A stretch of DNA of 64,000 nucleotides from Caenimonas soli (GTDB lineage Bacteria; Pseudomonadota; Gammaproteobacteria; Burkholderiales; Burkholderiaceae_C). Below are positions 1 to 64,000 of the stretch, in pieces (the first letter of the stretch is position 1; each line of letters starts with the position of its first letter). Location of the stretch: assembly GCF_013155545.1 (NCBI RefSeq), contig NZ_JABJVV010000024.1, positions 1 to 64,000 on the forward strand. Direction: 5' to 3'. The notes under the pieces are model-generated. The model saw only the letters and a list, made by a program, of their open reading frames with translations. It did no database searches and was not told the origin of the DNA. Made by a program: the position numbers and the translations under genes.

Positions 1-380
1 GCAACCAGACCGGCCAGATGCTCGCCGCCCTGTGCGACCTGCCCCAAGCCACCTTCGCCTCCAAGGTGGAAATCGCCGACGGCAAGGCCCGTGTCACCCG
101 CGAAGTCGATGGCGGCCTGGAGACCGTCTCCATCAGCCTGCCGGCCATCATCACCACCGACCTGCGCCTGAACGAGCCGCGCTACGTGACCTTGCCCAAC
201 ATCATGAAGGCCAAGAAAAAGCAGCTGGAGATCTTCAAGCCGGCCGACCTGGGCGTGGAAATCAAGAACCACCTGAAGACCCTGAAAGTGATGGAGCCGG
301 CCAAGCGCTCGGCCGGTATCAAGGTGCCTGATGTCGTGACCCTCGTCGCCAAACTGAAGAACGAGGCCAAGGTCATTTAA
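1..380 (+). CDS. etfB: Electron transfer flavoprotein subunit beta, 3' part only
   Basis: This is the C-terminal part of EtfB, the AMP-binding subunit of the soluble flavoprotein that takes electrons from acyl-CoA dehydrogenases and passes them to ETF:quinone oxidoreductase. The reading frame is open from base 3, so the gene starts outside the window. The first visible residues, NQTGQM, are the conserved EtfB segment, followed by [20 protein letters not shown] and the lysine-rich KAKKK stretch typical of the family. About 125 residues are visible, half of a normal 250-residue EtfB. The etfA gene follows 100 bases downstream, with a REP-like hairpin pair between them. Identity is confident. 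Confidence 0.95.
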
Positions 381-389
381 CGAACGGCT

Positions 390-459
390 GTCATTGCGGG
401 CTTGACCCGCAATCCATGTTGGCGCGCCCCGATGGATGCCGGATCAAGTCCGGCATGAC
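390..459. repeat. Pair of inverted REP-like palindromic units (REPIN-like)
   Basis: Two 29-base units face each other between etfB and etfA. The first (390-418) has an 8-base stem, ATTGCGGG with CCCGCAAT, around a CTTGA loop, flanked by GTC and CCATG. The second (431-459) is the same design inverted, with stem ATGCCGGA and TCCGGCAT around TCAAG, the complement of the first loop. A third copy lies at 57426-57454. Conserved loop and flanks with compensated stems indicate a dispersed REP element. In this position it could stabilise etfB mRNA or attenuate transcription into etfA. An in-frame ATG at 436, inside the repeat, is not the etfA start. Confidence 0.8.
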
Positions 460-480
460 AACCAAATACGAAAGCCATCC

Positions 481-1413
481 ATGACATCTCTTGTTATTGC
501 CGAACACGACAACGCCACCATCAAGGGCGCGACCCTCAACACCGTCACCGCAGCCGCGCAATGTGGCGGCGACGTCCACGTCCTCATCGCCGGCCACAAC
601 GCCGGTGAAGCCGCCAAGGCAGCCGCACAGATCGCCGGCGTGAGCAAAGTGATCCACGCCGAAGGCGAGCACTTCGCCCATGGCCTGGCAGAGAACATGG
701 CCGCCCAGGTGCTGGCCATCGCCGCCAACTACAGCCACATCCTGTTCCCGGCCACCGCCAGTGGCAAGAACATCGCCCCGCGCGTGGCCGCCAAGCTGGA
801 CGTCGGGCAGATCTCCGACGTGACCAAGGTTGACAGCCCCGACACCTTCGAGCGGCCGATCTACGCCGGCAACGCGATCGCCATCGTGCAGAGCCTGGAC
901 GAGAAGAAGGTGATCACCGTGCGCACCACCGGCTTCGATCCGGCGGCGGCTACCGGCGGCTCAGCTCCCGTCGAAACCGTGACGGGCGTGGCCGACAGCG
1001 GCAAGAGCAAGTTCGAGGGCAACGAGATCGCCAAGACCGACCGGCCGGAACTGACTGCCGCCAAGATCATCGTCTCGGGCGGCCGGGCGCTGGGCTCGGC
1101 CGAGAAGTTCAACGAAGTGATGACGCCGCTGGCCGACAAGCTCGGGGCGGCGCTCGGCGCCAGCCGCGCCGCGGTGGACGCGGGCTACGCGCCCAACGAC
1201 TGGCAGGTCGGCCAGACCGGCAAGATCGTCGCCCCGCAGCTGTACATCGCCGCGGGCATCTCCGGCGCCATCCAGCACCTGGCCGGCATGAAGGACTCCA
1301 AGGTGATCGTGGCGATCAACAAGGATCCGGAAGCGCCGATCTTCTCGGTGGCCGACTACGGGCTGGAAGCGGATCTGTTCACGGCAGTTCCCGAACTGCA
1401 CTCTCACCTCTAA
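481..1413 (+). CDS. etfA: Electron transfer flavoprotein subunit alpha
   Basis: EtfA binds the redox-active FAD of the ETF heterodimer, which links acyl-CoA dehydrogenases to the respiratory chain. The 310 residues match the family length. The C-terminal FAD domain carries the hallmark [19 protein letters not shown] followed by [15 protein letters not shown], and the N-terminal domain starts SLVIAEHDN as is usual. The start is ATG 481, because the upstream in-frame ATG lies inside the REP-like repeat and would add residues foreign to the family. With two or more acyl-CoA dehydrogenases encoded at 20.8-23.2 kb, this EtfAB pair is a plausible acceptor for them. It may equally be the housekeeping ETF of the cell. 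Confidence 0.97.
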
Positions 1414-1431
1414 CCAAGTCCCGGAATCGCC

Positions 1432-2568
1432 ATGAAACGCAGCACCTTTCTCCGCGCAGCACCTCTGATCGTCTCCATGCTATCGGACCCCGCCCGCGCC
1501 GCCGAGACCGGTGTGACTGACAGCAGCGTCCTCCTCGGTCAAACGGTGGCCATGTCGGGGCCGCTTGGCGAGTTCGGCCGGGACATCGCCAGCGGCGCCA
1601 AAGCTTGTCTCGAGCGCATCAATGCGGCCGGCGGCATCCATGGACGCAAGCTGTCCCTGGTCACCCTCGACGACCAGTACAAGACGGACGTAGCCGTCCA
1701 GAACATTACCAGGCTGATCCAAGGCGAAAAAGTGTTTTCGCTGCTCAGTGTGATGGGCACGGCCATCTCATTGGAAGCGGTACGGCAAGCGGAAGCGGTG
1801 GGCGTGCCCCTGTTCGCGCCATGGACGGGCGTACAAGTAGTGCGCCAACCGCCACGGCGCCATGTCTTCAACGTCCGTGCCAGCTACAAGGACGAGATCC
1901 TGAAGATCGTGGCCCACCTGAAAACCATCGGAACGCGCAAGGTCGCAGTGGTGTTCTTCGAATCTTCGTTTTCAAACGAACTGCAGTCGATCCTGGACGA
2001 GATGGCACATTGGCCCGCCAAACCTGTTTCGATCAGCACGATCCGCCCAGACGGGCAGGATGTCGACCGAGTCGTCAACGCGACCGCCAAGGCGCAGCCC
2101 GAGGCCATCATCCTGCTCACCGCGGGCAAGACCACAGTGGATTTCATCAAAGCGTACAACGCGCCGTCCAAGGGCACTCAGTATTACGCGCTGTCGATCA
2201 TGGGAACGAACGCGAGCGTCCAGGCGCTGGGGCAAGACGGCGTGGGCGTCATCGTTTCTTCGGTCGTTCCTTTTCCGTGGGCATCGGGGGTGCCCATCGT
2301 CAAGGAATACCAGGATGCGATGCAAAAGATCGGCGTGGGCGAATTCTCGTTCACCAGTCTCGAGAGCTACATCAACACCCGAGTCCTGGTCGAAGCCATT
2401 CGCCGTGCCGGGAAGGATTTGACGCGAGCAAAGCTGGTCGCGGCGGCGGAATCGATGCGCCCCTTGCAGCTGGGCGGTTTTGAGGTCGGTTATGGGACTG
2501 CGAACCGAAGCGGCTCGCGCTATGTGGATCTGAATATCATCAGCTCCGGCGGCCGCTTCATGAAGTAG
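1432..2568 (+). CDS. LIV-type ABC transporter substrate-binding protein
   Basis: This is a periplasmic solute-binding protein of the LivK/amide-binding family (378 residues). A short N-terminal signal with a basic start ends near residue 23 (ARA before AETG). The mature part has the usual opening [20 protein letters not shown] and the segment [12 protein letters not shown]. It starts 18 bases after etfA and could share its transcript, but no permease or ATPase genes are adjacent. It would have to work with one of the LIV systems elsewhere in the window or genome. The ligand is unknown; related proteins bind amino acids, amides, aromatic acids and other carboxylates. Confidence 0.85.
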
Positions 2569-2576
2569 CCCGCCGC

Positions 2577-2606
2577 GAACCCAGGTGCATCGCCTGGGCT
2601 GGGTTC
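2577..2606. terminator. Hairpin between convergent genes, possible bidirectional terminator
   Basis: GAACCC at 2577-2582 can pair with GGGTTC at 2601-2606. Alternatively CCCAGG (2580-2585) pairs perfectly with CCTGGG (2593-2598). The hairpin sits exactly between the stop codons of the rightward binding-protein gene and the leftward thiolase gene. There is no T run on either side, so efficiency as an intrinsic terminator is uncertain. Confidence 0.45.
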
Positions 2607-3774
2607 AGGCGGCCTCCAGCAAGCTCAGGTAGCTGGCGACGGCGGAGCCGCCCATGTTGAACACGGCGCCGAGGCGGGCGTCGTTCACCTGCATGCCGCC
2701 CGCCGTGCCGGACAGCTGCATCGCCGCCATCACGTGCTGCGACACGCCGGTGGCGCCGATCGGGTGGCCCTTCGACTTCAGTCCGCCCGACGGGTTGACC
2801 GGCAGCTTGCCGTCCTTGCGCGTGATGCCATCGAGAATGATGCGCGCGCCCTGCCCGTGCGGCGCCAGGCCCATGGCCTCGTACTCCAGCATCTCTGCGA
2901 TGGTGAAGCAATCGTGCGTTTCCACGAAGGAAAGATCGCCCAATTGCGCGCCAGCAGCGGCCAGCCCGCGTTGCCAGGCCATCGCCGCGCCCTCGAAACG
3001 GGTCGGGTCGCGCCGCGACATCGGCAGGAAGTCGTTGATATGGGTGCGCGAGCGCCAGCGGATCGCGGGCACCTTGGCGCCGGACAGCGGCTCGGCGGAA
3101 AGGACCAGCGCCGCCGCGCCATCGGACACCAGCGAGCAGTCCGACCGCTTCAGCGGCCCGGAGACGAAGGGATTCTTGTCGGAGGGGTTGCGGCAGAAGT
3201 CGAAGCCCAGGTCGCGCCGCATGTGCGCGTAGGGGTTGTGCATGCCGTTGCTGTGGTTCTTGGCCGCGATCGCCGCCAGCGCGTCCGACTGGTCGCCGAA
3301 GCGGCGGAAATACTCGGTGGCGATGCCGCCGAAGATGCCGGCGAAGCCTGCCGGGTCGGCGCCCTCTTCCTTCACGTACGAGCACTTGATCAGCGTGGCC
3401 GCCACTTCCGGTGTGGTGAGGCCGTTCATCTTCTCCATGCCGATCACCAGCGTGCGCTTCATGCGGCCGGCGGCCATGGCATCCATCGCTGCCCAGATCG
3501 CGGCTGAGCCGGTGGCACAGGCGTTTTCCATGCGCACGGATGGCGTATGGCGGAACTCGGGCATCGCGACGGCGGGCAGCGAAGCGGTGAAGTCTTGGCC
3601 GACGAAACCGGCATTGAAGTGGCCAACGAAGATGCCGTCGATGTCCTTGGGCTCCAGGCCCGCGCTGTCCAGGGCGGGTTGCACCGCGTCGCGGATCAGC
3701 TGCTCCAGTTCGATGTTGTCGAGCTTGCCGAAGGGCGTGTGGCCCCAGCCGACGATATGCGCGTTGTGAGTCAT
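2605..3774 (-). CDS. Thiolase family acyltransferase (SCP2/lipid-transfer type)
   Basis: This is a 389-residue thiolase that would cleave a 3-oxoacyl-CoA with CoA. The nucleophilic cysteine is in ENACATGSAA (Cys86) and the C-terminal catalytic block is GGLKSKGHPIGATG. The sequence is closer to the SCP2/lipid-transfer thiolases than to FadA. It is the last gene of a leftward unit (hydrolase, acyl-CoA ligase, MFS, thiolase) read from the promoter at 7824-7779. The context suggests terminal chain cleavage of the acid activated by the neighbouring ligase. It ends at the hairpin at 2577-2606. Confidence 0.88.
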   Translation of the reverse strand: MTHNAHIVGWGHTPFGKLDNIELEQLIRDAVQPALDSAGLEPKDIDGIFVGHFNAGFVGQDFTASLPAVAMPEFRHTPSVRMENACATGSAAIWAAMDAMAAGRMKRTLVIGMEKMNGLTTPEVAATLIKCSYVKEEGADPAGFAGIFGGIATEYFRRFGDQSDALAAIAAKNHSNGMHNPYAHMRRDLGFDFCRNPSDKNPFVSGPLKRSDCSLVSDGAAALVLSAEPLSGAKVPAIRWRSRTHINDFLPMSRRDPTRFEGAAMAWQRGLAAAGAQLGDLSFVETHDCFTIAEMLEYEAMGLAPHGQGARIILDGITRKDGKLPVNPSGGLKSKGHPIGATGVSQHVMAAMQLSGTAGGMQVNDARLGAVFNMGGSAVASYLSLLEAA

Positions 3775-3816
3775 GGCGTGTTCTCCTGGAACGTGGACGG
3801 ATGAAGGGGCCGCTGG

Positions 3817-5010
3817 TCAGAGGGCGGGCGGCTTGCCGTGCCGCTGCACCAGCGTCAGCGCAATGATCCCGGTGGCGGCCGATAGCAGGCCGATGGACAG
3901 CGCGAGCACGGCCGAACTGCCGGGCTTGAACATCAAGCCCAGCCAGGTGCCGGACAGGAAGGCCGCGGCCGCGAATGAAAAGCCGCCGAGTGCCGACGCG
4001 GCGCCGGCATTGAGCGGAAACGCCGAGGCCTGGCCGACATGGCCGCAGGGCTGGTGCACGCCGTAGGCCAGCAGCATCAGCCACAAGGCGGCCGTCAGCG
4101 TCACCGGGGTGTGGGCGTTGGCCAGTTGCGGCACGATAAAGATGACGGCGGCCGCCAGCGCCATCCAGGCCGCCCGCCGGACCGAGCCGGTGATGCCCAA
4201 CCGGGCGATCCAGCGCCGGCACAGGAAGGTGCCCGCCAGGTAGGCCACTGAGGCACCGCCTATCACCAGGCCGAAGTTGATCCGGGCAACGCCGTAGGTC
4301 TCGATGAACAGGTAGGCCGAGCTGGAGAAGAAGCCGAAGATGGCCGCGTAACCGGTGCAGTTGAGCGCTGTCCAGGAGAGAAAGGACGGGTTGCGTGCTA
4401 TGCGGCCGTAGGTGCGGAACAGCTGCCTGAGATTGAGCGCGTCGGGTTGCCGCATGGCCACCGTTTCCGGGATCCGCAGCACGACCAGCGTCAGTGTCGC
4501 CAGGGCAAACAGCGTCATGGCCAACAGGGTGGCGCGCCAGCCCAGGTACTGCGTGATAAAGGCGCCGATCACCGGGATGGCCATGGTCGCCGGCGCCAGC
4601 AGCGACATCGCCTGAGCCATCACGTGCGTACCCTGCTGCGGCTTGAACAGGTCGCGCACCAGGGCGCGAGCACACACCATGCAGGCCGCGTGCCCGATGC
4701 CCTGGACGGCGCGCGCTCCGATCAGCACTTCGATGGTGGGCGCTGCCGCGCCGATCAGCGCGCCGCCGCCGTAGGCGACCAGCCCGGCCAGCATCACTGG
4801 CCGCCGGCCGAAGCGATCGGCCGCGGGACCCCACAGCAGTTGGCTCAGCCCGAAGCTGAGCACCAGCACCGAGAGGGTGAGCTGCACTACGCTGACCGGC
4901 GCGCCGTACTCGTTGCGGATCGCCGGCAGCGCCGTCAGGTACAAGTCGGTGGCCAGGGGCTGCGCCAGCGTCAGCAGCGTCACCATGGTCACGACCAGCG
5001 CCGGCCCCAT
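3817..5010 (-). CDS. MFS transporter, Bcr/CflA-like
   Basis: This is a 12-helix major facilitator of 397 residues, taken from ATG 5010. Motif A between helices 2 and 3 is present (GPAADRFGRRP), and the N-terminal pattern with LATDLYLTALPAI resembles the Bcr/CflA drug-efflux subfamily. The frame stays open much further upstream, but that part overlaps the ligase gene in another frame and is not hydrophobic, so the internal ATG is chosen. A rare CTG overlapping the ligase stop at 5046 is the alternative start. The gene lies between an acyl-CoA ligase and a thiolase, so export or uptake of the pathway substrate or an intermediate is likely. Confidence 0.85.
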   Translation of the reverse strand: MGPALVVTMVTLLTLAQPLATDLYLTALPAIRNEYGAPVSVVQLTLSVLVLSFGLSQLLWGPAADRFGRRPVMLAGLVAYGGGALIGAAAPTIEVLIGARAVQGIGHAACMVCARALVRDLFKPQQGTHVMAQAMSLLAPATMAIPVIGAFITQYLGWRATLLAMTLFALATLTLVVLRIPETVAMRQPDALNLRQLFRTYGRIARNPSFLSWTALNCTGYAAIFGFFSSSAYLFIETYGVARINFGLVIGGASVAYLAGTFLCRRWIARLGITGSVRRAAWMALAAAVIFIVPQLANAHTPVTLTAALWLMLLAYGVHQPCGHVGQASAFPLNAGAASALGGFSFAAAAFLSGTWLGLMFKPGSSAVLALSIGLLSAATGIIALTLVQRHGKPPAL

Positions 5011-5045
5011 CGCCTGTGAGGTGCGCGATGCAGCGGCAGCGGCGG

Positions 5046-6566
5046 TCAGCGCCGGTCCTCCGCCCGGGCCAGGCGCTCCCGCAGTTCGCGCTTGAGCACC
5101 TTGCCATAGCTGTTCTTGGGCAGGCCGTCGATGAAGTGGTAGCGCTTGGGCCGCTTGAAGCGCGCGATGCGGTCCAGGCAGTGCGCGTCCAGCGCCTGCG
5201 CGGACACCGGCGCGCCGGGTACCGCGACAATGAAGGCCACCACCACCTCGCCCCATTCGGCATCGGTCTCGCCCACTACGCAGGCCTCGGCCACACCGGG
5301 GTGGGCCAGCAGCGTCTCCTCGACCTCGCGCGGATAGATGTTGGAGCCGCCGCTGATCACCACGTCCTTGCTGCGGTCGCGCAGCGTCAGGTATCCGCGC
5401 TCGTCGAACGAACCCATGTCGCCGGTGTACAGCCAGCCGCTGCGCAGCGCCTCGCCGGTGCCTGCGGCGTTGTTCCAGTAGCCGGACATCACCACGTCGC
5501 CGCGGCAAATGATCTCGCCGATTTCGCCCGCGGCCAGCGCCTGGCCATCGGGCCCGACCACGCGCACCTCGACGCCGGTACGCGGCAGGCCGACCGAACC
5601 GAGGATGGCGTCATCGTCCGTCGCATGATCCTCGCGGCGCAGCCAAGTGATGGTCATGGGCGATTCGCCCTGGCCGTAGATCTGCACGAAGACGTTGCCG
5701 AACACCGTCAGCGACTTCTTCAGTTCCTCCACATACATCGGGCCGCCGCCATAGACGATGGTGCGCAGCCCTCCCGGCTTGCGGCCCGCAGCCTGCGCGG
5801 CCAGGCGCAGGCGCTGCACCATGGTGGGTGCCAGGAACGCGCCGCAACGCGGATGACTTTCGCACAGATCCAGGAACTCAGGCGGCTCGAAGCCCTGCGA
5901 GGCCGGCACCACTTGCCGAGCGCCGCGCGCGACATAAGCCGGGATATAGAGGCCGGAGCCGTGCGACATCGGTGCCGCATGGATCTGGCTGCAATCTTCA
6001 TCGATGGATTCGACATCCGCCAGGTGCGCCAGCGTCATCGCCATCAGGTTGCGGTGCGAAAGCATCGCGCCCTTGCTGCGGCCGGTGGTACCGCTGGTAT
6101 AGAACAACCAGGCCAGCGCTTGCGGATCGGTGGACGGCAGCTCGGCGGGCTCGGCGCTGAAAAGCGATCGGTAGTTGTCCGACCCGATGATGACGATGCG
6201 TTCGCGAAACGGCGCGCGCAGTGCCTCGCGCAACCCCTCGGCCAGCTCTTGCGATGCGAACACCCATGCGGCATCCGCATCTTCGACGATCTGCGCCATC
6301 TCGCGCGGATGCAACTTGTAGTTGACCGGTACCACCGCCGCCTGCGCGGCCCAGGCGCCAAACATCAGCTCCAGGTACTCGGGGCAGTTCTCGGTGGCGA
6401 TCGCCACTCGGGCGCCGGTGCCGCCACGAGCACCCAGGGCGGCGGCCAGCGACAGCGCGCGGCCGCGCAATTGCGCCCAGGTTTGGACGCACTCATCGCC
6501 GAGGTAGACGGCGCCCGCATGGGGCCAGCGCCGGGCAGTGTGATCGAGCAGGCTGAAGAGGTTCAT
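5046..6566 (-). CDS. AMP-forming acyl-CoA synthetase (ANL superfamily)
   Basis: This 506-residue cytoplasmic enzyme would activate a carboxylic acid to its CoA thioester with ATP. The P-loop-like motif YTSGTTGRSKGAMLSHRN lies near residue 165. The adenylation core has YGQGESPMT and YTGDMGSFDERGYL, and the C-terminal domain has GGSNIYPREVEE and the catalytic lysine region PKNSYGKVLKRE. The length matches medium-chain or aryl-CoA ligases. It begins 22 bases after the hydrolase stop and is followed by the MFS gene, so the four genes look co-transcribed. The substrate cannot be named; an aromatic or alicyclic acid fits the P450 neighbourhood. Confidence 0.92.
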   Translation of the reverse strand: MNLFSLLDHTARRWPHAGAVYLGDECVQTWAQLRGRALSLAAALGARGGTGARVAIATENCPEYLELMFGAWAAQAAVVPVNYKLHPREMAQIVEDADAAWVFASQELAEGLREALRAPFRERIVIIGSDNYRSLFSAEPAELPSTDPQALAWLFYTSGTTGRSKGAMLSHRNLMAMTLAHLADVESIDEDCSQIHAAPMSHGSGLYIPAYVARGARQVVPASQGFEPPEFLDLCESHPRCGAFLAPTMVQRLRLAAQAAGRKPGGLRTIVYGGGPMYVEELKKSLTVFGNVFVQIYGQGESPMTITWLRREDHATDDDAILGSVGLPRTGVEVRVVGPDGQALAAGEIGEIICRGDVVMSGYWNNAAGTGEALRSGWLYTGDMGSFDERGYLTLRDRSKDVVISGGSNIYPREVEETLLAHPGVAEACVVGETDAEWGEVVVAFIVAVPGAPVSAQALDAHCLDRIARFKRPKRYHFIDGLPKNSYGKVLKRELRERLARAEDRR

Positions 6567-6588
6567 AGTGGCTGCGGGACTTCCTGCA

Positions 6589-7773
6589 TCAGGATTCCAG
6601 CAGCTTGCGCTCCCGGAGCCAGCCGCAAATCAATGCTGTTGCCTCGGCCAGCAGCTCGGGCTGGCCGGCGTAGTAGTGGGTCGCACCCTTGATGATGCGG
6701 AAGGTCTTGTCCGGCGACGCGGCGGCGGCAAACAGCATCTTCGGGTGAGTCTGCGGTGCGGCATCGTCGGCGCTGTTCTCGATCACCAACAGCGGCACAC
6801 GCATGCGCTTCGCACCCTCCAGCCCGTTGCCGCAGGAGTCGTCGAGCGACCATTGCGACAGCCACGAACGCAGAGTGCTGAAGCGCGCCAGCCCCACCGG
6901 GCCGGTGTTGACCGTTTCGGGGTTGCCCATGTAGCACCAGCCGGGTTTGCGGTCGTTGGGATCAAGCGTGGGGTCGAGAAAGCGCGGGTCGGCCAGCGTG
7001 CGGTGAACGATGAAGCCGCGCTCAATCTCGCCGGTGTTGCGGGCCTTGAGTTCAGCCAGCTTGTCCTTCGCCCAGGCGGTGATGCGGCGCATGCGCGCAA
7101 GCTGCGCGGCGCGGTAGCGAATGATGAACTCGGGCGAGTAAGGCGGCTGGTTCGGGTTGCGCGGATCGTAGATGTCCAGTTCCACGTCGCGATCGTCGGG
7201 GTTGAGTTCGTCGCGCACCGAGGGGTCTATCGCTTCTGCCAGCAGGTGCGCCCGCGACAGATGGGCGGCCTGGTAGATCACGGCGTCGGCGGGAATGAGC
7301 CCCGCATCTTTCAGGTTGACCGGGTCGCCCGCGGGCGTGTGGGTGATCGTGGGGTTCTCGGCTTGCGCCTGGTAGCTCACGGCGAGCGCGCCGCCGCCGC
7401 TCCAGCCCACCAGCACCACGTGCTTGTAGCCCCACACCCGCTTGGCGTGCTTGATGTAGGCGCCCAGATCCAGGAACACCTTCTCCATGATCAGCGCGGT
7501 GTCGTTGCGCTGGTAACGGCTGCCCGCGCACAGCACGTGCGCGCCCATGGCCGCCATGGCGCGCGGCACCGGCAGCAGCTGCAGCGTGGAAGCCGGGTGC
7601 ATGAACACCATCAGCGTATCCGAGGGCTTGCCTTCGGGGCGGAAGCGGATGCCCTCGAGGTTGATGGCGCCCTGGTTGCCGGCGAAGCCGTAAGTTTCGG
7701 TGAAGGCCGAACGCTCCTCGTACTGGATGTGCACCCACTCGGTGTGCAGGTTCGATGGGGTGGTAGAGGTCAT
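6589..7773 (-). CDS. Alpha/beta hydrolase
   Basis: This is a 394-residue alpha/beta-hydrolase. The nucleophile elbow is GWSGG with Ser125, after HVVLVGW, and an oxyanion-type segment MHPAS lies near residue 59. A late Asp (DDAAPQTHP) and His (GATHYYAG) complete a likely triad. It probably hydrolyses an ester, lactone or C-C bond. It is the first gene of the leftward ligase-MFS-thiolase unit. Its promoter (7824-7779) places the -10 element only five bases before ATG 7773 and no Shine-Dalgarno sequence is visible, so the mRNA is probably leaderless. It may release the acid that the adjacent ligase then activates. Confidence 0.85.
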   Translation of the reverse strand: MTSTTPSNLHTEWVHIQYEERSAFTETYGFAGNQGAINLEGIRFRPEGKPSDTLMVFMHPASTLQLLPVPRAMAAMGAHVLCAGSRYQRNDTALIMEKVFLDLGAYIKHAKRVWGYKHVVLVGWSGGGALAVSYQAQAENPTITHTPAGDPVNLKDAGLIPADAVIYQAAHLSRAHLLAEAIDPSVRDELNPDDRDVELDIYDPRNPNQPPYSPEFIIRYRAAQLARMRRITAWAKDKLAELKARNTGEIERGFIVHRTLADPRFLDPTLDPNDRKPGWCYMGNPETVNTGPVGLARFSTLRSWLSQWSLDDSCGNGLEGAKRMRVPLLVIENSADDAAPQTHPKMLFAAAASPDKTFRIIKGATHYYAGQPELLAEATALICGWLRERKLLES

Positions 7774-7778
7774 GGTTC

Positions 7779-7824
7779 ACTGTAGCCGTGAACCTGCCCG
7801 GGCTCAGTCCCCCCGCGGCGGTAC
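7779..7824 (-). promoter_or_regulatory. Promoter P1 with palindromic operator (motif I)
   Basis: Read on the minus strand: GTACCG, six bases, then GGGGAC, which runs into the -35 element CTGAGC (7807-7802). After exactly 17 bases comes the -10 element TACAGT (7784-7779), then five bases and the ATG of the hydrolase gene. The left half-site is degenerate (GTACCG against GTCCCC). The architecture matches seven other promoters of the window. Confidence 0.7.
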
Positions 7825-7859
7825 AGGTCGAGCGAGCCCCTCAGCCCCTTGAGGTGCTT

Positions 7860-9062
7860 TCAGGCAGGTTCGACGCGCAGCGGCAAGCGGTCCAGGATGC
7901 GCAAGGTGTTGATCGGCCGGTACGCCGGCTCGCCGGCCACGGTGATGGAGCGCACGCGCCGTGCCAGCGCACCGATCAGGCATTCGGCCTCCAGCCGCGC
8001 GATCATCTGGCCGATGCACAGGTGCGCGCCATGGCCGAAAGCCAGCTGTCCCCCCGCCGGCCGCCGCAAGTCGAACACATGGGCATCGGGCCACTTGCGC
8101 GGGTCGCGGTTGGCTGCACCCATGAAGGCCGCGATCTTGGTGCCGGGCTCCAGCACCATGCCGCTGAGTTCGGCGCCCTCGCAGGTGGTTCGGAACATCA
8201 CCTGCACCGGCGACTCGAAGCGGATCGCCTCCTCGAAAGCGTTGCGCGCAAGCGCGGGGTCGGCGCGCAGCAGCTCCCACTGCCCCGGGTCGCGCGCCAG
8301 CGCCTGCAGCGCGGCGCCGATGCCGCTGATGGTGGTGTCCATGCCGCCACGCAGGAAGGAGCGGGTCAGGTTGGCGGCGAAGCCCTTCTGCAAGGCACCC
8401 GCATCCTCAGCCTGATAGATCAGTTCGCCAAAGCCGCCGGGCAGCATCGCATCGCGCTTCATGCTGTCCTCATACCACTGCATGTAGGGCTGAGCGCGCG
8501 CCACGGCCGCCTGCGTCAATTCGTTGTTGGGGCCTATCGCATTGAAGTTCATGTCGCCGATGGCCTGGGCGTTTTCGCGCGGAATGTTGATGCCTACCGC
8601 CGGCGGAAACACCGATAGTACGAAGGCCTCGGCGGCGTCGCGCATACCGTCGAACTCGCGTTGGTCGACCAGGGCATCGGCCATTGCTTCGGCACGTGCC
8701 GAGAAGCGCTCGCGCCACTGCCGCACCACGATGGGCGACAGGATTTTTTGTAAGGCCGCGCGCACTTCGGTGTGCTGCGGCGGGTCGGACTCCAGGATGA
8801 CGCTGGCCGGCCGCCAGTTGCCGGGTTGGCGGATGTCTGCCAAGCCGGCGCCGCCGGTGTTGGTGAAGCGCTGCCATTGCGACAGCACGGTCGCCGTCTC
8901 CGCATGACGGCCGGTGGCGTAAATGCCGTAGCGCGCCAGCCGTACCACCGGCCCGGCTTCGCGCAGAGCTTCGAAGAAGGGGTATGGGTCGATCAGCGTT
9001 TCGGCCGTGAAGGGGTCGGTGTCGAGCACGGGCGGCTCGGCCAGCAAGGCGGCGGCGGTCAT
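7860..9062 (-). CDS. Cytochrome P450, CYP199-like
   Basis: This soluble bacterial P450 (400 residues from ATG 9062) has the heme-binding loop FGHGAHLCIG with Cys349, the K-helix EAIR (Glu278, Arg281) and an I-helix GGMDTT (239-244). It resembles CYP199A enzymes in AFEEAIRFESPVQ, GAANRDPRKW and the ending NTLR-x-LDRLP. CYP199A enzymes hydroxylate or demethylate para-substituted aromatic acids. The frame stays open to 9170 but the extra residues are not P450-like. A paralogue is at 54958. A [2Fe-2S] ferredoxin gene starts 129 bases away in the opposite direction and is a natural redox partner; no reductase is nearby. The substrate is inference only. Confidence 0.92.
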   Translation of the reverse strand: MTAAALLAEPPVLDTDPFTAETLIDPYPFFEALREAGPVVRLARYGIYATGRHAETATVLSQWQRFTNTGGAGLADIRQPGNWRPASVILESDPPQHTEVRAALQKILSPIVVRQWRERFSARAEAMADALVDQREFDGMRDAAEAFVLSVFPPAVGINIPRENAQAIGDMNFNAIGPNNELTQAAVARAQPYMQWYEDSMKRDAMLPGGFGELIYQAEDAGALQKGFAANLTRSFLRGGMDTTISGIGAALQALARDPGQWELLRADPALARNAFEEAIRFESPVQVMFRTTCEGAELSGMVLEPGTKIAAFMGAANRDPRKWPDAHVFDLRRPAGGQLAFGHGAHLCIGQMIARLEAECLIGALARRVRSITVAGEPAYRPINTLRILDRLPLRVEPA

Positions 9063-9116
9063 GGCGTCTCCGGAAGGTGAATGCGGCCAGTGTGCCCGCG
9101 CTCGGCGGGATCGGCC

Positions 9117-9162
9117 GTCCCCTGACGAGGGGACTGACACCAGGGCCGAGCCGACCGACAGT
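9117..9162 (+). promoter_or_regulatory. Promoter P2 with palindromic operator (motif I)
   Basis: This is a perfect GTCCCC-N6-GGGGAC palindrome (9117-9134). It overlaps the -35 element CTGACA (9134-9139), and GACAGT lies 17 bases further on as the -10. It drives the ferredoxin-SDR-MFS operon. Because the palindrome is symmetric and lies between divergent genes, it may also serve the leftward P450 gene, where a weak CACACT (9094-9089) lies at the equivalent distance. Confidence 0.8.
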
Positions 9163-9190
9163 GACGGCAAGAGAAGACCAAGGAGTCCCC

Positions 9191-9514
9191 ATGACCCAGG
9201 CCACCTACATCTGTACTGACGGTTCGCGCCGCGACGTCGACGTTGCCATTGGCTCCAACCTCATGCGCGCCGCCTGCGACAGCGGCATCGAAGGCATCGT
9301 CGGCGACTGCGGGGGTGCCATGAGCTGCGCCACCTGCCATGTGTTCGTGGAAGACCGCTTCCTCGATCGCCTCGGCGCGATGGAGCCCAACGAGGACCAG
9401 ATCCTCGATTTCACCGCCGCCGGGCGCCAGCCCAACAGCCGCCTGGCCTGCCAGATCGTGATGAACGAGCAGCTGGCCGGCATCGTGGTGCGCATCGCCG
9501 ACCCGCAAGTCTGA
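9191..9514 (+). CDS. [2Fe-2S] ferredoxin, adrenodoxin/palustrisredoxin type
   Basis: This is a 107-residue electron carrier for class I P450s. The cluster ligands are Cys40, Cys46 and Cys49 in GDCGGAMSCATCHVF, with Cys87 in SRLACQI. This spacing and the trailing PNSRL are those of the adrenodoxin/putidaredoxin group that serves P450s, as opposed to plant-type ferredoxins. ATG 9191 is preceded by AGGAG. The neighbouring divergent P450 is the obvious partner. A second ferredoxin of identical length and ligand positions is at 62316, and both end in VRIADPQ. No ferredoxin reductase gene is in the window. Confidence 0.95.
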   Translation: MTQATYICTDGSRRDVDVAIGSNLMRAACDSGIEGIVGDCGGAMSCATCHVFVEDRFLDRLGAMEPNEDQILDFTAAGRQPNSRLACQIVMNEQLAGIVVRIADPQV

Positions 9515-9539
9515 TTCCATCTTTTTCCAGGATCATTTC

Positions 9540-10373
9540 ATGACCACTCCCGCGCAGCCGGCCAGCTGGCTTCAGCTCGAAGACAAGGTCTGCGTCGTCA
9601 CCGGCGCGGCCGGCGGCATCGGCGCGGAGATCGCGCGCGAGTTCGCCGCCGTGGGCGCCAAGGTGGCGCTGCTGGACCGCGACGAAAAAGGCGCGATCGA
9701 GGTCGCGGCGGCAATCGCCGAAAGCGGCGCCGAGGCGATCGCGGTCGGCTGCGACATCACCGACAAGGCCAGCGTGGACCGGGCCGCCGAGGCGGTGGAG
9801 CGCGCCCTTGGGCGCTGCGACGTGCTGGTCAACAACGCCGCGGCGATCTACGCCGACGCGCTGATGAACATCGACCTGGCCAAATGGAACCAGCTGATGG
9901 CCGTCAACCTGGGCGGCTTCCTGCTGTGCTCGCAGGCCTTCGGGCGCCAGATGATTGCCGGGGGCGGCGGCAGCATGGTGCACGTCGCATCGATTTCCGG
10001 CCGGGTCCCGCAGCCCTACAGCGGCCCGTACAGCGTGAGCAAGGCGGGCGTGAAGATGCTGTCGCAATTGCTCGCGGTGGAGTTGGGAGAGCACGGCATC
10101 CGCAGCAACGTGGTCAGCCCCGCGATGGTCCGCACGCCGATGAGCGAAGTGATCTACCAGAACCTCGAGGTCCTGAAGAAGCGCGAGCAGATCGTGCCGG
10201 CCCGCCGCATCAGCGGCCCGCGCGATATCGCCGAGGTCGTGGTGTACCTGGCCAGTCCGCGCTCGGGTTACGTCAGCGGCCAGGACGTGCTGGTCGACGG
10301 CGGCCTGTCCACCGCGTGGCTCACGCTGATCCCGCGCCCCGGTTTCGAGAAGCAGGACGCGCAGCAGGCGTGA
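9540..10373 (+). CDS. Short-chain dehydrogenase/reductase
   Basis: This is a classical SDR of 277 residues. The cofactor motif is TGAAGGIG near residue 21, followed by NNAA. The catalytic Ser and Tyr-x3-Lys are in SISG and YSVSK, and the C-terminal GYVSGQDVLVDGG is present. The Asp after the second strand (LLDRD) suggests NAD(H). It lies 25 bases after the ferredoxin gene and overlaps the MFS gene by four bases, so it belongs to the P2 operon. The likely job is oxidation of the alcohol made by the P450. Confidence 0.92.
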   Translation: MTTPAQPASWLQLEDKVCVVTGAAGGIGAEIAREFAAVGAKVALLDRDEKGAIEVAAAIAESGAEAIAVGCDITDKASVDRAAEAVERALGRCDVLVNNAAAIYADALMNIDLAKWNQLMAVNLGGFLLCSQAFGRQMIAGGGGSMVHVASISGRVPQPYSGPYSVSKAGVKMLSQLLAVELGEHGIRSNVVSPAMVRTPMSEVIYQNLEVLKKREQIVPARRISGPRDIAEVVVYLASPRSGYVSGQDVLVDGGLSTAWLTLIPRPGFEKQDAQQA

Positions 10374-11584
10374 CCGCCGCCCTCCGGCCTTCCATGCTGC
10401 TGCCCCTGCTGGCGGCGTATTTCGGCAGCAGCGCGATGATGCGCGTGTGCGATCCCATGCTGCCGGCCCTGGCCAGCAACTTCAACGTGACCACCGGCCA
10501 AGCCGCCTTCACGGTGTCGTGCTACGCCATCGCCTACGGCCTGATGCAACTGGTCTTCGGCCCGCTCGGCGACCGCTGGGGCAAGCGCCGTGTGATTGGC
10601 TTTGCGGCGCTGGCCTGCGTGGCCGGCAACGTCGCAGCGCTCCTCGCCATGAGCCTGGAGATGTTGGTGACCGCACGCGTGCTGGCCGGCGCCGCGGCGG
10701 CCGGCATCATTCCGTTGGTGCTGGCCTGGATCGGCGACACCGTGCCCTATAAGGAGCGGCAAGCGGTGCTGGCGCGCTTCCTGAGCGCGTCGATCATGGG
10801 CATGATCGCCGGCCAGTGGGTTTCCGGCCTGCTCACGGACCTGTTCGGGTGGCGTACCGTGTTCGCCGCGCTGGCGCTGCTGTTCTGCGGCGCCGGCACC
10901 GTGATCTCACTGAATGCCGAAGTGCGCGGCGAATCGCCGCCCGCGCCTTCGGGCCGCGGGCACCTGCGCCAGATCGGCCATGTGCTGGGCCGCCCGTGGG
11001 CGCGTGTCATCCTTATCGCCGTCGCCTTCGAGGGCGCCTTCGCGTTCTCGGTGATGGCGTTTCTGCCCGCTTTTCTGGTTACCGAATTCGGACTTGGCAT
11101 CTCGTGGGCCGCCGCAGTGGTCGCCTTGTATGGCGTCGGCGGGATGGTGTATTCGTTCGCCGCCAAGCCTTTGCTCGCGCGCCTCGGCGAAGCGGGCCAG
11201 GCGCTGGCTGGCGGCGGCCTGTTGGGCCTGTCATGGGCGCTGCTGGTCTTGGTGCCGCTCTGGCAAACCGCAATGCCCGCCTGCATGCTGGCCGGCATCG
11301 GCTACTACATGCTGCACAACACGCTGACGACGCACGCGACGCAGATGGCTCCCGCGGTGCGCGGCACGGCCGTGGGCCTGTATGCGTCGGCGATGTTCAC
11401 CGGCATCTCCGCCGGCGTCGCGATCACCGCCCTGGGCGTGGACCGCATCGGCTACCGACCGCTGTTCCTGGTTTGCAGCGTCGGCCTGGCACTGTTGGGC
11501 GCTGTCTTCGCGTTCAGACTACGCCGCCGCGCCGCCATCAGCCCAATGGCAGCACCCGCTCAAAGGATCTCGAACACTTCGTAG
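10370..11584 (+). CDS. MFS transporter, DHA1-like
   Basis: This is a 12-helix major facilitator (404 residues) with motif A GPLGDRWGKRR after helix 2. The start is taken as GTG 10370, whose last two bases form the TGA stop of the SDR gene (GTGA overlap). This is the usual sign of translational coupling. ATG 10394 is an alternative that still keeps the first helix. Its 3' end overlaps the convergent DUF3237 gene by 25 bases. The position after a ferredoxin and an SDR suggests substrate uptake or efflux. Confidence 0.88.
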   Translation: MTAALRPSMLLPLLAAYFGSSAMMRVCDPMLPALASNFNVTTGQAAFTVSCYAIAYGLMQLVFGPLGDRWGKRRVIGFAALACVAGNVAALLAMSLEMLVTARVLAGAAAAGIIPLVLAWIGDTVPYKERQAVLARFLSASIMGMIAGQWVSGLLTDLFGWRTVFAALALLFCGAGTVISLNAEVRGESPPAPSGRGHLRQIGHVLGRPWARVILIAVAFEGAFAFSVMAFLPAFLVTEFGLGISWAAAVVALYGVGGMVYSFAAKPLLARLGEAGQALAGGGLLGLSWALLVLVPLWQTAMPACMLAGIGYYMLHNTLTTHATQMAPAVRGTAVGLYASAMFTGISAGVAITALGVDRIGYRPLFLVCSVGLALLGAVFAFRLRRRAAISPMAAPAQRISNTS

Positions 11585-12030
11585 ACGACCGTGGCACCTT
11601 CGCGCCGACCCACCCCTACGGTCACAATGCGGTTGAGCCAGTCGTACTTTTCGGAAGCGGTCTCGAAGAATACCGCACTGCGCAAGTAGAACTCGGTATA
11701 AGGAACGTGTTCGCCCGCCATTAGTCGAAAGTTGACTGCTTCGCTGGCGGTGCGGATGCCCCGGTACGTGATCAGCACCGTCTGACCGTCGTCGCTTTCC
11801 ATTGCCAAGCGAACATCCGGATGGTAGGACCCATCCGAGCGCTGCAGCAGACTATCGCTCCCGCCTGGAAGAATCGTCCCGTGCACGCGCGGCCCTTCGA
11901 AGCTGCCACCCTTGAGAATATCGAAGCGCCGAGACCCCGAACGTGTGACACCGAGATGAACGGACCTCTCCACCTCGATCCGCATCGAACCAATGAAGCG
12001 AGACTCGAGGGCTTGGGGCACGCCGCTCAT
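11560..12030 (-). CDS. DUF3237 family protein
   Basis: This is a 156-residue protein of the DUF3237 family, single-domain beta-barrel proteins of unknown function. It shows the family pattern of a Gly-rich GGSFEGPRVHGTILPGGSD, then DVRLAMESDDGQTVLITYRGI, and a conserved end with WLNRIVTVGVGRR. A paralogue of almost the same length sits at 61155 among P450 and SDR genes. The repeated association with oxygenase operons points to a role in handling a pathway intermediate, but the reaction is unknown. The 3' end overlaps the MFS gene on the other strand. Confidence 0.85.
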   Translation of the reverse strand: MSGVPQALESRFIGSMRIEVERSVHLGVTRSGSRRFDILKGGSFEGPRVHGTILPGGSDSLLQRSDGSYHPDVRLAMESDDGQTVLITYRGIRTASEAVNFRLMAGEHVPYTEFYLRSAVFFETASEKYDWLNRIVTVGVGRREGATVVYEVFEIL

Positions 12031-12083
12031 GGAAGCGTTCGGGAATTGCGAGAGGTCATCATGGGTGTTCAGGGAATGGGGCG

Positions 12084-12788
12084 TCAGTGCCGGCCCAGGC
12101 CAGCATGAATAGTCATGCCCGGGGCGGGCTCGAGTAGATTCACCTCGCTACGCTGAAACAGCGTGGTGCCCAGCTTCTTGCGTTGCGCGGCCAGCTCGGC
12201 ACGCAGCGACTCGTCGGCTTCGAGCTGGCGATGGCCCGCGTGCCATTTGGCCGCATCCGGCCACGCGTACAAGAGCACCACCTTCTGCATGCCCGAGCCG
12301 GCAGCCATGTCGAACACGCCCAGCACGCGGGCACCCGCTTCGCGCAGGCGCGGCAGCCATGTCTGCTTCATGAATTCATTGACCGCGGCCGCTTGGCCCG
12401 GCGCGACCTGCTGCTGCACCAGCTCGTGCAATCCGCCGATCGCTTCCTGCGCTGCGGCACCGGCGAGTGCGGCCCACACCGCGTTGGGCTTGATGAAGAA
12501 CAGATCGTGCCGCTCCACCATCTCATGGCCGGCGTTGGTTTCGGCACGGATGCGCCACCAGTCGGCGTCCTGGTAGAAAGCGGCCCAAGTGGTTTCGCGT
12601 TGCGCGTAGTCGCGGTAGGCCATCAAATAGACGAAGCGCGGCGCGTCAGGACCGGCCAATGCGATCCAGCGGCCCACGCAGTCGACGCCGTGGCGCTTGA
12701 ACAGCGCGGGCAGGTGGTCGTTGAAGCGCGAGTGCACGTCGGCCATGCGGCCGGGTGCGACGGAATACAGGCGCAGCTCGTAGATCAT
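12084..12788 (-). CDS. NIPSNAP family protein, two tandem domains
   Basis: This is a 234-residue protein with two ferredoxin-fold NIPSNAP-like repeats, about residues 1-105 and 115-220. The first begins MIYELRLYSVAPGRMADVHSRF. The second repeats the pattern as HELVQQQVAPGQAAAVNEF and ends near GTTLFQRSEVNLLEP. Bacterial members are small cytoplasmic proteins of unclear function in catabolic operons, possibly oxygenase-like or ligand-binding. It is divergent from the quinone oxidoreductase at 12895 and shares its promoter region. A weak leftward promoter there (CAGACA, 16 bases, TATGGT at 12821-12816) could drive it. Confidence 0.8.
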   Translation of the reverse strand: MIYELRLYSVAPGRMADVHSRFNDHLPALFKRHGVDCVGRWIALAGPDAPRFVYLMAYRDYAQRETTWAAFYQDADWWRIRAETNAGHEMVERHDLFFIKPNAVWAALAGAAAQEAIGGLHELVQQQVAPGQAAAVNEFMKQTWLPRLREAGARVLGVFDMAAGSGMQKVVLLYAWPDAAKWHAGHRQLEADESLRAELAAQRKKLGTTLFQRSEVNLLEPAPGMTIHAGLGRH

Positions 12789-12842
12789 TGGTATCTTTCG
12801 ATGCGAAGGTCATTCACCATAGCCGCCTCGCGCGCTCTGTCT

Positions 12843-12888
12843 GTCCCATCCGAGGGGGGCATACGCGTGCCGGGGCGCCGCCTATGCT
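12843..12888 (+). promoter_or_regulatory. Promoter P3 with degenerate palindromic operator (motif I)
   Basis: GTCCCA, six bases, then GGGGGC (12843-12860) leads into the -35 element CATACG (12860-12865). The -10 element TATGCT (12883-12888) follows after 17 bases. Six bases later comes the ATG of the quinone oxidoreductase, so transcription should start at or next to the start codon. The operator is the most diverged copy of the family, but its geometry is intact. Confidence 0.65.
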
Positions 12889-12894
12889 GGCCGC

Positions 12895-13845
12895 ATGAAA
12901 GCCATTGTCTCGACTCCCGACGGCGCCCGGCTGGCCGATGTGCCGGCGCCGCAGCCCCAACCCCATGAAATTCTGGTGCGCGTGAAAGCCGCGAGCCTGA
13001 ACCGTGCGGACCTGGCCGGGCTGGCGGCTAAGGACGGCAAGGTCATCGGGATGGAATGGGCCGGAGAAGTGATCGAGGCCGGTCCGCAAGCGGGGCCGTT
13101 CAAACCCGGCGACCGGGTCATGTGTACCGGCGCCGGCGCCTATGCTGAGTACGCCGTCACCGACGGCGGGCGCGCCTGCAAGATACCCGACGCGTCGCTG
13201 CCCTACGAAGAAGCGACCGTGCTCACGCTCGCGCTGCAGGCCATGCACGACGCGCTCGCCACGCAGGGGCAGCTCAAGCGTGGCGACGATGTACTGATCC
13301 ACGGCGCCAGCTCCGGCGTCGGCCTGATGGGTTTGCAGATCGCGCGCCTGCTGGGCGCGGGCAAGGTGATCGGCACGTCCACGCATGCCGCGCGGCGTGC
13401 GCGCCTGGGCGAGTTCGGCGCCGACCTGGCGCTCGACCCGTCGCAGCCCGGCTGGCACGAGCACATCCTGGAAGCCACCGCCGGCAAGGGCGTGGAAGTG
13501 ATCGTCGACCAGGTCACCGGCAAGCAATTCGCGCAGACCATGCAGACAGCCGCGATTGGCGGCCGCATCGTGAACCTCGGCCGCCTGGGCGGCGCCGGCG
13601 GCGACTTCGACTTCCAGTTGCACGCGCTGCGGCGCCTCACCTACATCGGCGTCACCTTCCGCACCCGCTCCGTCGAGGAAATCCGGGTGCTGAACGCGCG
13701 CATGCTGGCGGACCTGGGCCAGGCCATCGCGGAGCGCCGGTTGCGCCTGCCGATCGACAGCAGCTACCCGCTGGCCGATGCCGGCGCCGCGCTCGCACGG
13801 ATGAGCGCCAACGAGCATTTCGGGAAGATCGTGATCACGGTGTAG
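12895..13845 (+). CDS. Zinc-independent MDR oxidoreductase (quinone oxidoreductase-like)
   Basis: This 316-residue medium-chain dehydrogenase/reductase has a GroES-like N-terminal half and a Rossmann domain with HGASSGVGLMGLQIA (residues 137-150). The cysteine and histidine ligands of catalytic zinc are absent, so it is of the NADPH:quinone oxidoreductase or enoyl reductase kind. The start has no Shine-Dalgarno sequence, and the -10 element ends six bases before ATG, indicating a leaderless mRNA. The wrbA-like quinone reductase follows 24 bases downstream, so the pair may detoxify quinones made by the oxygenases or reduce an enone intermediate. Confidence 0.88.
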   Translation: MKAIVSTPDGARLADVPAPQPQPHEILVRVKAASLNRADLAGLAAKDGKVIGMEWAGEVIEAGPQAGPFKPGDRVMCTGAGAYAEYAVTDGGRACKIPDASLPYEEATVLTLALQAMHDALATQGQLKRGDDVLIHGASSGVGLMGLQIARLLGAGKVIGTSTHAARRARLGEFGADLALDPSQPGWHEHILEATAGKGVEVIVDQVTGKQFAQTMQTAAIGGRIVNLGRLGGAGGDFDFQLHALRRLTYIGVTFRTRSVEEIRVLNARMLADLGQAIAERRLRLPIDSSYPLADAGAALARMSANEHFGKIVITV

Positions 13846-13869
13846 CCCCTCCCTCAACACAACCTATTC

Positions 13870-14496
13870 ATGACCAAAGTCACCATCGTCTACTACAGCA
13901 GCACCGGCAACACCTGGGAGACCGCGCGCGCGATCGAGCAGGGCGCGCAACAGGCCGGGGCGCAGACGCGGCTGCGCAAGGTGCGCGAACTCGCCGGGCC
14001 GGAAACCATTACCGCCAAGCCGGCGTGGCAGGCGCACCTGGACGCGACGCGCAATGTGCCTGAGGCCACGCCGGCCGACATCGAATGGTGCGATGGCTAT
14101 GTGTTCGGCTCGCCCACGCGCTTCGGCCTGCCGGCCGCGCAGCTCAAACAGTTCATCGACACGCTGGGCCCACTCTGGGCGCAAGGCAAGCTGCAGGACA
14201 AGGCCGCGGGCGCATTTACCGGCGCGGGCAACCTGCATGGCGGCCAGGAGTCGACGCTGCTCGCGATGCACAACATGTTCTACCACTGGGGCTCGATCAT
14301 CGTGCCGGTGGGCTACACCGACGCGTCGGTGAAGGCGGCCGGCGGCAACCCCTACGGCACGAGTTTCAATGACGGCCGCGGCCAGCCCCTACCCGAGTTG
14401 GTCCTGGCAGCCGCTCGCCACCAGGGCGCTCGCATCGCGCGCTTCGCACAAATCCTGGCCGCCGCGCGCGAGCCGGAACCCGCCATGGCGGCCTGA
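13870..14496 (+). CDS. wrbA: NAD(P)H:quinone oxidoreductase, WrbA family
   Basis: This is a flavodoxin-fold FMN enzyme (208 residues) that reduces quinones by two electrons. It has the N-terminal phosphate-binding YYSSTGNTWETA, then GSPTRFGLPAAQLKQFIDTLG and LQDKAAGAFTGAGNLHGGQE, all WrbA signatures. It is co-directional with the MDR quinone oxidoreductase at 12895 and shares promoter P3. The 32 bases to the next stretch lack a terminator, so the IclR gene may be partly co-transcribed. A role in protecting cells from catechol- or hydroquinone-derived quinones fits. Confidence 0.92.
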   Translation: MTKVTIVYYSSTGNTWETARAIEQGAQQAGAQTRLRKVRELAGPETITAKPAWQAHLDATRNVPEATPADIEWCDGYVFGSPTRFGLPAAQLKQFIDTLGPLWAQGKLQDKAAGAFTGAGNLHGGQESTLLAMHNMFYHWGSIIVPVGYTDASVKAAGGNPYGTSFNDGRGQPLPELVLAAARHQGARIARFAQILAAAREPEPAMAA

Positions 14497-14551
14497 GTCA
14501 TGCTAGGCTCGCGCCGCCGGGGTTCGACAGCCCGCGGCACTGGAGTAGTCC

Positions 14552-15382
14552 ATGGTGCAAGCTCGCGAAGATGATGCGATGAGCGACGAAGGCGGCAACG
14601 GCGACGACGATGCAGGCGGGGTGCAGGCGGTGGACACGGCCGTGCGCGTGCTCTCGGCGCTGATCGACATGGGCGCACCGCTGATGCTCAAGACTGTGGC
14701 CGAGCGCGCCGACATGCAGCCGCCCAAGGCGCACCGCTACCTGGTGAGCTTCTGCCGCAGCGGCCTGGCCGAACGGGATGCGGCGACCGGTGGTTACCGG
14801 TTGGGACCACTCGCCGTGCGGTTGGGACTGGCCGCGCTGAGGCACCTCAACGTGGTGCAGGTGGCATCACCCACGCTGGCGACGCTGCGCGACGAACTCG
14901 GCTTCACGGCCGGCCTGGCGGTGTGGGGCGGCGCCGGCCCGACCTTTGTCCGCTTCGAGGAGACCAACGATGCGCTCATCATCAGCGGCCGCCCCGGCTC
15001 CGTGATGCCGCTGCTCACGTCTTCTACCGGCCGCGTGTTCGGCGCCTACCTGCCGCGTTCGGTCACTGAACCCTACATTCGCAAGGAACTGGCGGGCACG
15101 CCGCATCCCGGTGCCACACCCTCCAACCGGAAGATAGAACTGGACGAGGTGGAAACCCTGTTCGAGGGCGTGCGTCAACACAAACTCGCGCAGGTCCGGG
15201 GCGACGTCAATCCGGGCCTGCATGGCCTGTCCGCCCCCATCCTCGACCACGCCGGTGCGATCGTCGGCGTGCTGACCGTGATGGGGTCGGCCGGTTTGAT
15301 CAACACCGACCTGGACGGGCCCATCGCGGCCACGTTGTCAGCGCGCGCCGAAGAGGTTTCACGACGGATGGGCTGGGCCTGA
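14552..15382 (+). CDS. IclR family transcriptional regulator
   Basis: This 276-residue regulator has a winged helix at about residues 25-90 (VQAVDTAVRVLSALIDMG, then LKTVAERADMQPPKAHRYL). An IclR effector domain follows, with the characteristic SSTGRVFGAYLP and NPGLHGLSAPILDHAGAIVGVLTVMG. ATG 14552 has GGAG seven bases upstream and is preferred over the internal ATG 14579. IclR proteins commonly control aromatic acid and acyl-CoA pathways as repressors or activators. It is a candidate for the GTCCCC palindromes of the outer blocks, in competition with the LuxR-type protein encoded next to it. Confidence 0.93.
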   Translation: MVQAREDDAMSDEGGNGDDDAGGVQAVDTAVRVLSALIDMGAPLMLKTVAERADMQPPKAHRYLVSFCRSGLAERDAATGGYRLGPLAVRLGLAALRHLNVVQVASPTLATLRDELGFTAGLAVWGGAGPTFVRFEETNDALIISGRPGSVMPLLTSSTGRVFGAYLPRSVTEPYIRKELAGTPHPGATPSNRKIELDEVETLFEGVRQHKLAQVRGDVNPGLHGLSAPILDHAGAIVGVLTVMGSAGLINTDLDGPIAATLSARAEEVSRRMGWA

Positions 15383-15426
15383 ACCTGCCGCCCGTCGGAA
15401 GTACGGGTTTTCCCCAGTCTCTAGAA

Positions 15427-15443
15427 ATTACGTTAAGCGTAAT
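15427..15443. promoter_or_regulatory. AT-rich palindrome upstream of the LuxR-type gene, putative operator
   Basis: ATTACG-N5-CGTAAT is a perfect 17-base dyad, with 6-base arms, in an unusually AT-rich patch of an otherwise very GC-rich region. A second imperfect dyad, CCGTT (15450-15454) with AACGG (15467-15471), lies just downstream and encloses a -10-like GATATT (15459-15464). Neither resembles the two operator families elsewhere in the window. They may control expression of the LuxR-type gene 88 bases downstream. Confidence 0.5.
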
Positions 15444-15531
15444 CTGATTCCGTTATCGGATATTCCAACGGACCCATCGAGTCCGAGCCGGGGAGGGCCT
15501 CGCAGCCCCAAGCATCTCAGGAGACAAGCAC

Positions 15532-16389
15532 ATGATGACCGTGATGGTTCAGGACCCGGCGACGCCCGGCACTACCCCGAACAGTTCGATGGCGCAGTTG
15601 GTGGAATCCATCGGCCATAAGCATTTCGGGCCAGCGCTCGCTTACTTCTTGCACGACCTGTGCGGCGCCGACCATTTCGCAGCTTTCCGGCTGGGGCAGG
15701 ATGAACTGCGCGAAGTCGCGGCCTGCTGCTTCGAGCCGGAGCGCACCGCGCGCGATCGGGTCGAAAGCTACGTCAAACAGGGCTGGTGGAGGCGCGACCC
15801 GGCGATGACCGAGGCGCAACGCTGCGTGAGCGGGCCCGCGCCCAGCAGCATCATCCACGTGGACTTCAGCGACGACGGCTACAACGACCTGCGCCCGCGC
15901 GTCTACCCGCACGTACGCGACCGCATCCTGTTGTGCGGCCGCAGCGCGAGCGGCGCGATCGGCCTGAGCGTGCTGCGCTCCGATCCGCACACGCCCTTTG
16001 CCGGCGAAGCGATCGCCAAACTCAGCCAGTGCGGCGACCTGCTGGTCGCGGTGCTGGGCAAACATGCCGACGTCTGCCAGAGCCGGCCCAACGTGGCTCG
16101 CGCGCTGACAGAACTGCCGGACATCGAAAGCTGCATCGTCACCACCAGCAACCTGCCGCGGCGTGAAGCCGAGGTCTGTGCGCGCATCCTGTACGGGCTC
16201 TCGTCCGTCGGCATCGCGCTGGACCTCTCGGTGAGCGAAGAAACCGTGAAGACTTACCGCAAGCGCGCCTATCAGCGCCTGGCGATCGGCAGCGAACGCG
16301 AACTACTCACCTGGTACCTGACGCGCTGGAGCGGTTGGATCGGCCAGCGCTTCGAAGCAACGGCCTCCCCCTCCCCCGCGCTGCATTGA
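15532..16389 (+). CDS. LuxR-family transcriptional regulator
   Basis: This is a 285-residue protein with a C-terminal LuxR/GerE helix-turn-helix at about residues 205-265. It reads LPRREAEVCARILYGLSSVG followed by LSVSEETVKTYRKRAYQRL. The N-terminal 190 residues are not a receiver domain, since no phospho-acceptor Asp pattern is seen. They look like a ligand-sensing domain I cannot name. It is not accompanied by an autoinducer synthase. LuxR-type activators bind dyads centred near -42, exactly where the GTCCCC palindrome lies in eight promoters of this window, so it is the prime candidate for that site. The nearest copy is seven bases after its own stop. Confidence 0.88.
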   Translation: MMTVMVQDPATPGTTPNSSMAQLVESIGHKHFGPALAYFLHDLCGADHFAAFRLGQDELREVAACCFEPERTARDRVESYVKQGWWRRDPAMTEAQRCVSGPAPSSIIHVDFSDDGYNDLRPRVYPHVRDRILLCGRSASGAIGLSVLRSDPHTPFAGEAIAKLSQCGDLLVAVLGKHADVCQSRPNVARALTELPDIESCIVTTSNLPRREAEVCARILYGLSSVGIALDLSVSEETVKTYRKRAYQRLAIGSERELLTWYLTRWSGWIGQRFEATASPSPALH

Positions 16390-16395
16390 AAGGGT

Positions 16396-16441
16396 GTCCC
16401 CCGTGGCGGGGACTGACCGCGCGGCGCCGCGATGCGCCAAT
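16396..16441 (+). promoter_or_regulatory. Promoter P4 with palindromic operator (motif I)
   Basis: This is a perfect GTCCCC-N6-GGGGAC palindrome (16396-16413) with -35 CTGACC (16413-16418). GCCAAT follows after 17 bases as a weak -10. It lies immediately after the LuxR-type gene and drives the hemerythrin-monooxygenase-Bug unit. Confidence 0.75.
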
Positions 16442-16464
16442 AGAAGCATGCTTACGCCACGCCC

Positions 16465-17025
16465 ATGCAGCCGCAGGCCGTCACACTGATCATCGAGGAG
16501 CACCGCGCCCTGGCCACCGTGCTGCGCGCCCTGCGCCGATCGGTGGACAAGGCGCGCAAGTCGGGCGAGCCGCCGGATTTCGACGAGCTGCGTGCCATGC
16601 TGTTTTACATGGACGAGATGGCCGCGCGCGTGCACCATGCCAACGAGAGCGAGCTGCTGTTTCCGCTCATCCGCGAGCGCTGCCCCGCGCTATGGCCGGT
16701 TCTCGACCGGCTGCTGGCGGAACATGGCCGCGGCGAGTCCGCCGTGCGCGACCTCGAGCACAGCCTGATGGCCTGGCAGGTCATGGGTGACGAGCGCCGC
16801 GAAGCTTTCGAATTGATGCTGGGCGCCTACATCGAAGGCTACCTCGGCCACATGGAGGTCGAAGAGAGCTATGTGCTGCCGGTGGCGATGGACTATCTTT
16901 CGGCCGAGGACTGGAGCGAACTGGACGCCGCGTTCACGCGCCAGCGCGGCGCACTGGAAGGGTCCATGACACGCGGCCACCGCGAACTGTTCGACCGCAT
17001 CGTCTCGAACCAACTTCCTACTTAA
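16465..17025 (+). CDS. Hemerythrin HHE domain protein
   Basis: This is a 186-residue four-helix protein that should bind a non-heme di-iron centre. The ligand pattern is complete: His13 (EEHRAL), His57/58 and Glu61 (VHHANESE), His87 (AEHGRGE), and His129 with Glu133 (GHMEVEE). Such proteins bind O2 or NO, store iron or protect against oxidative and nitrosative stress. The FAD monooxygenase gene begins six bases after its stop, so the two are almost certainly co-transcribed from P4. Supplying or sensing O2 for the monooxygenase is a tempting but unproven role. Confidence 0.92.
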   Translation: MQPQAVTLIIEEHRALATVLRALRRSVDKARKSGEPPDFDELRAMLFYMDEMAARVHHANESELLFPLIRERCPALWPVLDRLLAEHGRGESAVRDLEHSLMAWQVMGDERREAFELMLGAYIEGYLGHMEVEESYVLPVAMDYLSAEDWSELDAAFTRQRGALEGSMTRGHRELFDRIVSNQLPT

Positions 17026-17030
17026 CGACC

Positions 17031-18815
17031 ATGACCCTGCAAGAGATCGAAGTTCCCGTCCTCGTCGTCGGCGGCGGCGGCTGCGGCCTGGCCTCGTCGC
17101 TGTTCCTGTCGCGCCAAGGCGTAACCAGCTTGCTGATCGAGCGTCATCCCGCACCGGGCCGGCTGCCGAAAGCCCGCTACATCAGCCAGCGCACCATGGA
17201 GCTGCTGCGCCAGTTCGAAGTGGCCGACCGGGTGTACGAGCGCTCGATGCCGCTCGAACACATCTCGCACATCCGCTGGTGCACCACGCTGGCCGGCGAC
17301 GGCGAGCTGGACCGACGCACCTTCTACCGCATCGAGTCCTTCGGCGGCGGCTCGCTCGCCCACTACGCCAAGGACAGCCCCTGCGAGTCGACGCTGTTCC
17401 CGCAGGTGCGGATGGAGCCGCTACTGCGCGAGCTGGCCTCGGCGCAGAAGCAGGCCCAGGTGCTCTACAACCACCAGCTTGTGTCGTTCGAGCAGGACGA
17501 AGGCGGGGTCACCGCAGTCGTGCAGGACCGCGCCACGGAAAAGGAAATCCGCGTGCGCGCCCGCTACCTGATCGGCGCCGACGGCGGCAAGACGGTGGGC
17601 CCGGCCGTGGGCGTGAAGATCGAGGGCCAGACGGACCTGGCGCACATGGTCACCGTGTACTTCCGCGCGGACCTGTCGAAGTACTGGGACGACGACTACT
17701 CGATGACGACATGGTTCGTGAACCCCGAAGGGGGCTCCTGGGCCAGCGGCGTCCTGGGACAGCTGGGGCCCACGAAGTTCGGCCGCCACTCCGAGGAGTG
17801 GATGTTCCACTTCAGCTTCCGGCCCGACGATCCGTCACGCTTCGAGGAAGCGTCGCTGCTGCCGCGCATGCGCGAACTGCTGAAGATCCCCGACCTCCAG
17901 CCCGACATCATCGGCATCGGCCACTGGACCGTCGAAGGCGTGCTGGCCGACCGCTACCGCTGGGGCCGCGTACTGCTGGCCGGCGATGCCGCGCATCGTC
18001 ATCCGCCCACTACCGGCCTGGGCCTGAACTCGGCGATCCAGGACGCGCACAACCTGGCCTGGAAGGTGGCCGCCGTGATCAAGGGCCAGGCCCCCGACAG
18101 CCTGCTGGACAGCTACGAAGCCGAACGCCGGCCGGTAGCCGCGAGCAACGTGCAGTGGGCGCTGATGACATTCCAGAACCACCAGCTCACCGACGCGGGA
18201 ATCGGGCTGGTGCGCGGCAACGCGGAGGCCAGCGTGGCCAACTTCCGCCGCTACTTCGCCGACAACCAGGAAGGCCGCACGCGCCGCGCGCGACTGGCGC
18301 AGATCATGGAAGTGCAACGCATGGAGTGGCAGGCCCACGATATCGAGCTGGGCTACCACTACGACATCGGCGCGGTGATGCCCGACGGCACGCCCACGCC
18401 TGAACGCGATCCGCTCGGACAGACCTATGTGCCTACCACGCGGCCGGGCCACCGGCTGCCGCACGCCTGGCTGGAGCGCAACGCCAAGAAGATATCCACG
18501 CTGGACTTGGTGCGGCCTGGCAACTTCGTGCTCATCACTGGCCATGGGAAGTCCGGCTGGGCCGAGGCGGCTGGCGCGCTCGCGAAGACCAGCGGCGTGA
18601 GCATCGACGTCGTCGAGGTTTCCGATGACGCAGATGTGCGCGATATCGACCGCAACTGGCGCAACCTGCGCGAGGTTTCCGCCGATGGCGCGATCCTGGT
18701 GCGGCCCGACCAGCATGTGGGCTGGCGATCGATGGGTCGCCGCGGCGATCCGCGAGCCGTGCTGGCAGCGGCGCTAGGCCGCATCCTGCGGCGCGACCTG
18801 GTCAACGCCACCTGA
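17031..18815 (+). CDS. FAD-dependent monooxygenase, PheA/TfdB type
   Basis: This is a 594-residue group A flavin hydroxylase. It has the dinucleotide motif VVGGGGCGL (residues 14-19 form GxGxxG), the DG motif in IGADGGKTVGP, and the GD motif LLAGDAAHRHPPTTGLGLN. A C-terminal thioredoxin-like domain starts at about residue 460. This layout and length match phenol or chlorophenol 2-monooxygenases and related hydroxylases of polycyclic or aromatic substrates. NAD(P)H is the likely reductant. It is translationally close to hemerythrin (six bases) and is followed after 18 bases by a Bug receptor. The substrate is unknown; an aromatic ring is most likely. Confidence 0.92.
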   Translation: MTLQEIEVPVLVVGGGGCGLASSLFLSRQGVTSLLIERHPAPGRLPKARYISQRTMELLRQFEVADRVYERSMPLEHISHIRWCTTLAGDGELDRRTFYRIESFGGGSLAHYAKDSPCESTLFPQVRMEPLLRELASAQKQAQVLYNHQLVSFEQDEGGVTAVVQDRATEKEIRVRARYLIGADGGKTVGPAVGVKIEGQTDLAHMVTVYFRADLSKYWDDDYSMTTWFVNPEGGSWASGVLGQLGPTKFGRHSEEWMFHFSFRPDDPSRFEEASLLPRMRELLKIPDLQPDIIGIGHWTVEGVLADRYRWGRVLLAGDAAHRHPPTTGLGLNSAIQDAHNLAWKVAAVIKGQAPDSLLDSYEAERRPVAASNVQWALMTFQNHQLTDAGIGLVRGNAEASVANFRRYFADNQEGRTRRARLAQIMEVQRMEWQAHDIELGYHYDIGAVMPDGTPTPERDPLGQTYVPTTRPGHRLPHAWLERNAKKISTLDLVRPGNFVLITGHGKSGWAEAAGALAKTSGVSIDVVEVSDDADVRDIDRNWRNLREVSADGAILVRPDQHVGWRSMGRRGDPRAVLAAALGRILRRDLVNAT

Positions 18816-18833
18816 ACGAAGAGAGGACTCTCA

Positions 18834-19817
18834 ATGCATCGTCGTACCCTGCTTTCCCTGTTGGGCGCATCCGCCCTCGCACCTCTCGCCGGGCGTTCGC
18901 ACTCGCAAGCCGCCTGGCCCAGCCAGCCGATTCGCCTGGTCGTGCCCTACCCGGCTGGCGGGGGCACGGACTTCTTCGCACGGCAGGTCGCGCCCGGCAT
19001 GAGCCAGGCGCTGGGCCAGCCGGTGATCGTGGAGAACCGCCCCGGTGCGTCCGGCATCATCGGCGCGACTGCAGTGGCCAAGCAATTGCCCGCCGACGGC
19101 CACACCTTCCTGCTCGGCGACATGACCACCTATGCAGTCAACCCGAGCCTGTTCGAGAAACTCACGTACGACCCGCTGAAGGACTTGGCACCGGTCACGA
19201 TGACTGCCAGGTTCGACTTCTTGCTGGTGGTGAACCCAAATGTGCTGCCGGTGAACAACGTGGCCGAGTTGACGGCCCTGGCAGCGCGCACGCCGGAGGG
19301 CATCAGCTACGCGTCGCCCAGCAACGGCACCACCCATCACCTCGCCGCCGAGCTGCTGGCGCGCGAGAGCGGCATGAAGCTGGTTGCGATCACCTACAAG
19401 GGCGGCGGCCCGGCCGTACAAGACCTGCTTGGCGGCCAGGTCGGCCTGATGTTCCTGGATCGCGCTTCGGCTCGCCCGCACATCGAATCGGGCAAGCTGC
19501 GCCCGATCGGCGCCGCGGGGAGCAAGCGCATCGCTGCGTACCCGAACGTGCCGACCATAGCCGAACAAGGCGTGAAGGGCTTCGACGTGGAAGGCTGGCA
19601 GGGTTTCATGGTGCGCGCGGGCACACCCGACGTCGTGGTGAAAGGTCTTGGCGTCGCCTACCAGAAAGCGATCGCGCCCGCCGAGATTCGCAAGAAGCTG
19701 ACGGACGCGGGAATCGACGTCGTCGGCGGAACACCCGAGCAATTCAGCAGCTTCATCCAGGCGGAAACCGTGCGCTGGCGCAGCGTGATCCGCGAGCGGG
19801 GCATCAAGGCCGAATAG
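18834..19817 (+). CDS. Bug-type tripartite tricarboxylate transporter receptor
   Basis: This is a periplasmic solute receptor of the Bug family (327 residues). The N-terminal signal carries RR and a hydrophobic stretch ending near SHSQA. It is followed by the family opening WPSQPIRLVVPYPAGGGTDFF and VIVENRPGASGIIGA. Bug proteins bind carboxylates and aromatic acids and are greatly expanded in Burkholderiales. No TctA/TctB membrane genes are adjacent, which is common for orphan Bug genes. It closes the P4 unit. Confidence 0.92.
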   Translation: MHRRTLLSLLGASALAPLAGRSHSQAAWPSQPIRLVVPYPAGGGTDFFARQVAPGMSQALGQPVIVENRPGASGIIGATAVAKQLPADGHTFLLGDMTTYAVNPSLFEKLTYDPLKDLAPVTMTARFDFLLVVNPNVLPVNNVAELTALAARTPEGISYASPSNGTTHHLAAELLARESGMKLVAITYKGGGPAVQDLLGGQVGLMFLDRASARPHIESGKLRPIGAAGSKRIAAYPNVPTIAEQGVKGFDVEGWQGFMVRAGTPDVVVKGLGVAYQKAIAPAEIRKKLTDAGIDVVGGTPEQFSSFIQAETVRWRSVIRERGIKAE

Positions 19818-19832
19818 CGCCTCGTCCCAGAT

Positions 19833-19876
19833 TCGTCGGAAGCGACGATTCGCGGACTCGCGCTTTGCGCGATCTT
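19833..19876 (+). promoter_or_regulatory. Putative activator site and promoter of the acyl-CoA operon (motif II)
   Basis: The palindrome TCGTCG-GAAG-CGACGA (19833-19848) is followed after the usual spacing by GATCTT (19871-19876) as a possible -10. The position equivalent to -35 (ATTCGC) is poor, as expected for an activator-dependent promoter. Translation of the first gene starts about 40 bases after the predicted transcription start. The same palindrome occurs at 29967 and 42087. Confidence 0.7.
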
Positions 19877-19922
19877 CGTCTCCATGTAACACAGGGGCGC
19901 GCAGCCCACAGGAGACACGAAG

Positions 19923-20837
19923 ATGCGCATGCAAGGTCGGGTGGCCGTGGTCACCGGTGCTGGCAATGGACTGGGTCGCGAACACGCACTTCTGCTCGCA
20001 CGTGAAGGAGCCCGCGTCGTCGTCAACGACCCGGGAGGCTCCGTCAACGGCGCGGGCGGCGACAACGCCGCGGCCGACAAGGTCGTCGCGCAGATCAGGG
20101 CCGCGGGCGGCAACGCAGTCGCCAACTACGACTCGGTCGCCACGCCCGAAGGCGCGCAGCGCCTGATCGACACCGCGGTCAAGAGCTTCGGGCGCGTCGA
20201 TGCGCTCATCAACAATGCCGGCATCCTGCGCGACAAGAGTTTCGCCAAGATGGCGCTCGAGGACTTCGAGGCCGTGCTGCGCATCCACCTGCTCGGCTCG
20301 ACGTATTGCACCAAGGCGGCATGGCCGCTGATGATCGAACAAAAGTACGGCCGCGTCATCATGACGACGTCGGTCGCGGGCACCAGCGGCAACTTCGGCC
20401 AAGCCAACTACGGCGCGGCCAAGATGGGCCTGCTGGGCCTGATGAACGTGCTGGCGGTCGAGGGCGCGAAAGCGAACATCAAGGTCAATGCAGTCAGCCC
20501 CGGCGCCACGACGCGCATGACGCAGGGCCTGGGCGCGGTGTCCAGCGAGATCGACGAGCTGATGCAGGCGGCGCACGTGGCGCCAGCGGTCGCGTACATG
20601 GCCAGCGAAGACTGCGACTTCAGCGCCAACATCATCACCGCCGCCGCGGGTGGCTTCGGCCGCGTGCAGTTCTTCGAGACCGCTGGTGTGCAGTTCGACC
20701 CGCGCAAACCCATCACCGTCGACATGTTCGCCGACGCCGTGGGCCGGCTCACCGATCTTGGCACCGCAAAGCCGACGGCACCCGGCGTGCTCGGGCAGAT
20801 GCCCGCGCGCCTCGCCACGGTCGGCATCTTGCTCTGA
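19923..20837 (+). CDS. SDR family 3-hydroxyacyl-CoA dehydrogenase-like (HSD17B4 type)
   Basis: This is a 304-residue SDR. The cofactor motif is TGAGNGLG, followed by EHALLLAREGARVVVNDPGG and VVAQIRAAGGNAVANYDSV. These are typical of the dehydrogenase domain of HSD17B4-like multifunctional enzymes. NNAG and the catalytic YGAAK are present. It likely oxidises a 3-hydroxyacyl-CoA, or a ring or side-chain alcohol of a bulky CoA ester. It is the first gene of a tightly packed 12-gene operon downstream of motif II. Confidence 0.9.
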   Translation: MRMQGRVAVVTGAGNGLGREHALLLAREGARVVVNDPGGSVNGAGGDNAAADKVVAQIRAAGGNAVANYDSVATPEGAQRLIDTAVKSFGRVDALINNAGILRDKSFAKMALEDFEAVLRIHLLGSTYCTKAAWPLMIEQKYGRVIMTTSVAGTSGNFGQANYGAAKMGLLGLMNVLAVEGAKANIKVNAVSPGATTRMTQGLGAVSSEIDELMQAAHVAPAVAYMASEDCDFSANIITAAAGGFGRVQFFETAGVQFDPRKPITVDMFADAVGRLTDLGTAKPTAPGVLGQMPARLATVGILL

Positions 20838-20848
20838 TCGGTACTGCC

Positions 20849-22042
20849 ATGATCGATGCCTACCTGACGCCGGCGGACCGCGCCTTCCGCCTGGAGGTTC
20901 GCCAGTTCCTTCGGGAAAAGCTGCCGCCCCGGCTGGCCCGCCAGCAGCGCAGCCATTCGCACCTGCCACGCGAAGACGTCGTGGCCTGGCACCATATCCT
21001 GCATCGCAAGGGTTGGGGCGCGCCATCCTGGCCCGCGCAGTTCGGCGGCACCGGATGGACGCCGGTTCAGCGATTCATCTTCGAGGACGAGTGCGCGCTC
21101 GCCGATGCGCCGCCGTTGTCGATGTTCGGCATCAACATGGTGGGCCCGGTGATCTACACCTTCGGCAGCGAGGCGCAGAAGCAGCGTTTCCTGCCCGCGA
21201 TCGTGGCGATGACGGAGCACTGGTGCCAAGGGTATTCCGAGCCCGGCGCGGGCTCGGACCTGGCGGGCCTGCGCACGCGCGCGGAAGTGGACGGTGACGA
21301 CTACATCGTCGAGGGCAGCAAGATCTGGACGAGCGATGCGCACAAAGCGGACTGGATGTTCTGCCTGGTGCGCACCGACCCTGACGCCCGCCAGCAGCGG
21401 GGCATTTCCTTCTTGCTGATCGACATGAAGACGCCGCGCATCACGGTGCGGCCGATCATCTCCATCGACGGTGGCCACACGCTCAACGAAGTCTTCTTCG
21501 ACAGCGTGCGGGTGCCGCGCACGAATCTCGTCGGCGAAGAAAACAAGGGCTGGACCTATGCGAAGTTCCTGCTCGGCCATGAACGATCCGCAACGCCCGA
21601 GGTGAGCCGCTCCAAGCGGCGCATGGTGCTGCTGCGCGAGATAGCGGCGACCATGGAGTCGGGCGGTCGGCCGCTGGCCGAGGACCCGCATTTCGCGCTG
21701 CGGCTCGCGGGCGCACAGGTGGAGCTGGATGCGCTGGAACTCACCAACCTGCGGCTGCTGCTGGACGACGCCTACGAAGGCGACTCCATGGCCGCGGCCA
21801 GCATGATGAAGCTGCGCGGCTCCGAGGTGATGCAGCTCATTACGGAGCTCACACTGGACGCGCTCGGCCCCTCCGTCATGCCGTACGAAGACGCGGGGGA
21901 TGGATCGAGCCAGACACCGGGGGCGCCCGACTGCGCACTCGGCCGCGTCGAAGACTACTTCCTGCGCCGTGCCGCCACCATCTACGCGGGCTCGAGCGAG
22001 ACGCAGCGCAACATTCTCGCCAAGCTGATCTTCGGCACTTGA
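20849..22042 (+). CDS. Acyl-CoA dehydrogenase, first of a pair
   Basis: This is a 397-residue FAD enzyme introducing a 2,3-double bond into an acyl-CoA and passing electrons to ETF. It shows QGYSEPGAGSDLAGL, KIWTSDAHKADWMF and the C-terminal YAGSSETQRNILAKLIFG. The usual catalytic IYEG glutamate position is Ala here, a feature of the large group of FadE-like enzymes acting on bulky substrates. The adjacent second dehydrogenase (22060) suggests a heteromeric complex like the alpha2-beta2 steroid side-chain dehydrogenases. An LvaC-type role in removing a phosphorylated hydroxyl is another possibility, given the kinase-like gene at 28528. Confidence 0.92.
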   Translation: MIDAYLTPADRAFRLEVRQFLREKLPPRLARQQRSHSHLPREDVVAWHHILHRKGWGAPSWPAQFGGTGWTPVQRFIFEDECALADAPPLSMFGINMVGPVIYTFGSEAQKQRFLPAIVAMTEHWCQGYSEPGAGSDLAGLRTRAEVDGDDYIVEGSKIWTSDAHKADWMFCLVRTDPDARQQRGISFLLIDMKTPRITVRPIISIDGGHTLNEVFFDSVRVPRTNLVGEENKGWTYAKFLLGHERSATPEVSRSKRRMVLLREIAATMESGGRPLAEDPHFALRLAGAQVELDALELTNLRLLLDDAYEGDSMAAASMMKLRGSEVMQLITELTLDALGPSVMPYEDAGDGSSQTPGAPDCALGRVEDYFLRRAATIYAGSSETQRNILAKLIFGT

Positions 22043-22059
22043 AACCGGGAGCGACACTT

Positions 22060-23205
22060 TTGAAACTCGCATACAACGAAGACCAGCGGGCTTTGCGCTC
22101 CAGCGTGCAGGCCTGGCTGGCGAAGGAATACCCTCACGCCGTCTGGCGCCAGGTCGCCTGCGGCGCCCACGCGGGCGCACCGGTGTTCTGGAACGTTCTG
22201 GCCGAGATGGGCTGGCTCGCCGCACCGCTGCCGGAGCTACATGGCGGACTCGGCGGCGGCACGTCCGACGCGGCGGTGCTCGCCGAAGCCTTCGGTGGCT
22301 CGCTGCTATTGGAGCCGTTCCTCTCTACCGTGGTGCTCGGCGCCGGCCTCATCCAGGCTGCGGGCAGCGCGGCGCAGCAAACCGAATGGCTGCCGGCGAT
22401 CGCCGAGGGGCGAACGCGCTTCGCGTTCGCACAGGCCGAGGCGCAGTCGCGCTTCGACCTGCACGACGTGCAGACCCGCGCCACACGCACGGCGACGGGC
22501 TGGAAGATAGACGGCGAAAAGGTCAGCGTTTGGGACGCGCCCGATGCCGAGATGCTGGTGGTGCTGGCGCGCAGCGGCGGCGGCCGGTTCGATGAAGGCG
22601 GCATCGGCCTCTTCCTCGTACCGCGCGACGCGGCGGGCGTCACCCTCCGCCGCTTCCCCATGGTCGACAAGCGGCCGGGCGCGCACGTGCGCTTCGACTC
22701 CGCACCGGTGCAGGCTGTGCTGGGCGACGTCGAAGCGGCGCTGCCGGCGGTGCGTCGCGTAGTCGACCAGGCACTGGCCGTTGTGGCCTCCGAAGCCTGT
22801 GGCGCGATGGAAACCGCGATCACGCAGACCGTCGATTACCTGCGCCAGCGCAAGCAGTTCGGCCAGCCGCTCGCCGAGTTCCAGGTGCTGCGCCACCGCG
22901 TGGTAGACATGCGCGTGCAACTCGAATGCAGCCGCTCTCTGGCTCTGCACGCCGCCTTCTGCGCCGACGGTGACGCTGCGGTGGCCGCGCGCGCGTCCGC
23001 CACGGCCAAGGTCCAGATCGGCCGCGCGGGCCGCTGGATCGGCCACCAAGCGATCCAGCTGCACGGCGGCATGGGCATGACCGACGAGCTCGCCATCGGG
23101 CACGTCATGAAGCGTCTGCTGATGCTCGACACTCTTTTCGGCAATGCCGACCACCACCAGCAGCGCCTGGCAACCCTCACCGCGCCGCAGCGCGCCGCAG
23201 CCTGA
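22060..23205 (+). CDS. Acyl-CoA dehydrogenase, second of a pair
   Basis: This is a 381-residue acyl-CoA dehydrogenase. The C-terminal region has QAIQLHGGMGMTDELAIGH and the middle has LRQRKQFGQPLAEFQVLRH, both family hallmarks. The N-terminal half is shorter and more divergent than in the first dehydrogenase. TTG 22060 is chosen because GGGAG lies eight bases upstream; an in-frame TTG at 22039 overlaps the previous stop and lacks a ribosome site. Adjacent, dissimilar dehydrogenase genes usually encode the two chains of one heteromeric enzyme. Confidence 0.9.
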   Translation: MKLAYNEDQRALRSSVQAWLAKEYPHAVWRQVACGAHAGAPVFWNVLAEMGWLAAPLPELHGGLGGGTSDAAVLAEAFGGSLLLEPFLSTVVLGAGLIQAAGSAAQQTEWLPAIAEGRTRFAFAQAEAQSRFDLHDVQTRATRTATGWKIDGEKVSVWDAPDAEMLVVLARSGGGRFDEGGIGLFLVPRDAAGVTLRRFPMVDKRPGAHVRFDSAPVQAVLGDVEAALPAVRRVVDQALAVVASEACGAMETAITQTVDYLRQRKQFGQPLAEFQVLRHRVVDMRVQLECSRSLALHAAFCADGDAAVAARASATAKVQIGRAGRWIGHQAIQLHGGMGMTDELAIGHVMKRLLMLDTLFGNADHHQQRLATLTAPQRAAA

Positions 23206-23217
23206 CTTACGGCTCAC

Positions 23218-23673
23218 ATGCTGATCATCGAACCCCCTTCCAGGCTCGCCGACATGGTGGGCACCACCGTTGGCCCCGGCGAATGGCTCACTGTCGACCA
23301 GCGCATGATCGACGCCTTCGCCGAACTCACAGGCGACCGTCAGTGGATTCACGTGGACACAAAGCGCGCGGCGCGCGAGATGCCCGGTGGCAAGACGATC
23401 GCGCACGGCTTTCTGGTGCTCGCCCTGCTCGGGCGGCTGATGCCGCCGCTATACGACGTGCGTGGCACATCGCGCGTGCTGAACTACGGGTCGGACCGTT
23501 TGCGCTTCCTGAACGTCGTGTCTGCCGGCGCTCGTGTGCGCGCCACCATCGCGTTCAAGGCCGTGGAGCCAGCGCCAGGCGGTCGCAAGTGCGTGACCGA
23601 GACAACGATCGAGGTGGAGGGCCAGACCAAGCCCGCGCTCGTCGCCGAATCAATCTTCCTCTACTTCGACTGA
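23218..23673 (+). CDS. MaoC-like (R)-specific enoyl-CoA hydratase
   Basis: This is a 151-residue single hot-dog domain. The hydratase signature TGDRQWIHVD carries Asp40 and His45 in the expected D-x4-H spacing, followed by GKTIAHGFLVLAL. It would add water to the double bond made by the paired dehydrogenases. It lies 12 bases after the second dehydrogenase and just before the thiolase-like/DUF35 pair. This order recalls steroid side-chain operons, where a MaoC hydratase and an Ltp2-type aldolase act in sequence. Confidence 0.92.
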   Translation: MLIIEPPSRLADMVGTTVGPGEWLTVDQRMIDAFAELTGDRQWIHVDTKRAAREMPGGKTIAHGFLVLALLGRLMPPLYDVRGTSRVLNYGSDRLRFLNVVSAGARVRATIAFKAVEPAPGGRKCVTETTIEVEGQTKPALVAESIFLYFD

Positions 23674-23680
23674 GCCCCGC

Positions 23681-24841
23681 ATGAGCATCAACGGCAAGGC
23701 GTACATCGCGGGCATCTATGAACACCCGACCCGGCTCGCCACCGACAGGAGCCTGGTGCAGCTGCACGCTGAAGTCGCGCGCGGGGCGCTCGAGGACGCC
23801 GGCCTGACCAAGGACGACGTCGACGCGTTCTACTGCGATGGCGGCGTGCCCGGCTTCGGCGCGCTCACACTCGCCAACTACATGGGCCTGAAGCTGCGCC
23901 ATACGGATACCACGGAATCCGGCGGCTCGGCCCCCATCCTGCATGTGGGACACGCGGCGGAGGCCATCGCGGCCGGCAAGTGCCGTGTCGCGCTCATCAC
24001 GTCGTGCGGCCGGCCGCGCGCCGCGGGGGTGGGCCCCAGCATGCCGGTCGATCCCGAGACGCCGGATGACGAGTTCGACTTCGCCTATGGGTGCCACCTC
24101 GCGCACGGCTACGGCATGGTGGCGCGCCGCCACATGCACGACCACGGAACCACCTCCGAACAGCTTGCCTGGATCAAGGTGGCCGCCTCGCACCATGCGC
24201 AGCACAACCCGAATGCGATGCTGCGCAAGGTGGTGACCGTGGAGGACGTGCTCGCTTCACCGATGGTGGCCGACCCGCTGCACCGGCTCGACTGCTGCGT
24301 CATCAGCGACGGGGGCGGCGCGATCCTCGTGGTGCATCCGGAGATCGCGCGTGAACTCAAGCGGCCACTGGTGAAGGTCCGCGGTGCGGGCGAGGCGGTG
24401 AAGATCCTCTCCGGCGGCATGTTTGATCTCGCGAGCTCAGCCGGCGGCGTGTCGGGCGCGGCCGCGTTCGCCGAAGCGGGCGTGAAGCCCGGCGATATCA
24501 AGTACGCGTCGCTCTACGACAGCTTCACCATCACCGTGCTCATGCAGCTGGAAGACCTCGGCTTCTGCGAGCGCGGCGCAGGCGGGCGTTTCGTCGCCGA
24601 CGGCGGGCTGATCTCCGGCGTGGGCAGGCTGCCGTTCAACACGGACGGTGGCGGCTTGTGCAGCAATCATCCCGGCAACCGCGGCGGCGTCACCAAGGTG
24701 ATCGAGGCCGTTCGCCAGGCGCGAGGCGAGGCGCACCCGCGTGTGCAGGTGCCCGGCTGCGACCTCGTCGTGGCGCACGGCACCGGCGGCTCGCTCGGCC
24801 AGCTCCACCAGTCGGCGACGCTCATCCTGGAAAGGGTCTGA
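23681..24841 (+). CDS. Thiolase-like protein lacking catalytic cysteines (Ltp2-like aldolase candidate)
   Basis: This is a 386-residue thiolase-fold protein of the lipid-transfer type. The region that should carry the nucleophilic cysteine reads TTESGGSAPILHV (around residues 78-89) with no Cys. The C-terminal cysteine block is replaced by VVAHGTGGSLGQ. A histidine is kept in SNHPGNRGG. A Claisen thiolase mechanism is therefore unlikely. Ltp2 with its DUF35 partner cleaves steroid CoA esters by a retro-aldol reaction, and a DUF35 gene follows here after three bases. A retro-aldolase acting on the hydrated product of the MaoC enzyme is the best inference. Confidence 0.85.
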   Translation: MSINGKAYIAGIYEHPTRLATDRSLVQLHAEVARGALEDAGLTKDDVDAFYCDGGVPGFGALTLANYMGLKLRHTDTTESGGSAPILHVGHAAEAIAAGKCRVALITSCGRPRAAGVGPSMPVDPETPDDEFDFAYGCHLAHGYGMVARRHMHDHGTTSEQLAWIKVAASHHAQHNPNAMLRKVVTVEDVLASPMVADPLHRLDCCVISDGGGAILVVHPEIARELKRPLVKVRGAGEAVKILSGGMFDLASSAGGVSGAAAFAEAGVKPGDIKYASLYDSFTITVLMQLEDLGFCERGAGGRFVADGGLISGVGRLPFNTDGGGLCSNHPGNRGGVTKVIEAVRQARGEAHPRVQVPGCDLVVAHGTGGSLGQLHQSATLILERV

Positions 24842-24844
24842 ACC

Positions 24845-25219
24845 ATGCCCACCTTCGAGACGCAAACTTACTGGGACGCGGTCAATGACAAGCGCCTGCT
24901 GCTGAAGACGTGCGGGGACTGCGGACGCGTGCACTACACCCCCCGCAGCCACTGCCCCTTCTGCTTCAGCGCGGCCACGGAATGGACGAATGCCAGCGGC
25001 CGTGGCGAAGTCTATAGCTACAGCATCGCGAGCCGCGCCGAGCCACCCTATGTGGTGGCCTACGTGAAGCTCGCCGAGGGTCCGATGATGCTGACCAACA
25101 TCGTGGGCTGCCCTCCCTCCGACGTTCGCATCGGCCAGCCGGTGCAGGTTACTTTCGCGCAGGACGCCGAGGGCCGCACCCGTCCCTACTTCCAACCCGC
25201 AAAGAAAGGCGCCGCATGA
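24845..25219 (+). CDS. Zinc-ribbon/OB-fold DUF35 protein, thiolase partner
   Basis: This is a 124-residue protein with a rubredoxin-like zinc ribbon of four cysteines (Cys23, Cys26, Cys37, Cys40) and a DUF35 OB fold. The OB fold contains GRGEVYSYSI and PYVVAYVKLAEGPMMLTNIVG. DUF35 proteins bind the CoA part of substrates or complex with thiolase-like proteins, as in ChsH2-Ltp2. The gene sits between the cysteine-less thiolase-like gene (three-base gap) and the enoyl-CoA hydratase gene (four-base overlap), supporting a complex with the former. Confidence 0.92.
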   Translation: MPTFETQTYWDAVNDKRLLLKTCGDCGRVHYTPRSHCPFCFSAATEWTNASGRGEVYSYSIASRAEPPYVVAYVKLAEGPMMLTNIVGCPPSDVRIGQPVQVTFAQDAEGRTRPYFQPAKKGAA

Positions 25220-26001
25220 TGGCTGACCTCATTGAATCCATTGAGGGGGGCGTCGCCACCCTCACCCTGAATCGCCCCGACAGCCTGAATGCCCTGTCCG
25301 ATCCGATGATCGAGGCCTTGCTCTCCGCGCTGGACCGGTTCGGCCGCGACCCGAAGGTCGGCGCGATCGTGCTGGCCGCTTCCGGCCGCGCGTTCTGCGC
25401 GGGCGGCGACGTGAAGGCGATGGCGACTCCCGATCCCCGCACGCCGCAGCAGAAGCTGGACTGGGTGCGCTGGGGCCATCGCGTTCCGCTGGCGATGGCG
25501 AGCTGCCCGAAGGTCACCATCGCGAGCATCCAGGGCGCCACCATGGGCGCGGGCCTGGGCATGGCCCTGTGCTGCGACTTCCGCATCGTCGCGCGCTCGG
25601 CACGCTTCGGCCTCGCCTTCGTGAAGATCGGGCTTTCGACCGACTTCGGTGTGTCATGGCAGCTGCCGCGCATCGTGGGCGAAGCGCGCGCGCGGGAACT
25701 CATGCTCACGGGTGACATTTTCGACGCCGCCGCGGCCGATGCGATGGGGCTCGCGACACGTCTGGTCGATGACGACGCGCTCGCGCAGGAGACCCTGGCA
25801 TGGGCGAGCCGCTTCGCAACCGGCCCCGTGCTGGCGCAGGCCGGCATCAAGCGCAACCTGCTTGCGTCGCAATCGCGCGGCTTCGCCGAGCTTCTGGAGT
25901 ACGAGGCCGTGCAGCAGATCCACGCCACCGGGACGCAGGATCACAAGGAAGCCGTGAAGGCCTTCCTCGAACGGCGGGCGCCGGTGTTCCAGGGCCAGTG
26001 A
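25216..26001 (+). CDS. Enoyl-CoA hydratase/isomerase family protein
   Basis: This is a 261-residue crotonase-fold enzyme. The oxyanion motif GRAFCAGGDVKAM is present. The first catalytic glutamate position has Gly (GATMGAGLGMALCCD). The second is Asp, in KIGLSTDFGVSW, as in PaaG-like isomerases. It may therefore isomerise or hydrolyse rather than hydrate. ATG 25216 overlaps the DUF35 stop (ATGA), with ATG 25219 as a possible alternative. It belongs to the 12-gene motif II operon. Confidence 0.9.
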   Translation: MMADLIESIEGGVATLTLNRPDSLNALSDPMIEALLSALDRFGRDPKVGAIVLAASGRAFCAGGDVKAMATPDPRTPQQKLDWVRWGHRVPLAMASCPKVTIASIQGATMGAGLGMALCCDFRIVARSARFGLAFVKIGLSTDFGVSWQLPRIVGEARARELMLTGDIFDAAAADAMGLATRLVDDDALAQETLAWASRFATGPVLAQAGIKRNLLASQSRGFAELLEYEAVQQIHATGTQDHKEAVKAFLERRAPVFQGQ

Positions 26002-26020
26002 CACAACAGGAGACACCGCA

Positions 26021-26485
26021 ATGAAGAAAATTACTCACGTGGGCGTGCTGGTGCACGACCTCGACGCCGCCATCGCCCAGTGGAGCGGGCTGTTCGGCTA
26101 CCGCGAGATCAAGCGCATGGAGGTACCGCCCGAGGGCCTGCGCTCGGTGTTCCTGTCACGCGACGGCACGCCGGACCAGTTCATGGTGGAGCTCGTGCAG
26201 GTGGTGGACGAAGCCGACACCGGCAACCCCGTAGCGCGGCGCCTGCGCGATCACGGCGAAGGCATGCTGCACCTTTGCATGGTGGACGAAGACACCGGCG
26301 CCGTGGCACGTGAACTCGAGGCCAAGGGCGTGCGCTTCGCCGCACGTCCCACGTCCACGGGGCGCGGCGATGACCGGCTGATCCTGAGCCCACGCGCCAC
26401 CAACGGCGCGATGGTCGAAATCCTGTCCCAGCGCGAATGGGACCAAGTGTGGGAACACGAACAGGACAAGGCGGCCACGGCATGA
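26021..26485 (+). CDS. VOC family protein, methylmalonyl-CoA epimerase-like
   Basis: This is a 154-residue vicinal oxygen chelate protein with two beta-alpha-beta modules. Candidate metal ligands are in ITHVGVLV (His6), VELVQ, HLCMVDED and VEILSQ, the pattern of methylmalonyl-CoA epimerases and glyoxalase-like enzymes. GGAGA lies upstream of ATG 26021. Its stop overlaps the next start (ATGA). In an acyl-CoA operon, epimerisation of a 2-substituted acyl-CoA is the most economical guess. The companion DUF7064/7065-like gene has no known function. Confidence 0.85.
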   Translation: MKKITHVGVLVHDLDAAIAQWSGLFGYREIKRMEVPPEGLRSVFLSRDGTPDQFMVELVQVVDEADTGNPVARRLRDHGEGMLHLCMVDEDTGAVARELEAKGVRFAARPTSTGRGDDRLILSPRATNGAMVEILSQREWDQVWEHEQDKAATA

Positions 26486-27522
26486 TCATCCCCGAAGGCA
26501 CCCGCCTCAAGCTGGACCCGCACGACGACTACACCCACGAGCCGGAGTCCGCGTCCCATTACAACGAGAGCATGTACTTCAATGCCTTCAGCCGGGAGGA
26601 AGGCATGGGCGCGTGGATGCGCATCGGCAACCGCCCGAACGAGGGCCATGCCGAGATGACCTGCTGCGTGCACCTGCCTGACGGTCAGGTGGGCTTCATG
26701 TACGGCCGCCTGGCCATCTCGCACAACCGCGAGATGAATGCGGGTCCCCTGCGCTTCGAGGTGCTGGAGCCGTGGAAGCGTTTCAAGGTGCGCTACGAGG
26801 GCGAGCTGCTGCTGATGAAGCGGCCGCTCGACATGACAGACCCGAGCGCCGCGTTCAAGTCGAACCCGAAGCGTGCGGCGGCAATCGAGCTTGAGTTCGA
26901 GGGCGTCGCGCCGGTCCACGGTGGCGAGATCGTCACCATGGATGGACAGCCCATCGTGCTGGACCCGGCGAACGCGGTCTTTCGCGGCCACACTGAACAG
27001 CATCTCGCTGCCGAAGGCCACATCACGGTGGATGGCAGGCGCTACCCCATCGCGGCAGGCACCGGCTACCGCGACAAGTCGTGGGGACCGCGCCACTGGC
27101 ACAACTTCTTCTGGTACCGCTGGTTGCCGGTCACCTTCGACCGGGACTTCGGTGTGCTGCTGTCGATCATGGGGCGCAAGGGGCAGGAGCCCTTCATCAT
27201 CGGCCACGTGTTCCAGGGCGGCCTGCTGCAGCCCGTGAGCGAGCTGCGCATGCACACCGAGTGGGACAGCGAGTTCATGCACCGGGGGTTCACCACCAGC
27301 TTCAATGCGAGTGGACGCAGCTACACGCTGGAAGGCCTGGTCCGCTCGTTGATCCCCCTGCGACACAAGCCCGCCGCGGGCGCGCAGCCCGGCAGCTTCA
27401 CGCGCATCACCGAGGCCATGACCGAGTACCGCTGCGACGGGCGCACCACGCTCGGCATGTCGGAATTCTGCGATGTGGTGACCGGCGGCGTTCCCATCTC
27501 GCACCGCCTCGGCTGGAGCTGA
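26482..27522 (+). CDS. DUF7064/DUF7065-like protein (hydroxyneurosporene synthase/AttH-related fold)
   Basis: This is a 346-residue soluble protein without a signal peptide. The pattern HYNESMYFNAFSREEGMGAW, AEGHITVDGRRYPIAAGTGYRDKSWGPRHW and a late FYRWLPVTF-like segment resembles a group of lipocalin-like two-domain proteins distantly related to CrtC/AttH. That relatedness is from memory of the family pattern. CrtC hydrates a carotenoid double bond, but no activity is known for these relatives. ATG 26482 overlaps the VOC stop, so the two are probably co-translated. They may act on the same CoA ester or hydrophobic substrate. Confidence 0.65.
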   Translation: MIIPEGTRLKLDPHDDYTHEPESASHYNESMYFNAFSREEGMGAWMRIGNRPNEGHAEMTCCVHLPDGQVGFMYGRLAISHNREMNAGPLRFEVLEPWKRFKVRYEGELLLMKRPLDMTDPSAAFKSNPKRAAAIELEFEGVAPVHGGEIVTMDGQPIVLDPANAVFRGHTEQHLAAEGHITVDGRRYPIAAGTGYRDKSWGPRHWHNFFWYRWLPVTFDRDFGVLLSIMGRKGQEPFIIGHVFQGGLLQPVSELRMHTEWDSEFMHRGFTTSFNASGRSYTLEGLVRSLIPLRHKPAAGAQPGSFTRITEAMTEYRCDGRTTLGMSEFCDVVTGGVPISHRLGWS

Positions 27523-27526
27523 GCGC

Positions 27527-28531
27527 GTGCGCGCCGTGCTGTGCCGCCGCCACGGGCCGCCCGAATCGCTGGAGCTCGCCGAGCTGCCGCCACTGGACGC
27601 AGGTGAAGGCGAAGTGGTGGTGAGCGTGCACGCAGCCGGCGTCAACTTTCCCGACACACTCATCATCGAGAACCGCTACCAGCTCAAGCCGCCACTACCG
27701 TTCTCGCCCGGCAGCGAGGTGGCCGGCACCGTGGCGCGCGTTGGCAAGGGTGTCACGGGATTCGCACCCGGTGACCCGGTGCTTGCGCTGTGCGGCTGGG
27801 GCGGTTTTGCCGAGGAAGTGGCGACGCGCCCCAGTGCGCTTGTTGCCCTGCCCGCCGGCGTTCCCATGGAATCGGCGGCGGTGCTCGCCGCAACCTACGG
27901 CACCACGTATTACGCGCTGCGCGACCGCGCGGCACTGCAGCCCGGAGAGACATTGCTCGTGCTGGGCGCGGCGGGCGGCACCGGTGCCGCCGCCATTCAG
28001 CTAGGCGAGCTGATGGGTGCACGCGTCATCGCAGCGGCATCGACCCGCGACAAGCTGGCACTGTGCCACAGGCTTGGCGCCGACGAGACGGTCGATTCAT
28101 CTGCCGCGGACCTGCGCGGATCGCTCAAGGCGCTGACGGGGGGCCGCGGGCTGGACGTTGTCTACGACCCCGTCGGCGGCGCGCTCACCGAGGCCGCCCT
28201 TCGCGCCATGGCCTGGGGCGGACGGCTGCTGGTCATCGGCTTTGCGTCCGGCACCATTCCGCAGCCGCCACTCAACCTGACGCTGCTCAAGGGCTGCGCC
28301 ATTGTCGGCGTGTTCTACGGCGCCTTCATGGAACGCAAGCCCGCGCGAAACGCCGCACTCATGCAGCAGCTGCTCGCGTGGGTCGGCGAGGGACGACTGC
28401 AGCCGGCGATCACGACCCGGCTGCCGCTGGCCGATGCGGCGACCGCACTGCGCGCGCTGGCCGACCGGCGCGCGCTCGGCAAGACTGTCCTGCTGACGTC
28501 CCTGGGCGCGGCAAGCGAGGCAAACGCATGA
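27527..28531 (+). CDS. NADPH:quinone oxidoreductase-like MDR protein
   Basis: This is a 334-residue zinc-less medium-chain dehydrogenase/reductase starting at GTG 27527. The GroES-like domain includes GVNFPDTLIIENRYQ and PFSPGSEVAG. The NADPH site is VLGAAGGTGAAAIQLG, with YDPVGG later. These are hallmarks of the QOR subgroup that contains enoyl-CoA and quinone reductases. In this operon, reduction of an unsaturated CoA intermediate is likelier than quinone detoxification. It overlaps the next gene by four bases (ATGA). Confidence 0.9.
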   Translation: MRAVLCRRHGPPESLELAELPPLDAGEGEVVVSVHAAGVNFPDTLIIENRYQLKPPLPFSPGSEVAGTVARVGKGVTGFAPGDPVLALCGWGGFAEEVATRPSALVALPAGVPMESAAVLAATYGTTYYALRDRAALQPGETLLVLGAAGGTGAAAIQLGELMGARVIAAASTRDKLALCHRLGADETVDSSAADLRGSLKALTGGRGLDVVYDPVGGALTEAALRAMAWGGRLLVIGFASGTIPQPPLNLTLLKGCAIVGVFYGAFMERKPARNAALMQQLLAWVGEGRLQPAITTRLPLADAATALRALADRRALGKTVLLTSLGAASEANA

Positions 28532-29541
28532 GCGAGACAACCCTCCCGGCGAACGACGTGGCCGATAGGCTGATGCGCGTGGCGAAACGCTGCATCCCCG
28601 GCACGCAGGAGGTCACCGGCGTACGCGAAATCACCAGCGGAGCCAGCCAGGCGCTCTGGGCCTTCGATGCCGTGACACCCCGCGGCGCCCTGCCACTGGT
28701 TGCGCGTTGCGCGCGCCTCTGGAGCGCGGAGATGCAGGCCAGCAGCGCGGGCATGGCGGCCGAGGCGGCGCTGCTGCGCGCAGCGGCTGCGGGCGGTGTG
28801 CCGGTGCCCGCAGTCCGCGGCGAACTTGTGCCGCAAGACGGTCTGGGTGAAGGCTATGTCATGGAGCGTCTCGAAGGCGAGACACGTGGGCCGCGCCTGC
28901 TGCGGGATCCGGCATTCGCCGAGCTGCGGCCGCGGCTTGCCGCCCAGTGCGGCGCGATCCTCGCGCGCATCCACGCGCTATCCCCCGCGGCACTGCCGCC
29001 CTTGCGTTGCGCGTTCGCGCGTGACGAGTCGCTGAACTGGGCCGGGCGGCACCGCGCCGCGGGCAGCGCGAGGCCGGTCTTCGCCTGGGCCTTTCGCTGG
29101 CTGCGCGAGAACGCGCCGCCACCGGCGGGCGAGCCGAAACTGGTGCACGCCGACTTTTGTAACGGCAACCTGATGGTTGGCCCCGAAGGCGTGCGCGGTG
29201 TGCTCGACTGGGAGCTCGCGCACTTCGGCGATCCCATGGAGGATCTCGGCCTCTTTTGCATGAATGCCTGGCGATTCGGGAACATCGACGCGCCGGCGGG
29301 CGGCTTCGGTTCTCGCGAAGCGTTCTTCGACGGCTATGCCGCCGTCAGCGGCGCACGGGTGGATGCCGCGCGCGTGCACTGGTGGGAGGTGTTCGGCACG
29401 CTGAAGTGGGGCGTGTCCTGCGAGAGCATGGGTCGCGCCTTCCTCGACGGCACCGACCCCTCGCTAGAGCGTGCCGCAATCGGGCGGCGCGCCTCCGAGA
29501 CCGAGATCGAGCTGTTGCACCTGCTGGCACCCCGGCGCTGA
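28528..29541 (+). CDS. Phosphotransferase family protein (LvaA/ACAD10-like)
   Basis: This is a 337-residue aminoglycoside-phosphotransferase/choline-kinase-fold protein. The catalytic loop HADFCNGN gives His207, Asp209 and Asn214, and the metal-binding Asp is in GVLDWELAHFGDP (Asp227). The ending LDWELxxxGDP is shared with the kinase domain of human ACAD10/ACAD11 and with LvaA. Those kinases phosphorylate 4-hydroxyacyl-CoAs so that a dehydrogenase-fold partner can eliminate the phosphate. Followed here by a DUF6285 gene and preceded by two acyl-CoA dehydrogenases, it probably phosphorylates a hydroxyacyl-CoA. Antibiotic resistance is unlikely. Confidence 0.88.
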   Translation: MSETTLPANDVADRLMRVAKRCIPGTQEVTGVREITSGASQALWAFDAVTPRGALPLVARCARLWSAEMQASSAGMAAEAALLRAAAAGGVPVPAVRGELVPQDGLGEGYVMERLEGETRGPRLLRDPAFAELRPRLAAQCGAILARIHALSPAALPPLRCAFARDESLNWAGRHRAAGSARPVFAWAFRWLRENAPPPAGEPKLVHADFCNGNLMVGPEGVRGVLDWELAHFGDPMEDLGLFCMNAWRFGNIDAPAGGFGSREAFFDGYAAVSGARVDAARVHWWEVFGTLKWGVSCESMGRAFLDGTDPSLERAAIGRRASETEIELLHLLAPRR

Positions 29542-29546
29542 ACATC

Positions 29547-30008
29547 ATGCAGGATTCTCCCGTTCCGCACGAACTGCTCGAAGGCGTAATCCGCTTCCTG
29601 CGCGACACAGCGCTGCCGCGACTGGACGGCCGCGCGGCCTACGACACGCGCATCGCGGCCAGCTTGCTGGCGACCGTGCAACGCCAGCTGGCGCGCCCGG
29701 CGGCGCGAGACGAGGCCGAGCGCGACAGCCTGCGCGCCTTGCTCGACAGCAACGCGGCCGACCTCGCCGTGCTCAATGGGCTGCTGTGCGAGCGCATCGA
29801 ATCCGGTGCGCTGGCGCTGGACGACCCCGGGCTGCTGGACCATCTCTGGCGCGTGACGCTGGACAAGGTCGCCGTCGACCAGCCGAACTACAGCACCTAC
29901 CAGCGCGTGATGGCCGCTGAGCGGGGCGATCGTGGCGCCGAAGGGTATCCCGGAGATGATGCGAATTCGTCGGATACGACGATAGGTCCCGCGCAGGGCC
30001 AACCTTAA
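29547..30008 (+). CDS. DUF6285 protein, putative partner of the phosphotransferase
   Basis: This is a small protein (153 residues) with an all-helical DUF6285-like domain over roughly residues 1-105 and a disordered, acidic C-terminal tail. It starts five bases after the phosphotransferase stop. In 4-hydroxyacid (levulinate) catabolism the kinase LvaA needs the small partner LvaB, and I believe that protein belongs to this family, though I cannot verify it here. By position this is the corresponding partner. Its last codons overlap the motif II operator of the following operon. Confidence 0.75.
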   Translation: MQDSPVPHELLEGVIRFLRDTALPRLDGRAAYDTRIAASLLATVQRQLARPAARDEAERDSLRALLDSNAADLAVLNGLLCERIESGALALDDPGLLDHLWRVTLDKVAVDQPNYSTYQRVMAAERGDRGAEGYPGDDANSSDTTIGPAQGQP

Positions 30009-30009
30009 T
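29967..30009 (+). promoter_or_regulatory. Putative activator site and promoter of the LIV/ligase operon (motif II)
   Basis: TCGTCG-GATA-CGACGA (29967-29982) lies inside the 3' end of the DUF6285 gene. CTTAAT (30004-30009) is a fair -10, 16 bases after the -35 position. A leader of about 75 bases would precede TTG 30091. Confidence 0.68.
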
Positions 30010-30090
30010 CTCCGCTGACAGATGGCGAAGAGCCATTTCCCATTCAACGAGCCGACGGCCGCAAGCTGCCGCGGCCACAGGAGACAGGCA

Positions 30091-30966
30091 TTGCTGCAAC
30101 TGCAGATCATCTTGGCGGGCATCGCGCAAGGCTGTGTATACGGCCTGGTCGCGCTCGGCTTCGTCCTCATCTACAAGGCCACCGAGACCGTCAACTTCGC
30201 GCAGGGCGAGCTGATGATGCTGGGCGCATTCTTCGCGCTCGCGGGCATGGGGCTTTTCGGCTTGCCATTCTGGCTTGCATCGATGCTCGCCGTCGCTGCC
30301 ATGGCGCTGGTGGGCCTGGGCATCGAGCGCGCGGTGATCCGGCCGGTGCTCGGCCAGCCCGCGTTCTCGATCGTGATGCTCACCTTCGGCCTCGGCTACA
30401 TCGCGCGCGGCGGCGTGACGATGGTGCCCGGCATCGGCACCGACACGCACGCGCTCGCCGTGCCCTACAAGGGCGCGACGCTGCAGGCGGGCGGTGTCGT
30501 GCTGGCGGCCGAACAGATGATCATCATCGGCTGCACGGGCGCGCTGTGCCTGCTGCTGTGGATGGCGTTCCGTTTCACCCGCATCGGCATCGCAATGCAG
30601 GCTTCGTCGCAGAACCAGCTGGCCGCCTACTACATGGGCATTCCCGTGCAACGGCTCAACGGCCTGGTGTGGGGCCTCGCCGCCGCCGTGGCCGCCGCTG
30701 CCGGGATCCTGCTCGCCCCCTTCACGTTCGTGCATGCCAACATGGGCTTCATCGGCCTGAAGGCGTTTCCGGCGGCCATCGTGGGCGGCTTCAGCAGCCT
30801 GCCCGGCGCCATCGTGGGCGGACTGGTCATCGGACTGGTGGAGTCGCTCTCCGGCTTCTACCTGCCCGAAGGCTTCAAGGACGTGATGCCCTATGTGGTC
30901 GTCCTGATCATGTTGACCATCAAGCCCACCGGCCTCTTCGGCGAACGCGTGCGCAAGAAAGTCTGA
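30091..30966 (+). CDS. livH: LIV-type ABC transporter permease (LivH-like)
   Basis: This is an inner-membrane permease of the branched-chain amino acid (HAAT) family, with 291 residues and about eight helices. It opens LQLQIILAGIAQGCVYGLVALGF and contains NFAQGELMMLGAFFAL and AIVGGFSSLPGAIVGGL, both LivH hallmarks. TTG 30091 is chosen because AGGAG lies seven bases upstream. The in-frame ATG at 30022 would add a charged extension not seen in LivH. With the following LivM, LivG and LivF genes and two binding proteins it forms a complete importer, probably for a carboxylate that the adjacent ligase activates. Confidence 0.9.
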   Translation: MLQLQIILAGIAQGCVYGLVALGFVLIYKATETVNFAQGELMMLGAFFALAGMGLFGLPFWLASMLAVAAMALVGLGIERAVIRPVLGQPAFSIVMLTFGLGYIARGGVTMVPGIGTDTHALAVPYKGATLQAGGVVLAAEQMIIIGCTGALCLLLWMAFRFTRIGIAMQASSQNQLAAYYMGIPVQRLNGLVWGLAAAVAAAAGILLAPFTFVHANMGFIGLKAFPAAIVGGFSSLPGAIVGGLVIGLVESLSGFYLPEGFKDVMPYVVVLIMLTIKPTGLFGERVRKKV

Positions 30967-30970
30967 CGCC

Positions 30971-32047
30971 ATGCAATTCGTCTTCAAGACCTCGTACGAC
31001 CAGGACATCGACCTGGCCCGCCACAACGGACAGCGCTTCTGGTACGGCCTGCTCGGCGTCGCCGTGCTCGCCGCGCCCTGGGTCCTGCCCGAGTACTGGC
31101 TCGCGCAGCTCACGTTCATCTACATCTATGCCACCGTCGGTGTCGGCCTGATGCTGCTGGCGGGCTACACGGGGCAGTTCTCCATCGGCCACGCCGCCTT
31201 CATGGGCGTGGGCGCGTACGCAGAGGCTTACCTCACCTCGCGCGGCTGGGCGTTTCCCGCTGCGATGGCAACCTCCGTCGCCCTCTCCGCTGCAGTCGGC
31301 ATAGTGGTCGGCCTGCCCGCGCTGCGCGTGAAAGGCCTCTACCTCGGCATCGCGACGCTCTCGTTCGGCTTTATCGTGGAAGAGGTGATGGCGCGCTGGG
31401 AAAGCGTCACCGGTGGCAACGCCGGCCGCTCCGTGCCCACCCCCGCCATCGGCGACTGGAAGATCGCCAGCGCCGAGCAGTTCTACCTGCTGTGCCTCGC
31501 CTGTGTGGTGGTGAGCACGCTGCTCGTGATGAACCTGCTGCGTTCGCCGACCGGCCGCGCGTTCGTGGCCATGCGCGATTCGGAGATCTCCGCGCAGAGC
31601 ATGGGCATCACGCTGTCGGTCTACAAGTCGATGTCTTTCGCCATTTCGGCGGCACTCGCGGGACTGGGCGGCGCGCTGTACGCGCACAAGATGCAGTACA
31701 TCTCGCCCGAGCAGTTCAGCATCATCCAGTCGATCGACCTGCTGCTGATGGTGGTCGTCGGCGGGTTGGGGTCCATCCACGGCGCCTTCCTCGGAGCGGC
31801 CTTCCTGATCGGCATGCCGCAGCTCATCTCGCTGGGCAAGGACGTGCTGCCGCCCGTGATCGGGCAGGCCGCGGGCCTGCAGGGCGTCATTTACGGCGGC
31901 CTGCTCATCGCCTTCGTGATGCTCGAGCCCATGGGCCTGTACGGGCGCTGGACGAAGATCCGCACCTGGCTGGAGCTGTATCCCTTCTACCGGCGCGGCA
32001 TGTTCAAGCGCCAAAAAAGCTTCCAGAAATCCGACCGCCTGAAATGA
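30971..32047 (+). CDS. livM: LIV-type ABC transporter permease (LivM-like)
   Basis: This is the second permease of the importer, with 358 residues. It contains the LivM signatures AGYTGQFSIGHAAFMGVGAY, LPALRVKGLYLGIATLSFG and VVGGLGSIHGAFLGAAF. It has an N-terminal cytoplasmic stretch and a basic C-terminal tail (RRGMFKRQKSFQKS). It begins four bases after livH and its stop overlaps the livG start (ATGA). Confidence 0.95.
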   Translation: MQFVFKTSYDQDIDLARHNGQRFWYGLLGVAVLAAPWVLPEYWLAQLTFIYIYATVGVGLMLLAGYTGQFSIGHAAFMGVGAYAEAYLTSRGWAFPAAMATSVALSAAVGIVVGLPALRVKGLYLGIATLSFGFIVEEVMARWESVTGGNAGRSVPTPAIGDWKIASAEQFYLLCLACVVVSTLLVMNLLRSPTGRAFVAMRDSEISAQSMGITLSVYKSMSFAISAALAGLGGALYAHKMQYISPEQFSIIQSIDLLLMVVVGGLGSIHGAFLGAAFLIGMPQLISLGKDVLPPVIGQAAGLQGVIYGGLLIAFVMLEPMGLYGRWTKIRTWLELYPFYRRGMFKRQKSFQKSDRLK

Positions 32048-32946
32048 GCAAGATCCCAGCTTCCGACGTGCTGCTCTCGGCACGCGACCTCACTGTCCGT
32101 TTCGGCGGTGTGGTGGCCGTCAACAAGGTCAGCTTCGACGTGAAACGCGGCGAAGTCTTCACGCTGATCGGGCCCAACGGCGCCGGCAAGACGACAGTGT
32201 TCAACCTGATCAGCCGAATCTACAACCCGAGCGGCGGCACGCTGACGTACATGGGTCGGAATCTCGCGACGGTGGCTCCCTCGCGCATCGCCCCGCTCGG
32301 CATTGCACGCACCTTCCAGAACATCGAGCTCTTCGAGCATGCGACCGTGCTGCAGAACCTCCTGATCGGCCGCCACGTGCATCGCCGCACCAGCGTGTGG
32401 TCGGAGATGCTGTTCCTGCCTGGGGTGCGCGCCGCAGAACGTGAAACGCGGCGCAAGGTCGAGGAGGTGATCGATCTGCTCGAACTCCAGCACTACCGCG
32501 ACCAGCTCGTCGCCGGCCTGCCGTACGGCGTGCGCAAGGTCGTCGAGCTCGCCCGCGCGCTCGCCACCGAGCCCAGCCTGCTCCTGCTCGACGAGCCCTC
32601 GTCCGGCCTGAACGTGGAGGAAACCGGCGACATGGCGTTCTGGATCCAGGACATCCAGCGTGACCTGGGCATCACGATCCTGATGGTGGAACACGACATG
32701 GGCCTCGTCTCCAAGGTGAGCGACCGGGTGCTGGCCATGAACCAGGGCGAGGTGCTGGCGCTGGGTTCGCCCTCCGAGGTGCAGTCGAATCCGGCCGTGA
32801 TCGAGGCCTACCTCGGCACCGTGGACGACGTCACGTCGTTGCGGCGGCCGCCGGGCAGCGTGCCTGCCGCAAGCCGAAGCGGCGCCCTTGCGCGGGGCGC
32901 CGAACCTGCCCGCGTGCTGCAACCTGCGACGGAGGCCGTGCAATGA
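32044..32946 (+). CDS. livG: LIV-type ABC transporter ATPase (LivG-like) with long C-terminal tail
   Basis: This is a 300-residue ATPase. The Walker A sequence is GPNGAGKTTVFN, the signature region LPYGVRKVVELARAL and Walker B LLLLDEPSSGLN. The usual LivG ends near residue 260. Here about 40 extra, low-complexity residues follow (from DDVTSLRRPPGS), rich in Ala, Pro and Arg. The tail keeps the frame open to the livF start, which it overlaps by four bases. It may be a recent extension without function. Confidence 0.94.
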   Translation: MSKIPASDVLLSARDLTVRFGGVVAVNKVSFDVKRGEVFTLIGPNGAGKTTVFNLISRIYNPSGGTLTYMGRNLATVAPSRIAPLGIARTFQNIELFEHATVLQNLLIGRHVHRRTSVWSEMLFLPGVRAAERETRRKVEEVIDLLELQHYRDQLVAGLPYGVRKVVELARALATEPSLLLLDEPSSGLNVEETGDMAFWIQDIQRDLGITILMVEHDMGLVSKVSDRVLAMNQGEVLALGSPSEVQSNPAVIEAYLGTVDDVTSLRRPPGSVPAASRSGALARGAEPARVLQPATEAVQ

Positions 32947-33716
32947 GCGGGCCGATGTTGAGCCTCAACAACGTGGAAAGCGTGTACGGCCCCATCAAGG
33001 CCATCCGCGGCGTCAGCCTGGATGTGCAGCCCGGTCAGATCGTGGCCGTGCTGGGCTCCAACGGCGCCGGCAAAACGACCATCCTCAAGACCATCTCCGG
33101 CATCCTCGACCCACGCAAGGGCAGCGTGCATTTCCGCGGCGCGGACATCACGGCGACCGACCCGGCGCTGATCGTGCGCCGTGGCCTGTCGCATGTTCCC
33201 GAAGGCCGCGAGGTCTTTCCGCTGCTGTCCGTGCGCGACAACCTGCTCATGGGCGCCTACACCCGGCGCGACCGCGACGCCGTGGCCGCCGACATGGATG
33301 CGGTGTTCCGCTACTTTCCGATCCTGAAGGACCGGGCCAGCCAGGACGCTGGGCTGCTCTCGGGCGGACAGCAGCAGATGTTGGCCATCTCGCGCGCCAT
33401 CCTGGCTGGGCCCGAGCTGATCCTGCTGGACGAACCCAGCCTGGGCCTTTCGCCCAAGCTCACGAAGGAGATCTTCGAGATCGTGGTGCGGATCAACCGC
33501 GAACGCGGCACGACGATCCTGCTGGTAGAGCAGAACGCCAACATGGCACTCAACGCCGCCGACCACGGCTACGTGTTGGAGAACGGCCGCATCGTCATGG
33601 AAGACACCTGCGAGCGGCTGCGCGAGAAGGACGACATCAAGGAGTTCTATCTCGGCATGAAAGAGGCCGGCGTGCGCGGCGAGCGGCGATGGAAGAAAAA
33701 GAAAACGTGGCGGTAA
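32943..33716 (+). CDS. livF: LIV-type ABC transporter ATPase (LivF-like)
   Basis: This is a 257-residue ATPase partnering LivG. It has Walker A GSNGAGKTTILK, signature LLSGGQQQMLAISRA and Walker B LILLDEPSLGLS, followed by the H-loop region TTILLVEQNANMAL typical of LivF. It ends with a very basic tail (RRWKKKKTWR). The start overlaps livG by four bases, and the acyl-CoA synthetase gene follows seven bases after the stop. Confidence 0.95.
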   Translation: MSGPMLSLNNVESVYGPIKAIRGVSLDVQPGQIVAVLGSNGAGKTTILKTISGILDPRKGSVHFRGADITATDPALIVRRGLSHVPEGREVFPLLSVRDNLLMGAYTRRDRDAVAADMDAVFRYFPILKDRASQDAGLLSGGQQQMLAISRAILAGPELILLDEPSLGLSPKLTKEIFEIVVRINRERGTTILLVEQNANMALNAADHGYVLENGRIVMEDTCERLREKDDIKEFYLGMKEAGVRGERRWKKKKTWR

Positions 33717-33723
33717 GACAGCG

Positions 33724-35589
33724 ATGAGCCCAAACCTCTGGAACCTCGACTCCTTCCGTGCGCGTCCCGAAGCGACGCTGCCCGGCGACACCATCCACGC
33801 CATGTTCTGGAACGGGGTGGCCGCACGCGGCGACCGCGTGCTGATGCGCCAGAAGGACTTTGGCATCTGGCGCGGCTGGAGCTGGCGCGACGTAGGCGCC
33901 ACCGTGCGCGAGATCGCAATGGGCTTCGCCGCGCTTGGCGTGCGGCCGGGCGATTGCGTCTCCATCCTGTCGAACACGCGCGTCGAATGGGTGTGGTGCG
34001 ACCTCGCCGTGCTGAGCGCGGGCGCGGTATCCAACGGCATCTACCCGACCGATGCGGCCGAACAAGTGCACTACCTGTGCGAGGACTCGCACACCGTGGT
34101 GCTCGTCGTCGAGGACGAAGAGCAGCTGGACAAGGCGCTTGCGGTGCGCGACCGCCTGCCCGCGCTCACCCACATCGTGCTGATCGACGCGACGGGGCTG
34201 GCCCACTTCAGCGACCCCATGGTCCTGACGCTCGACGAGGTGCGGCGGCGCGGCGCGGCATACGAAAAAGCGCATCCCGGGGAGTTCGACCGTCGTGTCA
34301 CCTCCCGCGGCGCCGAAGACCTCGCGATCCTGATCTACACCTCAGGCACCACGGGTCGGCCCAAGGGCGCGATGCATTCGCACCGCGGCCTGCTCACGGT
34401 GCTGAAGGGCCAGAACGAGTTTCTGCCGCAGGACGAGCGCGACGAGCGCATGTGCTTCCTGCCACTGTGCCACGTGGCCGAGCGCGTCACCGGCCTGTAC
34501 GCCTCGCTCTACACCGGCACGAAGATGAACTTCGTGGAGAACCCCGACACCGTGCCCGAGAACGTGCGCGAGATCGCACCCACCGTCTTCGGCGGTGTGC
34601 CACGGCTGTGGGAGAAGTTCTATTCCGCGGTGACCATCGCCGTGAAAGAAGCCGGTCCGGTGCAGCAGAAGCTCTATGGGTGGTCCATCGGCGTGGGTCA
34701 ACAGGTGGCGCAACGCGTGCTGACGGGCCGACCGGTGAACCACTGGCTGCGCCTGAAGTACCGGCTGGCGGGCATCGCATCGCTCGACAACGTGCGCCGC
34801 TTCATCGGCATTCACCGCTGCCGCTTCCTCGTCACCGGCGCCGCGCCGATCGCGCCGGACCTGATCCGCTGGTACCTCGCGCTGGGTATTCCGATGCTGG
34901 AGTGCTGGGGCCAGACGGAGACAGCCGGCATCTCCACCTCGATGACACCGCACTCCATCCGCCTGGGCACCATCGGCCAGGCGCGCGACTACAACGCAGT
35001 GCGCATCGATCCGGCCACCGGGGAACTGCTGGTGCGAGGACCCAACGTGTTCATGGGCTACCTCAACCAGCCCGAGAAGACGGCTGAGACCATCGGCCAG
35101 GACGGCTGGCTGCGCACCGGCGACGTCGGAGCGGTCGACGAAGCGGGCTTCTTCCGCATCACGGACCGCATGAAAGACATCATCATCACGGCGGGCGGCA
35201 AGAACGTCACGCCCAGCGAGTGGGAGAACGAGCTGAAGTTCAGCCCCTACGTGACGGACGCGGTGGTGATCGGCGACCGGCGCCCCTACCTCACCGCCAT
35301 CGTGATGATCGAGCAGGAGAACGTCGAGAAGTTCGCGCAGGACAACGATGTTCCCTTCTCCAACTACACCAGCCTCACGCGGGCGCTCGAAGTGCGCGCG
35401 CTGATCGAGGGCGAGATCGCGAAGGTGAACGCCAAGTTCGCGCGCGTGGAGCAGATCAAGAAGTTCTACCTGCTGGAGACACAACTCTCCGCCGAGGACG
35501 AGGAACTCACGCCCACCATGAAGCTGAAACGCAAGCTCGTGCAGCAGAAGTACGCGCCCCAGATCGAAGCCATGTACCAGTCCCAGTGA
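33724..35589 (+). CDS. Long-chain-type acyl-CoA synthetase (AMP-forming)
   Basis: This is a 621-residue ANL enzyme of the long-chain acyl-CoA synthetase group. The AMP motif is IYTSGTTGRPKGAMHSHRG. Other motifs are ECWGQTETAGIST, LRTGDVGAVDEAGFFRITDR and MKDIIITAGGKNVTPSEWEN. The long insert and the C-terminal ELTPTMKLKRK are typical of this branch. It would trap the imported acid as a CoA ester. Its place directly after livF and before two binding-protein genes ties it to the importer. Such liv-ligase sets often handle bulky acids such as aromatic or alicyclic carboxylates. Confidence 0.93.
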   Translation: MSPNLWNLDSFRARPEATLPGDTIHAMFWNGVAARGDRVLMRQKDFGIWRGWSWRDVGATVREIAMGFAALGVRPGDCVSILSNTRVEWVWCDLAVLSAGAVSNGIYPTDAAEQVHYLCEDSHTVVLVVEDEEQLDKALAVRDRLPALTHIVLIDATGLAHFSDPMVLTLDEVRRRGAAYEKAHPGEFDRRVTSRGAEDLAILIYTSGTTGRPKGAMHSHRGLLTVLKGQNEFLPQDERDERMCFLPLCHVAERVTGLYASLYTGTKMNFVENPDTVPENVREIAPTVFGGVPRLWEKFYSAVTIAVKEAGPVQQKLYGWSIGVGQQVAQRVLTGRPVNHWLRLKYRLAGIASLDNVRRFIGIHRCRFLVTGAAPIAPDLIRWYLALGIPMLECWGQTETAGISTSMTPHSIRLGTIGQARDYNAVRIDPATGELLVRGPNVFMGYLNQPEKTAETIGQDGWLRTGDVGAVDEAGFFRITDRMKDIIITAGGKNVTPSEWENELKFSPYVTDAVVIGDRRPYLTAIVMIEQENVEKFAQDNDVPFSNYTSLTRALEVRALIEGEIAKVNAKFARVEQIKKFYLLETQLSAEDEELTPTMKLKRKLVQQKYAPQIEAMYQSQ

Positions 35590-35623
35590 AACCAGATCCC
35601 GCCAGCACTATCAAGGAGACAGC

Positions 35624-36793
35624 ATGAAACGCACCCTACTCGCGGCCGCCCTGTCGGGCGCGGCCATGGTCCTCGCCACCGCCCCTGCGCTCGCGCAGCA
35701 GGGAGTGACGAAGACCGAAGTCGTGATCGGCACGGCGCAGGACCTTTCGGGGCCGCTCGCGCCCTGGGGCAAGGACGTGCTCAATGGCATGAAGCTGCGC
35801 GTCGCCGAAGTCAATGAACAAGGCGGCGTCCACGGCCGCAAGATCCGGCTTCTGGTCGAAGACAACGGCTACGACCCGAAGAAGACGGTGCTCGCCACGC
35901 AGAAGTTGGTGAACCAGGAAAAGATCTTCGCGATGATGGGCCTGATGGGCAGCTCCGCTGCGATTGCCGCCATGCCCATCCTGCTGGAGAAGAACGTCAT
36001 CAGCTTCATGCCGATGTCCAGCGCGCGCGAGATGTACGAGCCCGTGCACAAGCTCAAGTTCGGTTTCGCGCCCCCCAACTTCGACAGCATGAAGAACAGC
36101 GCACCGCGCGTGTACCAGGCCACCAAGTCGACCAAGGCCTGCGCCCTGTACCAGGACGACGACTTCGGACTCGAGGTCGCGCGCGGCGGCGAGGCCGGGC
36201 TGAAGGACATCAAGGTCGAGTTCGTCGAGAAGACCACCTACAAGCGCGGCGCCACGGACTTCTCGTCGCAGGTGGCGCGCCTGAAAAGCGCCGGCTGCGA
36301 CTTCGTGCTGCTCGGCACGCTGATCCGCGAAACCGTGGGTGCCGTCTCCGAGGCCCGAAAGCTCGGGTTCAACCCCGTCTTCCTGGGCCCGCAGACGGTC
36401 TACACCGACCAGATCCCCAAGCTGGGCGGCAAGGCCATGGACGGCGTCTATGGCGACATGTTCGTGCAGTTCCCCTATGTCGACGATGCATCGCAGCCCG
36501 TGCGCTTCTGGGCCAACAAGTGGAAGACGCAGTTCAACGGCGACCCCACGGTTTATAGCGTGTACGGGTACCTGATCGCCGACCGCCTGGTGGCCGCGCT
36601 GCAGAAGTCCGGTCCCGCCCTCACGACCGATGCGTTCGTCAAAGCGATGGAGACGATGACGATCCCGCCCGACATCTTCGGCAGCCCCACTCTCACGTTC
36701 TCGCCTACCAAGCACATCGGTTCCACCGCGTCCCGCGTGTCGCAGCTGCAGGACGGCCGCTGGAAGGTGGTCTTCGACTATCCGAAGCAGTGA
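35624..36793 (+). CDS. LIV-type ABC substrate-binding protein, tandem copy 1
   Basis: This is a 389-residue periplasmic binding protein. The signal peptide ends at about residue 24 (ALA before QQGV). The mature N-terminus is TKTEVVIGTAQDLSGPLAPWG. AAGGAGA lies upstream of ATG 35624. It is followed by a copy of exactly the same length (36831) and very similar sequence throughout, for example the shared HEKTTYKRGATDFSSQV-like and SRxSQLQDGRWKVV segments. It supplies the ligand to the LivHMGF system encoded just upstream. Confidence 0.93.
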   Translation: MKRTLLAAALSGAAMVLATAPALAQQGVTKTEVVIGTAQDLSGPLAPWGKDVLNGMKLRVAEVNEQGGVHGRKIRLLVEDNGYDPKKTVLATQKLVNQEKIFAMMGLMGSSAAIAAMPILLEKNVISFMPMSSAREMYEPVHKLKFGFAPPNFDSMKNSAPRVYQATKSTKACALYQDDDFGLEVARGGEAGLKDIKVEFVEKTTYKRGATDFSSQVARLKSAGCDFVLLGTLIRETVGAVSEARKLGFNPVFLGPQTVYTDQIPKLGGKAMDGVYGDMFVQFPYVDDASQPVRFWANKWKTQFNGDPTVYSVYGYLIADRLVAALQKSGPALTTDAFVKAMETMTIPPDIFGSPTLTFSPTKHIGSTASRVSQLQDGRWKVVFDYPKQ

Positions 36794-36830
36794 ACGAGCA
36801 ACGATGACGCGACATCACCAAGGAGACTCC

Positions 36831-38000
36831 ATGAACCGCTTGTCCCTCGCCGCGGCGGCATTGGCCGCCGCGGCACTGACCACGCCGCTGCACGCACAAC
36901 AGGGCGTGTCGAAGACCGAAGTCGTGATCGGAACCGCCACCGACCTGTCCGGACCGATCGCGGCCTGGGGCAAGGACTACGCGAACGGCGCGCGGCTACG
37001 CGTCGTCGAGATCAACGAGCAGGGCGGCATCCACGGCCGCAAACTGAAACTCCTGATCGAGGACAACGGCTACGACCCCAAGAAAACGGTGCTCGCCACG
37101 CAGAAGCTGGTGAACCAGGAAAAGATTTTCGCCATGCTGGGATTGATGGGCAGTGCCGCGGCCATCGCCGCCATGCCGGTTATCGTGGACAAGGGCGTGA
37201 TCAGCTTCATGCCGATGTCGAATGCTCGCGAAATGTTCGATCCTCCGCACAAGCTGAAGTTCGGCTTCACCACGCCCAACTACGACGGCATGATGAACAG
37301 CACGCCGCGTGTCTACCAGGCGACGAAGTCGGCCAAAGCCTGCGCGCTGCTGCAGGACGACGAGTTCGGCCACGAAGTGCTCAAGGGCGCCGAGGCCGGC
37401 CTGAAGGGCATCAACGCCGAGATCCACGAGAAGACCACGTACAAGCGCGGAGCGACGGACTTCTCGTCCCAGGTACTGCGGCTGAGGCAGGCGAGCTGCG
37501 ACTTCATCGTGCTGGGCACGCAGCTGCGGGAGACGGTAGGTTCCATCGCCGAGATGCGCAAGCTGGGCTACAACCCGACACTGATGGGATCCTCGTCGGC
37601 CTATACCGAACTCATCCCCCGCATTGGCGGCAGAGCCATGGACGGGCTCTACGCCGATATGTTCGCGCTGATCCCATACATGGATGACGCGTCGCAGCCG
37701 GTGCGCTTCTGGGCCAACAAGTACAAGACCCAGTTCGGCAATGACCCGACGGTATTCGCGGCTTATGGCTACATGACCGTGGACCGTTTCGCCGCAGGCC
37801 TGCAGAAGGCGGGGGCCCATCTCACGGCCGACAGCTTCGTGAAGGCGATGGAGTCGATCGCGATCCCGCCCGACATCTTCGGCAGCCCGAAGCTGACCTT
37901 CTCCCCGACCAGGCACATCGGCTCGCGCGCGTCGCGCATCTCCCAACTGCAGGACGGCCGCTGGAAAGTGGTGTACGACTACGCGGCAGACGCACGCTAG
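36831..38000 (+). CDS. LIV-type ABC substrate-binding protein, tandem copy 2
   Basis: This is a 389-residue paralogue of the preceding protein, beginning at ATG 36831 after AAGGAGA. The signal peptide ends near residue 22 (HA before QQGV). Large blocks match copy 1 (KLLIEDNGYDPKKTVLATQK is nearly shared), while the region around residues 240-270 differs (SSSAYTELIPRIGG against QTVYTDQIPKLGG). Two diverged receptors for one permease set would widen the range of ligands. Tandem gene duplication is evident. Confidence 0.93.
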   Translation: MNRLSLAAAALAAAALTTPLHAQQGVSKTEVVIGTATDLSGPIAAWGKDYANGARLRVVEINEQGGIHGRKLKLLIEDNGYDPKKTVLATQKLVNQEKIFAMLGLMGSAAAIAAMPVIVDKGVISFMPMSNAREMFDPPHKLKFGFTTPNYDGMMNSTPRVYQATKSAKACALLQDDEFGHEVLKGAEAGLKGINAEIHEKTTYKRGATDFSSQVLRLRQASCDFIVLGTQLRETVGSIAEMRKLGYNPTLMGSSSAYTELIPRIGGRAMDGLYADMFALIPYMDDASQPVRFWANKYKTQFGNDPTVFAAYGYMTVDRFAAGLQKAGAHLTADSFVKAMESIAIPPDIFGSPKLTFSPTRHIGSRASRISQLQDGRWKVVYDYAADAR

Positions 38001-38033
38001 GCACGACAGGCGGCAAGGCGCAAGGAGTTCCGA

Positions 38034-39218
38034 ATGACACGCAAGGTCCACGTGGCGGGAGTCGGCATGGTGCCGTTCTCCAAGCCTGGCGCGAGCGAAC
38101 CATATCACCAACTCGGGGCCCGCGCGGCGCGCGCGGCGCTGGACGACGCGGGCATCGACTACCAGTCGATCGAGACCGTGTATGCCGGCTATGTGTACGG
38201 CGACTCGTGCAGCGGCCAGGCCGCGGCGTACCATCTGGGCCTGACGGGCGTGCCAGTCATCAACGTCAACAACAACTGCTCCACCGGCTCGACCGCGCTC
38301 TACCTGGCACGCCAGGCGGTGGCCAGCGGCGCGGCGGAGTGCGTGCTGGCGATGGGTTTCGAGCAGATGCAGCGTGGTGCCATCGCCGCGCACTGGACCG
38401 ACCGGCCCGACCCCTCGCAGCGGCTGATCGACACCATGCACGCGATCCAGGGTGAGGCGCCCGGCGTGCCGGTGGCGGCGCAGCTGTTCGGCGGCGCCGG
38501 GCGCATGCACATGCAGCTCTACGGCACGCGGGCCGACACTTTCGCCCGCATCTCGGTGAAGGCGCGCCGCCACGCCGCCAACAACCCGCATGCGCTGTTC
38601 CGCGAGCCTCTGACGCTGGACGAGGTCATGGCGTCGCCCTCCGTCTTCGAGCCGCTGACGCGCCTGCAGTGCTGCCCGCCCACCTGCGGCGGCGCCGCTG
38701 CCGTGGTGTGCTCGCCCGAGTTCGCGAAGCGGCACGGCCTGAAGACCGACGTCTGGATCGCCGCGCAGGCGCTCACCACCGACGGCAACAGCAGCTTCGA
38801 CGAGAAGGACATGCGCAAGCTGGTCGGCTACGACATGGCGCGCCGCGCGGCCACCACCGTGTACGAAGCGGCGGGCATCGGGCCGGAGGACATCCCGGTC
38901 GTGGAACTGCACGACTGCTTCACCGCGAACGAACTGATTACATACGAAGCGCTGGGCCTCGCGCCCGAGGGCGGCGCCGAGAAGTTCATTCTGGACGGGG
39001 ACAACACCTACGGCGGCAAGGTGGTCACCAACCCCTCCGGCGGACTGCTCTCCAAGGGTCATCCGCTCGGCGCCACCGGGCTCGCCCAGTGCGCCGAGCT
39101 GGTGTGGCAGCTGCGCGGCCAGGCCGGCGCGCGGCAGGTGCCAGACGTCCGGCTCGCACTGCAGCACAATCTGGGTCTCGGCGGCGCCTGCGTCGTTACC
39201 CTCTACCAGCGGGCCTGA
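38034..39218 (+). CDS. Thiolase family protein (SCP2/lipid-transfer type)
   Basis: This is a 394-residue thiolase. Unlike the protein at 23681, it keeps the catalytic cysteine (Cys82 in NNNCSTGSTA) and the GHPLGATGLAQC block. It also shows VELHDCFTANELITYEALGL, typical of SCP2 thiolases. It would cleave a branched or bulky 3-oxoacyl-CoA. A strong GCAAGGAG lies before ATG 38034. The gene ends at a GC-rich hairpin before the regulator gene and is probably the last structural gene of the LIV/ligase operon. Confidence 0.92.
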   Translation: MTRKVHVAGVGMVPFSKPGASEPYHQLGARAARAALDDAGIDYQSIETVYAGYVYGDSCSGQAAAYHLGLTGVPVINVNNNCSTGSTALYLARQAVASGAAECVLAMGFEQMQRGAIAAHWTDRPDPSQRLIDTMHAIQGEAPGVPVAAQLFGGAGRMHMQLYGTRADTFARISVKARRHAANNPHALFREPLTLDEVMASPSVFEPLTRLQCCPPTCGGAAAVVCSPEFAKRHGLKTDVWIAAQALTTDGNSSFDEKDMRKLVGYDMARRAATTVYEAAGIGPEDIPVVELHDCFTANELITYEALGLAPEGGAEKFILDGDNTYGGKVVTNPSGGLLSKGHPLGATGLAQCAELVWQLRGQAGARQVPDVRLALQHNLGLGGACVVTLYQRA

Positions 39219-39249
39219 GCGGCCCGCGGCGGGCCGCCGCGGTGGTTTT
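39219..39249 (+). terminator. GC-rich hairpin followed by T tract, possible terminator
   Basis: GCGGCCCG (39219-39226) and CGGGCCGC (39230-39237) form a perfect eight-base stem with a three-base loop. TTTT follows at 39246-39249. The T tract is eight bases away from the stem, so termination may be partial and the regulator gene could receive read-through. Confidence 0.5.
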
Positions 39250-39262
39250 GCGAAGGATCGCC

Positions 39263-42067
39263 ATGCCCGCAGGGCTGGACATGCAGCACGACAACGATTC
39301 GGCAACTGCCGGTTCCCACGAACGCGCCGCGGCCAACGCGCCGCGCGCGGATGCGGCGCGTGCTGCCCTGCCCCGTACTGCCGCGCTCGGCGCGAAGCTC
39401 ATCCCGCCGCAGCCCTCCGCCTTCGAGATTGCACGCACCGACGTGTGCGAACGCATCTTCGCAGCGGGCGCGGCAAAACTCGTGCTGCTCCGCGCCCCCG
39501 CGGGCTTCGGCAAGACCACCACTATGCTGCAGGTGCACGAACGCTTCGTGCAGACCGGCCTGCCGGCCGCCTGGCTCACACTCGACCGTGCCGACAACGA
39601 CGTGGTGCGCTTCCTGGCCGGGTTGACCGCCACTTTGTCGCGGCTCATTCCCGAACTTGCGACGCCGCATGAAGGTGTCATCGGTCCCGATGAGCTGGCC
39701 TTCGCCGTCATTGACCGGGTGGCCGCGCACCCGGCGCCCTTCGCACTCTTCCTCGACGATTTCGAAGCGCTGCAGAACCCCGCAGCCATCGGCATCGTCA
39801 GCGAGTTGATCGAGCAGCTGCCGCGCGGTGCGCAGCTCATCGTCGGCTCGCGCGGCGTGCCGGAACTCGGCCTCGGCCGGCTGCGCGCGCGTGGCCGGCT
39901 GCTCGAGGTGGAGCCGGCGCAACTGCGTTTCACCGAGGGCGAGGCTGATGCCTTCCTGCGCCAGCGCCGGGGGTTGGTGCTCGGGCCGGACGACGTGCGC
40001 CGCCTGCACCGCAGTACTGAAGGCTGGGCTGCCGCGCTATGGCTTGCCTCCATCTCGCTCGAAAACCGCGACGATCCCGGGCGTTTCATCGCGGGCTTTT
40101 CCGGCTCCAATGCCGCTGTGGTCGAGTACCTGGTCGAGGACGTGCTGGCGCGGCAGAGCGAAGACGTGCGCGGCTTCCTGCTGCGCACCAGCCTCCTCGG
40201 CGAGCTGCACGCACCGTTGTGCGACGCGGTGTGTGGACGCGATGACAGCGCGCAGATGCTGCGCTGCCTGGAGCAGGCGCACCTGTTCCTCATCCCGCTG
40301 CAGGGCGACCACAGCCAGTACCGCTACCACGGCATGTTCGCGGAGTTCCTGCGCACCGAGCTGGCCCGCCAGCACCCGGCCGAGATTCCGGGTCTGCATC
40401 GCGCGGCTTCGCGCTGGTACGACGAACATCGCCGCCCCGTGCCCGCCATCGAGCATGCGCTGGCCGCGGGCGATCTCCCCTACGCGCTGCCCTCCCTGGC
40501 GCGGCATGCGCCGGCACTGCTCGAGGAAGGCCGGGTGCGCCTGCTGTCGCGCTGGCTCGATCCCTTGCTGGAGGCGGGTGCGCTCGACGCTTATCCCATG
40601 CTGCAGGTCGTGCATGCTTGGGCGGTGTGCTTCGCACGCGGACCGCGCGCTGCCGCCACCCTGCTTGATCGGCTGGAGCGAAGCGCGCATCCCGACCGCG
40701 AAGTGCGCGCGCACCGCCTCGCGATGCGCCCCCTCTTCCTGTCGCTGACCGACCAGATCGAGGAAGCGCTGCCACTTGCGGCAGCAGCGCTCGAGGAGAT
40801 CCCGGGCGACATCGCCTTCGTGAGCGGCTTCCTCGAAGTCAACATGGCTAATCTGGCACTCATCGCCGGGCGCTACCACGACGCGCTGCGCTTTGCAGAC
40901 GCGGCACGCTCGCGCCAGCCGGCGCACCGCAGTCCATTCAACTTCGCGCTATCGGAAGCCGCGGAGGCCGCCGTCGACATGACGCAGGGGCGGCTGCGCA
41001 AGGCGATCGCGGGCTTGCGCGTCGCCGTTAGCGCCGGCGCCATCGACGCGACGCAGCCCACCAACGGCAATGCGCTCGCCGGCATTCCCCTTGCGCTGGC
41101 GCTGTACGAGGCCGGGCAGCTCGAACAGGCAGAACGGCTGCTGGTGGTGTACCTGCCGCTGATCCGCGGCGTGGGCATTCCCGACGAGCTCATCATCGGC
41201 CACGTGGTGATGGCACGCATTGCGACCGACCGGGGCGATGCGGAACGCGCCGAACGGATGCTCGCCGAGCTGGAACACATCGGCCACCGCGACGGGCTGC
41301 CGCGTGTGGTGGCCACGGCCAGGCTGGAGCGCGTGCGGCTGCTCCTGATGGCAGACCGGCTGGCGCAGGCGCGCAGCGAACTCGACCGCTGCGGCGACAA
41401 GGACTTGTGGGCGCGCGTGGCGCGGCTCTCCCTGCGCGCGAACGAAGTCGAGACCTACGACGTGGCGCTGGCACGCTGGTCCGTGCGCACGGGACACGCC
41501 GGCGAAGTAATTCGCTTGCTGCGCACCGAGCTCGAGGCGGCGGAGCGCGTGCAGCGCGAGCGCCGTGCACTCACGCTGCGACTGCTGCTCGCGCAGGCGC
41601 TGTACCGCGACGACCAGCGCAACAAGGCCGTGCGCATGCTGGCGCGTGCGGTGCGTCTGGCATGGGCCGAGGGGTATGTGCGGGCGTTTCAGGACGAAGG
41701 CGAGCTATTGATGGTGATCCTGCGCGAACTGCGGGCCATGCCCGACCTCGTGCGAGAGGACGGCCATGGAGACGAGGCGCTCGCGTTCATCGACCGGCTG
41801 CTGCGCGCACCGCCGCCGCCCACGCCGGCTGTCGCGCCCGATGGAAGGCCCGAATCGTCCGTGGCAGCCACCGAACTGCTCACGCGCAAGGAGCTGCAGG
41901 TGCTGCGGCTCGCGGCCGAAGGCCTGACCAACGACGAACTTGCGGAGCGCCTCTTCGTCGCCGAGACGACGGTACGCACGCATTTGCGCAACATCAACGT
42001 CAAGCTCGATACCCGAAGCCGGGTCGAGGCGATTGCCGCGGCACGCAGGCTTGGGCTGATCGGTTAG
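39263..42067 (+). CDS. LuxR-type LAL (MalT-like) ATP-dependent transcriptional regulator
   Basis: This is a 934-residue regulator with an N-terminal NTPase. Walker A is APAGFGKTT (about residues 78-87) and the Walker B-like motif is ALFLDDFEAL. A winged-helix and TPR-like helical region (about 350-850) follows. The C-terminal LuxR helix-turn-helix, about 872-930, reads LLTRKELQVLRLAAEGLTND and VAETTVRTHLRNINVKL. LAL proteins are inducer- and ATP-dependent activators of catabolic operons. It is the only regulator gene in the central block and lies between motif II operons, so it is the best candidate to bind TCGTCG-N4-CGACGA. ATG 39263 has AAGGA upstream; ATG 39281 is possible. Confidence 0.93.
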   Translation: MPAGLDMQHDNDSATAGSHERAAANAPRADAARAALPRTAALGAKLIPPQPSAFEIARTDVCERIFAAGAAKLVLLRAPAGFGKTTTMLQVHERFVQTGLPAAWLTLDRADNDVVRFLAGLTATLSRLIPELATPHEGVIGPDELAFAVIDRVAAHPAPFALFLDDFEALQNPAAIGIVSELIEQLPRGAQLIVGSRGVPELGLGRLRARGRLLEVEPAQLRFTEGEADAFLRQRRGLVLGPDDVRRLHRSTEGWAAALWLASISLENRDDPGRFIAGFSGSNAAVVEYLVEDVLARQSEDVRGFLLRTSLLGELHAPLCDAVCGRDDSAQMLRCLEQAHLFLIPLQGDHSQYRYHGMFAEFLRTELARQHPAEIPGLHRAASRWYDEHRRPVPAIEHALAAGDLPYALPSLARHAPALLEEGRVRLLSRWLDPLLEAGALDAYPMLQVVHAWAVCFARGPRAAATLLDRLERSAHPDREVRAHRLAMRPLFLSLTDQIEEALPLAAAALEEIPGDIAFVSGFLEVNMANLALIAGRYHDALRFADAARSRQPAHRSPFNFALSEAAEAAVDMTQGRLRKAIAGLRVAVSAGAIDATQPTNGNALAGIPLALALYEAGQLEQAERLLVVYLPLIRGVGIPDELIIGHVVMARIATDRGDAERAERMLAELEHIGHRDGLPRVVATARLERVRLLLMADRLAQARSELDRCGDKDLWARVARLSLRANEVETYDVALARWSVRTGHAGEVIRLLRTELEAAERVQRERRALTLRLLLAQALYRDDQRNKAVRMLARAVRLAWAEGYVRAFQDEGELLMVILRELRAMPDLVREDGHGDEALAFIDRLLRAPPPPTPAVAPDGRPESSVAATELLTRKELQVLRLAAEGLTNDELAERLFVAETTVRTHLRNINVKLDTRSRVEAIAAARRLGLIG

Positions 42068-42086
42068 TCCGCCGCGCCCTTCCAAA

Positions 42087-42130
42087 TCGTCGTTCCCGAC
42101 GATGACTCTCCTGCGTCTGCCGGGCACAGT
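42087..42130 (+). promoter_or_regulatory. Putative activator site and promoter of the beta-oxidation operon (motif II)
   Basis: TCGTCG-TTCC-CGACGA (42087-42102) overlaps a -35-like ATGACT (42102-42107). CACAGT lies at 42125-42130 after 17 bases. The ATG of the thiolase gene follows six bases later. The predicted transcript start coincides with the start codon, and the dyad is centred at -42.5. Confidence 0.72.
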
Positions 42131-42136
42131 CGCGCC

Positions 42137-43345
42137 ATGACAGAAGCCTTCATTCTCGACGCCGTGCGCACGCCGCGCGGCAAGGGCCGCGCGAGCGGCG
42201 CCCTCCACGAAATCGGCCCGGCTCGCCTCGCGGCCGGACTGCTCACTGCCCTGCAGGAGCGCAACGGCTTCGCGCCCGAGCTGGTGAACGACGTCTTGCT
42301 CGGCTGTGGGGAACCCTCACTGGAGCAGGCCTCCGACGTGGCCAAGGCCGTGACCTTCGCCGCGCCCGGCTTCTCGCACGTGCCCGGCGTGCAGATCAAC
42401 CGGTTCTGCGGCTCCGGGCTCGAAGCGTGCAACTTCGCCTCGGCCATGATCATGGCGGGCCAGGCCGAGCTGATGATCGGCGGCGGCGTGGAAAGCATGT
42501 CGCGCGTGCCCATGTTCGCGGGCGGCGGCGCCTGGGTCACGGACCCGCAGATCACCATTCCCAACCGCATCGTGCCGCAAGGCGTGTCCGCCGATCTGAT
42601 CGCCACGCTGTACGGCTACAGCCGCCGCGACGTGGACGCGTACGCGGTGGAAAGCCAGCGTCGCGCCGCCGCCGCATGGGCCGAGAGCCGCTTCGCGCGC
42701 GGCATCGTACCCGTGCGTGAAGTCAACGGCCTGACGGTGCTGGAGCGCGACGAACACGTGCGTGGGGACACCACGATGGAATCTCTTGCCAAGCTCGAGC
42801 CCTCATTCACCGTGATGGGGGAGCGCATGGGCTTCGACGCGATGGCGCTGCAGCGCTACCCCGAACTCGCCGCCATCGAGCACGTGCACCACGCCGGCAA
42901 CTCGTCCGGCATCGTGGACGGCGCCTCGGCGGTGCTGATCGGCAGCGGCGACATGGCGAAAAAACTGGGGGTGAAGCCCCGTGCACGCGTGCGTAGCTTC
43001 GGCACCGTGGGCACCGAGCCCACCATCATGCTCACGGGCCCCGCGCCGGCGGCTCAGGCCGCCTTGGCGCGTGCCCGCATGACACCGCGCGACATCGATC
43101 TGTTCGAGTGCAACGAAGCCTTCGCCGCCGTGGTGCTGCGCTTCATGGACGTACTGGACATACCGCACGAAAAGGTCAACGTCAATGGCGGCGCCATTGC
43201 CATGGGACATCCCCTGGGGGCCACCGGCGGCATGCTGCTGGGAACGGTGCTCGAAGAACTGGAACGCCGCAATCTCGCCACCGGCCTCATCACCCTGTGC
43301 GTGGGCGGCGGCATGGGCTCGGTGATGATCATCGAGCGCGTGTGA
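42137..43345 (+). CDS. Acetyl-CoA acyltransferase (3-ketoacyl-CoA thiolase, FadA/AtoB type)
   Basis: This is a 402-residue classical thiolase. Cys91 is in INRFCGSGLEA. GGAIAMGHPLGATGG supplies the catalytic His, and the second cysteine is in GLITLCVGGGMG. It performs the last step of beta-oxidation together with the adjacent FadB-like protein, 22 bases downstream. No Shine-Dalgarno sequence is visible, and the predicted -10 ends six bases before ATG 42137, so a leaderless mRNA is likely. Confidence 0.95.
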   Translation: MTEAFILDAVRTPRGKGRASGALHEIGPARLAAGLLTALQERNGFAPELVNDVLLGCGEPSLEQASDVAKAVTFAAPGFSHVPGVQINRFCGSGLEACNFASAMIMAGQAELMIGGGVESMSRVPMFAGGGAWVTDPQITIPNRIVPQGVSADLIATLYGYSRRDVDAYAVESQRRAAAAWAESRFARGIVPVREVNGLTVLERDEHVRGDTTMESLAKLEPSFTVMGERMGFDAMALQRYPELAAIEHVHHAGNSSGIVDGASAVLIGSGDMAKKLGVKPRARVRSFGTVGTEPTIMLTGPAPAAQAALARARMTPRDIDLFECNEAFAAVVLRFMDVLDIPHEKVNVNGGAIAMGHPLGATGGMLLGTVLEELERRNLATGLITLCVGGGMGSVMIIERV

Positions 43346-43367
43346 CGCGGCAAGACAAGGAATCGCA

Positions 43368-45494
43368 ATGATCGACTACCACATCGACGCCGACGGCATC
43401 GTGACGCTCACCATCGACGTGGCCGACCGGCCCATGAACGTCCTGAACCACGCCTCCATCGCGGCCTTCGACGCCGCGGTGAAGAAAGCCATCGCCGACC
43501 CGGCGGCCAAGGGCGTGATCGTCACCTCCTCGCGGCCCGAGTTCGTCGCCGGTGGCGACCTCGACCTCATTCGCAACATCCGCACGGCGGAAGAATCGTT
43601 TGCGGCGGGCGGCCCCTTCAGCAAGACGCTGCGCCTGCTGGAGACGTCCGGCAAACCCTTCGTCGCGGCGATCAACGGCAGCGCGCTCGGCGGCGGGCTG
43701 GAGATCTGCCTGGCCTGCCATCGACGCATCGTCGCCGACGATCCGGGGATCCAGCTCGGCCTTCCGGAAGTGACGCTCGGCCTGCTTCCGGCCGCGGGCG
43801 GCACGCAGCGCCTGCCGCGCATGATCGGCATCAAGAATGCCCTGCCCTACCTGCTGGAAGGCCGCAAGGCGGATCCGGCCAAGGCGCTCGAGGCTGGCAT
43901 CGTCGACGAGGTCGTACCCGCCGCGCAGTTGCTGGAACGCGCCCGCACCTGGCTGCTGGCGGACGGCGTCAAGGCGGTGCAAAAGCCCTGGGACGGCAAG
44001 AACTTCAAGTTCCCCGGTGGCGGCCCCCAGACCCCCGGACCCACCCAGATTTTCTTCGCTGCGGGCGGTGCGCTGCTGGCCAAGACACAGGGCCTGATTC
44101 CGGCGCCCGAGGCGATCCTGGCCTGCGTGTACGACGGCTGCCAGGTGGACCTGGACACGGGCCTGCGCATCGAGCAGCGGCAGTTTGCCCGGCTCGCCAC
44201 GTCGCAGTCCACCAAGAACATGATCCGCACGCTCTTCTACGACATGGGCGAAGCGAACCGGCTGGCGGACCGCGCGAAGGACGTGCCGGTGCGCAAGTAC
44301 ACCAAGGTGGCGGTCCTCGGCGCCGGCATGATGGGCGCTGGGCTTGCGCACGTGAGCGCGGTCGCCGGGCTGGAGGTGGTGTTGCTCGACACGACGCTCG
44401 ACGCGGCCGAAAAAGGCAAGGCCTATGGCGCGAAGATCATGGATGCGCAGGTGGCGAAGGGCCGCATGGCGCAGGACAAGCGCGACGCCACGCTGGCACG
44501 CGTGAAGGCATCCACCGACTACGCCGATCTCGCCGGCTGCGAAATCGTGATCGAGGCGGTATTCGAAGACCGAGCGGTGAAGGCGGAAGTCACTCGCCGC
44601 GCCGAAGCTGCGATGGCCCCGGACGCGATCTTCGCGTCCAACACATCCACGCTGCCCATCACCGGGCTCGCCGAGGTGTCGCAGCGGCCGGCGCAGTTCG
44701 TCGGCCTGCACTTCTTCTCGCCGGTGGAAAAGATGCCGCTGGTGGAAGTGATCCGCGGCACGAAGACGAGCGAGGCGACCATCGCGCAGGCGCTCGACTT
44801 CGCCAAGCGCATCCGCAAGACGCCGATCGTGGTGAACGACTGCCCGGCCTTCTACGCCAACCGCGCGTTCGGCATGTTTCCCTACGAGGCAATGACGCTG
44901 CTTGGCGAAGGCGTCAAACCCGCGCTGATCGAGAACGCGGGACGCATGGCCGGCATGCCAATGCCGCCGCTGGCGCTTATCGACGAGTTCTCGGTCGAAC
45001 TGCTGCACAAGGCGCTGAAGCAGGCGCGCATCGACCAGGGCGCGGCGTACCGGCCCCAGCCTCAGGACGCGGTGATGGACACGATGGTCGAGAAGCTGGG
45101 GCGCATCGGCCGCAAGGCCGGCCAGGGCTTCTACGAGTACCCGGCCGACGGGCAGAAGCGCCTGTGGCCCGGCCTGGCGGAACACTTCCCGCTAGCGAAA
45201 GAGCAACCCACGGTGGATGAAGTGCGCGACCGGCTGATGATGGCGCAGTCGCTCGAGGCGGCGCGCTGCGTGGCCGAAGGCATCGTCACCGAGCGCGATG
45301 CCGATGTGGGCTCGCTCCTCGGCTGGGGTTTCCCGTCCGTGCTGGGCGGCGTGCTCGGCTACATCGACACCGTGGGTCCGGCGCGCTTTGTCCAGCGATG
45401 CGACGAACTCGCCCGGCGCCATGGCGAGCGTTTCGCGGTGCCCCCCGCGCTGCGGGAACTCGCGGCCACGGGCGGCCATTACCGCGAAGCGTGA
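43368..45494 (+). CDS. Bifunctional enoyl-CoA hydratase/3-hydroxyacyl-CoA dehydrogenase (FadB/FadJ-like)
   Basis: This is a 708-residue fused beta-oxidation enzyme. The N-terminal crotonase domain (about 1-190) has both catalytic glutamates, in GGGLEI and LPEVTLGLLPAAGGTQRLP. The NAD-binding domain begins near residue 310 with VLGAGMMGAGLAHVSA. LHFFSPVEKMPLVEVI carries the dehydrogenase His, and a C-terminal helical domain follows. It hydrates and oxidises the acyl-CoA that the preceding thiolase then cleaves. A typical GGAA lies upstream of ATG 43368. Confidence 0.95.
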   Translation: MIDYHIDADGIVTLTIDVADRPMNVLNHASIAAFDAAVKKAIADPAAKGVIVTSSRPEFVAGGDLDLIRNIRTAEESFAAGGPFSKTLRLLETSGKPFVAAINGSALGGGLEICLACHRRIVADDPGIQLGLPEVTLGLLPAAGGTQRLPRMIGIKNALPYLLEGRKADPAKALEAGIVDEVVPAAQLLERARTWLLADGVKAVQKPWDGKNFKFPGGGPQTPGPTQIFFAAGGALLAKTQGLIPAPEAILACVYDGCQVDLDTGLRIEQRQFARLATSQSTKNMIRTLFYDMGEANRLADRAKDVPVRKYTKVAVLGAGMMGAGLAHVSAVAGLEVVLLDTTLDAAEKGKAYGAKIMDAQVAKGRMAQDKRDATLARVKASTDYADLAGCEIVIEAVFEDRAVKAEVTRRAEAAMAPDAIFASNTSTLPITGLAEVSQRPAQFVGLHFFSPVEKMPLVEVIRGTKTSEATIAQALDFAKRIRKTPIVVNDCPAFYANRAFGMFPYEAMTLLGEGVKPALIENAGRMAGMPMPPLALIDEFSVELLHKALKQARIDQGAAYRPQPQDAVMDTMVEKLGRIGRKAGQGFYEYPADGQKRLWPGLAEHFPLAKEQPTVDEVRDRLMMAQSLEAARCVAEGIVTERDADVGSLLGWGFPSVLGGVLGYIDTVGPARFVQRCDELARRHGERFAVPPALRELAATGGHYREA

Positions 45495-45504
45495 CGCGCG
45501 CGAC

Positions 45505-46368
45505 ATGAGCGACGGCACGCTGCTGTACGAGGTGGATGACCGGGTGGCCACGGTCACCCTCAACCGCCCGGACCAGCTCAATGCGATGACGCTGGCCATG
45601 ATCCACGCACTCGTGGCGCTGATCGACCGGGCCAACAACGACGACGGCGTGCGCGTCATCGTCGTCACCGGCGCCGGGCGTGCGTTCTGCGCGGGCGCCG
45701 ACCTGTCCGGCAGCGACAGCCCGTTCGCTTCCACGACGGAGCGGGTGTCGACGGACCAGCCCGAGCCCGACGCAGGCGGCGTGCTCACCCTGCGCATCCA
45801 TCGCTGCCGCAAGCCGGTACTCGCTGCCATCAACGGCTCGGCCGCCGGGGTGGGCGTCACCATGACGCTCGCCATGGACGCGCGCTTCGCGGCCGACGGT
45901 GCGCGCTTCAGCCTGCCTTTCACGCGACGCGGCATCGTGCCCGAGAGTGCCTCCAGCTGGTTCCTGCCGCGCGTCGTCGGCATGGACCGCGCGCTGGACT
46001 GGTGCCTGACGGGTCGCACGTTCAATGCGCAGGAGGCACTCGCCGCGGGGCTCGTCCGCTCGCTGCATGCGCCGGCCGATGTGTTGCCCGAGGCGATGGC
46101 CCATGCCCGGGCGATCGCGGACGCCACGGCGCCTGTCTCGGTGGCGCTCACGCGGCAACTGCTGTGGCGCATGGGTGCAGCAACCTGCCCCGAGGAAGCG
46201 CATCGCATCGAAAGCTCGCTGCTCGTGTCGCGCGCGCGCAGCGCCGACGTCCAGGAAGGCGTCGCGAGTTTCCTCGCCAAGCGCGCAGCCGTGTTTCCCG
46301 ACACCTTGTCGCGCAACCTGCCCTCCGGCTGGCCGGACGACGCCGCAACCACGACCGAGAACCTATGA
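45505..46368 (+). CDS. Enoyl-CoA hydratase/isomerase family protein
   Basis: This is a 287-residue crotonase. It shows GRAFCAGADLSG, then NGSAAGVGVTMTLAMDARFA, where the first Glu is absent, and RRGIVPESASSWFLPRVVG, where the second Glu is present. One catalytic acid suggests an isomerase or a specialised hydratase. It starts 10 bases after the bifunctional enzyme and overlaps the next gene (ATGA). It belongs to the motif II operon that begins at 42137. Confidence 0.92.
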   Translation: MSDGTLLYEVDDRVATVTLNRPDQLNAMTLAMIHALVALIDRANNDDGVRVIVVTGAGRAFCAGADLSGSDSPFASTTERVSTDQPEPDAGGVLTLRIHRCRKPVLAAINGSAAGVGVTMTLAMDARFAADGARFSLPFTRRGIVPESASSWFLPRVVGMDRALDWCLTGRTFNAQEALAAGLVRSLHAPADVLPEAMAHARAIADATAPVSVALTRQLLWRMGAATCPEEAHRIESSLLVSRARSADVQEGVASFLAKRAAVFPDTLSRNLPSGWPDDAATTTENL

Positions 46369-47354
46369 CACAGCCACGTCCGCCCCTGCCATCGGTTCTG
46401 CGCCGGCTGCACCTGCCCGCGATCGCCGCGCCCCTCTTCATCGTGAGTTCGCCCCGGCTCGTGATAGCGCAGTGCCGCGCCGGCATCGTGGGTTCCATTC
46501 CGGCACTGAACGCGCGAAGCACGTCGCAGCTGGACGAGTGGCTGGCGCAGATTGGCGACGCCCTCGCTGCCGATGACCATCCCGTCGCTCCTGCCGGCCC
46601 GCTGGCGGTGAACCTCATCGCGCACCGCAGCAACTCACGGCTCGACGACGACCTCGCCATGCTGGAGAAGCATCGCGTGCCGATCGTCATCACATCCATG
46701 GGCGCACGCCCGGAGATCAACGATGCGGTCCACGCCTGGGGCGGGATCGTGCTGCACGACGTCATCAACAACGGCTTCGCGCGCAAGGCCATCGACAAGG
46801 GCGCCGACGGGCTGATCGCCGTGGCGGCCGGCGCGGGCGGCCACGCCGGTACCCGCAGCCCCTTCGCGCTGGTGCAGGAAATCCGCGCCTGGTTCGACGG
46901 GCCGCTGGCGCTGAGCGGCGCCATCGCCACGGGCCGCAGCATGCTGGCGTGCCGTGCCATCGGCGCGGACTTCGCCTACATCGGTTCCGCCTTCATCGCC
47001 ACCCACGAGGCGCAAGCCTCGCCCGAGTACCGCCAGATGATCCTGGACGGAACGTCCGACGACATCGTCTACACCGACCTGTTCTCGGGGGTGCATGCCA
47101 ACTATCTGCGACCCTCGGTGCGTGCGCAGGGACTCGACCCCGACCAGCTGGACGGCATCGCCCGCGAACCCGGCGTCCTGAACGGCACGAAAGCGTGGCG
47201 CGACATCTGGGGCGCGGGCCAGGGCATCGCCGCGGTGCGGGAGGTGCTGGACACCCAAGCCCTTGTCGATCGGCTCGCACGCGAGTACGCTCAGGCCGCG
47301 CAAGCGCTGGCACACGACACCCGCACTTCAACTCTGCTGAAATCGACCGCATGA
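46365..47354 (+). CDS. Nitronate monooxygenase-like FMN protein (NPD family)
   Basis: This is a 329-residue TIM-barrel flavoprotein of the 2-nitropropane dioxygenase family. It shows [28 protein letters not shown] and the FMN phosphate-binding region [10 protein letters not shown], followed by [25 protein letters not shown]. Many members in acyl-CoA operons are uncharacterised, and some act as enoyl reductases. Both ends overlap neighbouring genes by four bases. Nitronate oxidation is not implied by the context; a reductase or monooxygenase step on a CoA ester is possible. Confidence 0.88.
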
Positions 47355-48937
47355 CCGCAAGCATTCCCACCATCGACTCGCGCTTCCGCACCCTCGGCGA
47401 TCTCTGCCGCGTGCACGCGGCACGCCGGCCGGACCACCCCGCGCTCGTTTTCGAGGACCGCACCACCACGTGGGCGGCATTCGACCGCCAGACCAACCAG
47501 GTCGCGAACGCACTGCTGGCCATGAACCTGCCGACCCAGAGCCGGGTGGCCTACCTGGGCAAGAACTGCGACCGCTTCTTCGACGTCTATCTCGGCGCGG
47601 CGAAGGCGCGCATGGTGCTGGTGCCGGTGAACTGGCGGCTGGCCGCCGAGGAGATCGCCTTCATCCTGAAAGACGCGGAAGCTCGTGTGCTGTTCGTCGG
47701 CGCGGACTACATGCCGCTCGTCGAAGGCCTGCGCAAGGCGGTGCCCGGCCTTCAGACGGTGCTCGCCATGGACATGCCGCAGGACGGCTGCGAGCACTTT
47801 GTCGCCTGGCGCGACCGCAGCAGCGCCGTCGACCCGAATCTGCCCGCCGACATGGACGAGGTGGCGTTGCAACTCTACACGTCGGGCACCACCGGCCTGC
47901 CCAAAGGTGCAGAGCTCACCCACCGCAATAAGCTCACCGCGCTCTCCTATGCGGCGGCGGGCCACCTGGGCCGCTGGAACGAAAACGACGTGTGCGTCGT
48001 GCCGCTGCCGCTGTTTCACGCGGGCGGCGTCAGCTACGGCATGAACACGCCATACGTCGGCGGGACCCTCGTGATCCTGCGAGAGGCACAGCCGCAGCTC
48101 ATCCTGGACGCACTCGCGAAGCATCGAGTGACCAAGCTGGGCCTCGTACCAGCCGTAATGCAGTTCCTGCTGGACCATCCCGGCTGCGCCGGGGCCGACT
48201 TCTCGAACCTGGACACAGTGACCTACGGCGGCGCGCCGATCCCCCCCGCCTTGCTGCGGCGGGCTGTCGAAGTGATGGGCCCCGTCTTCCTGCAGATGTT
48301 CGGCATGACCGAATCAACCACGCTCGGCACCGCGCTGCAGCCGGCCGACCACAATCCCGCGCTGCCCGAACGGCTGTCATCGTGCGGACGTGTGCTGCCG
48401 GGCATCGACGTCCGCATCGTCACGCTCGAAGGGCGGGAGGCACTGCCCGGCCAGTCCGGTGAAATCCTGATCCGCTGCCCGGCCATCATGAAGGGCTACT
48501 GGAACCGTCCGGAAGCCACCGCCGACGCGTTGCGCGATGGCTGGTACCACACGGGCGACGTGGGTTACTTCGACATCGACGGCTACCTGTTCATCCAAGA
48601 CCGCATGAAGGACATGATCATCTCGGGCGGCGAAAACATCTACCCCGCCGAAGTCGAGCGTGCGCTAGGCGACCATCCCGCCATAGCCGAATCGGCGGTG
48701 ATCGGCGTGCCCGATGCGAAGTGGGGCGAGGCCGTCAAGGCGGTGGTGGTGGTGCGCCCCGGCCAGCAGCTGACCGAAGCAGAAGTGATCGCCTTCACGC
48801 GCGGCAAGATCGCCGCCTACAAATGTCCCAAGAGCGTCGACTTCGCGCCAGCGCTGCCGCGAAACCCCTCGGGCAAGCTGCTCAAGCGTGTGCTGCGCGA
48901 GCCGTTCTGGGCCGGTCAGGCCCGCCGGGTGCACTGA
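47351..48937 (+). CDS. AMP-forming acyl-CoA synthetase (fatty-acid/aryl type)
   Basis: This is a 528-residue ANL ligase. The AMP motif is [18 protein letters not shown]. Other motifs are [31 protein letters not shown] and [18 protein letters not shown], with a C-terminal [12 protein letters not shown] that provides the catalytic lysine. It resembles the medium-chain FadD3/aryl-CoA ligase branch. It is the third ligase of the window and the second in the central block. This suggests that more than one acid, or an acid released mid-pathway, must be activated. Confidence 0.94.
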
Positions 48938-49695
48938 TGGCTGCGGGTCGGCTTGCAGGCCAGTCGGCCATCGTTACCGGCGCGGGGTCGGGCATTGGCC
49001 GCGCCATTTCGTTGCTGTTTGTGCAAGAGGGCGCGCAGGTGCTGGCGGTGGACCGTGCGACCCCACTGCCGGGCGCGCTGCCCACGTGCCCTGCCCTGCA
49101 GACACTGGTGCAAGACGTCACCGCCGACGGTGCCGCCCGCGCCATGGTGGATGCCGCCCTGGCCGCGTTCGGCCGGCTGGACATCGTGGTCAACAACGCC
49201 GGCAAAGGCCCGCCCACACCACTGGCGCAAACCAGCGACGCCGAATGGGACCGCTGGCTGACACTGAATCTCACTAGCGCCTTTCGCCTGTGCCGCGACG
49301 CGCATGCCGCACTGTCCCAAACAGGCGGCTGCATCCTCAACATCACGTCCACGCTGGGCCTGCGCGGCTACCCCGGCCATGGCGCGTATTCGGCCGCCAA
49401 GGCCGGCATGGTCGGCATGACGCGCAACGCCGCCACTGACTACGCAGCCGACGGCATCCGTGTGAACGCCATCGCACCAGGGGTGATCGCCACACCGCTG
49501 ACCGAAGCTGCGCTGGCCGATCCGCGCTTTCATGCGCGCACGGTGGGCCCCACGCCGCTGGGTCGCGCGGGGCAGCCGGATGAGGTGGCGCAGGCGGCGC
49601 TGTTTTTGTGCAGCCCGCAAGCCAGCTTCATCACGGGGCAGGTCCTGGCGGTGGATGGCGGCGCCAGCAGCGCGGTCTACCACGCGGACAGCTGA
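48937..49695 (+). CDS. Short-chain dehydrogenase/reductase, paralogue of the SDR at 60308
   Basis: This is a classical SDR of 252 residues with TGAGSGIG, NNAG and YSAAK, and the ending SFITGQVLAVDGGASSAVY. The start ATG shares one base with the ligase stop (TGATG). It is closely related to the SDR at 60308. Both have TLVQDVT, the TSDA-(E/D) segment, NAIAPG(V/I)IATP and the C-terminal GG-x2-(S/T)-x-AY ending. The last gene of the central regulon thus has a near relative in the right outer block. Confidence 0.92.
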   Translation: MAAGRLAGQSAIVTGAGSGIGRAISLLFVQEGAQVLAVDRATPLPGALPTCPALQTLVQDVTADGAARAMVDAALAAFGRLDIVVNNAGKGPPTPLAQTSDAEWDRWLTLNLTSAFRLCRDAHAALSQTGGCILNITSTLGLRGYPGHGAYSAAKAGMVGMTRNAATDYAADGIRVNAIAPGVIATPLTEAALADPRFHARTVGPTPLGRAGQPDEVAQAALFLCSPQASFITGQVLAVDGGASSAVYHADS

Positions 49696-49718
49696 ACCGC
49701 CGCGTCAGACCGGCAGTT

Positions 49719-50435
49719 TCAGGCAATGGCGCCGGCGCGCCCGAAGTAGTGGTCGGCAATCACCGGGTCGCTGGCCAGGTCACCCGCATCGCCTTCGTGC
49801 ACGACACGGCCCTGCTCCAGCACCGCCGCTCGATGGGCTGTCTGCAGCGCCAGCTTCGCGTTCTGTTCGACCAGCAGGAGCGTCATACCCTCGCGGTTCA
49901 GGCGCTGCAGCGCCTTGAACACTTCCTTCACGATCACCGGCGCCAGGCCCAGGCTGGGTTCGTCCAGCAACAGCACCTTGGGGCGGCCCATCAGCGCCCG
50001 GCCGATCGCCAACATTTGTTGCTGGCCGCCGGACAGGGATCCGGACGTCTGGTTGCGGCGATCCGCCAACACGGGGAAGAGCGTGTGGACGCGCTCCAGG
50101 TCCCCCGCGTCGCTGCCCCGCACGCCGGCAGCCTGGCGGCCCAGCTCGAGGTTCTCCGCCACTGACAGCGGCGCGATCACGCGTCGGCCCTCGGGCACCT
50201 GGATGATGCCGGCCCGCGCGCGCTTGTGGGCGGGCAACTTGCCTAGCGGCTGGCCTTCGAAAAGGATTTCGCCGCCGTATGGCACGATGCCCGACAGCGC
50301 GTTGACCAGGCTCGACTTCCCCGCGCCGTTGGGGCCGATCAGCGCGAAAATCTCGCCCTGCTTTACCGTCAGGCTGACGCCGCGAAGCGCCTGTATGCCG
50401 CGGTAGTGGACGTCGACATTGCGTAGTTCCAGCAC
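49719..50435 (-). CDS. livF: LIV-type ABC transporter ATPase (LivF-like)
   Basis: This is a 238-residue ATPase starting at GTG 50435, two bases past the livG stop. It has Walker A GPNGAGKSSLVN, signature SLSGGQQQMLAIGRAL and Walker B VLLLDEPSLGLA. The frame is open far upstream, but that part lies inside livG. It is the last gene of a leftward livHMGF operon. The 23-base gap to the convergent SDR at 49695 marks the border between the central and right blocks. Confidence 0.93.
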   Translation of the reverse strand: MLELRNVDVHYRGIQALRGVSLTVKQGEIFALIGPNGAGKSSLVNALSGIVPYGGEILFEGQPLGKLPAHKRARAGIIQVPEGRRVIAPLSVAENLELGRQAAGVRGSDAGDLERVHTLFPVLADRRNQTSGSLSGGQQQMLAIGRALMGRPKVLLLDEPSLGLAPVIVKEVFKALQRLNREGMTLLLVEQNAKLALQTAHRAAVLEQGRVVHEGDAGDLASDPVIADHYFGRAGAIA

Positions 50436-50437
50436 AG

Positions 50438-51196
50438 TCAGGCTCCCAGGTAGGCTTCGACCACGACGGGATCGCGGCCCACGGCTTCGGGCTCGCCCTC
50501 GGCAATCAGGCGGCCGGCAGCCACCACATAGAGGCGGGAGCATAGCGACATCACGAAGCGCATGTTGTGCTCGATCAGCAGCACCGCCACGCCATCGGCC
50601 GCCACGCTGCGAAAAATCCCGGCCAGGCTCTCGGCCTCGGCGTCGTTCATGCCGGCCACCGGCTCGTCCAGCAGCAGCAGGCGCGGCCGCATCGCCAGCG
50701 CGCGCATCATCTCGATGCGCCGCTGGTGGCCATACGACAGGCCGCCGGCGCGGTACTGCGCCAGGGCCGTCATGCCGAAGCGCTCCAGCAGCGTCATCGC
50801 TTCGTCCTTCAGGCGCCTGGTTTCGGCCCGCGCCGACGGCAGGCCCAGCAGGTTGGCCCACAGGCCGGTCTTTTCATGGCGATGGAAACCCGCCAGCACG
50901 TTGTCCAGCACGCTCGCATCGGGGACCAATCGAATGTTCTGGAAGGTGCGGGCCACGCCGGCGCGCGCCAGTTCGGGCGCCTCGCAGCGCGACACGTCCT
51001 TGCCGTCCAGCAGCACGCGGCCCGAGGTCAGGTGCAGCAAGCCGGTGATGAGATTGACCACCGTGGTCTTGCCCGCGCCGTTGGGGCCGATCAGGCCGGT
51101 GATCTGTCCGGCCGGCACGGACAGGCTCAGGCCATCGACGGCCGGCACGCCACCGAAATGGCGTGCCACGTTTTCCAATACCAGGGTTGCACTCAT
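50438..51196 (-). CDS. livG: LIV-type ABC transporter ATPase (LivG-like)
   Basis: This is a 252-residue ATPase of normal length. It has Walker A GPNGAGKTTVVN, signature region LSYGHQRRIEMMRAL and Walker B LLLLDEPVAGMN. The gene overlaps livM by four bases. The sequence is clearly different from the LivG at 32044, so the two importers are not recent duplicates. Confidence 0.95.
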   Translation of the reverse strand: MSATLVLENVARHFGGVPAVDGLSLSVPAGQITGLIGPNGAGKTTVVNLITGLLHLTSGRVLLDGKDVSRCEAPELARAGVARTFQNIRLVPDASVLDNVLAGFHRHEKTGLWANLLGLPSARAETRRLKDEAMTLLERFGMTALAQYRAGGLSYGHQRRIEMMRALAMRPRLLLLDEPVAGMNDAEAESLAGIFRSVAADGVAVLLIEHNMRFVMSLCSRLYVVAAGRLIAEGEPEAVGRDPVVVEAYLGA

Positions 51197-52137
51197 GGCC
51201 GCACTCCCGCTCGCGTGGGGGCCAGGCCGGGGTGCGGCGCGGGTCCCGGATCGGGCGGCGCAGCGGACTGCACCGGCGCACGGGCCGCGGCGCGCCGCAA
51301 TCGGCGGTCGCGCATCGTGGCGATCAACGTGTCGGCCACACCACGCGGCAGGTAGACGATGACCACCATCAGCAGGATGCCCTGCACGACGTTGCGGTAG
51401 TCGGCGAAGACGCGGAACAGTTCGGGCAGCGAGACCAGCACGACGGCACCCACCAGGGCACCCCAGACGGTGGTGCGGCCGCCCAGCACCACCATGGCCA
51501 GTGCCGCCACCAGCAGGCCGAAGCCATAGTCGCTGGGAGTGATGGCGTAGCTGCTGGTCGCGTGCAGGCCGCCCGACAGCCCCGCCAGCGCGCCGGAAAG
51601 GATGAAGGCGAAACGCTGGTAGTGCGGCACCGAGATGCCGAGCGAGACGGCCACCGTTTCGTCCTCACGGATGACGTCGAGCGCACGGCCCAGGCTGAAG
51701 CGGCCCATGCTCACGAGCAGCACCACGACCAGCGCCACCACCGCAAGCAGCGTGGGCGTGTTGGCGACGTGCGGAATGCCATTGATGCCGAGTGCGCCGT
51801 GGGTCAGGCTCTCCCAGTTTTGGGTAGCCGACAGCACGATCTGCACGAAGGCCAGCGTCGCCACGGCCTGGAACACGCCGCGCAGCCGCGCAAGCGGCAA
51901 TGCCAGCAGCGCACTCGCGGCGGTGCCCAGCGCCGTGCCGGCGGCGATAGCGGCAGCCGGCGGCCAGCCGGCCGCCGTGATCAGGATAGCGGTGCAGTAG
52001 GCGCCGAGCGCGGCGAAGCCGGCGCTGCCCAGCGAAAAGACGCCGGCGCGCAGCACCACGTACTGGCTCATGGCCAGCAGCGCATTGACCAGGATGTGGT
52101 CGAACAGCGACTGGTAAGTGAAGAAAAAATTCATCAT
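51193..52137 (-). CDS. livM: LIV-type ABC transporter permease (LivM-like)
   Basis: This is a 314-residue inner-membrane permease with the LivM blocks VFSLGSAGFAALGAYCTA, DVIREDETVAVSLGI and VLGGRTTVWGALVGAVV. It overlaps livH and livG by four bases on each side. The C-terminal 30 residues are Ala- and Pro-rich and probably cytoplasmic. Confidence 0.95.
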   Translation of the reverse strand: MMNFFFTYQSLFDHILVNALLAMSQYVVLRAGVFSLGSAGFAALGAYCTAILITAAGWPPAAAIAAGTALGTAASALLALPLARLRGVFQAVATLAFVQIVLSATQNWESLTHGALGINGIPHVANTPTLLAVVALVVVLLVSMGRFSLGRALDVIREDETVAVSLGISVPHYQRFAFILSGALAGLSGGLHATSSYAITPSDYGFGLLVAALAMVVLGGRTTVWGALVGAVVLVSLPELFRVFADYRNVVQGILLMVVIVYLPRGVADTLIATMRDRRLRRAAARAPVQSAAPPDPGPAPHPGLAPTRAGVRP

Positions 52138-53027
52138 GCGCGCTGCACCCGCATGGCCGCCGTGGGCTGGCCGAAGAGCCCGGTGGGGCGCACCACGATG
52201 ACGACGAAGAGGGCCAGGAAAACGATCGCCTCGGAGACGCCGGAAGAAATGTAGGCGACGCTCAGCGTCTGCACGATGCCGATCGCCAGCCCGGCGATCA
52301 GCGCGCCGGGGATACTGCCCAACCCGCCGAGGATGATGATGACGAAGGCGCGTAGCAGCAGCGGCTCGCCCATGGCAAAGTGGACGGAGTTGAAGACCAG
52401 GCCGATCAGCACGCCCGCCATGCCGGCCAGCGCGCCCGAGATGAAGAACACCTGCATGTTGACCGGGCCGGGGTTGATGCCCAGCAGACGCGAAGTCTGC
52501 TCCGAATGGGCAACGGCGCGGATGCGCTGGCCGAAGCTGGTGCGGTACAGGTAGAACACCAACCCGAACACCATCAGCACCACCAGCGCGATGATTACCA
52601 GTTGCAGCAGCTGAATGCGCAGGCCGAAGACGGTGAAGACGATCACCGGGAATGCATCGAAGGGGAAGCGCATCACGGCGGTGTTGGAAATCTTCTGCGC
52701 CAACGCCAGCAGGATCAGGTCAGCGCCAATGGACGACACGATGGCCGAGAACTCGGGCGCGCCGCGCCGCCGCAAAGGGCGGAAGGCGAAGATGTCCAGT
52801 GCCACCGAGATCAGCCCGCCGGCCAGCATGCCGATCAGCAGGGCCACGGCGATCGGCACCTCCAGCGCGGTGACGGCGTACAACCCGGCGAACGCGCCCC
52901 ACATGAACACGGAGCCGTGCGCCATATTCATGACATGGTTCACGCCGAACAGCAGGGTGAAGCCGAGCGCGAACAGGCCATAGACGCTGCCCACGACAAT
53001 TCCGTTGAGTATCTGTTGCATCAGCAT
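52134..53027 (-). CDS. livH: LIV-type ABC transporter permease (LivH-like)
   Basis: This is a 297-residue permease opening MQQILNGIVVGSVYGLFALGF, with VNHVMNMAHGSVFMWGAFAG and a typical C-terminal RPTGLFGQPTAAM. ATG 53027 coincides with the predicted transcription start of promoter P5, whose -10 TATCCT ends seven bases earlier. No Shine-Dalgarno sequence is visible, so translation is probably leaderless. No binding protein is encoded in the operon itself. The protein at 56288, under the same kind of promoter, is the likely receptor. Confidence 0.94.
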   Translation of the reverse strand: MLMQQILNGIVVGSVYGLFALGFTLLFGVNHVMNMAHGSVFMWGAFAGLYAVTALEVPIAVALLIGMLAGGLISVALDIFAFRPLRRRGAPEFSAIVSSIGADLILLALAQKISNTAVMRFPFDAFPVIVFTVFGLRIQLLQLVIIALVVLMVFGLVFYLYRTSFGQRIRAVAHSEQTSRLLGINPGPVNMQVFFISGALAGMAGVLIGLVFNSVHFAMGEPLLLRAFVIIILGGLGSIPGALIAGLAIGIVQTLSVAYISSGVSEAIVFLALFVVIVVRPTGLFGQPTAAMRVQRA

Positions 53028-53033
53028 GGGGGC

Positions 53034-53079
53034 AGGATAGGAGGGCAGCGGCTCCCGGTATGTCCCCTTGGGGTGGGAC
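53034..53079 (-). promoter_or_regulatory. Promoter P5 with palindromic operator (motif I)
   Basis: On the minus strand GTCCCA, six bases, then GGGGAC (53079-53062) leads into -35 CATACC (53062-53057). The -10 element TATCCT (53039-53034) follows after 17 bases, then six bases and the livH ATG. The ATAC variant of the -35 is shared with P3, the other copy with the same six-base distance to ATG. Confidence 0.75.
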
Positions 53080-53093
53080 GGGTTTCCCCCCGC

Positions 53094-53138
53094 GTCCCCG
53101 GGAGGGGGACTGACCGCCGGGCCGCCCCTGGCTAGTCT
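53094..53138 (+). promoter_or_regulatory. Promoter P6 with palindromic operator (motif I)
   Basis: GTCCCC-N5-GGGGAC (53094-53110), with a spacer one base shorter than most copies, leads into -35 CTGACC (53110-53115). TAGTCT (53133-53138) follows after 17 bases. It drives the P450-SnoaL-P450 operon. Together with P5 it makes a divergent pair of operators 14 bases apart. Confidence 0.78.
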
Positions 53139-53177
53139 GGACGCACCCGTACCGGCCCCTGGGCCAAGGAGTTCCAA

Positions 53178-54449
53178 TTGCGGCCGCTTTCCACCGAAGC
53201 TTCATCCCAGGCGCAGGGACCCCTTACGCCGGCCAGTGACAGCTTCGACCCGTTCGATCCGACCTACGTGGTCGATCCCTATCCCATCCTGGCGGAGCTG
53301 CGCGAGAGCGAGCCGGTGTTCTTCTCGCCGCGCATCGGTTCCTGGGTGGTCACACGGTTCGAGACGGTCAAGGCCGTGCTGCGCGACGTGCAGCGCTACT
53401 CGGCCCAGATTGCCTCGGACCCGCTGACGCCGCTGTGCCCGCACGCCCGCGCCATCATCGCCGACTCCGGCTTCAACGTTCCGCCACTGCTGGTCAACAA
53501 CGATCCGCCCTCGCACACCCACTACCGCGCCTTCTTCGGCGCGCCGCTGCAGCGCGAGCGCATCCAGGCCTTGAGGCCTTTCATCCAGGAAACGGTCGAC
53601 GGCTATGTGGGGCGGCTGGCCGCCGGCGCAAAGCCGACCGACCTCGTGACCGGCCTCACCTGGGACGTGCCCGCGTTGGTGCTGTTCAAGCTGCTGGGCG
53701 TGCCGGCGCAAGACGTGCAGCAGGTCAAGAACTGGGCCTCCAGCCGCGTGGTCATGACCTGGGGCCGCCCGACCGAGGCCGAGCAGGTCGCCCTGTCCAC
53801 CGGCGCCGTCGAGTACTACCGCTATGCCCAAGCGCTGGTTCAACAGAAATTCGAGAACCCAACCGACGATTATCTGAGCGATCTCATCCGGCTGCGCGCC
53901 GGTGATGATGCCCAGGCCACGCTGCATGAGATCGCGGCTGTCGCCTTCAACCTGCTGTTCGCCGGCCACGAGACCACGTCCAGCGCCGCGATCAACATGT
54001 TCAAGGTGCTGTTGCCCGACCGCAACCTGTGGAACAAGGTCTGCCGTGGCGAGCAGCCGCTCGCCCAAGTGGTGGAGGAGGCGCTGCGGATCGACCCACC
54101 GGTGCAGGCCTGGCGCCGCCAGGCCAAGGAGGCGGTGGTGCTCGACGGTGTTTCGATCCCCGCCGGCGCCCGCTTGCTGCTCGCATTTGCCTCGGCCAAC
54201 CACGACCCGGATCAGTTCCCCTCGCCGGACACATTCACGCCCGGCCGTCGCAATGCGCTACAGCAGGTGTCATTCGGCGCGGGCACCCATTTCTGCCTCG
54301 GCGCGCCGCTCGCGCGGCTCGAGCTCGAAGTGATGCTGCAAGCCGTGGCCGCGCGATTGCCCGGCCTCGCACTTGTGCCCGGCCAGGAATTCCCCTACAC
54401 GCCCAACACCTCGTTCCGCGCGCTGCGCCGGCTGATGGTGACCTGGTAG
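53178..54449 (+). CDS. Cytochrome P450
   Basis: This is a 423-residue soluble P450. It has the heme loop FGAGTHFCLG with Cys373, an I-helix FAGHETTSS with the proton-relay Thr, and the K-helix EEALR. It starts at TTG 53178 behind AAGGAG. It belongs to a different branch from the CYP199-like pair (7860 and 54958) and is closer to the P450 at 58238. Both share LLFSF/LAFASAN-type segments, and FCLGAPLARLE. The likely reaction is hydroxylation of an alicyclic or terpenoid-like substrate using one of the two ferredoxins. Confidence 0.92.
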   Translation: MRPLSTEASSQAQGPLTPASDSFDPFDPTYVVDPYPILAELRESEPVFFSPRIGSWVVTRFETVKAVLRDVQRYSAQIASDPLTPLCPHARAIIADSGFNVPPLLVNNDPPSHTHYRAFFGAPLQRERIQALRPFIQETVDGYVGRLAAGAKPTDLVTGLTWDVPALVLFKLLGVPAQDVQQVKNWASSRVVMTWGRPTEAEQVALSTGAVEYYRYAQALVQQKFENPTDDYLSDLIRLRAGDDAQATLHEIAAVAFNLLFAGHETTSSAAINMFKVLLPDRNLWNKVCRGEQPLAQVVEEALRIDPPVQAWRRQAKEAVVLDGVSIPAGARLLLAFASANHDPDQFPSPDTFTPGRRNALQQVSFGAGTHFCLGAPLARLELEVMLQAVAARLPGLALVPGQEFPYTPNTSFRALRRLMVTW

Positions 54450-54476
54450 GCCCATTTTTTTCATCGAGACAAAACC

Positions 54477-54932
54477 ATGCGATTCCCGAGACTGCCGGTC
54501 GACGACGAACTGGAGATCCGCTCCCTCTTTGCGCGCTACGGCCACCTGGCCGATGCCGGCGACCCGCTGTTCGTCGAGCTGTTCACGCCCGATGCCACCT
54601 GGACCCGCGAGAACTCGCCGCCCGCCTCGATGGGCGGTTCGGGCCTGCCGCGCGAGACCATGCGCGGCCGCGAGGTGCTGGGCAAGCTGATGGTGGATGT
54701 GATGCAGAAGAAGTTCCGCCAGCGCATGCACCACCAGTTCACCGATTTCTACGTCGAACCGGGCGAGAACGCCGACGACGCGGTGGGCCACGCTCGCGCT
54801 CTGATCACCGACTGGCGCGAAGGCCCCGGCAAGTTCGCCATGTTCGGCCACTATGACCTGCGGTTTCGCCGCACCGCCGACGGCTGGCGCATCTGCGACG
54901 CCTCTGTCTATGTGCTGCCCGACGGCAAATGA
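54477..54932 (+). CDS. SnoaL/NTF2-like protein
   Basis: This is a 151-residue cone-shaped alpha+beta barrel of the SnoaL-like 4 type. It opens LPVDDELEIRSLFARYGHLAD, followed by LFTPDATWTRE and a late HYDLRFRRTADGWRICD. Such proteins act as isomerases, cyclases, hydratases or small ligand-binding proteins in steroid, polyketide and terpenoid pathways. It lies between two P450 genes in the P6 operon, so it probably handles a P450 product. No specific activity can be assigned. Confidence 0.88.
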   Translation: MRFPRLPVDDELEIRSLFARYGHLADAGDPLFVELFTPDATWTRENSPPASMGGSGLPRETMRGREVLGKLMVDVMQKKFRQRMHHQFTDFYVEPGENADDAVGHARALITDWREGPGKFAMFGHYDLRFRRTADGWRICDASVYVLPDGK

Positions 54933-54957
54933 ATCGCCCCCAACAACAGGAGAAGCC

Positions 54958-56166
54958 ATGACCGCCACGCTAGCCCAAGCCGCGCCCGATGCGCCGGTGC
55001 TCGACGAAGACCCGTTTTCAGACGAGAACATCGCCAATCCCTACCCTTTCTTCGTGCGCCTGCGCGAAATGGCGCCCGCCGTCTTCATCCAGCCCCATAG
55101 CTATTACGCGGTGGGCCGGCACGAGGAGGCCGGTATCGTTGCCAGTGACTACGCGCGCTTCAGCACGACCGGAGGCGTCGGCCTGAGCGACATCCGCAAG
55201 CCCGGCGCCTGGCGGCCGCGCAGCCCGATCACCGAGATCGACCCGCCGGACCACACCCGGGTGCGCGCCGCCCTGCAGAAAATCCTGTCGCCGCTGGTGG
55301 TCAAGACCTGGCGCGACAAGTTCGCCCAGCGCGCCGAAGAAGTGGCCGAGCGCGCGGTGGCAAAGGGCCGTGTCGATGGCGTGGCCGACATTTCGGAAGC
55401 GTTCGTGCTGCAGGCCTTCCCCGAAGTTCTGGGTGTCGACGTGCCGCCCGAGCGCATCAAGCAGACCGGCGAGCTCAACTTCAACCAGCTCGGGCCGAAC
55501 AACGAGCGGCTGAAACGCGCCACGGAGCGGACGGCGCCGATCATGGAGTGGTACGCGCAGGTGCTGCAGCGCGAGTACATGCTGCCCGGTGGCTTCGGCG
55601 AGAAGATCTACCTGGCGGAGGATGCGGGCGAGTTCGACCCCGGCACGGCGGCGCCGCATGTGCGCACCTTTTTCCGCGCCGGCGTGGACACCACGATGGC
55701 CGGCATCGGATCGACATTGAAGCTGCTGTCGGAGAACCCGGGCCAGTTCGCGCTGGTCAAGGCCGATCCGGCCCGGATCAAGGGCGCTTTCGAGGAGGCA
55801 CTGCGCATGGAATCGCCGGCGCAAGTGATGTTCCGGGTCACGACGGCCGATACTGTACTGGGCGGCGTGAAGCTGCGCGCCGACACCAAGGTGGGCTACC
55901 ACATGGGCGCCGCCAACCGCGATCCGCGCCAGTGGCCCGACCCTGACCGCTTCGACGTGACCCGCCAGACCACGGGTGTGCACCGTTCATTCGGTTTTGG
56001 CGCCCATGTCTGCATCGGACAGATGATCGCGCGGCTCGAAGCAGAAAGCATCCTGGGCGCGATCATCCGGCGTGTTCGCGCGATCGAGCCGGATGGCAAG
56101 GCGGAATGGCGGCCGGTAAATACACTGCGCACCCTGGATAGCCTGCCGTTGCAGCTGCGAACCTAG
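54958..56166 (+). CDS. Cytochrome P450, CYP199-like
   Basis: This is a 402-residue P450 closely related to the one at 7860 throughout, including the shared LQKILSP(L/I)VV, the MLPGGFGE and FGxGAHxCIGQMIARLEAE blocks. The heme cysteine is Cys352 in FGFGAHVCIG, the I-helix has RAGVDTT, and the K-helix is EEALR. AGGAG precedes ATG 54958. Two related CYP199-like enzymes under the same operator family may attack successive positions or different substrates of one class, such as para-substituted aromatic acids. Confidence 0.93.
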   Translation: MTATLAQAAPDAPVLDEDPFSDENIANPYPFFVRLREMAPAVFIQPHSYYAVGRHEEAGIVASDYARFSTTGGVGLSDIRKPGAWRPRSPITEIDPPDHTRVRAALQKILSPLVVKTWRDKFAQRAEEVAERAVAKGRVDGVADISEAFVLQAFPEVLGVDVPPERIKQTGELNFNQLGPNNERLKRATERTAPIMEWYAQVLQREYMLPGGFGEKIYLAEDAGEFDPGTAAPHVRTFFRAGVDTTMAGIGSTLKLLSENPGQFALVKADPARIKGAFEEALRMESPAQVMFRVTTADTVLGGVKLRADTKVGYHMGAANRDPRQWPDPDRFDVTRQTTGVHRSFGFGAHVCIGQMIARLEAESILGAIIRRVRAIEPDGKAEWRPVNTLRTLDSLPLQLRT

Positions 56167-56185
56167 GGGTCCGCGCGGCGGGAAT

Positions 56186-56231
56186 GTCCCCTCGCATGGG
56201 GACTGACGCCCGGCGGGGCACTGGGGATACT
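56186..56231 (+). promoter_or_regulatory. Promoter P7 with palindromic operator (motif I)
   Basis: This is a perfect GTCCCC-N6-GGGGAC (56186-56203), then -35 CTGACG (56203-56208). The -10 GATACT (56226-56231) follows after 17 bases. It lies 20 bases after the P450 stop, with the binding-protein gene starting about 50 bases downstream of the predicted transcript start. Confidence 0.82.
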
Positions 56232-56287
56232 GATTTCACACAGGCTGGCCAGAGTGCCGCCCGAAGTTCATTCACCGGAGACATCTC

Positions 56288-57418
56288 ATGATCGTTCATC
56301 GCAGAACCGCCCTGGCGGCCGCCGCTCTCCTCGCCTTCAGCGGCCTGGCTTTCGGCCAGGTCAAGGAAATCCCCGTCGGCGTCATGAATGCCATGACGGG
56401 CAACTACGCTTTCGGCGGTGTGCCGATCCAGAACGGCATGAAGCTGGCGCTGGAGGAAGCCAACGCTGCCGGCCTGCCCGGCGGCGCGAAGTTCAAAGTC
56501 ACTGAGGGCGATACCGCCGGCGAGAAGGGCCAGACCATCAGCCTGGTCAACCAGTTCGCCAAGCGCGACAACGCGATGCTGATCCTTGGCCCCACGACAA
56601 GCGGAGAAGCCCTGGCTGGAGCGCCCGTGGCCAACGAGCTGCAGGTGCCCATGCTCGCGATCGGCAGCTCGCCGGGTATCCCGGCCACGGGGCCCTGGGC
56701 GTTCAAGATCCAGGCCACGCCCGTGGACATCATGAACTTCCTGGGCAAGCTGGCCGTGGAGAAGCTGGGCATCAAGCGCGTCATCACGGCCATCGACCAG
56801 AGCAACGACGGCTACGTCGGCCAGAAGGACGCGCTGGTCAGCTACCTGAGGGCCGCGGGCGTCACCATCGTGGCCGACGAGAAGTTCGTCGCTTCTGACA
56901 GCAACTTCCTGGCGCTGGCCACCAAGATCGCGACCTCGCAGACCGACGCCGTCTTCATCGCGGCGCCGGCGGAAGTGGCGGCCAACCTGATCATCCAGAT
57001 CCGCCAGGCCGGGCTGGACCCCAAGGTGAAGTTCATCGGCCCGTCGACCTTCGGCTCCCTGGGCTTCATCAAGGCCGGCGGCAAGGCGGTGGAAGCCACC
57101 TACATCGTGTCCGACTACTCGCCCAACGCCACCTCGCCACTGAACACCGCCTTCATCAACGCCTACAAGGCCAAGTACAAGGCCGCGCCGGACAACTGGG
57201 CCGCGATGGGCTATGCGCTGGGCACCGTCGCCGTCCAAGCCGTGCGCAACGCCGGTCCCAACCCCGACCGCACCAAGATTCGCGATGCGATGGCCAAGCT
57301 CAACAAGGTGCCGATGGTGCTGGGCAACGGCACGTGGAGCTTGGACGAGAAGCGCAACCCGAGCTATGGCGGCGTGCTGCTGCAGGTGAAGGACGGGAAC
57401 TTCGTCACGGTGCAGTGA
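56288..57418 (+). CDS. LIV-type ABC substrate-binding protein
   Basis: This is a 376-residue periplasmic binding protein with a signal peptide ending near residue 23 (FG before QVKE). The mature part starts EIPVGVMNAMTGNYAFGGVP, and NEEANAAGLPGGAKF-like and GPTTSGEALAGAPVANEL segments follow. It is monocistronic behind P7 and ends at a REP-like hairpin. The LivHMGF set at 49719-53027 and the partial pair at 62717-64000 both lack an adjacent receptor, so it may serve either. Confidence 0.92.
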   Translation: MIVHRRTALAAAALLAFSGLAFGQVKEIPVGVMNAMTGNYAFGGVPIQNGMKLALEEANAAGLPGGAKFKVTEGDTAGEKGQTISLVNQFAKRDNAMLILGPTTSGEALAGAPVANELQVPMLAIGSSPGIPATGPWAFKIQATPVDIMNFLGKLAVEKLGIKRVITAIDQSNDGYVGQKDALVSYLRAAGVTIVADEKFVASDSNFLALATKIATSQTDAVFIAAPAEVAANLIIQIRQAGLDPKVKFIGPSTFGSLGFIKAGGKAVEATYIVSDYSPNATSPLNTAFINAYKAKYKAAPDNWAAMGYALGTVAVQAVRNAGPNPDRTKIRDAMAKLNKVPMVLGNGTWSLDEKRNPSYGGVLLQVKDGNFVTVQ

Positions 57419-57420
57419 CG

Positions 57421-57457
57421 AGGCAGTCATCCCGGGCTTGACCCGGGATCCATGCCT
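57421..57457. terminator. REP-like hairpin between convergent genes
   Basis: ATCCCGGG (57429-57436) and CCCGGGAT (57442-57449) form a perfect eight-base stem around a CTTGA loop. The outer AGGCA (57421-57425) also pairs with TGCCT (57453-57457). The core 57426-57454 is the third copy of the REP-like unit seen at 390-459. It overlaps the last bases of the leftward SDR gene and probably ends transcripts from both sides. Confidence 0.7.
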
Positions 57458-58241
57458 AGGCCGTCATTCCGCCGTCGACGTTGTACACACCACCCGTGAT
57501 GAAGCTGGCCTGCGGCCCCAGCAGCCAGAGCACCAGGTTGGCCACTTCGTCGGCAGTGGCGGCACGGCCCAGGGGCTGGTTGGCGAAGTGCTGCTTCAGC
57601 GCGAGCTCGACTTCCTCCTCGCTGCGGCCATCAATGCGGAAAGTACTGCGCAATAAGGGCGTGTCAATCGGACCGGGGCAAATCACGTTGATGCGGATGC
57701 CATGCGGCGCGAACTCCAGCGCGGCCTGCTGCGTCATGCGGATCACGGCCGCCTTGGAAGCGCCGTAGACACCCAGGCCGGCATCGGCGCGGCTGCTGCG
57801 CTGGCCGGAGACCGACGAGGTGTTGACCATGACGCCGCCGCCCTGCGCGCGCATCACTTTGCCCACGGCCTGCATTCCCAGCAGGACACCACGAACATTG
57901 ATGGCGAAGATTCGCTCGAAGTCCGCCATGCTGAAATCCAGCAGCGGGCCCTGCGGCCCGACGATGGCGGCGTTGTTGTGGAACAGGTCGACGCGGCCGA
58001 AGCGCTGCACCACGGCATTCGTGTAGCGCTGGACATCCGCCTCATTCGCCACGTCCGCCTGGACTGCAAAGGCGCGGGCGGGGTCCAACCCGCTCATCCC
58101 CCGGTCCAGCGACAGCGCATCGCGGTCCACGATAGCGACCTTCGCGCCCGCCGCCAGCAGCTGGCGCACCAGGGCCAGCCCGACCCCGCTCGCCCCGCCG
58201 GTGACGACGGCGACTTTACCCTCGAACTCCGCCGCGCTCAT
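57456..58241 (-). CDS. Short-chain dehydrogenase/reductase
   Basis: This is a classical SDR of 261 residues with TGGASGVG, NNAA (residues 90-93) and YGASK, and the ending ASFITGGVYNVDGGMT. The Asp of IVDRD suggests NAD(H). It overlaps the upstream P450 gene by four bases and is the last gene of the leftward P8 operon. It probably oxidises the alcohol formed by that P450. Confidence 0.92.
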   Translation of the reverse strand: MSAAEFEGKVAVVTGGASGVGLALVRQLLAAGAKVAIVDRDALSLDRGMSGLDPARAFAVQADVANEADVQRYTNAVVQRFGRVDLFHNNAAIVGPQGPLLDFSMADFERIFAINVRGVLLGMQAVGKVMRAQGGGVMVNTSSVSGQRSSRADAGLGVYGASKAAVIRMTQQAALEFAPHGIRINVICPGPIDTPLLRSTFRIDGRSEEEVELALKQHFANQPLGRAATADEVANLVLWLLGPQASFITGGVYNVDGGMTA

Positions 58242-59512
58242 TGCAGCACCACCGGCAGTGCGCTGGGTGCGCGGAACACGAAGGTGTGCATGTGCCTGGC
58301 CTCGTCAGGTTGGGCGAGCTTCATCTTGGGGAAGCGCTTGGCGAATTCCTCGAACACGATCTTCATCTCCAGCCGCGCCAGCGGCGCGCCCAGGCAGAAG
58401 TGCACGCCATTGCCGAAAGTAAGCTGCTTGCGCGCGTTCTTGCGGCGGATATCGAAACGGTGCGGGTTCTCGAACACGTCCTCGTCGCGGTTGGCGGACG
58501 CGAACGACAGCATGATTCTTGCGCCGGCAGGGATCTTGACGCCTCGGAATTCGACGTCTTCCAGCGCGGTACGCCGCCAGCCGATCACCGCACCCGCATA
58601 GCGCATGCCCTCTTCCACCGTGTTCGCGGCCAGCGACGGGTCGGCGCACAGCGCTTGCCACTGGTCCGGGTTTTGCAGCAGCGTACGGAAGGTGTTGGTG
58701 AGCTGGTTGGTTGTGGTCTCGTGGCCGGCGAAGGCGACGCCGAAGGTGTGGTTGGTGGCCTCGCCCAGGCTCATGACCGAATCGTCGCCGTTACGAATGG
58801 CCAGGATGCGGCTGGTGAAGTCGTCGCGCGGATTCTTCAGGCGGTCGTGGACCATGGCGCTGCAGTATTGCCAATACGCCACCATGTTCTTCGCGCCGAC
58901 GATCTGCTGCTCATAGGTTGACGGGCTGAAGTCGATCACGCTACGCATACCCGCCCACTTCTTGACATGGGGAATGTCGGCTTCGGGGATACCCAGCAGC
59001 TTGAACACCACCCGGGCCGGCAGCTCGTAGTTCACGTCGCGCAGCAGGTCGACATCGTCCTTGCCGTCGATGCGATCCATGGCCTCGGCCACAAGCGAGC
59101 GGATATGCGGCTCGAGCTTGATGAAGTCGCGCAGATTCAGCACTTGGCCCGTCACTCCGCGGATGCGCCTGTGCACGTCGCCGTCCAGACTGGAATGGGC
59201 GCCGGTTGGCGCATAGCCCCCCTCCTTCAGGATGGCCAGGGCATCCGGGTGCATGGGCGTGACCGGCAGCGAGGTGTTGCGCGCCGAGAAACGCTGGCCG
59301 TCATGCAGCACCGCGTACACGTCTTCGTATCTGGTGAGGACCCAGTAGCCGATCTCTTCGGACCAGAACACCGGTTCATGCCGGCGCTGCTGCTCCAGCG
59401 CGGCATGCAGCTCGGGTCGGTAGTAGGGCTTGAAGCTCTCGGCGGCGGTGCTGGCCGCGTCGACAGCGCCCGCCGCATGGAAGGGACAGCCTGTGATGGT
59501 GTTCATATCCAT
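58238..59512 (-). CDS. Cytochrome P450
   Basis: This is a 424-residue P450. The heme loop is FGNGVHFCLG with Cys373, the I-helix FAGHETTTN and the K-helix EEGMR. ATG 59512 is used; the second Met two codons later is possible. It lies in one operon with a ferredoxin, a VOC protein, DUF3237 and three SDRs. Four P450s with two ferredoxins in the window point to sequential oxidations of one carbon skeleton. Confidence 0.92.
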   Translation of the reverse strand: MDMNTITGCPFHAAGAVDAASTAAESFKPYYRPELHAALEQQRRHEPVFWSEEIGYWVLTRYEDVYAVLHDGQRFSARNTSLPVTPMHPDALAILKEGGYAPTGAHSSLDGDVHRRIRGVTGQVLNLRDFIKLEPHIRSLVAEAMDRIDGKDDVDLLRDVNYELPARVVFKLLGIPEADIPHVKKWAGMRSVIDFSPSTYEQQIVGAKNMVAYWQYCSAMVHDRLKNPRDDFTSRILAIRNGDDSVMSLGEATNHTFGVAFAGHETTTNQLTNTFRTLLQNPDQWQALCADPSLAANTVEEGMRYAGAVIGWRRTALEDVEFRGVKIPAGARIMLSFASANRDEDVFENPHRFDIRRKNARKQLTFGNGVHFCLGAPLARLEMKIVFEEFAKRFPKMKLAQPDEARHMHTFVFRAPSALPVVLQ

Positions 59513-59516
59513 TTCT

Positions 59517-60290
59517 TTAGCGCATCAACATGCCGCCGTTGACATCCAGCGTCGAGCCGGTAACGAAAGCTCCACCGGGCGAAACCAGATAGGAAACGGC
59601 GGCGGCGATTTCCTCGGGCAGGCCGATGCGGCCGAGCGGCACGGCGGCGGTGCCCAGGTATTTCTGGTCGCCGTGGCCGGGGGCCACGGTCTGGTGCAGC
59701 ATCGGTGTGTCGATCGGTCCCGGCGCGATGGTGTTGACGGTGATGCCCAGCGGCGCGGCTTCGCGCGCGGCCACCTTGGACAGCGCGAGCACGGCACCCT
59801 TGGACGCGCTGTAGGCCGCACCACTTTGCATGCCGCCCATCTGGCCCGCCAGCGAAGCGACGGTGACGATGCGGCCCTGCGCTACTGGCGTGGAGCCGGC
59901 GCGGCGCAGCATCTCGCGCACGCAGATGAATGTGCCGCCGGCGTTGACCTGCATCACGCGATCCCACTCCTGCAGCGTGATGTCGACCGTGGGCAGGCGC
60001 CCGGGCGTTGGGTTGCTGCTGAGGATTCCGGCGAAGCAGACGAGCACCGTGACGGCGCCCACGCGCTCTTGCACGGTATCGAACGCGGCGTGCACGTTGG
60101 CTTCGTCGGTCACGTCGCAACGCAACCCGATATGGCCCTTGCCGGGCAGGCTGTGCGCCGCGAAAGCGGCGCTGTCCGCGTTGAGGTCGGCGATGGCGAC
60201 GGCCAGGCCGTCCTCGGCCAGCCGCCGCGCGCTGGCCAGGCCGAGCCCGCTGGCGCCGCCGGTGATGAGTGCAACACGCATGGGATCCAT
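59517..60290 (-). CDS. Short-chain dehydrogenase/reductase with altered NNAG motif
   Basis: This is a 257-residue SDR with TGGASGLG and the catalytic YSASK. The structural NNAG motif is replaced by CFAG (in TVLVCFAGILSSN). The ending AFVTGSTLDVNGGML is intact. Loss of the first Asn pair is unusual and could affect cofactor binding or stability. It starts 17 bases after the previous SDR and ends four bases before the P450 gene. ATG 60281 is an alternative start. Confidence 0.88.
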   Translation of the reverse strand: MDPMRVALITGGASGLGLASARRLAEDGLAVAIADLNADSAAFAAHSLPGKGHIGLRCDVTDEANVHAAFDTVQERVGAVTVLVCFAGILSSNPTPGRLPTVDITLQEWDRVMQVNAGGTFICVREMLRRAGSTPVAQGRIVTVASLAGQMGGMQSGAAYSASKGAVLALSKVAAREAAPLGITVNTIAPGPIDTPMLHQTVAPGHGDQKYLGTAAVPLGRIGLPEEIAAAVSYLVSPGGAFVTGSTLDVNGGMLMR

Positions 60291-60307
60291 CCGTCTTTAA
60301 AAGGGAT

Positions 60308-61096
60308 TCACTGGTCAGGGTGGGCGTCCACCCAGCACTGCACCAGCGGGTTGCTGATATAGGCGCTGGTGGTCTGGCCGCCGTCCACCGCCAGCACCTG
60401 GCCGGTCACGAAACCTGCGTCGTCGCTGCACAGGAAGGCCGCGGCGCCCGCGATCTCCTCGGGCCGGCCCGGCCGACCCATCGGTGTGGTGCCCACGATG
60501 GTGGCGTAGAAGCGCGCCGTGTTCAGCCGGTCCGTGGTCTGCGGCGTGGCGATGATTCCGGGGGCGATTGCGTTGACGCGCAAGCCCTGGTCCGCGTAGT
60601 CGGCCGCGAGGTTGCGGGTGAGGCCGATCACGCCTGCCTTGGCCATCGAGTACACGGCCTGGCGGCGATAGCCGACTACCCCCAGCGAAGAGGCAATGTT
60701 GAGCACGACGCCCTGGGCCTTGACCAGCTCGGAGAGGGCCGCGCGCGTGATCATGAAGGTGGTCTTGAGATTGATGTCCAGCCACTTGTCGTAGTCGGCA
60801 TCGCTGGTCTCGTGGAACGGCGGGCAGTTGCCCAGCCCCGCATTGTTGACCAGCACGCGCACGCCGCCGAAGTAGCCTATGCAGGCCTGCACGATGCGCG
60901 CGGCCGCGTCGACGGCCGTGACGTCCTGCACCAGCGTGCGCAGCGTACCCGAAGCCGGTAGCGATTGCAGCGATCCGGCGTGGATGTCCACCGCCAGCAC
61001 CTTCGCGCCCTCTTCGTGCAGTCGTAAAGCAATCGCGCGGCCGATGCCGGAGCCGGCGGCGGTGACGATGGCGGGCCGGCCCTCAAAGCGCAGCAT
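60308..61096 (-). CDS. Short-chain dehydrogenase/reductase
   Basis: This is a 262-residue SDR with TAAGSGIG (Ala in place of the usual first Gly), NNAG and YSMAK, ending GFVTGQVLAVDGGQTTSAY. It is a close paralogue of the SDR at 48937 in the central block. It probably acts on a hydroxylated intermediate of the P8 pathway. It lies 58 bases after the DUF3237 gene. Confidence 0.9.
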   Translation of the reverse strand: MLRFEGRPAIVTAAGSGIGRAIALRLHEEGAKVLAVDIHAGSLQSLPASGTLRTLVQDVTAVDAAARIVQACIGYFGGVRVLVNNAGLGNCPPFHETSDADYDKWLDINLKTTFMITRAALSELVKAQGVVLNIASSLGVVGYRRQAVYSMAKAGVIGLTRNLAADYADQGLRVNAIAPGIIATPQTTDRLNTARFYATIVGTTPMGRPGRPEEIAGAAAFLCSDDAGFVTGQVLAVDGGQTTSAYISNPLVQCWVDAHPDQ

Positions 61097-61154
61097 CAGG
61101 AAACCTCCGTGCTGCGCACTGCGGTGCTATGAGCCTTGGGAGCGGCCCGGCGTC

Positions 61155-61622
61155 TCATATCACTTCCCAGATGTCGTACACCGGGCCATTGGGCTCACGC
61201 GTTCCGGTGCCGACGGCGACCTTGTCGTTGAGCCATTTCAGCGCGGGCGCCGCGGTCTCGAACTGCACCAGCACACGGAAGTAGTCCGCGCCCTGGGGGA
61301 TGGGCTCGCGGTTGACGATCTTGCGCATGATCTCGGGCGTGGGCCCGTTGCGCCGGCCGTTGTAGGTCATATAGATCAGCTCGCCGGCCTCGGTTTCCAG
61401 CATGAGGCGAACGTCCAGGTGCAGGCCGCCGTCCGGACGCTCCAGCACCACGTCGGCGCCGCCCGGCAACACCTTGCCGCGCAAGCGCTCGCCTTCGAAC
61501 CGCCCACCGCTGACGCACATCACGCGCCGGGTGTAGCCATGCGGCACGGCGCCCACCAGCTGGGGCGGCGCGTCTACTTCCGCCTTGATGGTGAACAGGG
61601 GTTTCAGCTCGATCGGCGTCAT
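61155..61622 (-). CDS. DUF3237 family protein
   Basis: This is a 155-residue paralogue of the protein at 11560. It shares the Gly-rich core GGRFEGERLRGKVLPGGADV, the DVRLMLETEAGELIYMTYNG segment and the WLNDKVAVGTG ending. The function is unknown. It starts seven bases after the VOC gene, so the two are probably co-translated. Both DUF3237 genes of the window lie near a ferredoxin and SDR genes, which argues for a role in the oxygenase pathway. Confidence 0.87.
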   Translation of the reverse strand: MTPIELKPLFTIKAEVDAPPQLVGAVPHGYTRRVMCVSGGRFEGERLRGKVLPGGADVVLERPDGGLHLDVRLMLETEAGELIYMTYNGRRNGPTPEIMRKIVNREPIPQGADYFRVLVQFETAAPALKWLNDKVAVGTGTREPNGPVYDIWEVI

Positions 61623-61629
61623 GGTGTCC

Positions 61630-62256
61630 TTAGTCGTAGCGCTTGCGCATGTTCGTGATCATTTCGACGAGGGCCGTGGGCACGTCCTTGCCTTCGTTCT
61701 TGGCCTTTTCCTTGCAATCGACCCACTGCTTCAGGTCGGCGTAGCCCTTGTCGGTGTGGCGGTTCCACTCGTGGTCCAGTGGCGTAGTGATCTCCAGGCG
61801 GATGCCGGCGGGATCGTGGAAATAGATCGACAGGATCATGCCCTTGTGGTCCGTCGGGCCCACCACCGGGATGTCGTTGAGCAGCAGCCACTCGTGCCAC
61901 TTCATCACTTCGGCGCGGTCCTTGGCCTGAAGTGCGATGTGGTTGAAGATGTCATAGGCCGGGTGCGTGGACTTGGCCTGCGCCGGCACGCCCGGCGCCT
62001 CGAAGAAGGCCAACGTGGAGCCGTCGCCCATGCGAAAGAAAATGTGGAAGTACGGAATCTGGTCGCCGGTGGACGGCACATGGTCGTCGACCACGGTGCT
62101 GGCGATTTCCATGCCCATGATGCGGGTGTAGAACTCGGTGGTCGCGGCAACATCGTGCGTCACCCATGCCGCGTGGTTCAGCATCATCGGCGTGAGGCCG
62201 GGGTTGGCGGGCTTGCCGCTGGCGGTGCGCAGCGTGCTGGGGGCGGTTGCTTGCAT
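61630..62256 (-). CDS. VOC family protein, extradiol dioxygenase-like
   Basis: This is a 208-residue protein with two VOC modules. His28 (LNHAAWVTHD), His106 (FNHIALQ) and Glu155 (GIRLEITTP) are placed like the 2-His-1-carboxylate iron site of extradiol ring-cleavage dioxygenases. The C-terminal 45 residues are charged and helical. It would cleave a catechol-like ring formed by the hydroxylases of the region. It is shorter than typical biphenyl-diol dioxygenases (about 290 residues), so another VOC activity cannot be excluded. ATG 62256 has GGAG upstream. Confidence 0.78.
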   Translation of the reverse strand: MQATAPSTLRTASGKPANPGLTPMMLNHAAWVTHDVAATTEFYTRIMGMEIASTVVDDHVPSTGDQIPYFHIFFRMGDGSTLAFFEAPGVPAQAKSTHPAYDIFNHIALQAKDRAEVMKWHEWLLLNDIPVVGPTDHKGMILSIYFHDPAGIRLEITTPLDHEWNRHTDKGYADLKQWVDCKEKAKNEGKDVPTALVEMITNMRKRYD

Positions 62257-62315
62257 TGGGGTACTCCGTGGGAAATCCGGTGGATGGGTGATGTCTGTTC
62301 GGGCGGGGTGCGGCG

Positions 62316-62639
62316 TCAAAGCTGCGGGTCGGCAATGCGCACCGTGATTCCGTCCAGCGCATCGGTCATTGCGATCTGGCAGGACAGCCGGCTGTTGGGC
62401 TGGCGGTCCGCCGCGGTGTAGTCGAGCATCTGGTCTTCGGTGTCGGCGGGCGGGGGCAGCAGGCCTGCGAAAGCGGGCTCCACGAACACGTGGCAGGTGG
62501 CGCAGCTCATGACGCCGCCGCAGTCGCCGACGATGCCGTCGAGGCCATGACCGGTGGCGGCCATCATGAGGCTCGTGCCGACGGGCACCTCGACTTCGGA
62601 GCGTTCGCCGCTGGGATGGATATAAATGGCACGGGGCAT
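62316..62639 (-). CDS. [2Fe-2S] ferredoxin, adrenodoxin/palustrisredoxin type
   Basis: This is a 107-residue ferredoxin with ligands Cys40, Cys46, Cys49 (GDCGGVMSCATCHVF) and Cys87 (SRLSCQI). These positions are identical to the ferredoxin at 9191, and it has the same VRIADPQ ending. It is the first gene of the P8 operon, which includes a P450. It probably feeds that P450 and perhaps those at 53178 and 54958. A reductase must come from elsewhere in the genome. Confidence 0.95.
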   Translation of the reverse strand: MPRAIYIHPSGERSEVEVPVGTSLMMAATGHGLDGIVGDCGGVMSCATCHVFVEPAFAGLLPPPADTEDQMLDYTAADRQPNSRLSCQIAMTDALDGITVRIADPQL

Positions 62640-62670
62640 GAGCTATGCAGTGTTCGTTGCTGTTGATTCA

Positions 62671-62715
62671 AATATCGGCCATGAGCCGCGCCGCGTCAGT
62701 CCCCGTTGGGGGGAC
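62671..62715 (-). promoter_or_regulatory. Promoter P8 with palindromic operator (motif I)
   Basis: On the minus strand GTCCCC-N5-GGGGAC (62715-62699) leads into -35 CTGACG (62699-62694). The -10 GATATT (62676-62671) follows after 17 bases. It fills the gap between the stop of livM and the ferredoxin start and gives a leader of about 25 bases. Confidence 0.8.
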
Positions 62716-62716
62716 G

Positions 62717-63754
62717 TCAGCGCGCCGGGCGCCACCCCTTCACGCGCCGGGCGGCCGAGCGCAGCAAGCCGACGAAACCCTGGGGCATCACGAACATCGA
62801 CAGGATGAGAAAGCCCGCGAAGATGGCCGAGGGCGCCGACTTGGAAATCTGGTCCGCGACGTTCGGGATGAACTGGATGAAGGCCGCGCCAACCAGCGCG
62901 CCGGAGATGGTCCCCAGCCCGCCGACCACCACGCCGACCAGGAAGAACACCGACACGAACATGCCGAAACTGTCTGGCGCGACGAACGCAGTGGCGATGG
63001 CGCCCAGCGAGCCGGCAACGCCGGTGTAGAGCGCGCTGACGCCGAAAATCATGGCTTTGATGTAAGGAACGTTGACGCCCATGGCCGAGGCCGCCATCGG
63101 CTGCTCCCGGATGGCGACGGTTGCGCGGCCCAGGCGGCCCCGCAGCAGGTTCCAAGCCGCCACGAACAGCAGCAGCGCGATGCCCAGCACCACCAGGTAG
63201 AGCCATTGGTCGGAGGTCATCTTCCAGCCGAACGGCGCTTCGGGCTTGAGCAGCGTAATGCCCTGCACGCCGCCGGTCCACGGTTCGAGCACCTTGTGTT
63301 TGAGCAGCTGCGGCGTCGCCAGCGCAAGAGCGAATGTCGCGAGAGCGAGGTAATGGCCTTTCAGCCGCAACGCGGGCCAGCCGAACAGGAAGCCGAACAC
63401 GAAGCAGACCAGGGCCGAGATGGGCAAGGTGGCCCACCAGGCAAGCCCGGCATGCTCCATCAGCACCGCCGTGACGTAGGCGCCCAGCGCATAGATCGCA
63501 CCGTGACCAAGCGAGAGCTGGCCGTTGTAGCCGACCAGCATGTTCAGGCCCAGCACCGCGATCGCGGTGATGAGCGTCATTGTCGCCAGGAACAGCCGGT
63601 AGTCGGTCAGCACGAAAGGCATCGCCAGCGCAAATGCGAGCGCCGCGGCCAGGCCGACCCGTTGCCAGATGGCCGTTCGAACGTCCAACCGGGGCGTGGC
63701 CACGGCGGCAACCGTCTTGGTGGCGGCATCCACGGGCAAGATCGTCGTGTTCAT
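62717..63754 (-). CDS. livM: LIV-type ABC transporter permease (LivM-like)
   Basis: This is a 345-residue permease with the LivM blocks GYNGQLSLGHGAIYALGAYV, PALRLKGHYLALATFALA and GLGTISGALVGAAFIQF. It overlaps the partial livH by four bases. The permease pair is distinct from the other two LIV systems. Its ATPase and receptor genes are not visible and may lie upstream outside the window or be shared with another set. Confidence 0.94.
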   Translation of the reverse strand: MNTTILPVDAATKTVAAVATPRLDVRTAIWQRVGLAAALAFALAMPFVLTDYRLFLATMTLITAIAVLGLNMLVGYNGQLSLGHGAIYALGAYVTAVLMEHAGLAWWATLPISALVCFVFGFLFGWPALRLKGHYLALATFALALATPQLLKHKVLEPWTGGVQGITLLKPEAPFGWKMTSDQWLYLVVLGIALLLFVAAWNLLRGRLGRATVAIREQPMAASAMGVNVPYIKAMIFGVSALYTGVAGSLGAIATAFVAPDSFGMFVSVFFLVGVVVGGLGTISGALVGAAFIQFIPNVADQISKSAPSAIFAGFLILSMFVMPQGFVGLLRSAARRVKGWRPAR

Positions 63755-64000
63755 ACCCGCACCGCCAGCTTGCGGCCGAACAGGCCCGAGGGCCGGATCA
63801 GCAGGACACCCACGATCACGACCAGCGCGACCGACAGCTTGAGTTCGGTACCCACGACATAGGTGCCCGCCAGGTTCTCGACGACACCCACAATCAGGCC
63901 ACCGGCCACCGCGCCCCAGGGGTTGTCGATGCCACCGAGCAGCGCGGCCGCGAAGGCGTAGATCAATACGCCGCCCATCATGTTGGGTTCGAGGAACACC
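63751..64000 (-). CDS. livH: LIV-type ABC transporter permease (LivH-like), partial
   Basis: This is the C-terminal portion, about 82 residues, of a LivH-type permease. Its 5' part lies beyond the right edge of the window. The visible stretch has GVLIYAFAAALLGGIDNPWGAVAGGLIVGVVENL and the characteristic ending LIRPSGLFGRK. It is followed by livM with a four-base overlap, as in a normal livHM operon. Confidence 0.9.
   Translation of the reverse strand, partial: VFLEPNMMGGVLIYAFAAALLGGIDNPWGAVAGGLIVGVVENLAGTYVVGTELKLSVALVVIVGVLLIRPSGLFGRKLAVRV

What the first reader, a model, noticed from the sequence alone, without database searches (positions are those of the whole stretch)
7779..62715. A family of eight near-identical promoters: GTCCCC palindrome fused to the -35 element, constant 17-base spacing
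GTCCCC-N5/6-GGGGAC followed by TGAC (or TGAG/ATAC) occurs at 7824-7802 (-), 9117-9138, 12843-12864, 16396-16417, 53079-53058 (-), 53094-53114, 56186-56207 and 62715-62695 (-). In every case the last C of the palindrome begins a -35 hexamer and a -10-like hexamer lies exactly 17 bases downstream, always directed at a gene. The sites are intergenic and correctly oriented in all eight cases. They control the hydrolase-ligase-thiolase, ferredoxin, quinone reductase, hemerythrin-monooxygenase, livHMGF, P450, binding-protein and ferredoxin-SDR-P450 units, so they define one regulon. Operator adjacency to -35 (centre near -43) fits class II activation. I know of no described regulon with this box, but I could not search.
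Basis: seen in the sequence. Interest (0 to 1): 0.88.

Follow-up and report, generated by a model that had tools for sequence, protein, structure and literature searches.

The report
LuxR-type regulator's 13-promoter catabolic regulon
A bacterium related to Ramlibacter appears to switch on a large gene cluster for breaking down complex organic molecules through one repeated DNA switch, placed at the same distance from the start point of about a dozen transcription units, and the likely protein that reads it is encoded in the cluster itself.

Summary
All eight sites exist, are intergenic and face a gene. Five have perfect arms, three are degenerate, one (16396) has a non-canonical -10. Exact palindromes: 5 in the window, none in 100 shuffles; 7 in the 5.64 Mb genome, 6 of them on this 77.9 kb contig. 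A matrix built from other genomes finds 13 promoters on the contig and none of 14 bits or more in 400 kb of other contigs.

The geometry holds in relatives: 36 of 47 tailed palindromes from other genomes carry NANNNT at exactly 17 bp, at most 3 of 47 at 14 other offsets. In 27 of 63 promoters the ATG follows the -10 after exactly 6 bases, so many transcripts should be leaderless.

The box tracks the LuxR-type protein at 15532-16389: among 399 family genomes the two with it (E<=1e-40) are the only two with more than one box. IclR orthologues are missing from two box-bearing genomes. The sensor domain models as an acyl-homoserine-lactone-binding fold.

Best reading: a pathway-specific class II LuxR-type regulon, a new member of a known kind. 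Binding, inducer and substrate are inferred. A similar box occurs elsewhere without this protein.

The parts
7779..7824 (-). Degenerate box GTACCG-N6-GGGGAC + TGAG (7824-7807), 17-bp spacer, -10 TACAGT (7784-7779); ATG of the hydrolase gene 5 nt after the -10 (predicted leaderless)
   Evidence: 22.5 bits; orthologous leaderless site in L045
9117..9162 (+). Perfect box (9117-9134) + TGAC, -10 GACAGT (9157-9162), drives ferredoxin-SDR-MFS unit (9191 onward), leadered
   Evidence: 33.4 bits; sites at the orthologous ferredoxin in L040, L042, L057
9089..9134 (-). Divergent use of the same palindrome: tail GGCC, -10 CACACT (9094-9089) towards the P450 gene 7860-9062
   Evidence: 19.4 bits; CACACT at the same offset in L040 and L042
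12843..12888 (+). Degenerate box GTCCCA-N6-GGGGGC + ATAC, -10 TATGCT (12883-12888); ATG of the quinone reductase gene 6 nt on (predicted leaderless); the unit 12895-16389 includes the IclR and LuxR genes (autoregulation, inferred)
   Evidence: a similarly degenerate GTCCC[AG]...GGGGGC-ATAC form is present in L040-L044, L046 and L057, in L046 with the -10 one base further on
16396..16441 (+). Perfect box + TGAC, extended -10 TGC-GCCAAT (16436-16441), drives hemerythrin, FAD monooxygenase and TctC genes
53034..53079 (-). Box with one mismatch (53079-53062) + ATAC, -10 TATCCT (53039-53034); ATG of livH-type permease 6 nt on (predicted leaderless)
   Evidence: ATG 6 or 7 nt after the -10 at 7 of 7 livH sites found, own genome included
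53094..53138 (+). Perfect N5 box + TGAC, -10 TAGTCT (53133-53138), drives P450-SnoaL-P450 unit
   Evidence: 31.1 bits
56186..56231 (+). Perfect box + TGAC, -10 GATACT (56226-56231), drives periplasmic binding protein 56288-57418
   Evidence: 34.7 bits
62671..62715 (-). Perfect N5 box (62715-62699) + TGAC, -10 GATATT (62676-62671), drives ferredoxin-VOC-DUF3237-SDR-P450 unit
   Evidence: 34.6 bits
15532..16389 (+). LuxR-type regulator, 285 aa: N-terminal AHL-binding-type fold (model), C-terminal GerE HTH; favoured reader of the box
14552..15382 (+). IclR-type regulator, rival candidate or co-regulator
39263..42067 (+). MalT-like LuxR regulator (934 aa) inside a 30-kb block without boxes; considered and disfavoured as reader of the box
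2605..7773 (-). Target unit: alpha/beta hydrolase, CoA ligase, MFS, thiolase
7860..9062 (-). Target: cytochrome P450 (divergent promoter)
9191..11584 (+). Target unit: ferredoxin, SDR, MFS
12895..16389 (+). Target unit: quinone reductase, FMN reductase, IclR, LuxR
16465..19817 (+). Target unit: hemerythrin, FAD monooxygenase, TctC binding protein
49719..53027 (-). Target unit: branched-chain-type ABC transporter (first gene a permease, last an ATPase; the two between were not scanned)
53268..56166 (+). Target unit: P450, SnoaL-like, P450
56288..57418 (+). Target: periplasmic binding protein
57456..62639 (-). Target unit: ferredoxin, VOC, DUF3237, three SDRs, P450

Best explanation
The sites are operators of one pathway-specific regulon. 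A dimer of the LuxR-type protein encoded at 15532-16389 binds GTCCCC-N5/6-GGGGAC centred at -43/-43.5, overlapping the -35 (CTGAC/CAGAC/CATAC), and contacts RNA polymerase as a class II activator; sigma-70 then uses a fixed 17-bp spacer and a (T/G)AnAnT -10 or an extended -10. The N-terminal domain has the fold of acyl-homoserine-lactone-binding domains and probably binds a substrate or intermediate of the pathway, so that P450s, ferredoxins, dehydrogenases, hydrolase/ligase/thiolase and ABC/MFS transporters are induced together; the regulator genes sit in a target unit, giving feedback. In relatives nearly half of the promoters put the predicted start on or next to the A of the ATG (leaderless), on this contig 3 of 13. 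Shown from sequence: site positions, cluster restriction, geometry, conservation, ATG register, co-occurrence with the regulator. Inferred: binding, activation, inducer, autoregulation, and the substrate, for which only a loose resemblance to steroid/terpenoid catabolic genes exists.
Against: The IclR gene sits next to the LuxR gene in 8 of the 10 other box-bearing genomes or records, so co-occurrence does not fully separate them. Ramlibacter terrae (57%) has no hit of 9 bits or more at its locus, only a degenerate palindrome. A Bradyrhizobium homologue (48%) has 4 exact palindromes in its genome, none with the layout. Box promoters without this LuxR exist: G395 has three of 23.9-28.7 bits around a NarL-type response regulator and G148 one of 28.9 bits. 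In Sphingobium (46%) near-matches are no more frequent than in shuffles. 15 of 60 palindromes in other genomes fall inside called genes; 9 of these have tail and -10, where the caller's start is probably too early, 6 have neither. The family-wide protein searches scored only 6 first-look candidates a genome. The half-site spacing varies (5 or 6), unusual for a rigid dimer. Nothing here measures binding or expression.
Confidence: 0.78

Rival explanations
1. The IclR-type protein (14552-15382) is the reader of the box, as activator or repressor, and the LuxR-type protein does something else.
For: It is adjacent to the LuxR gene, in the same target unit, and 73-83% identical near-full-length orthologues occur in 7 of 9 other box-bearing genomes searched, with an adjacent annotated IclR gene in V. 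paradoxus VAI-C.
Against: In G461 (a MAG, completeness not told) there is no IclR match at E<=1e-30 and in G407 (100% complete) only a 39% relative, yet both have boxes with the 17-bp -10; two genomes with an HTH-only LuxR relative also carry a box (IclR was not searched there). IclR-orthologue distribution in the 399 genomes was not run.
Confidence: 0.1
2. Compatible with the best reading: LuxR activates at the box and IclR is a ligand-sensing modulator at another site or of the same unit.
For: Conserved IclR-LuxR gene order in most relatives.
Against: No second conserved site was looked for; box genomes without an IclR orthologue exist.
Confidence: 0.3
3. The MalT-like LuxR regulator (39263-42067) reads the box (MalT boxes contain GGGGA, recalled).
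For: In the same cluster; GerE domain and MalT-type TPR region; a 65% relative in G407.
Against: No match at E<=1e-30 in G453, G454, G459 and G461, all with boxes; only matches of 37% identity or less in G455, G456 and G458. No matrix hit of 12 bits or more in its 30-kb block.
Confidence: 0.03
4. The palindromes are repetitive elements (REP-type) or chance in GC-rich DNA, not operators.
For: Exact palindromes without tail or -10 also occur inside genes, e.g. GTCCCCGATGTCGGGGAC or its complement in several genomes.
Against: 6 of 7 on one contig; fixed -10 and ATG register; sites accompany orthologous genes in rearranged loci.
Confidence: 0.02

Closest known systems
LuxR quorum-sensing activators and LuxR solos (LuxR, TraR, LasR, QscR, VqsR)
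   Same: Two-domain layout, GerE HTH, AHL-binding-domain fold by model; class II site overlapping the -35 as in lux-box promoters (recalled).
   Different: Too distant in sequence for the Pfam autoinducer-binding model; box has GTCCCC/GGGGAC arms, 17-18 bp; sits in a catabolic regulon. PMC10134790 (passages seen) names the residues of AHL receptors and of plant-responsive solos; the words Variovorax, Comamonadaceae and Burkholderiales do not occur in its main text.
DevR/DosR and OsdR (NarL-type GerE regulators)
   Same: GerE regulators with GC-rich palindromes; PMC5069765 (passages seen) lists a predicted OsdR site GGGGACGATCGTCCCC.
   Different: There the half-sites face outward (GGGGAC...GTCCCC), here inward; receiver domain instead of an AHL-type domain (recalled); dormancy, not catabolism.
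CrbR acs promoters in Pseudomonas
   Same: GerE-type response regulator (type recalled) acting through an imperfect palindrome upstream of promoters of acetate-use genes (PMC5715377, passages seen).
   Different: The motif differs in sequence (its table lists e.g. TTTGACCATAGTCGGGT).
Unnamed NarL-type regulator in G395 (L121)
   Same: Three promoters with GTCCCC-AAAACT-GGGGAC-AGAC type boxes and a -10 at 17 bp.
   Different: Receiver domain; 33% identity over 42 residues of the HTH; other gene content.

Membership tests
GerE/LuxR HTH superfamily | PF00196 domain above cut-off | tested here: met
   39.7 bits against a cut-off of 23.5, residues 207-260
Quorum-sensing-type LuxR / LuxR solo | Autoinducer-binding domain (PF03472, number recalled) by sequence | tested here: not met
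   Only GerE and a weak sigma-70 region 4 hit at E<=1e-3
Quorum-sensing-type LuxR / LuxR solo | AHL-binding-domain fold | tested here: met
Quorum-sensing-type LuxR / LuxR solo | Nine conserved residues (W57 Y61 D70 P71 W85 G113, E178 L182 G188 in TraR; PMC10134790) | tested here: inconclusive
   By gap-free counting only: Y80, D89, P90, E212 and G222 fit and are invariant in 24 homologues; W57 and L182 appear replaced; no residue alignment to TraR was made
LuxR solo | No luxI in the genome | tested here: inconclusive
   No PF00765 match, but none of 14 control genomes rang either
Class II activator-dependent sigma-70 promoters | Operator overlapping the -35 at about -42 | tested here: met
   Centre -43/-43.5 from the 17-bp spacer and the ATG register
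Class II activator-dependent sigma-70 promoters | Regulator-dependent activation | not testable with these tools
   needs expression data
Leaderless transcripts | Start point at the first base of the start codon | tested here: inconclusive
   Predicted from the -10/ATG register, 27 of 63 at exactly 6 nt; mapped starts are not available
MalT-type regulon | MalT-like regulator present in the box genomes | tested here: not met
   no match at E<=1e-30 in four box genomes

The most novel reading that the evidence does not exclude
A previously undescribed family of LuxR-type regulators with an AHL-receptor-like sensor domain was recruited from signalling to catabolism, and it runs a whole degradative cluster through one operator type in a rigid class II layout in which, across species, nearly half of the promoters are leaderless and one palindrome can fire both ways; the same operator is read by relatives with other sensor parts (HTH-only in Diaphorobacter-type genomes, perhaps receiver-type in G395).
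Probability: 0.45. Interest if true: 0.65.

Novelty: new member of a known kind. Interest (0 to 1): 0.5.

Why it matters
It gives a complete, testable regulon (operator, promoters, start points, candidate regulator) for an uncharacterised catabolic cluster shared by Ramlibacter, Rhodoferax and Variovorax, with named strains such as Variovorax paradoxus VAI-C. It links an AHL-receptor-type fold to a degradation pathway, offers a promoter set with a fixed layout that is probably ligand-inducible, and supplies a natural series of leadered and leaderless versions of the same promoters for studying leaderless translation.

Tried and rejected
Considered and rejected: REP-type repeats or chance; the MalT-like regulator; the idea that every box genome must carry a relative of this LuxR (contradicted at E<=1e-8 by G395, G148, G042 and G269; of these four, only G395 and G148 have a hit with a fitting -10, G269 scores 14.4 bits and G042 under 14).

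Extension to Alphaproteobacteria is only suggestive: in two Sphingobium plasmids near-boxes lie upstream of the hydrolase, VOC and two P450 genes, but the count of near-matches on one of them equals that in shuffles (6 against a mean of 5.95). Same genes without the box: at the alpha/beta-hydrolase loci of Variovorax sp. PBL-E5 and Neorhizobium petrolearium no hit of 9 bits or more was found, one without and one with a 27% LuxR relative.

Substrate assignment was not reached: KstD-like, BaiCD-like, ChsH2-like and P450 matches suggest a polycyclic or terpenoid compound; no row shown reaches its NCBIfam cut-off. Paper searches for abscisic acid catabolism and for terpenoid/steroid regulons listed no match to this cluster. 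The two off-contig hits of the mismatch search at C1 and C48 score below 12 bits in the promoter matrix. A second HTH relative in the own genome (C7) has no hit above 10.8 bits nearby. The luxI search was uninformative.

Matrix caveat: its sites were selected by right arm, tail and NANNNT, with tails first seen in the window, so its scores on the other genomes are circular; the scores on contig C17 and on the 400 kb come from sequences not used to build it.

Rows set aside: 14 orientations (deep-genic or Bradyrhizobium) are tabulated apart; one search printed 73 of 100 candidates, those with NANNNT at 17 bp. G044=G458, G437=G454 and G452=G460 are the same genomes reached twice (same coordinates) and count once; L114 and G018:C2 are the same plasmid by length and sequence.
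Full report
What was checked. All eight sites were read from the sequence. Five have perfect arms and a TGAC tail; 53079(-), 12843(+) and 7824(-) are degenerate. None lies within a called gene, and each faces one. The palindrome GTCCCC-N5/6-GGGGAC occurs 5 times in the window and never in 100 dinucleotide-preserving shuffles; with TGAC also 5 times and never in shuffles. In the whole 5.64 Mb genome it occurs 7 times, 6 of them on this contig; the pattern read backwards occurs 2 times. The window is bases 1-64000 of a 77,927-base contig. The genus is probably Ramlibacter: handle G452, same genus as the window's genome, and G460, reached through the named locus L048 (Ramlibacter terrae CP053418.1), give identical coordinates.

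The regulon is larger than reported. Sites beyond the window at 66247(-), 66276(+) and 74010(+) have the same layout; 73993(-) is a weaker one with TTTACT as -10. The 9117 palindrome also has a -10 on its other side (CACACT, 9094-9089) towards the P450 gene, with the same hexamer in L040 and L042. A matrix built from 63 promoters of other genomes gives 13 promoters on this contig at 17.3 to 34.7 bits; the best hit in 20 stretches of 20 kb from other contigs is 12.5 bits. The 30-kb block from 19923 to 49695 has no hit of 12 bits or more.

Independent test of the geometry. Relatives of the LuxR-type gene were found in 11 loci of named genomes, the genomes behind them and one more were searched for palindromes, further stretches were fetched, and every exact palindrome was taken regardless of tail or -10. 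Of 60 palindromes outside this genome, 47 have a TGAC, AGAC or ATAC tail on one side. At 17 bp from the implied -35, 36 of 47 show NANNNT; at 14 other offsets the count is 0 to 3; over 29 other offsets it is 36 of 1363. Of the 11 exceptions, 6 have TGC followed by NNCAAT, an extended -10: 5 upstream of the hemerythrin orthologue and 1 upstream of a P450 orthologue; a TG at that place occurs in 7 of the 11 exceptions and in 1 of the 36 others. The own 16396 site is of that type. Two of the 47 are in Bradyrhizobium and lack the layout. 15 of the 60 palindromes lie inside called genes: 9 of these have both tail and -10, which suggests gene starts called too early, and 6 have neither.

Leaderless register. 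In the broader set of 63 promoters from other genomes an ATG starts exactly 6 bases after the -10 in 27 and 7 bases after in 5; every other offset from 0 to 30 has at most 5. With an open frame of 80 codons or more required, 30 of 63 have the ATG 5 to 7 bases on. The ATG is the start of the orthologous protein for livH (7 of 7 sites, own included, 6 or 7 bases), quinone reductase (5 of 5 assigned, own included, 6 or 7 bases) and the 62639-type ferredoxin (7 of 10). In the window this holds for 12843 and 53079 (6 bases) and 7824 (5 bases); the own ferredoxin promoters are leadered while several orthologues are not. Leaderless transcripts are known in Burkholderia cenocepacia (PMC4603805, passages: the start of 72 genes, some of them tRNAs, exactly at the start codon) and Cupriavidus metallidurans (PMC7563307, passages: 4.67% of primary starts), so the kind is known; its density here would be unusual.

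Which regulator. Of 399 family genomes two have the LuxR-type protein at E<=1e-40, and only the same two have more than one box with a WGAC tail, five each; six others have one (Fisher p 1.3e-5). The family searches scored 6 first-look candidates a genome, so misses are possible. With a looser limit, two of those six (G018, G300) carry an HTH-only relative, 51-53% identical; four (G042, G395, G269, G148) do not, and three sister genomes without box do not. In the genus, 4 of 60 genomes have the protein: this one, G437=G454 and G407 with boxes, G452=G460 (R. terrae) without. IclR orthologues were not found in G461 and G407, which have boxes with the -10; the MalT-like regulator was not found in four box genomes. 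The HTH stretch SEETVKTYRKRAYQRL is almost unchanged over 24 homologues down to 66% identity, in keeping with an unchanged operator. Limits: IclR is usually adjacent, and homologues at 57% (R. terrae) and 48% (Bradyrhizobium) lack recognisable promoters at their loci.

Complication. G395 has three promoters with a very similar box, tail and 17-bp -10 around a NarL-type response regulator (with a 61% paralogue nearby) and an ABC binding protein, and no relative of the window's LuxR at E<=1e-8. So the operator layout is not exclusive to one protein; convergent or shared GerE specificity is possible.

Literature. Searches for the box and for this cluster listed no paper describing it; these are listings from an open-licence library, so absence from print is not shown. 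Verdict: a real, well-defined regulon; new member of a known kind, with unusual promoter economy.

Noticed in passing
L121 (G395:C7:12000-22000), sites 417(-), 5017(-), 5838(-): Very similar boxes with a -10 at 17 bp around a NarL-type response regulator (5070-5753) and an ABC binding protein; a 61% paralogue of the regulator lies nearby. Probably a separate regulon with almost the same operator.
   Followed up: partly
L118 (G300) and L119 = L114 (G018, Diaphorobacter sp. HDW4B plasmid): One box GTCCCC-(C)TTGAT-GGGGACTGAC upstream of a porin gene, with an HTH-only LuxR relative about 7-9 kb away next to a VOC-type gene, and in HDW4B also the alpha/beta-hydrolase gene.
   Followed up: partly
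L123 5036(-) (G148): A 28.9-bit box upstream of a protein with an IPTL-CTERM motif, in a genome without a relative of the window's LuxR.
   Followed up: partly
G000:C7:103888-104211 (L124): Second LuxR HTH in the same genome, 53% identical to residues 163-268 of the window's protein, without a box nearby.
   Followed up: partly
window 11560-11802 (-): 80-aa open frame matching only the C-terminal half of DUF3237, perhaps a truncated copy of the family found whole at 61155-61622.
   Followed up: no
window 19923-49695: 30-kb block with beta-oxidation genes, a second ABC transporter and a MalT-like regulator but no box: perhaps a separately controlled module.
   Followed up: no
L039 9771 (G000:C49), L065, L079, L091: GTCCCCGATGTCGGGGAC (or its complement) recurs in several genomes, inside called genes in L065, L079 and L091; it is the one exact palindrome off the contig here and gives no matrix hit of 12 bits or more.
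   Followed up: partly
L057 35044-35853 (Variovorax paradoxus VAI-C plasmid): An aadA aminoglycoside resistance gene is annotated about 14 kb from the cluster's regulator on this plasmid record.
   Followed up: no
L113, L058 (Sphingobium plasmids pMI1, pTK2): A 46% LuxR homologue stands divergent to a hydrolase-thiolase operon with P450 and ferredoxin genes, with leuCD-like and HMG-CoA lyase genes nearby; near-boxes upstream of four units.
   Followed up: partly
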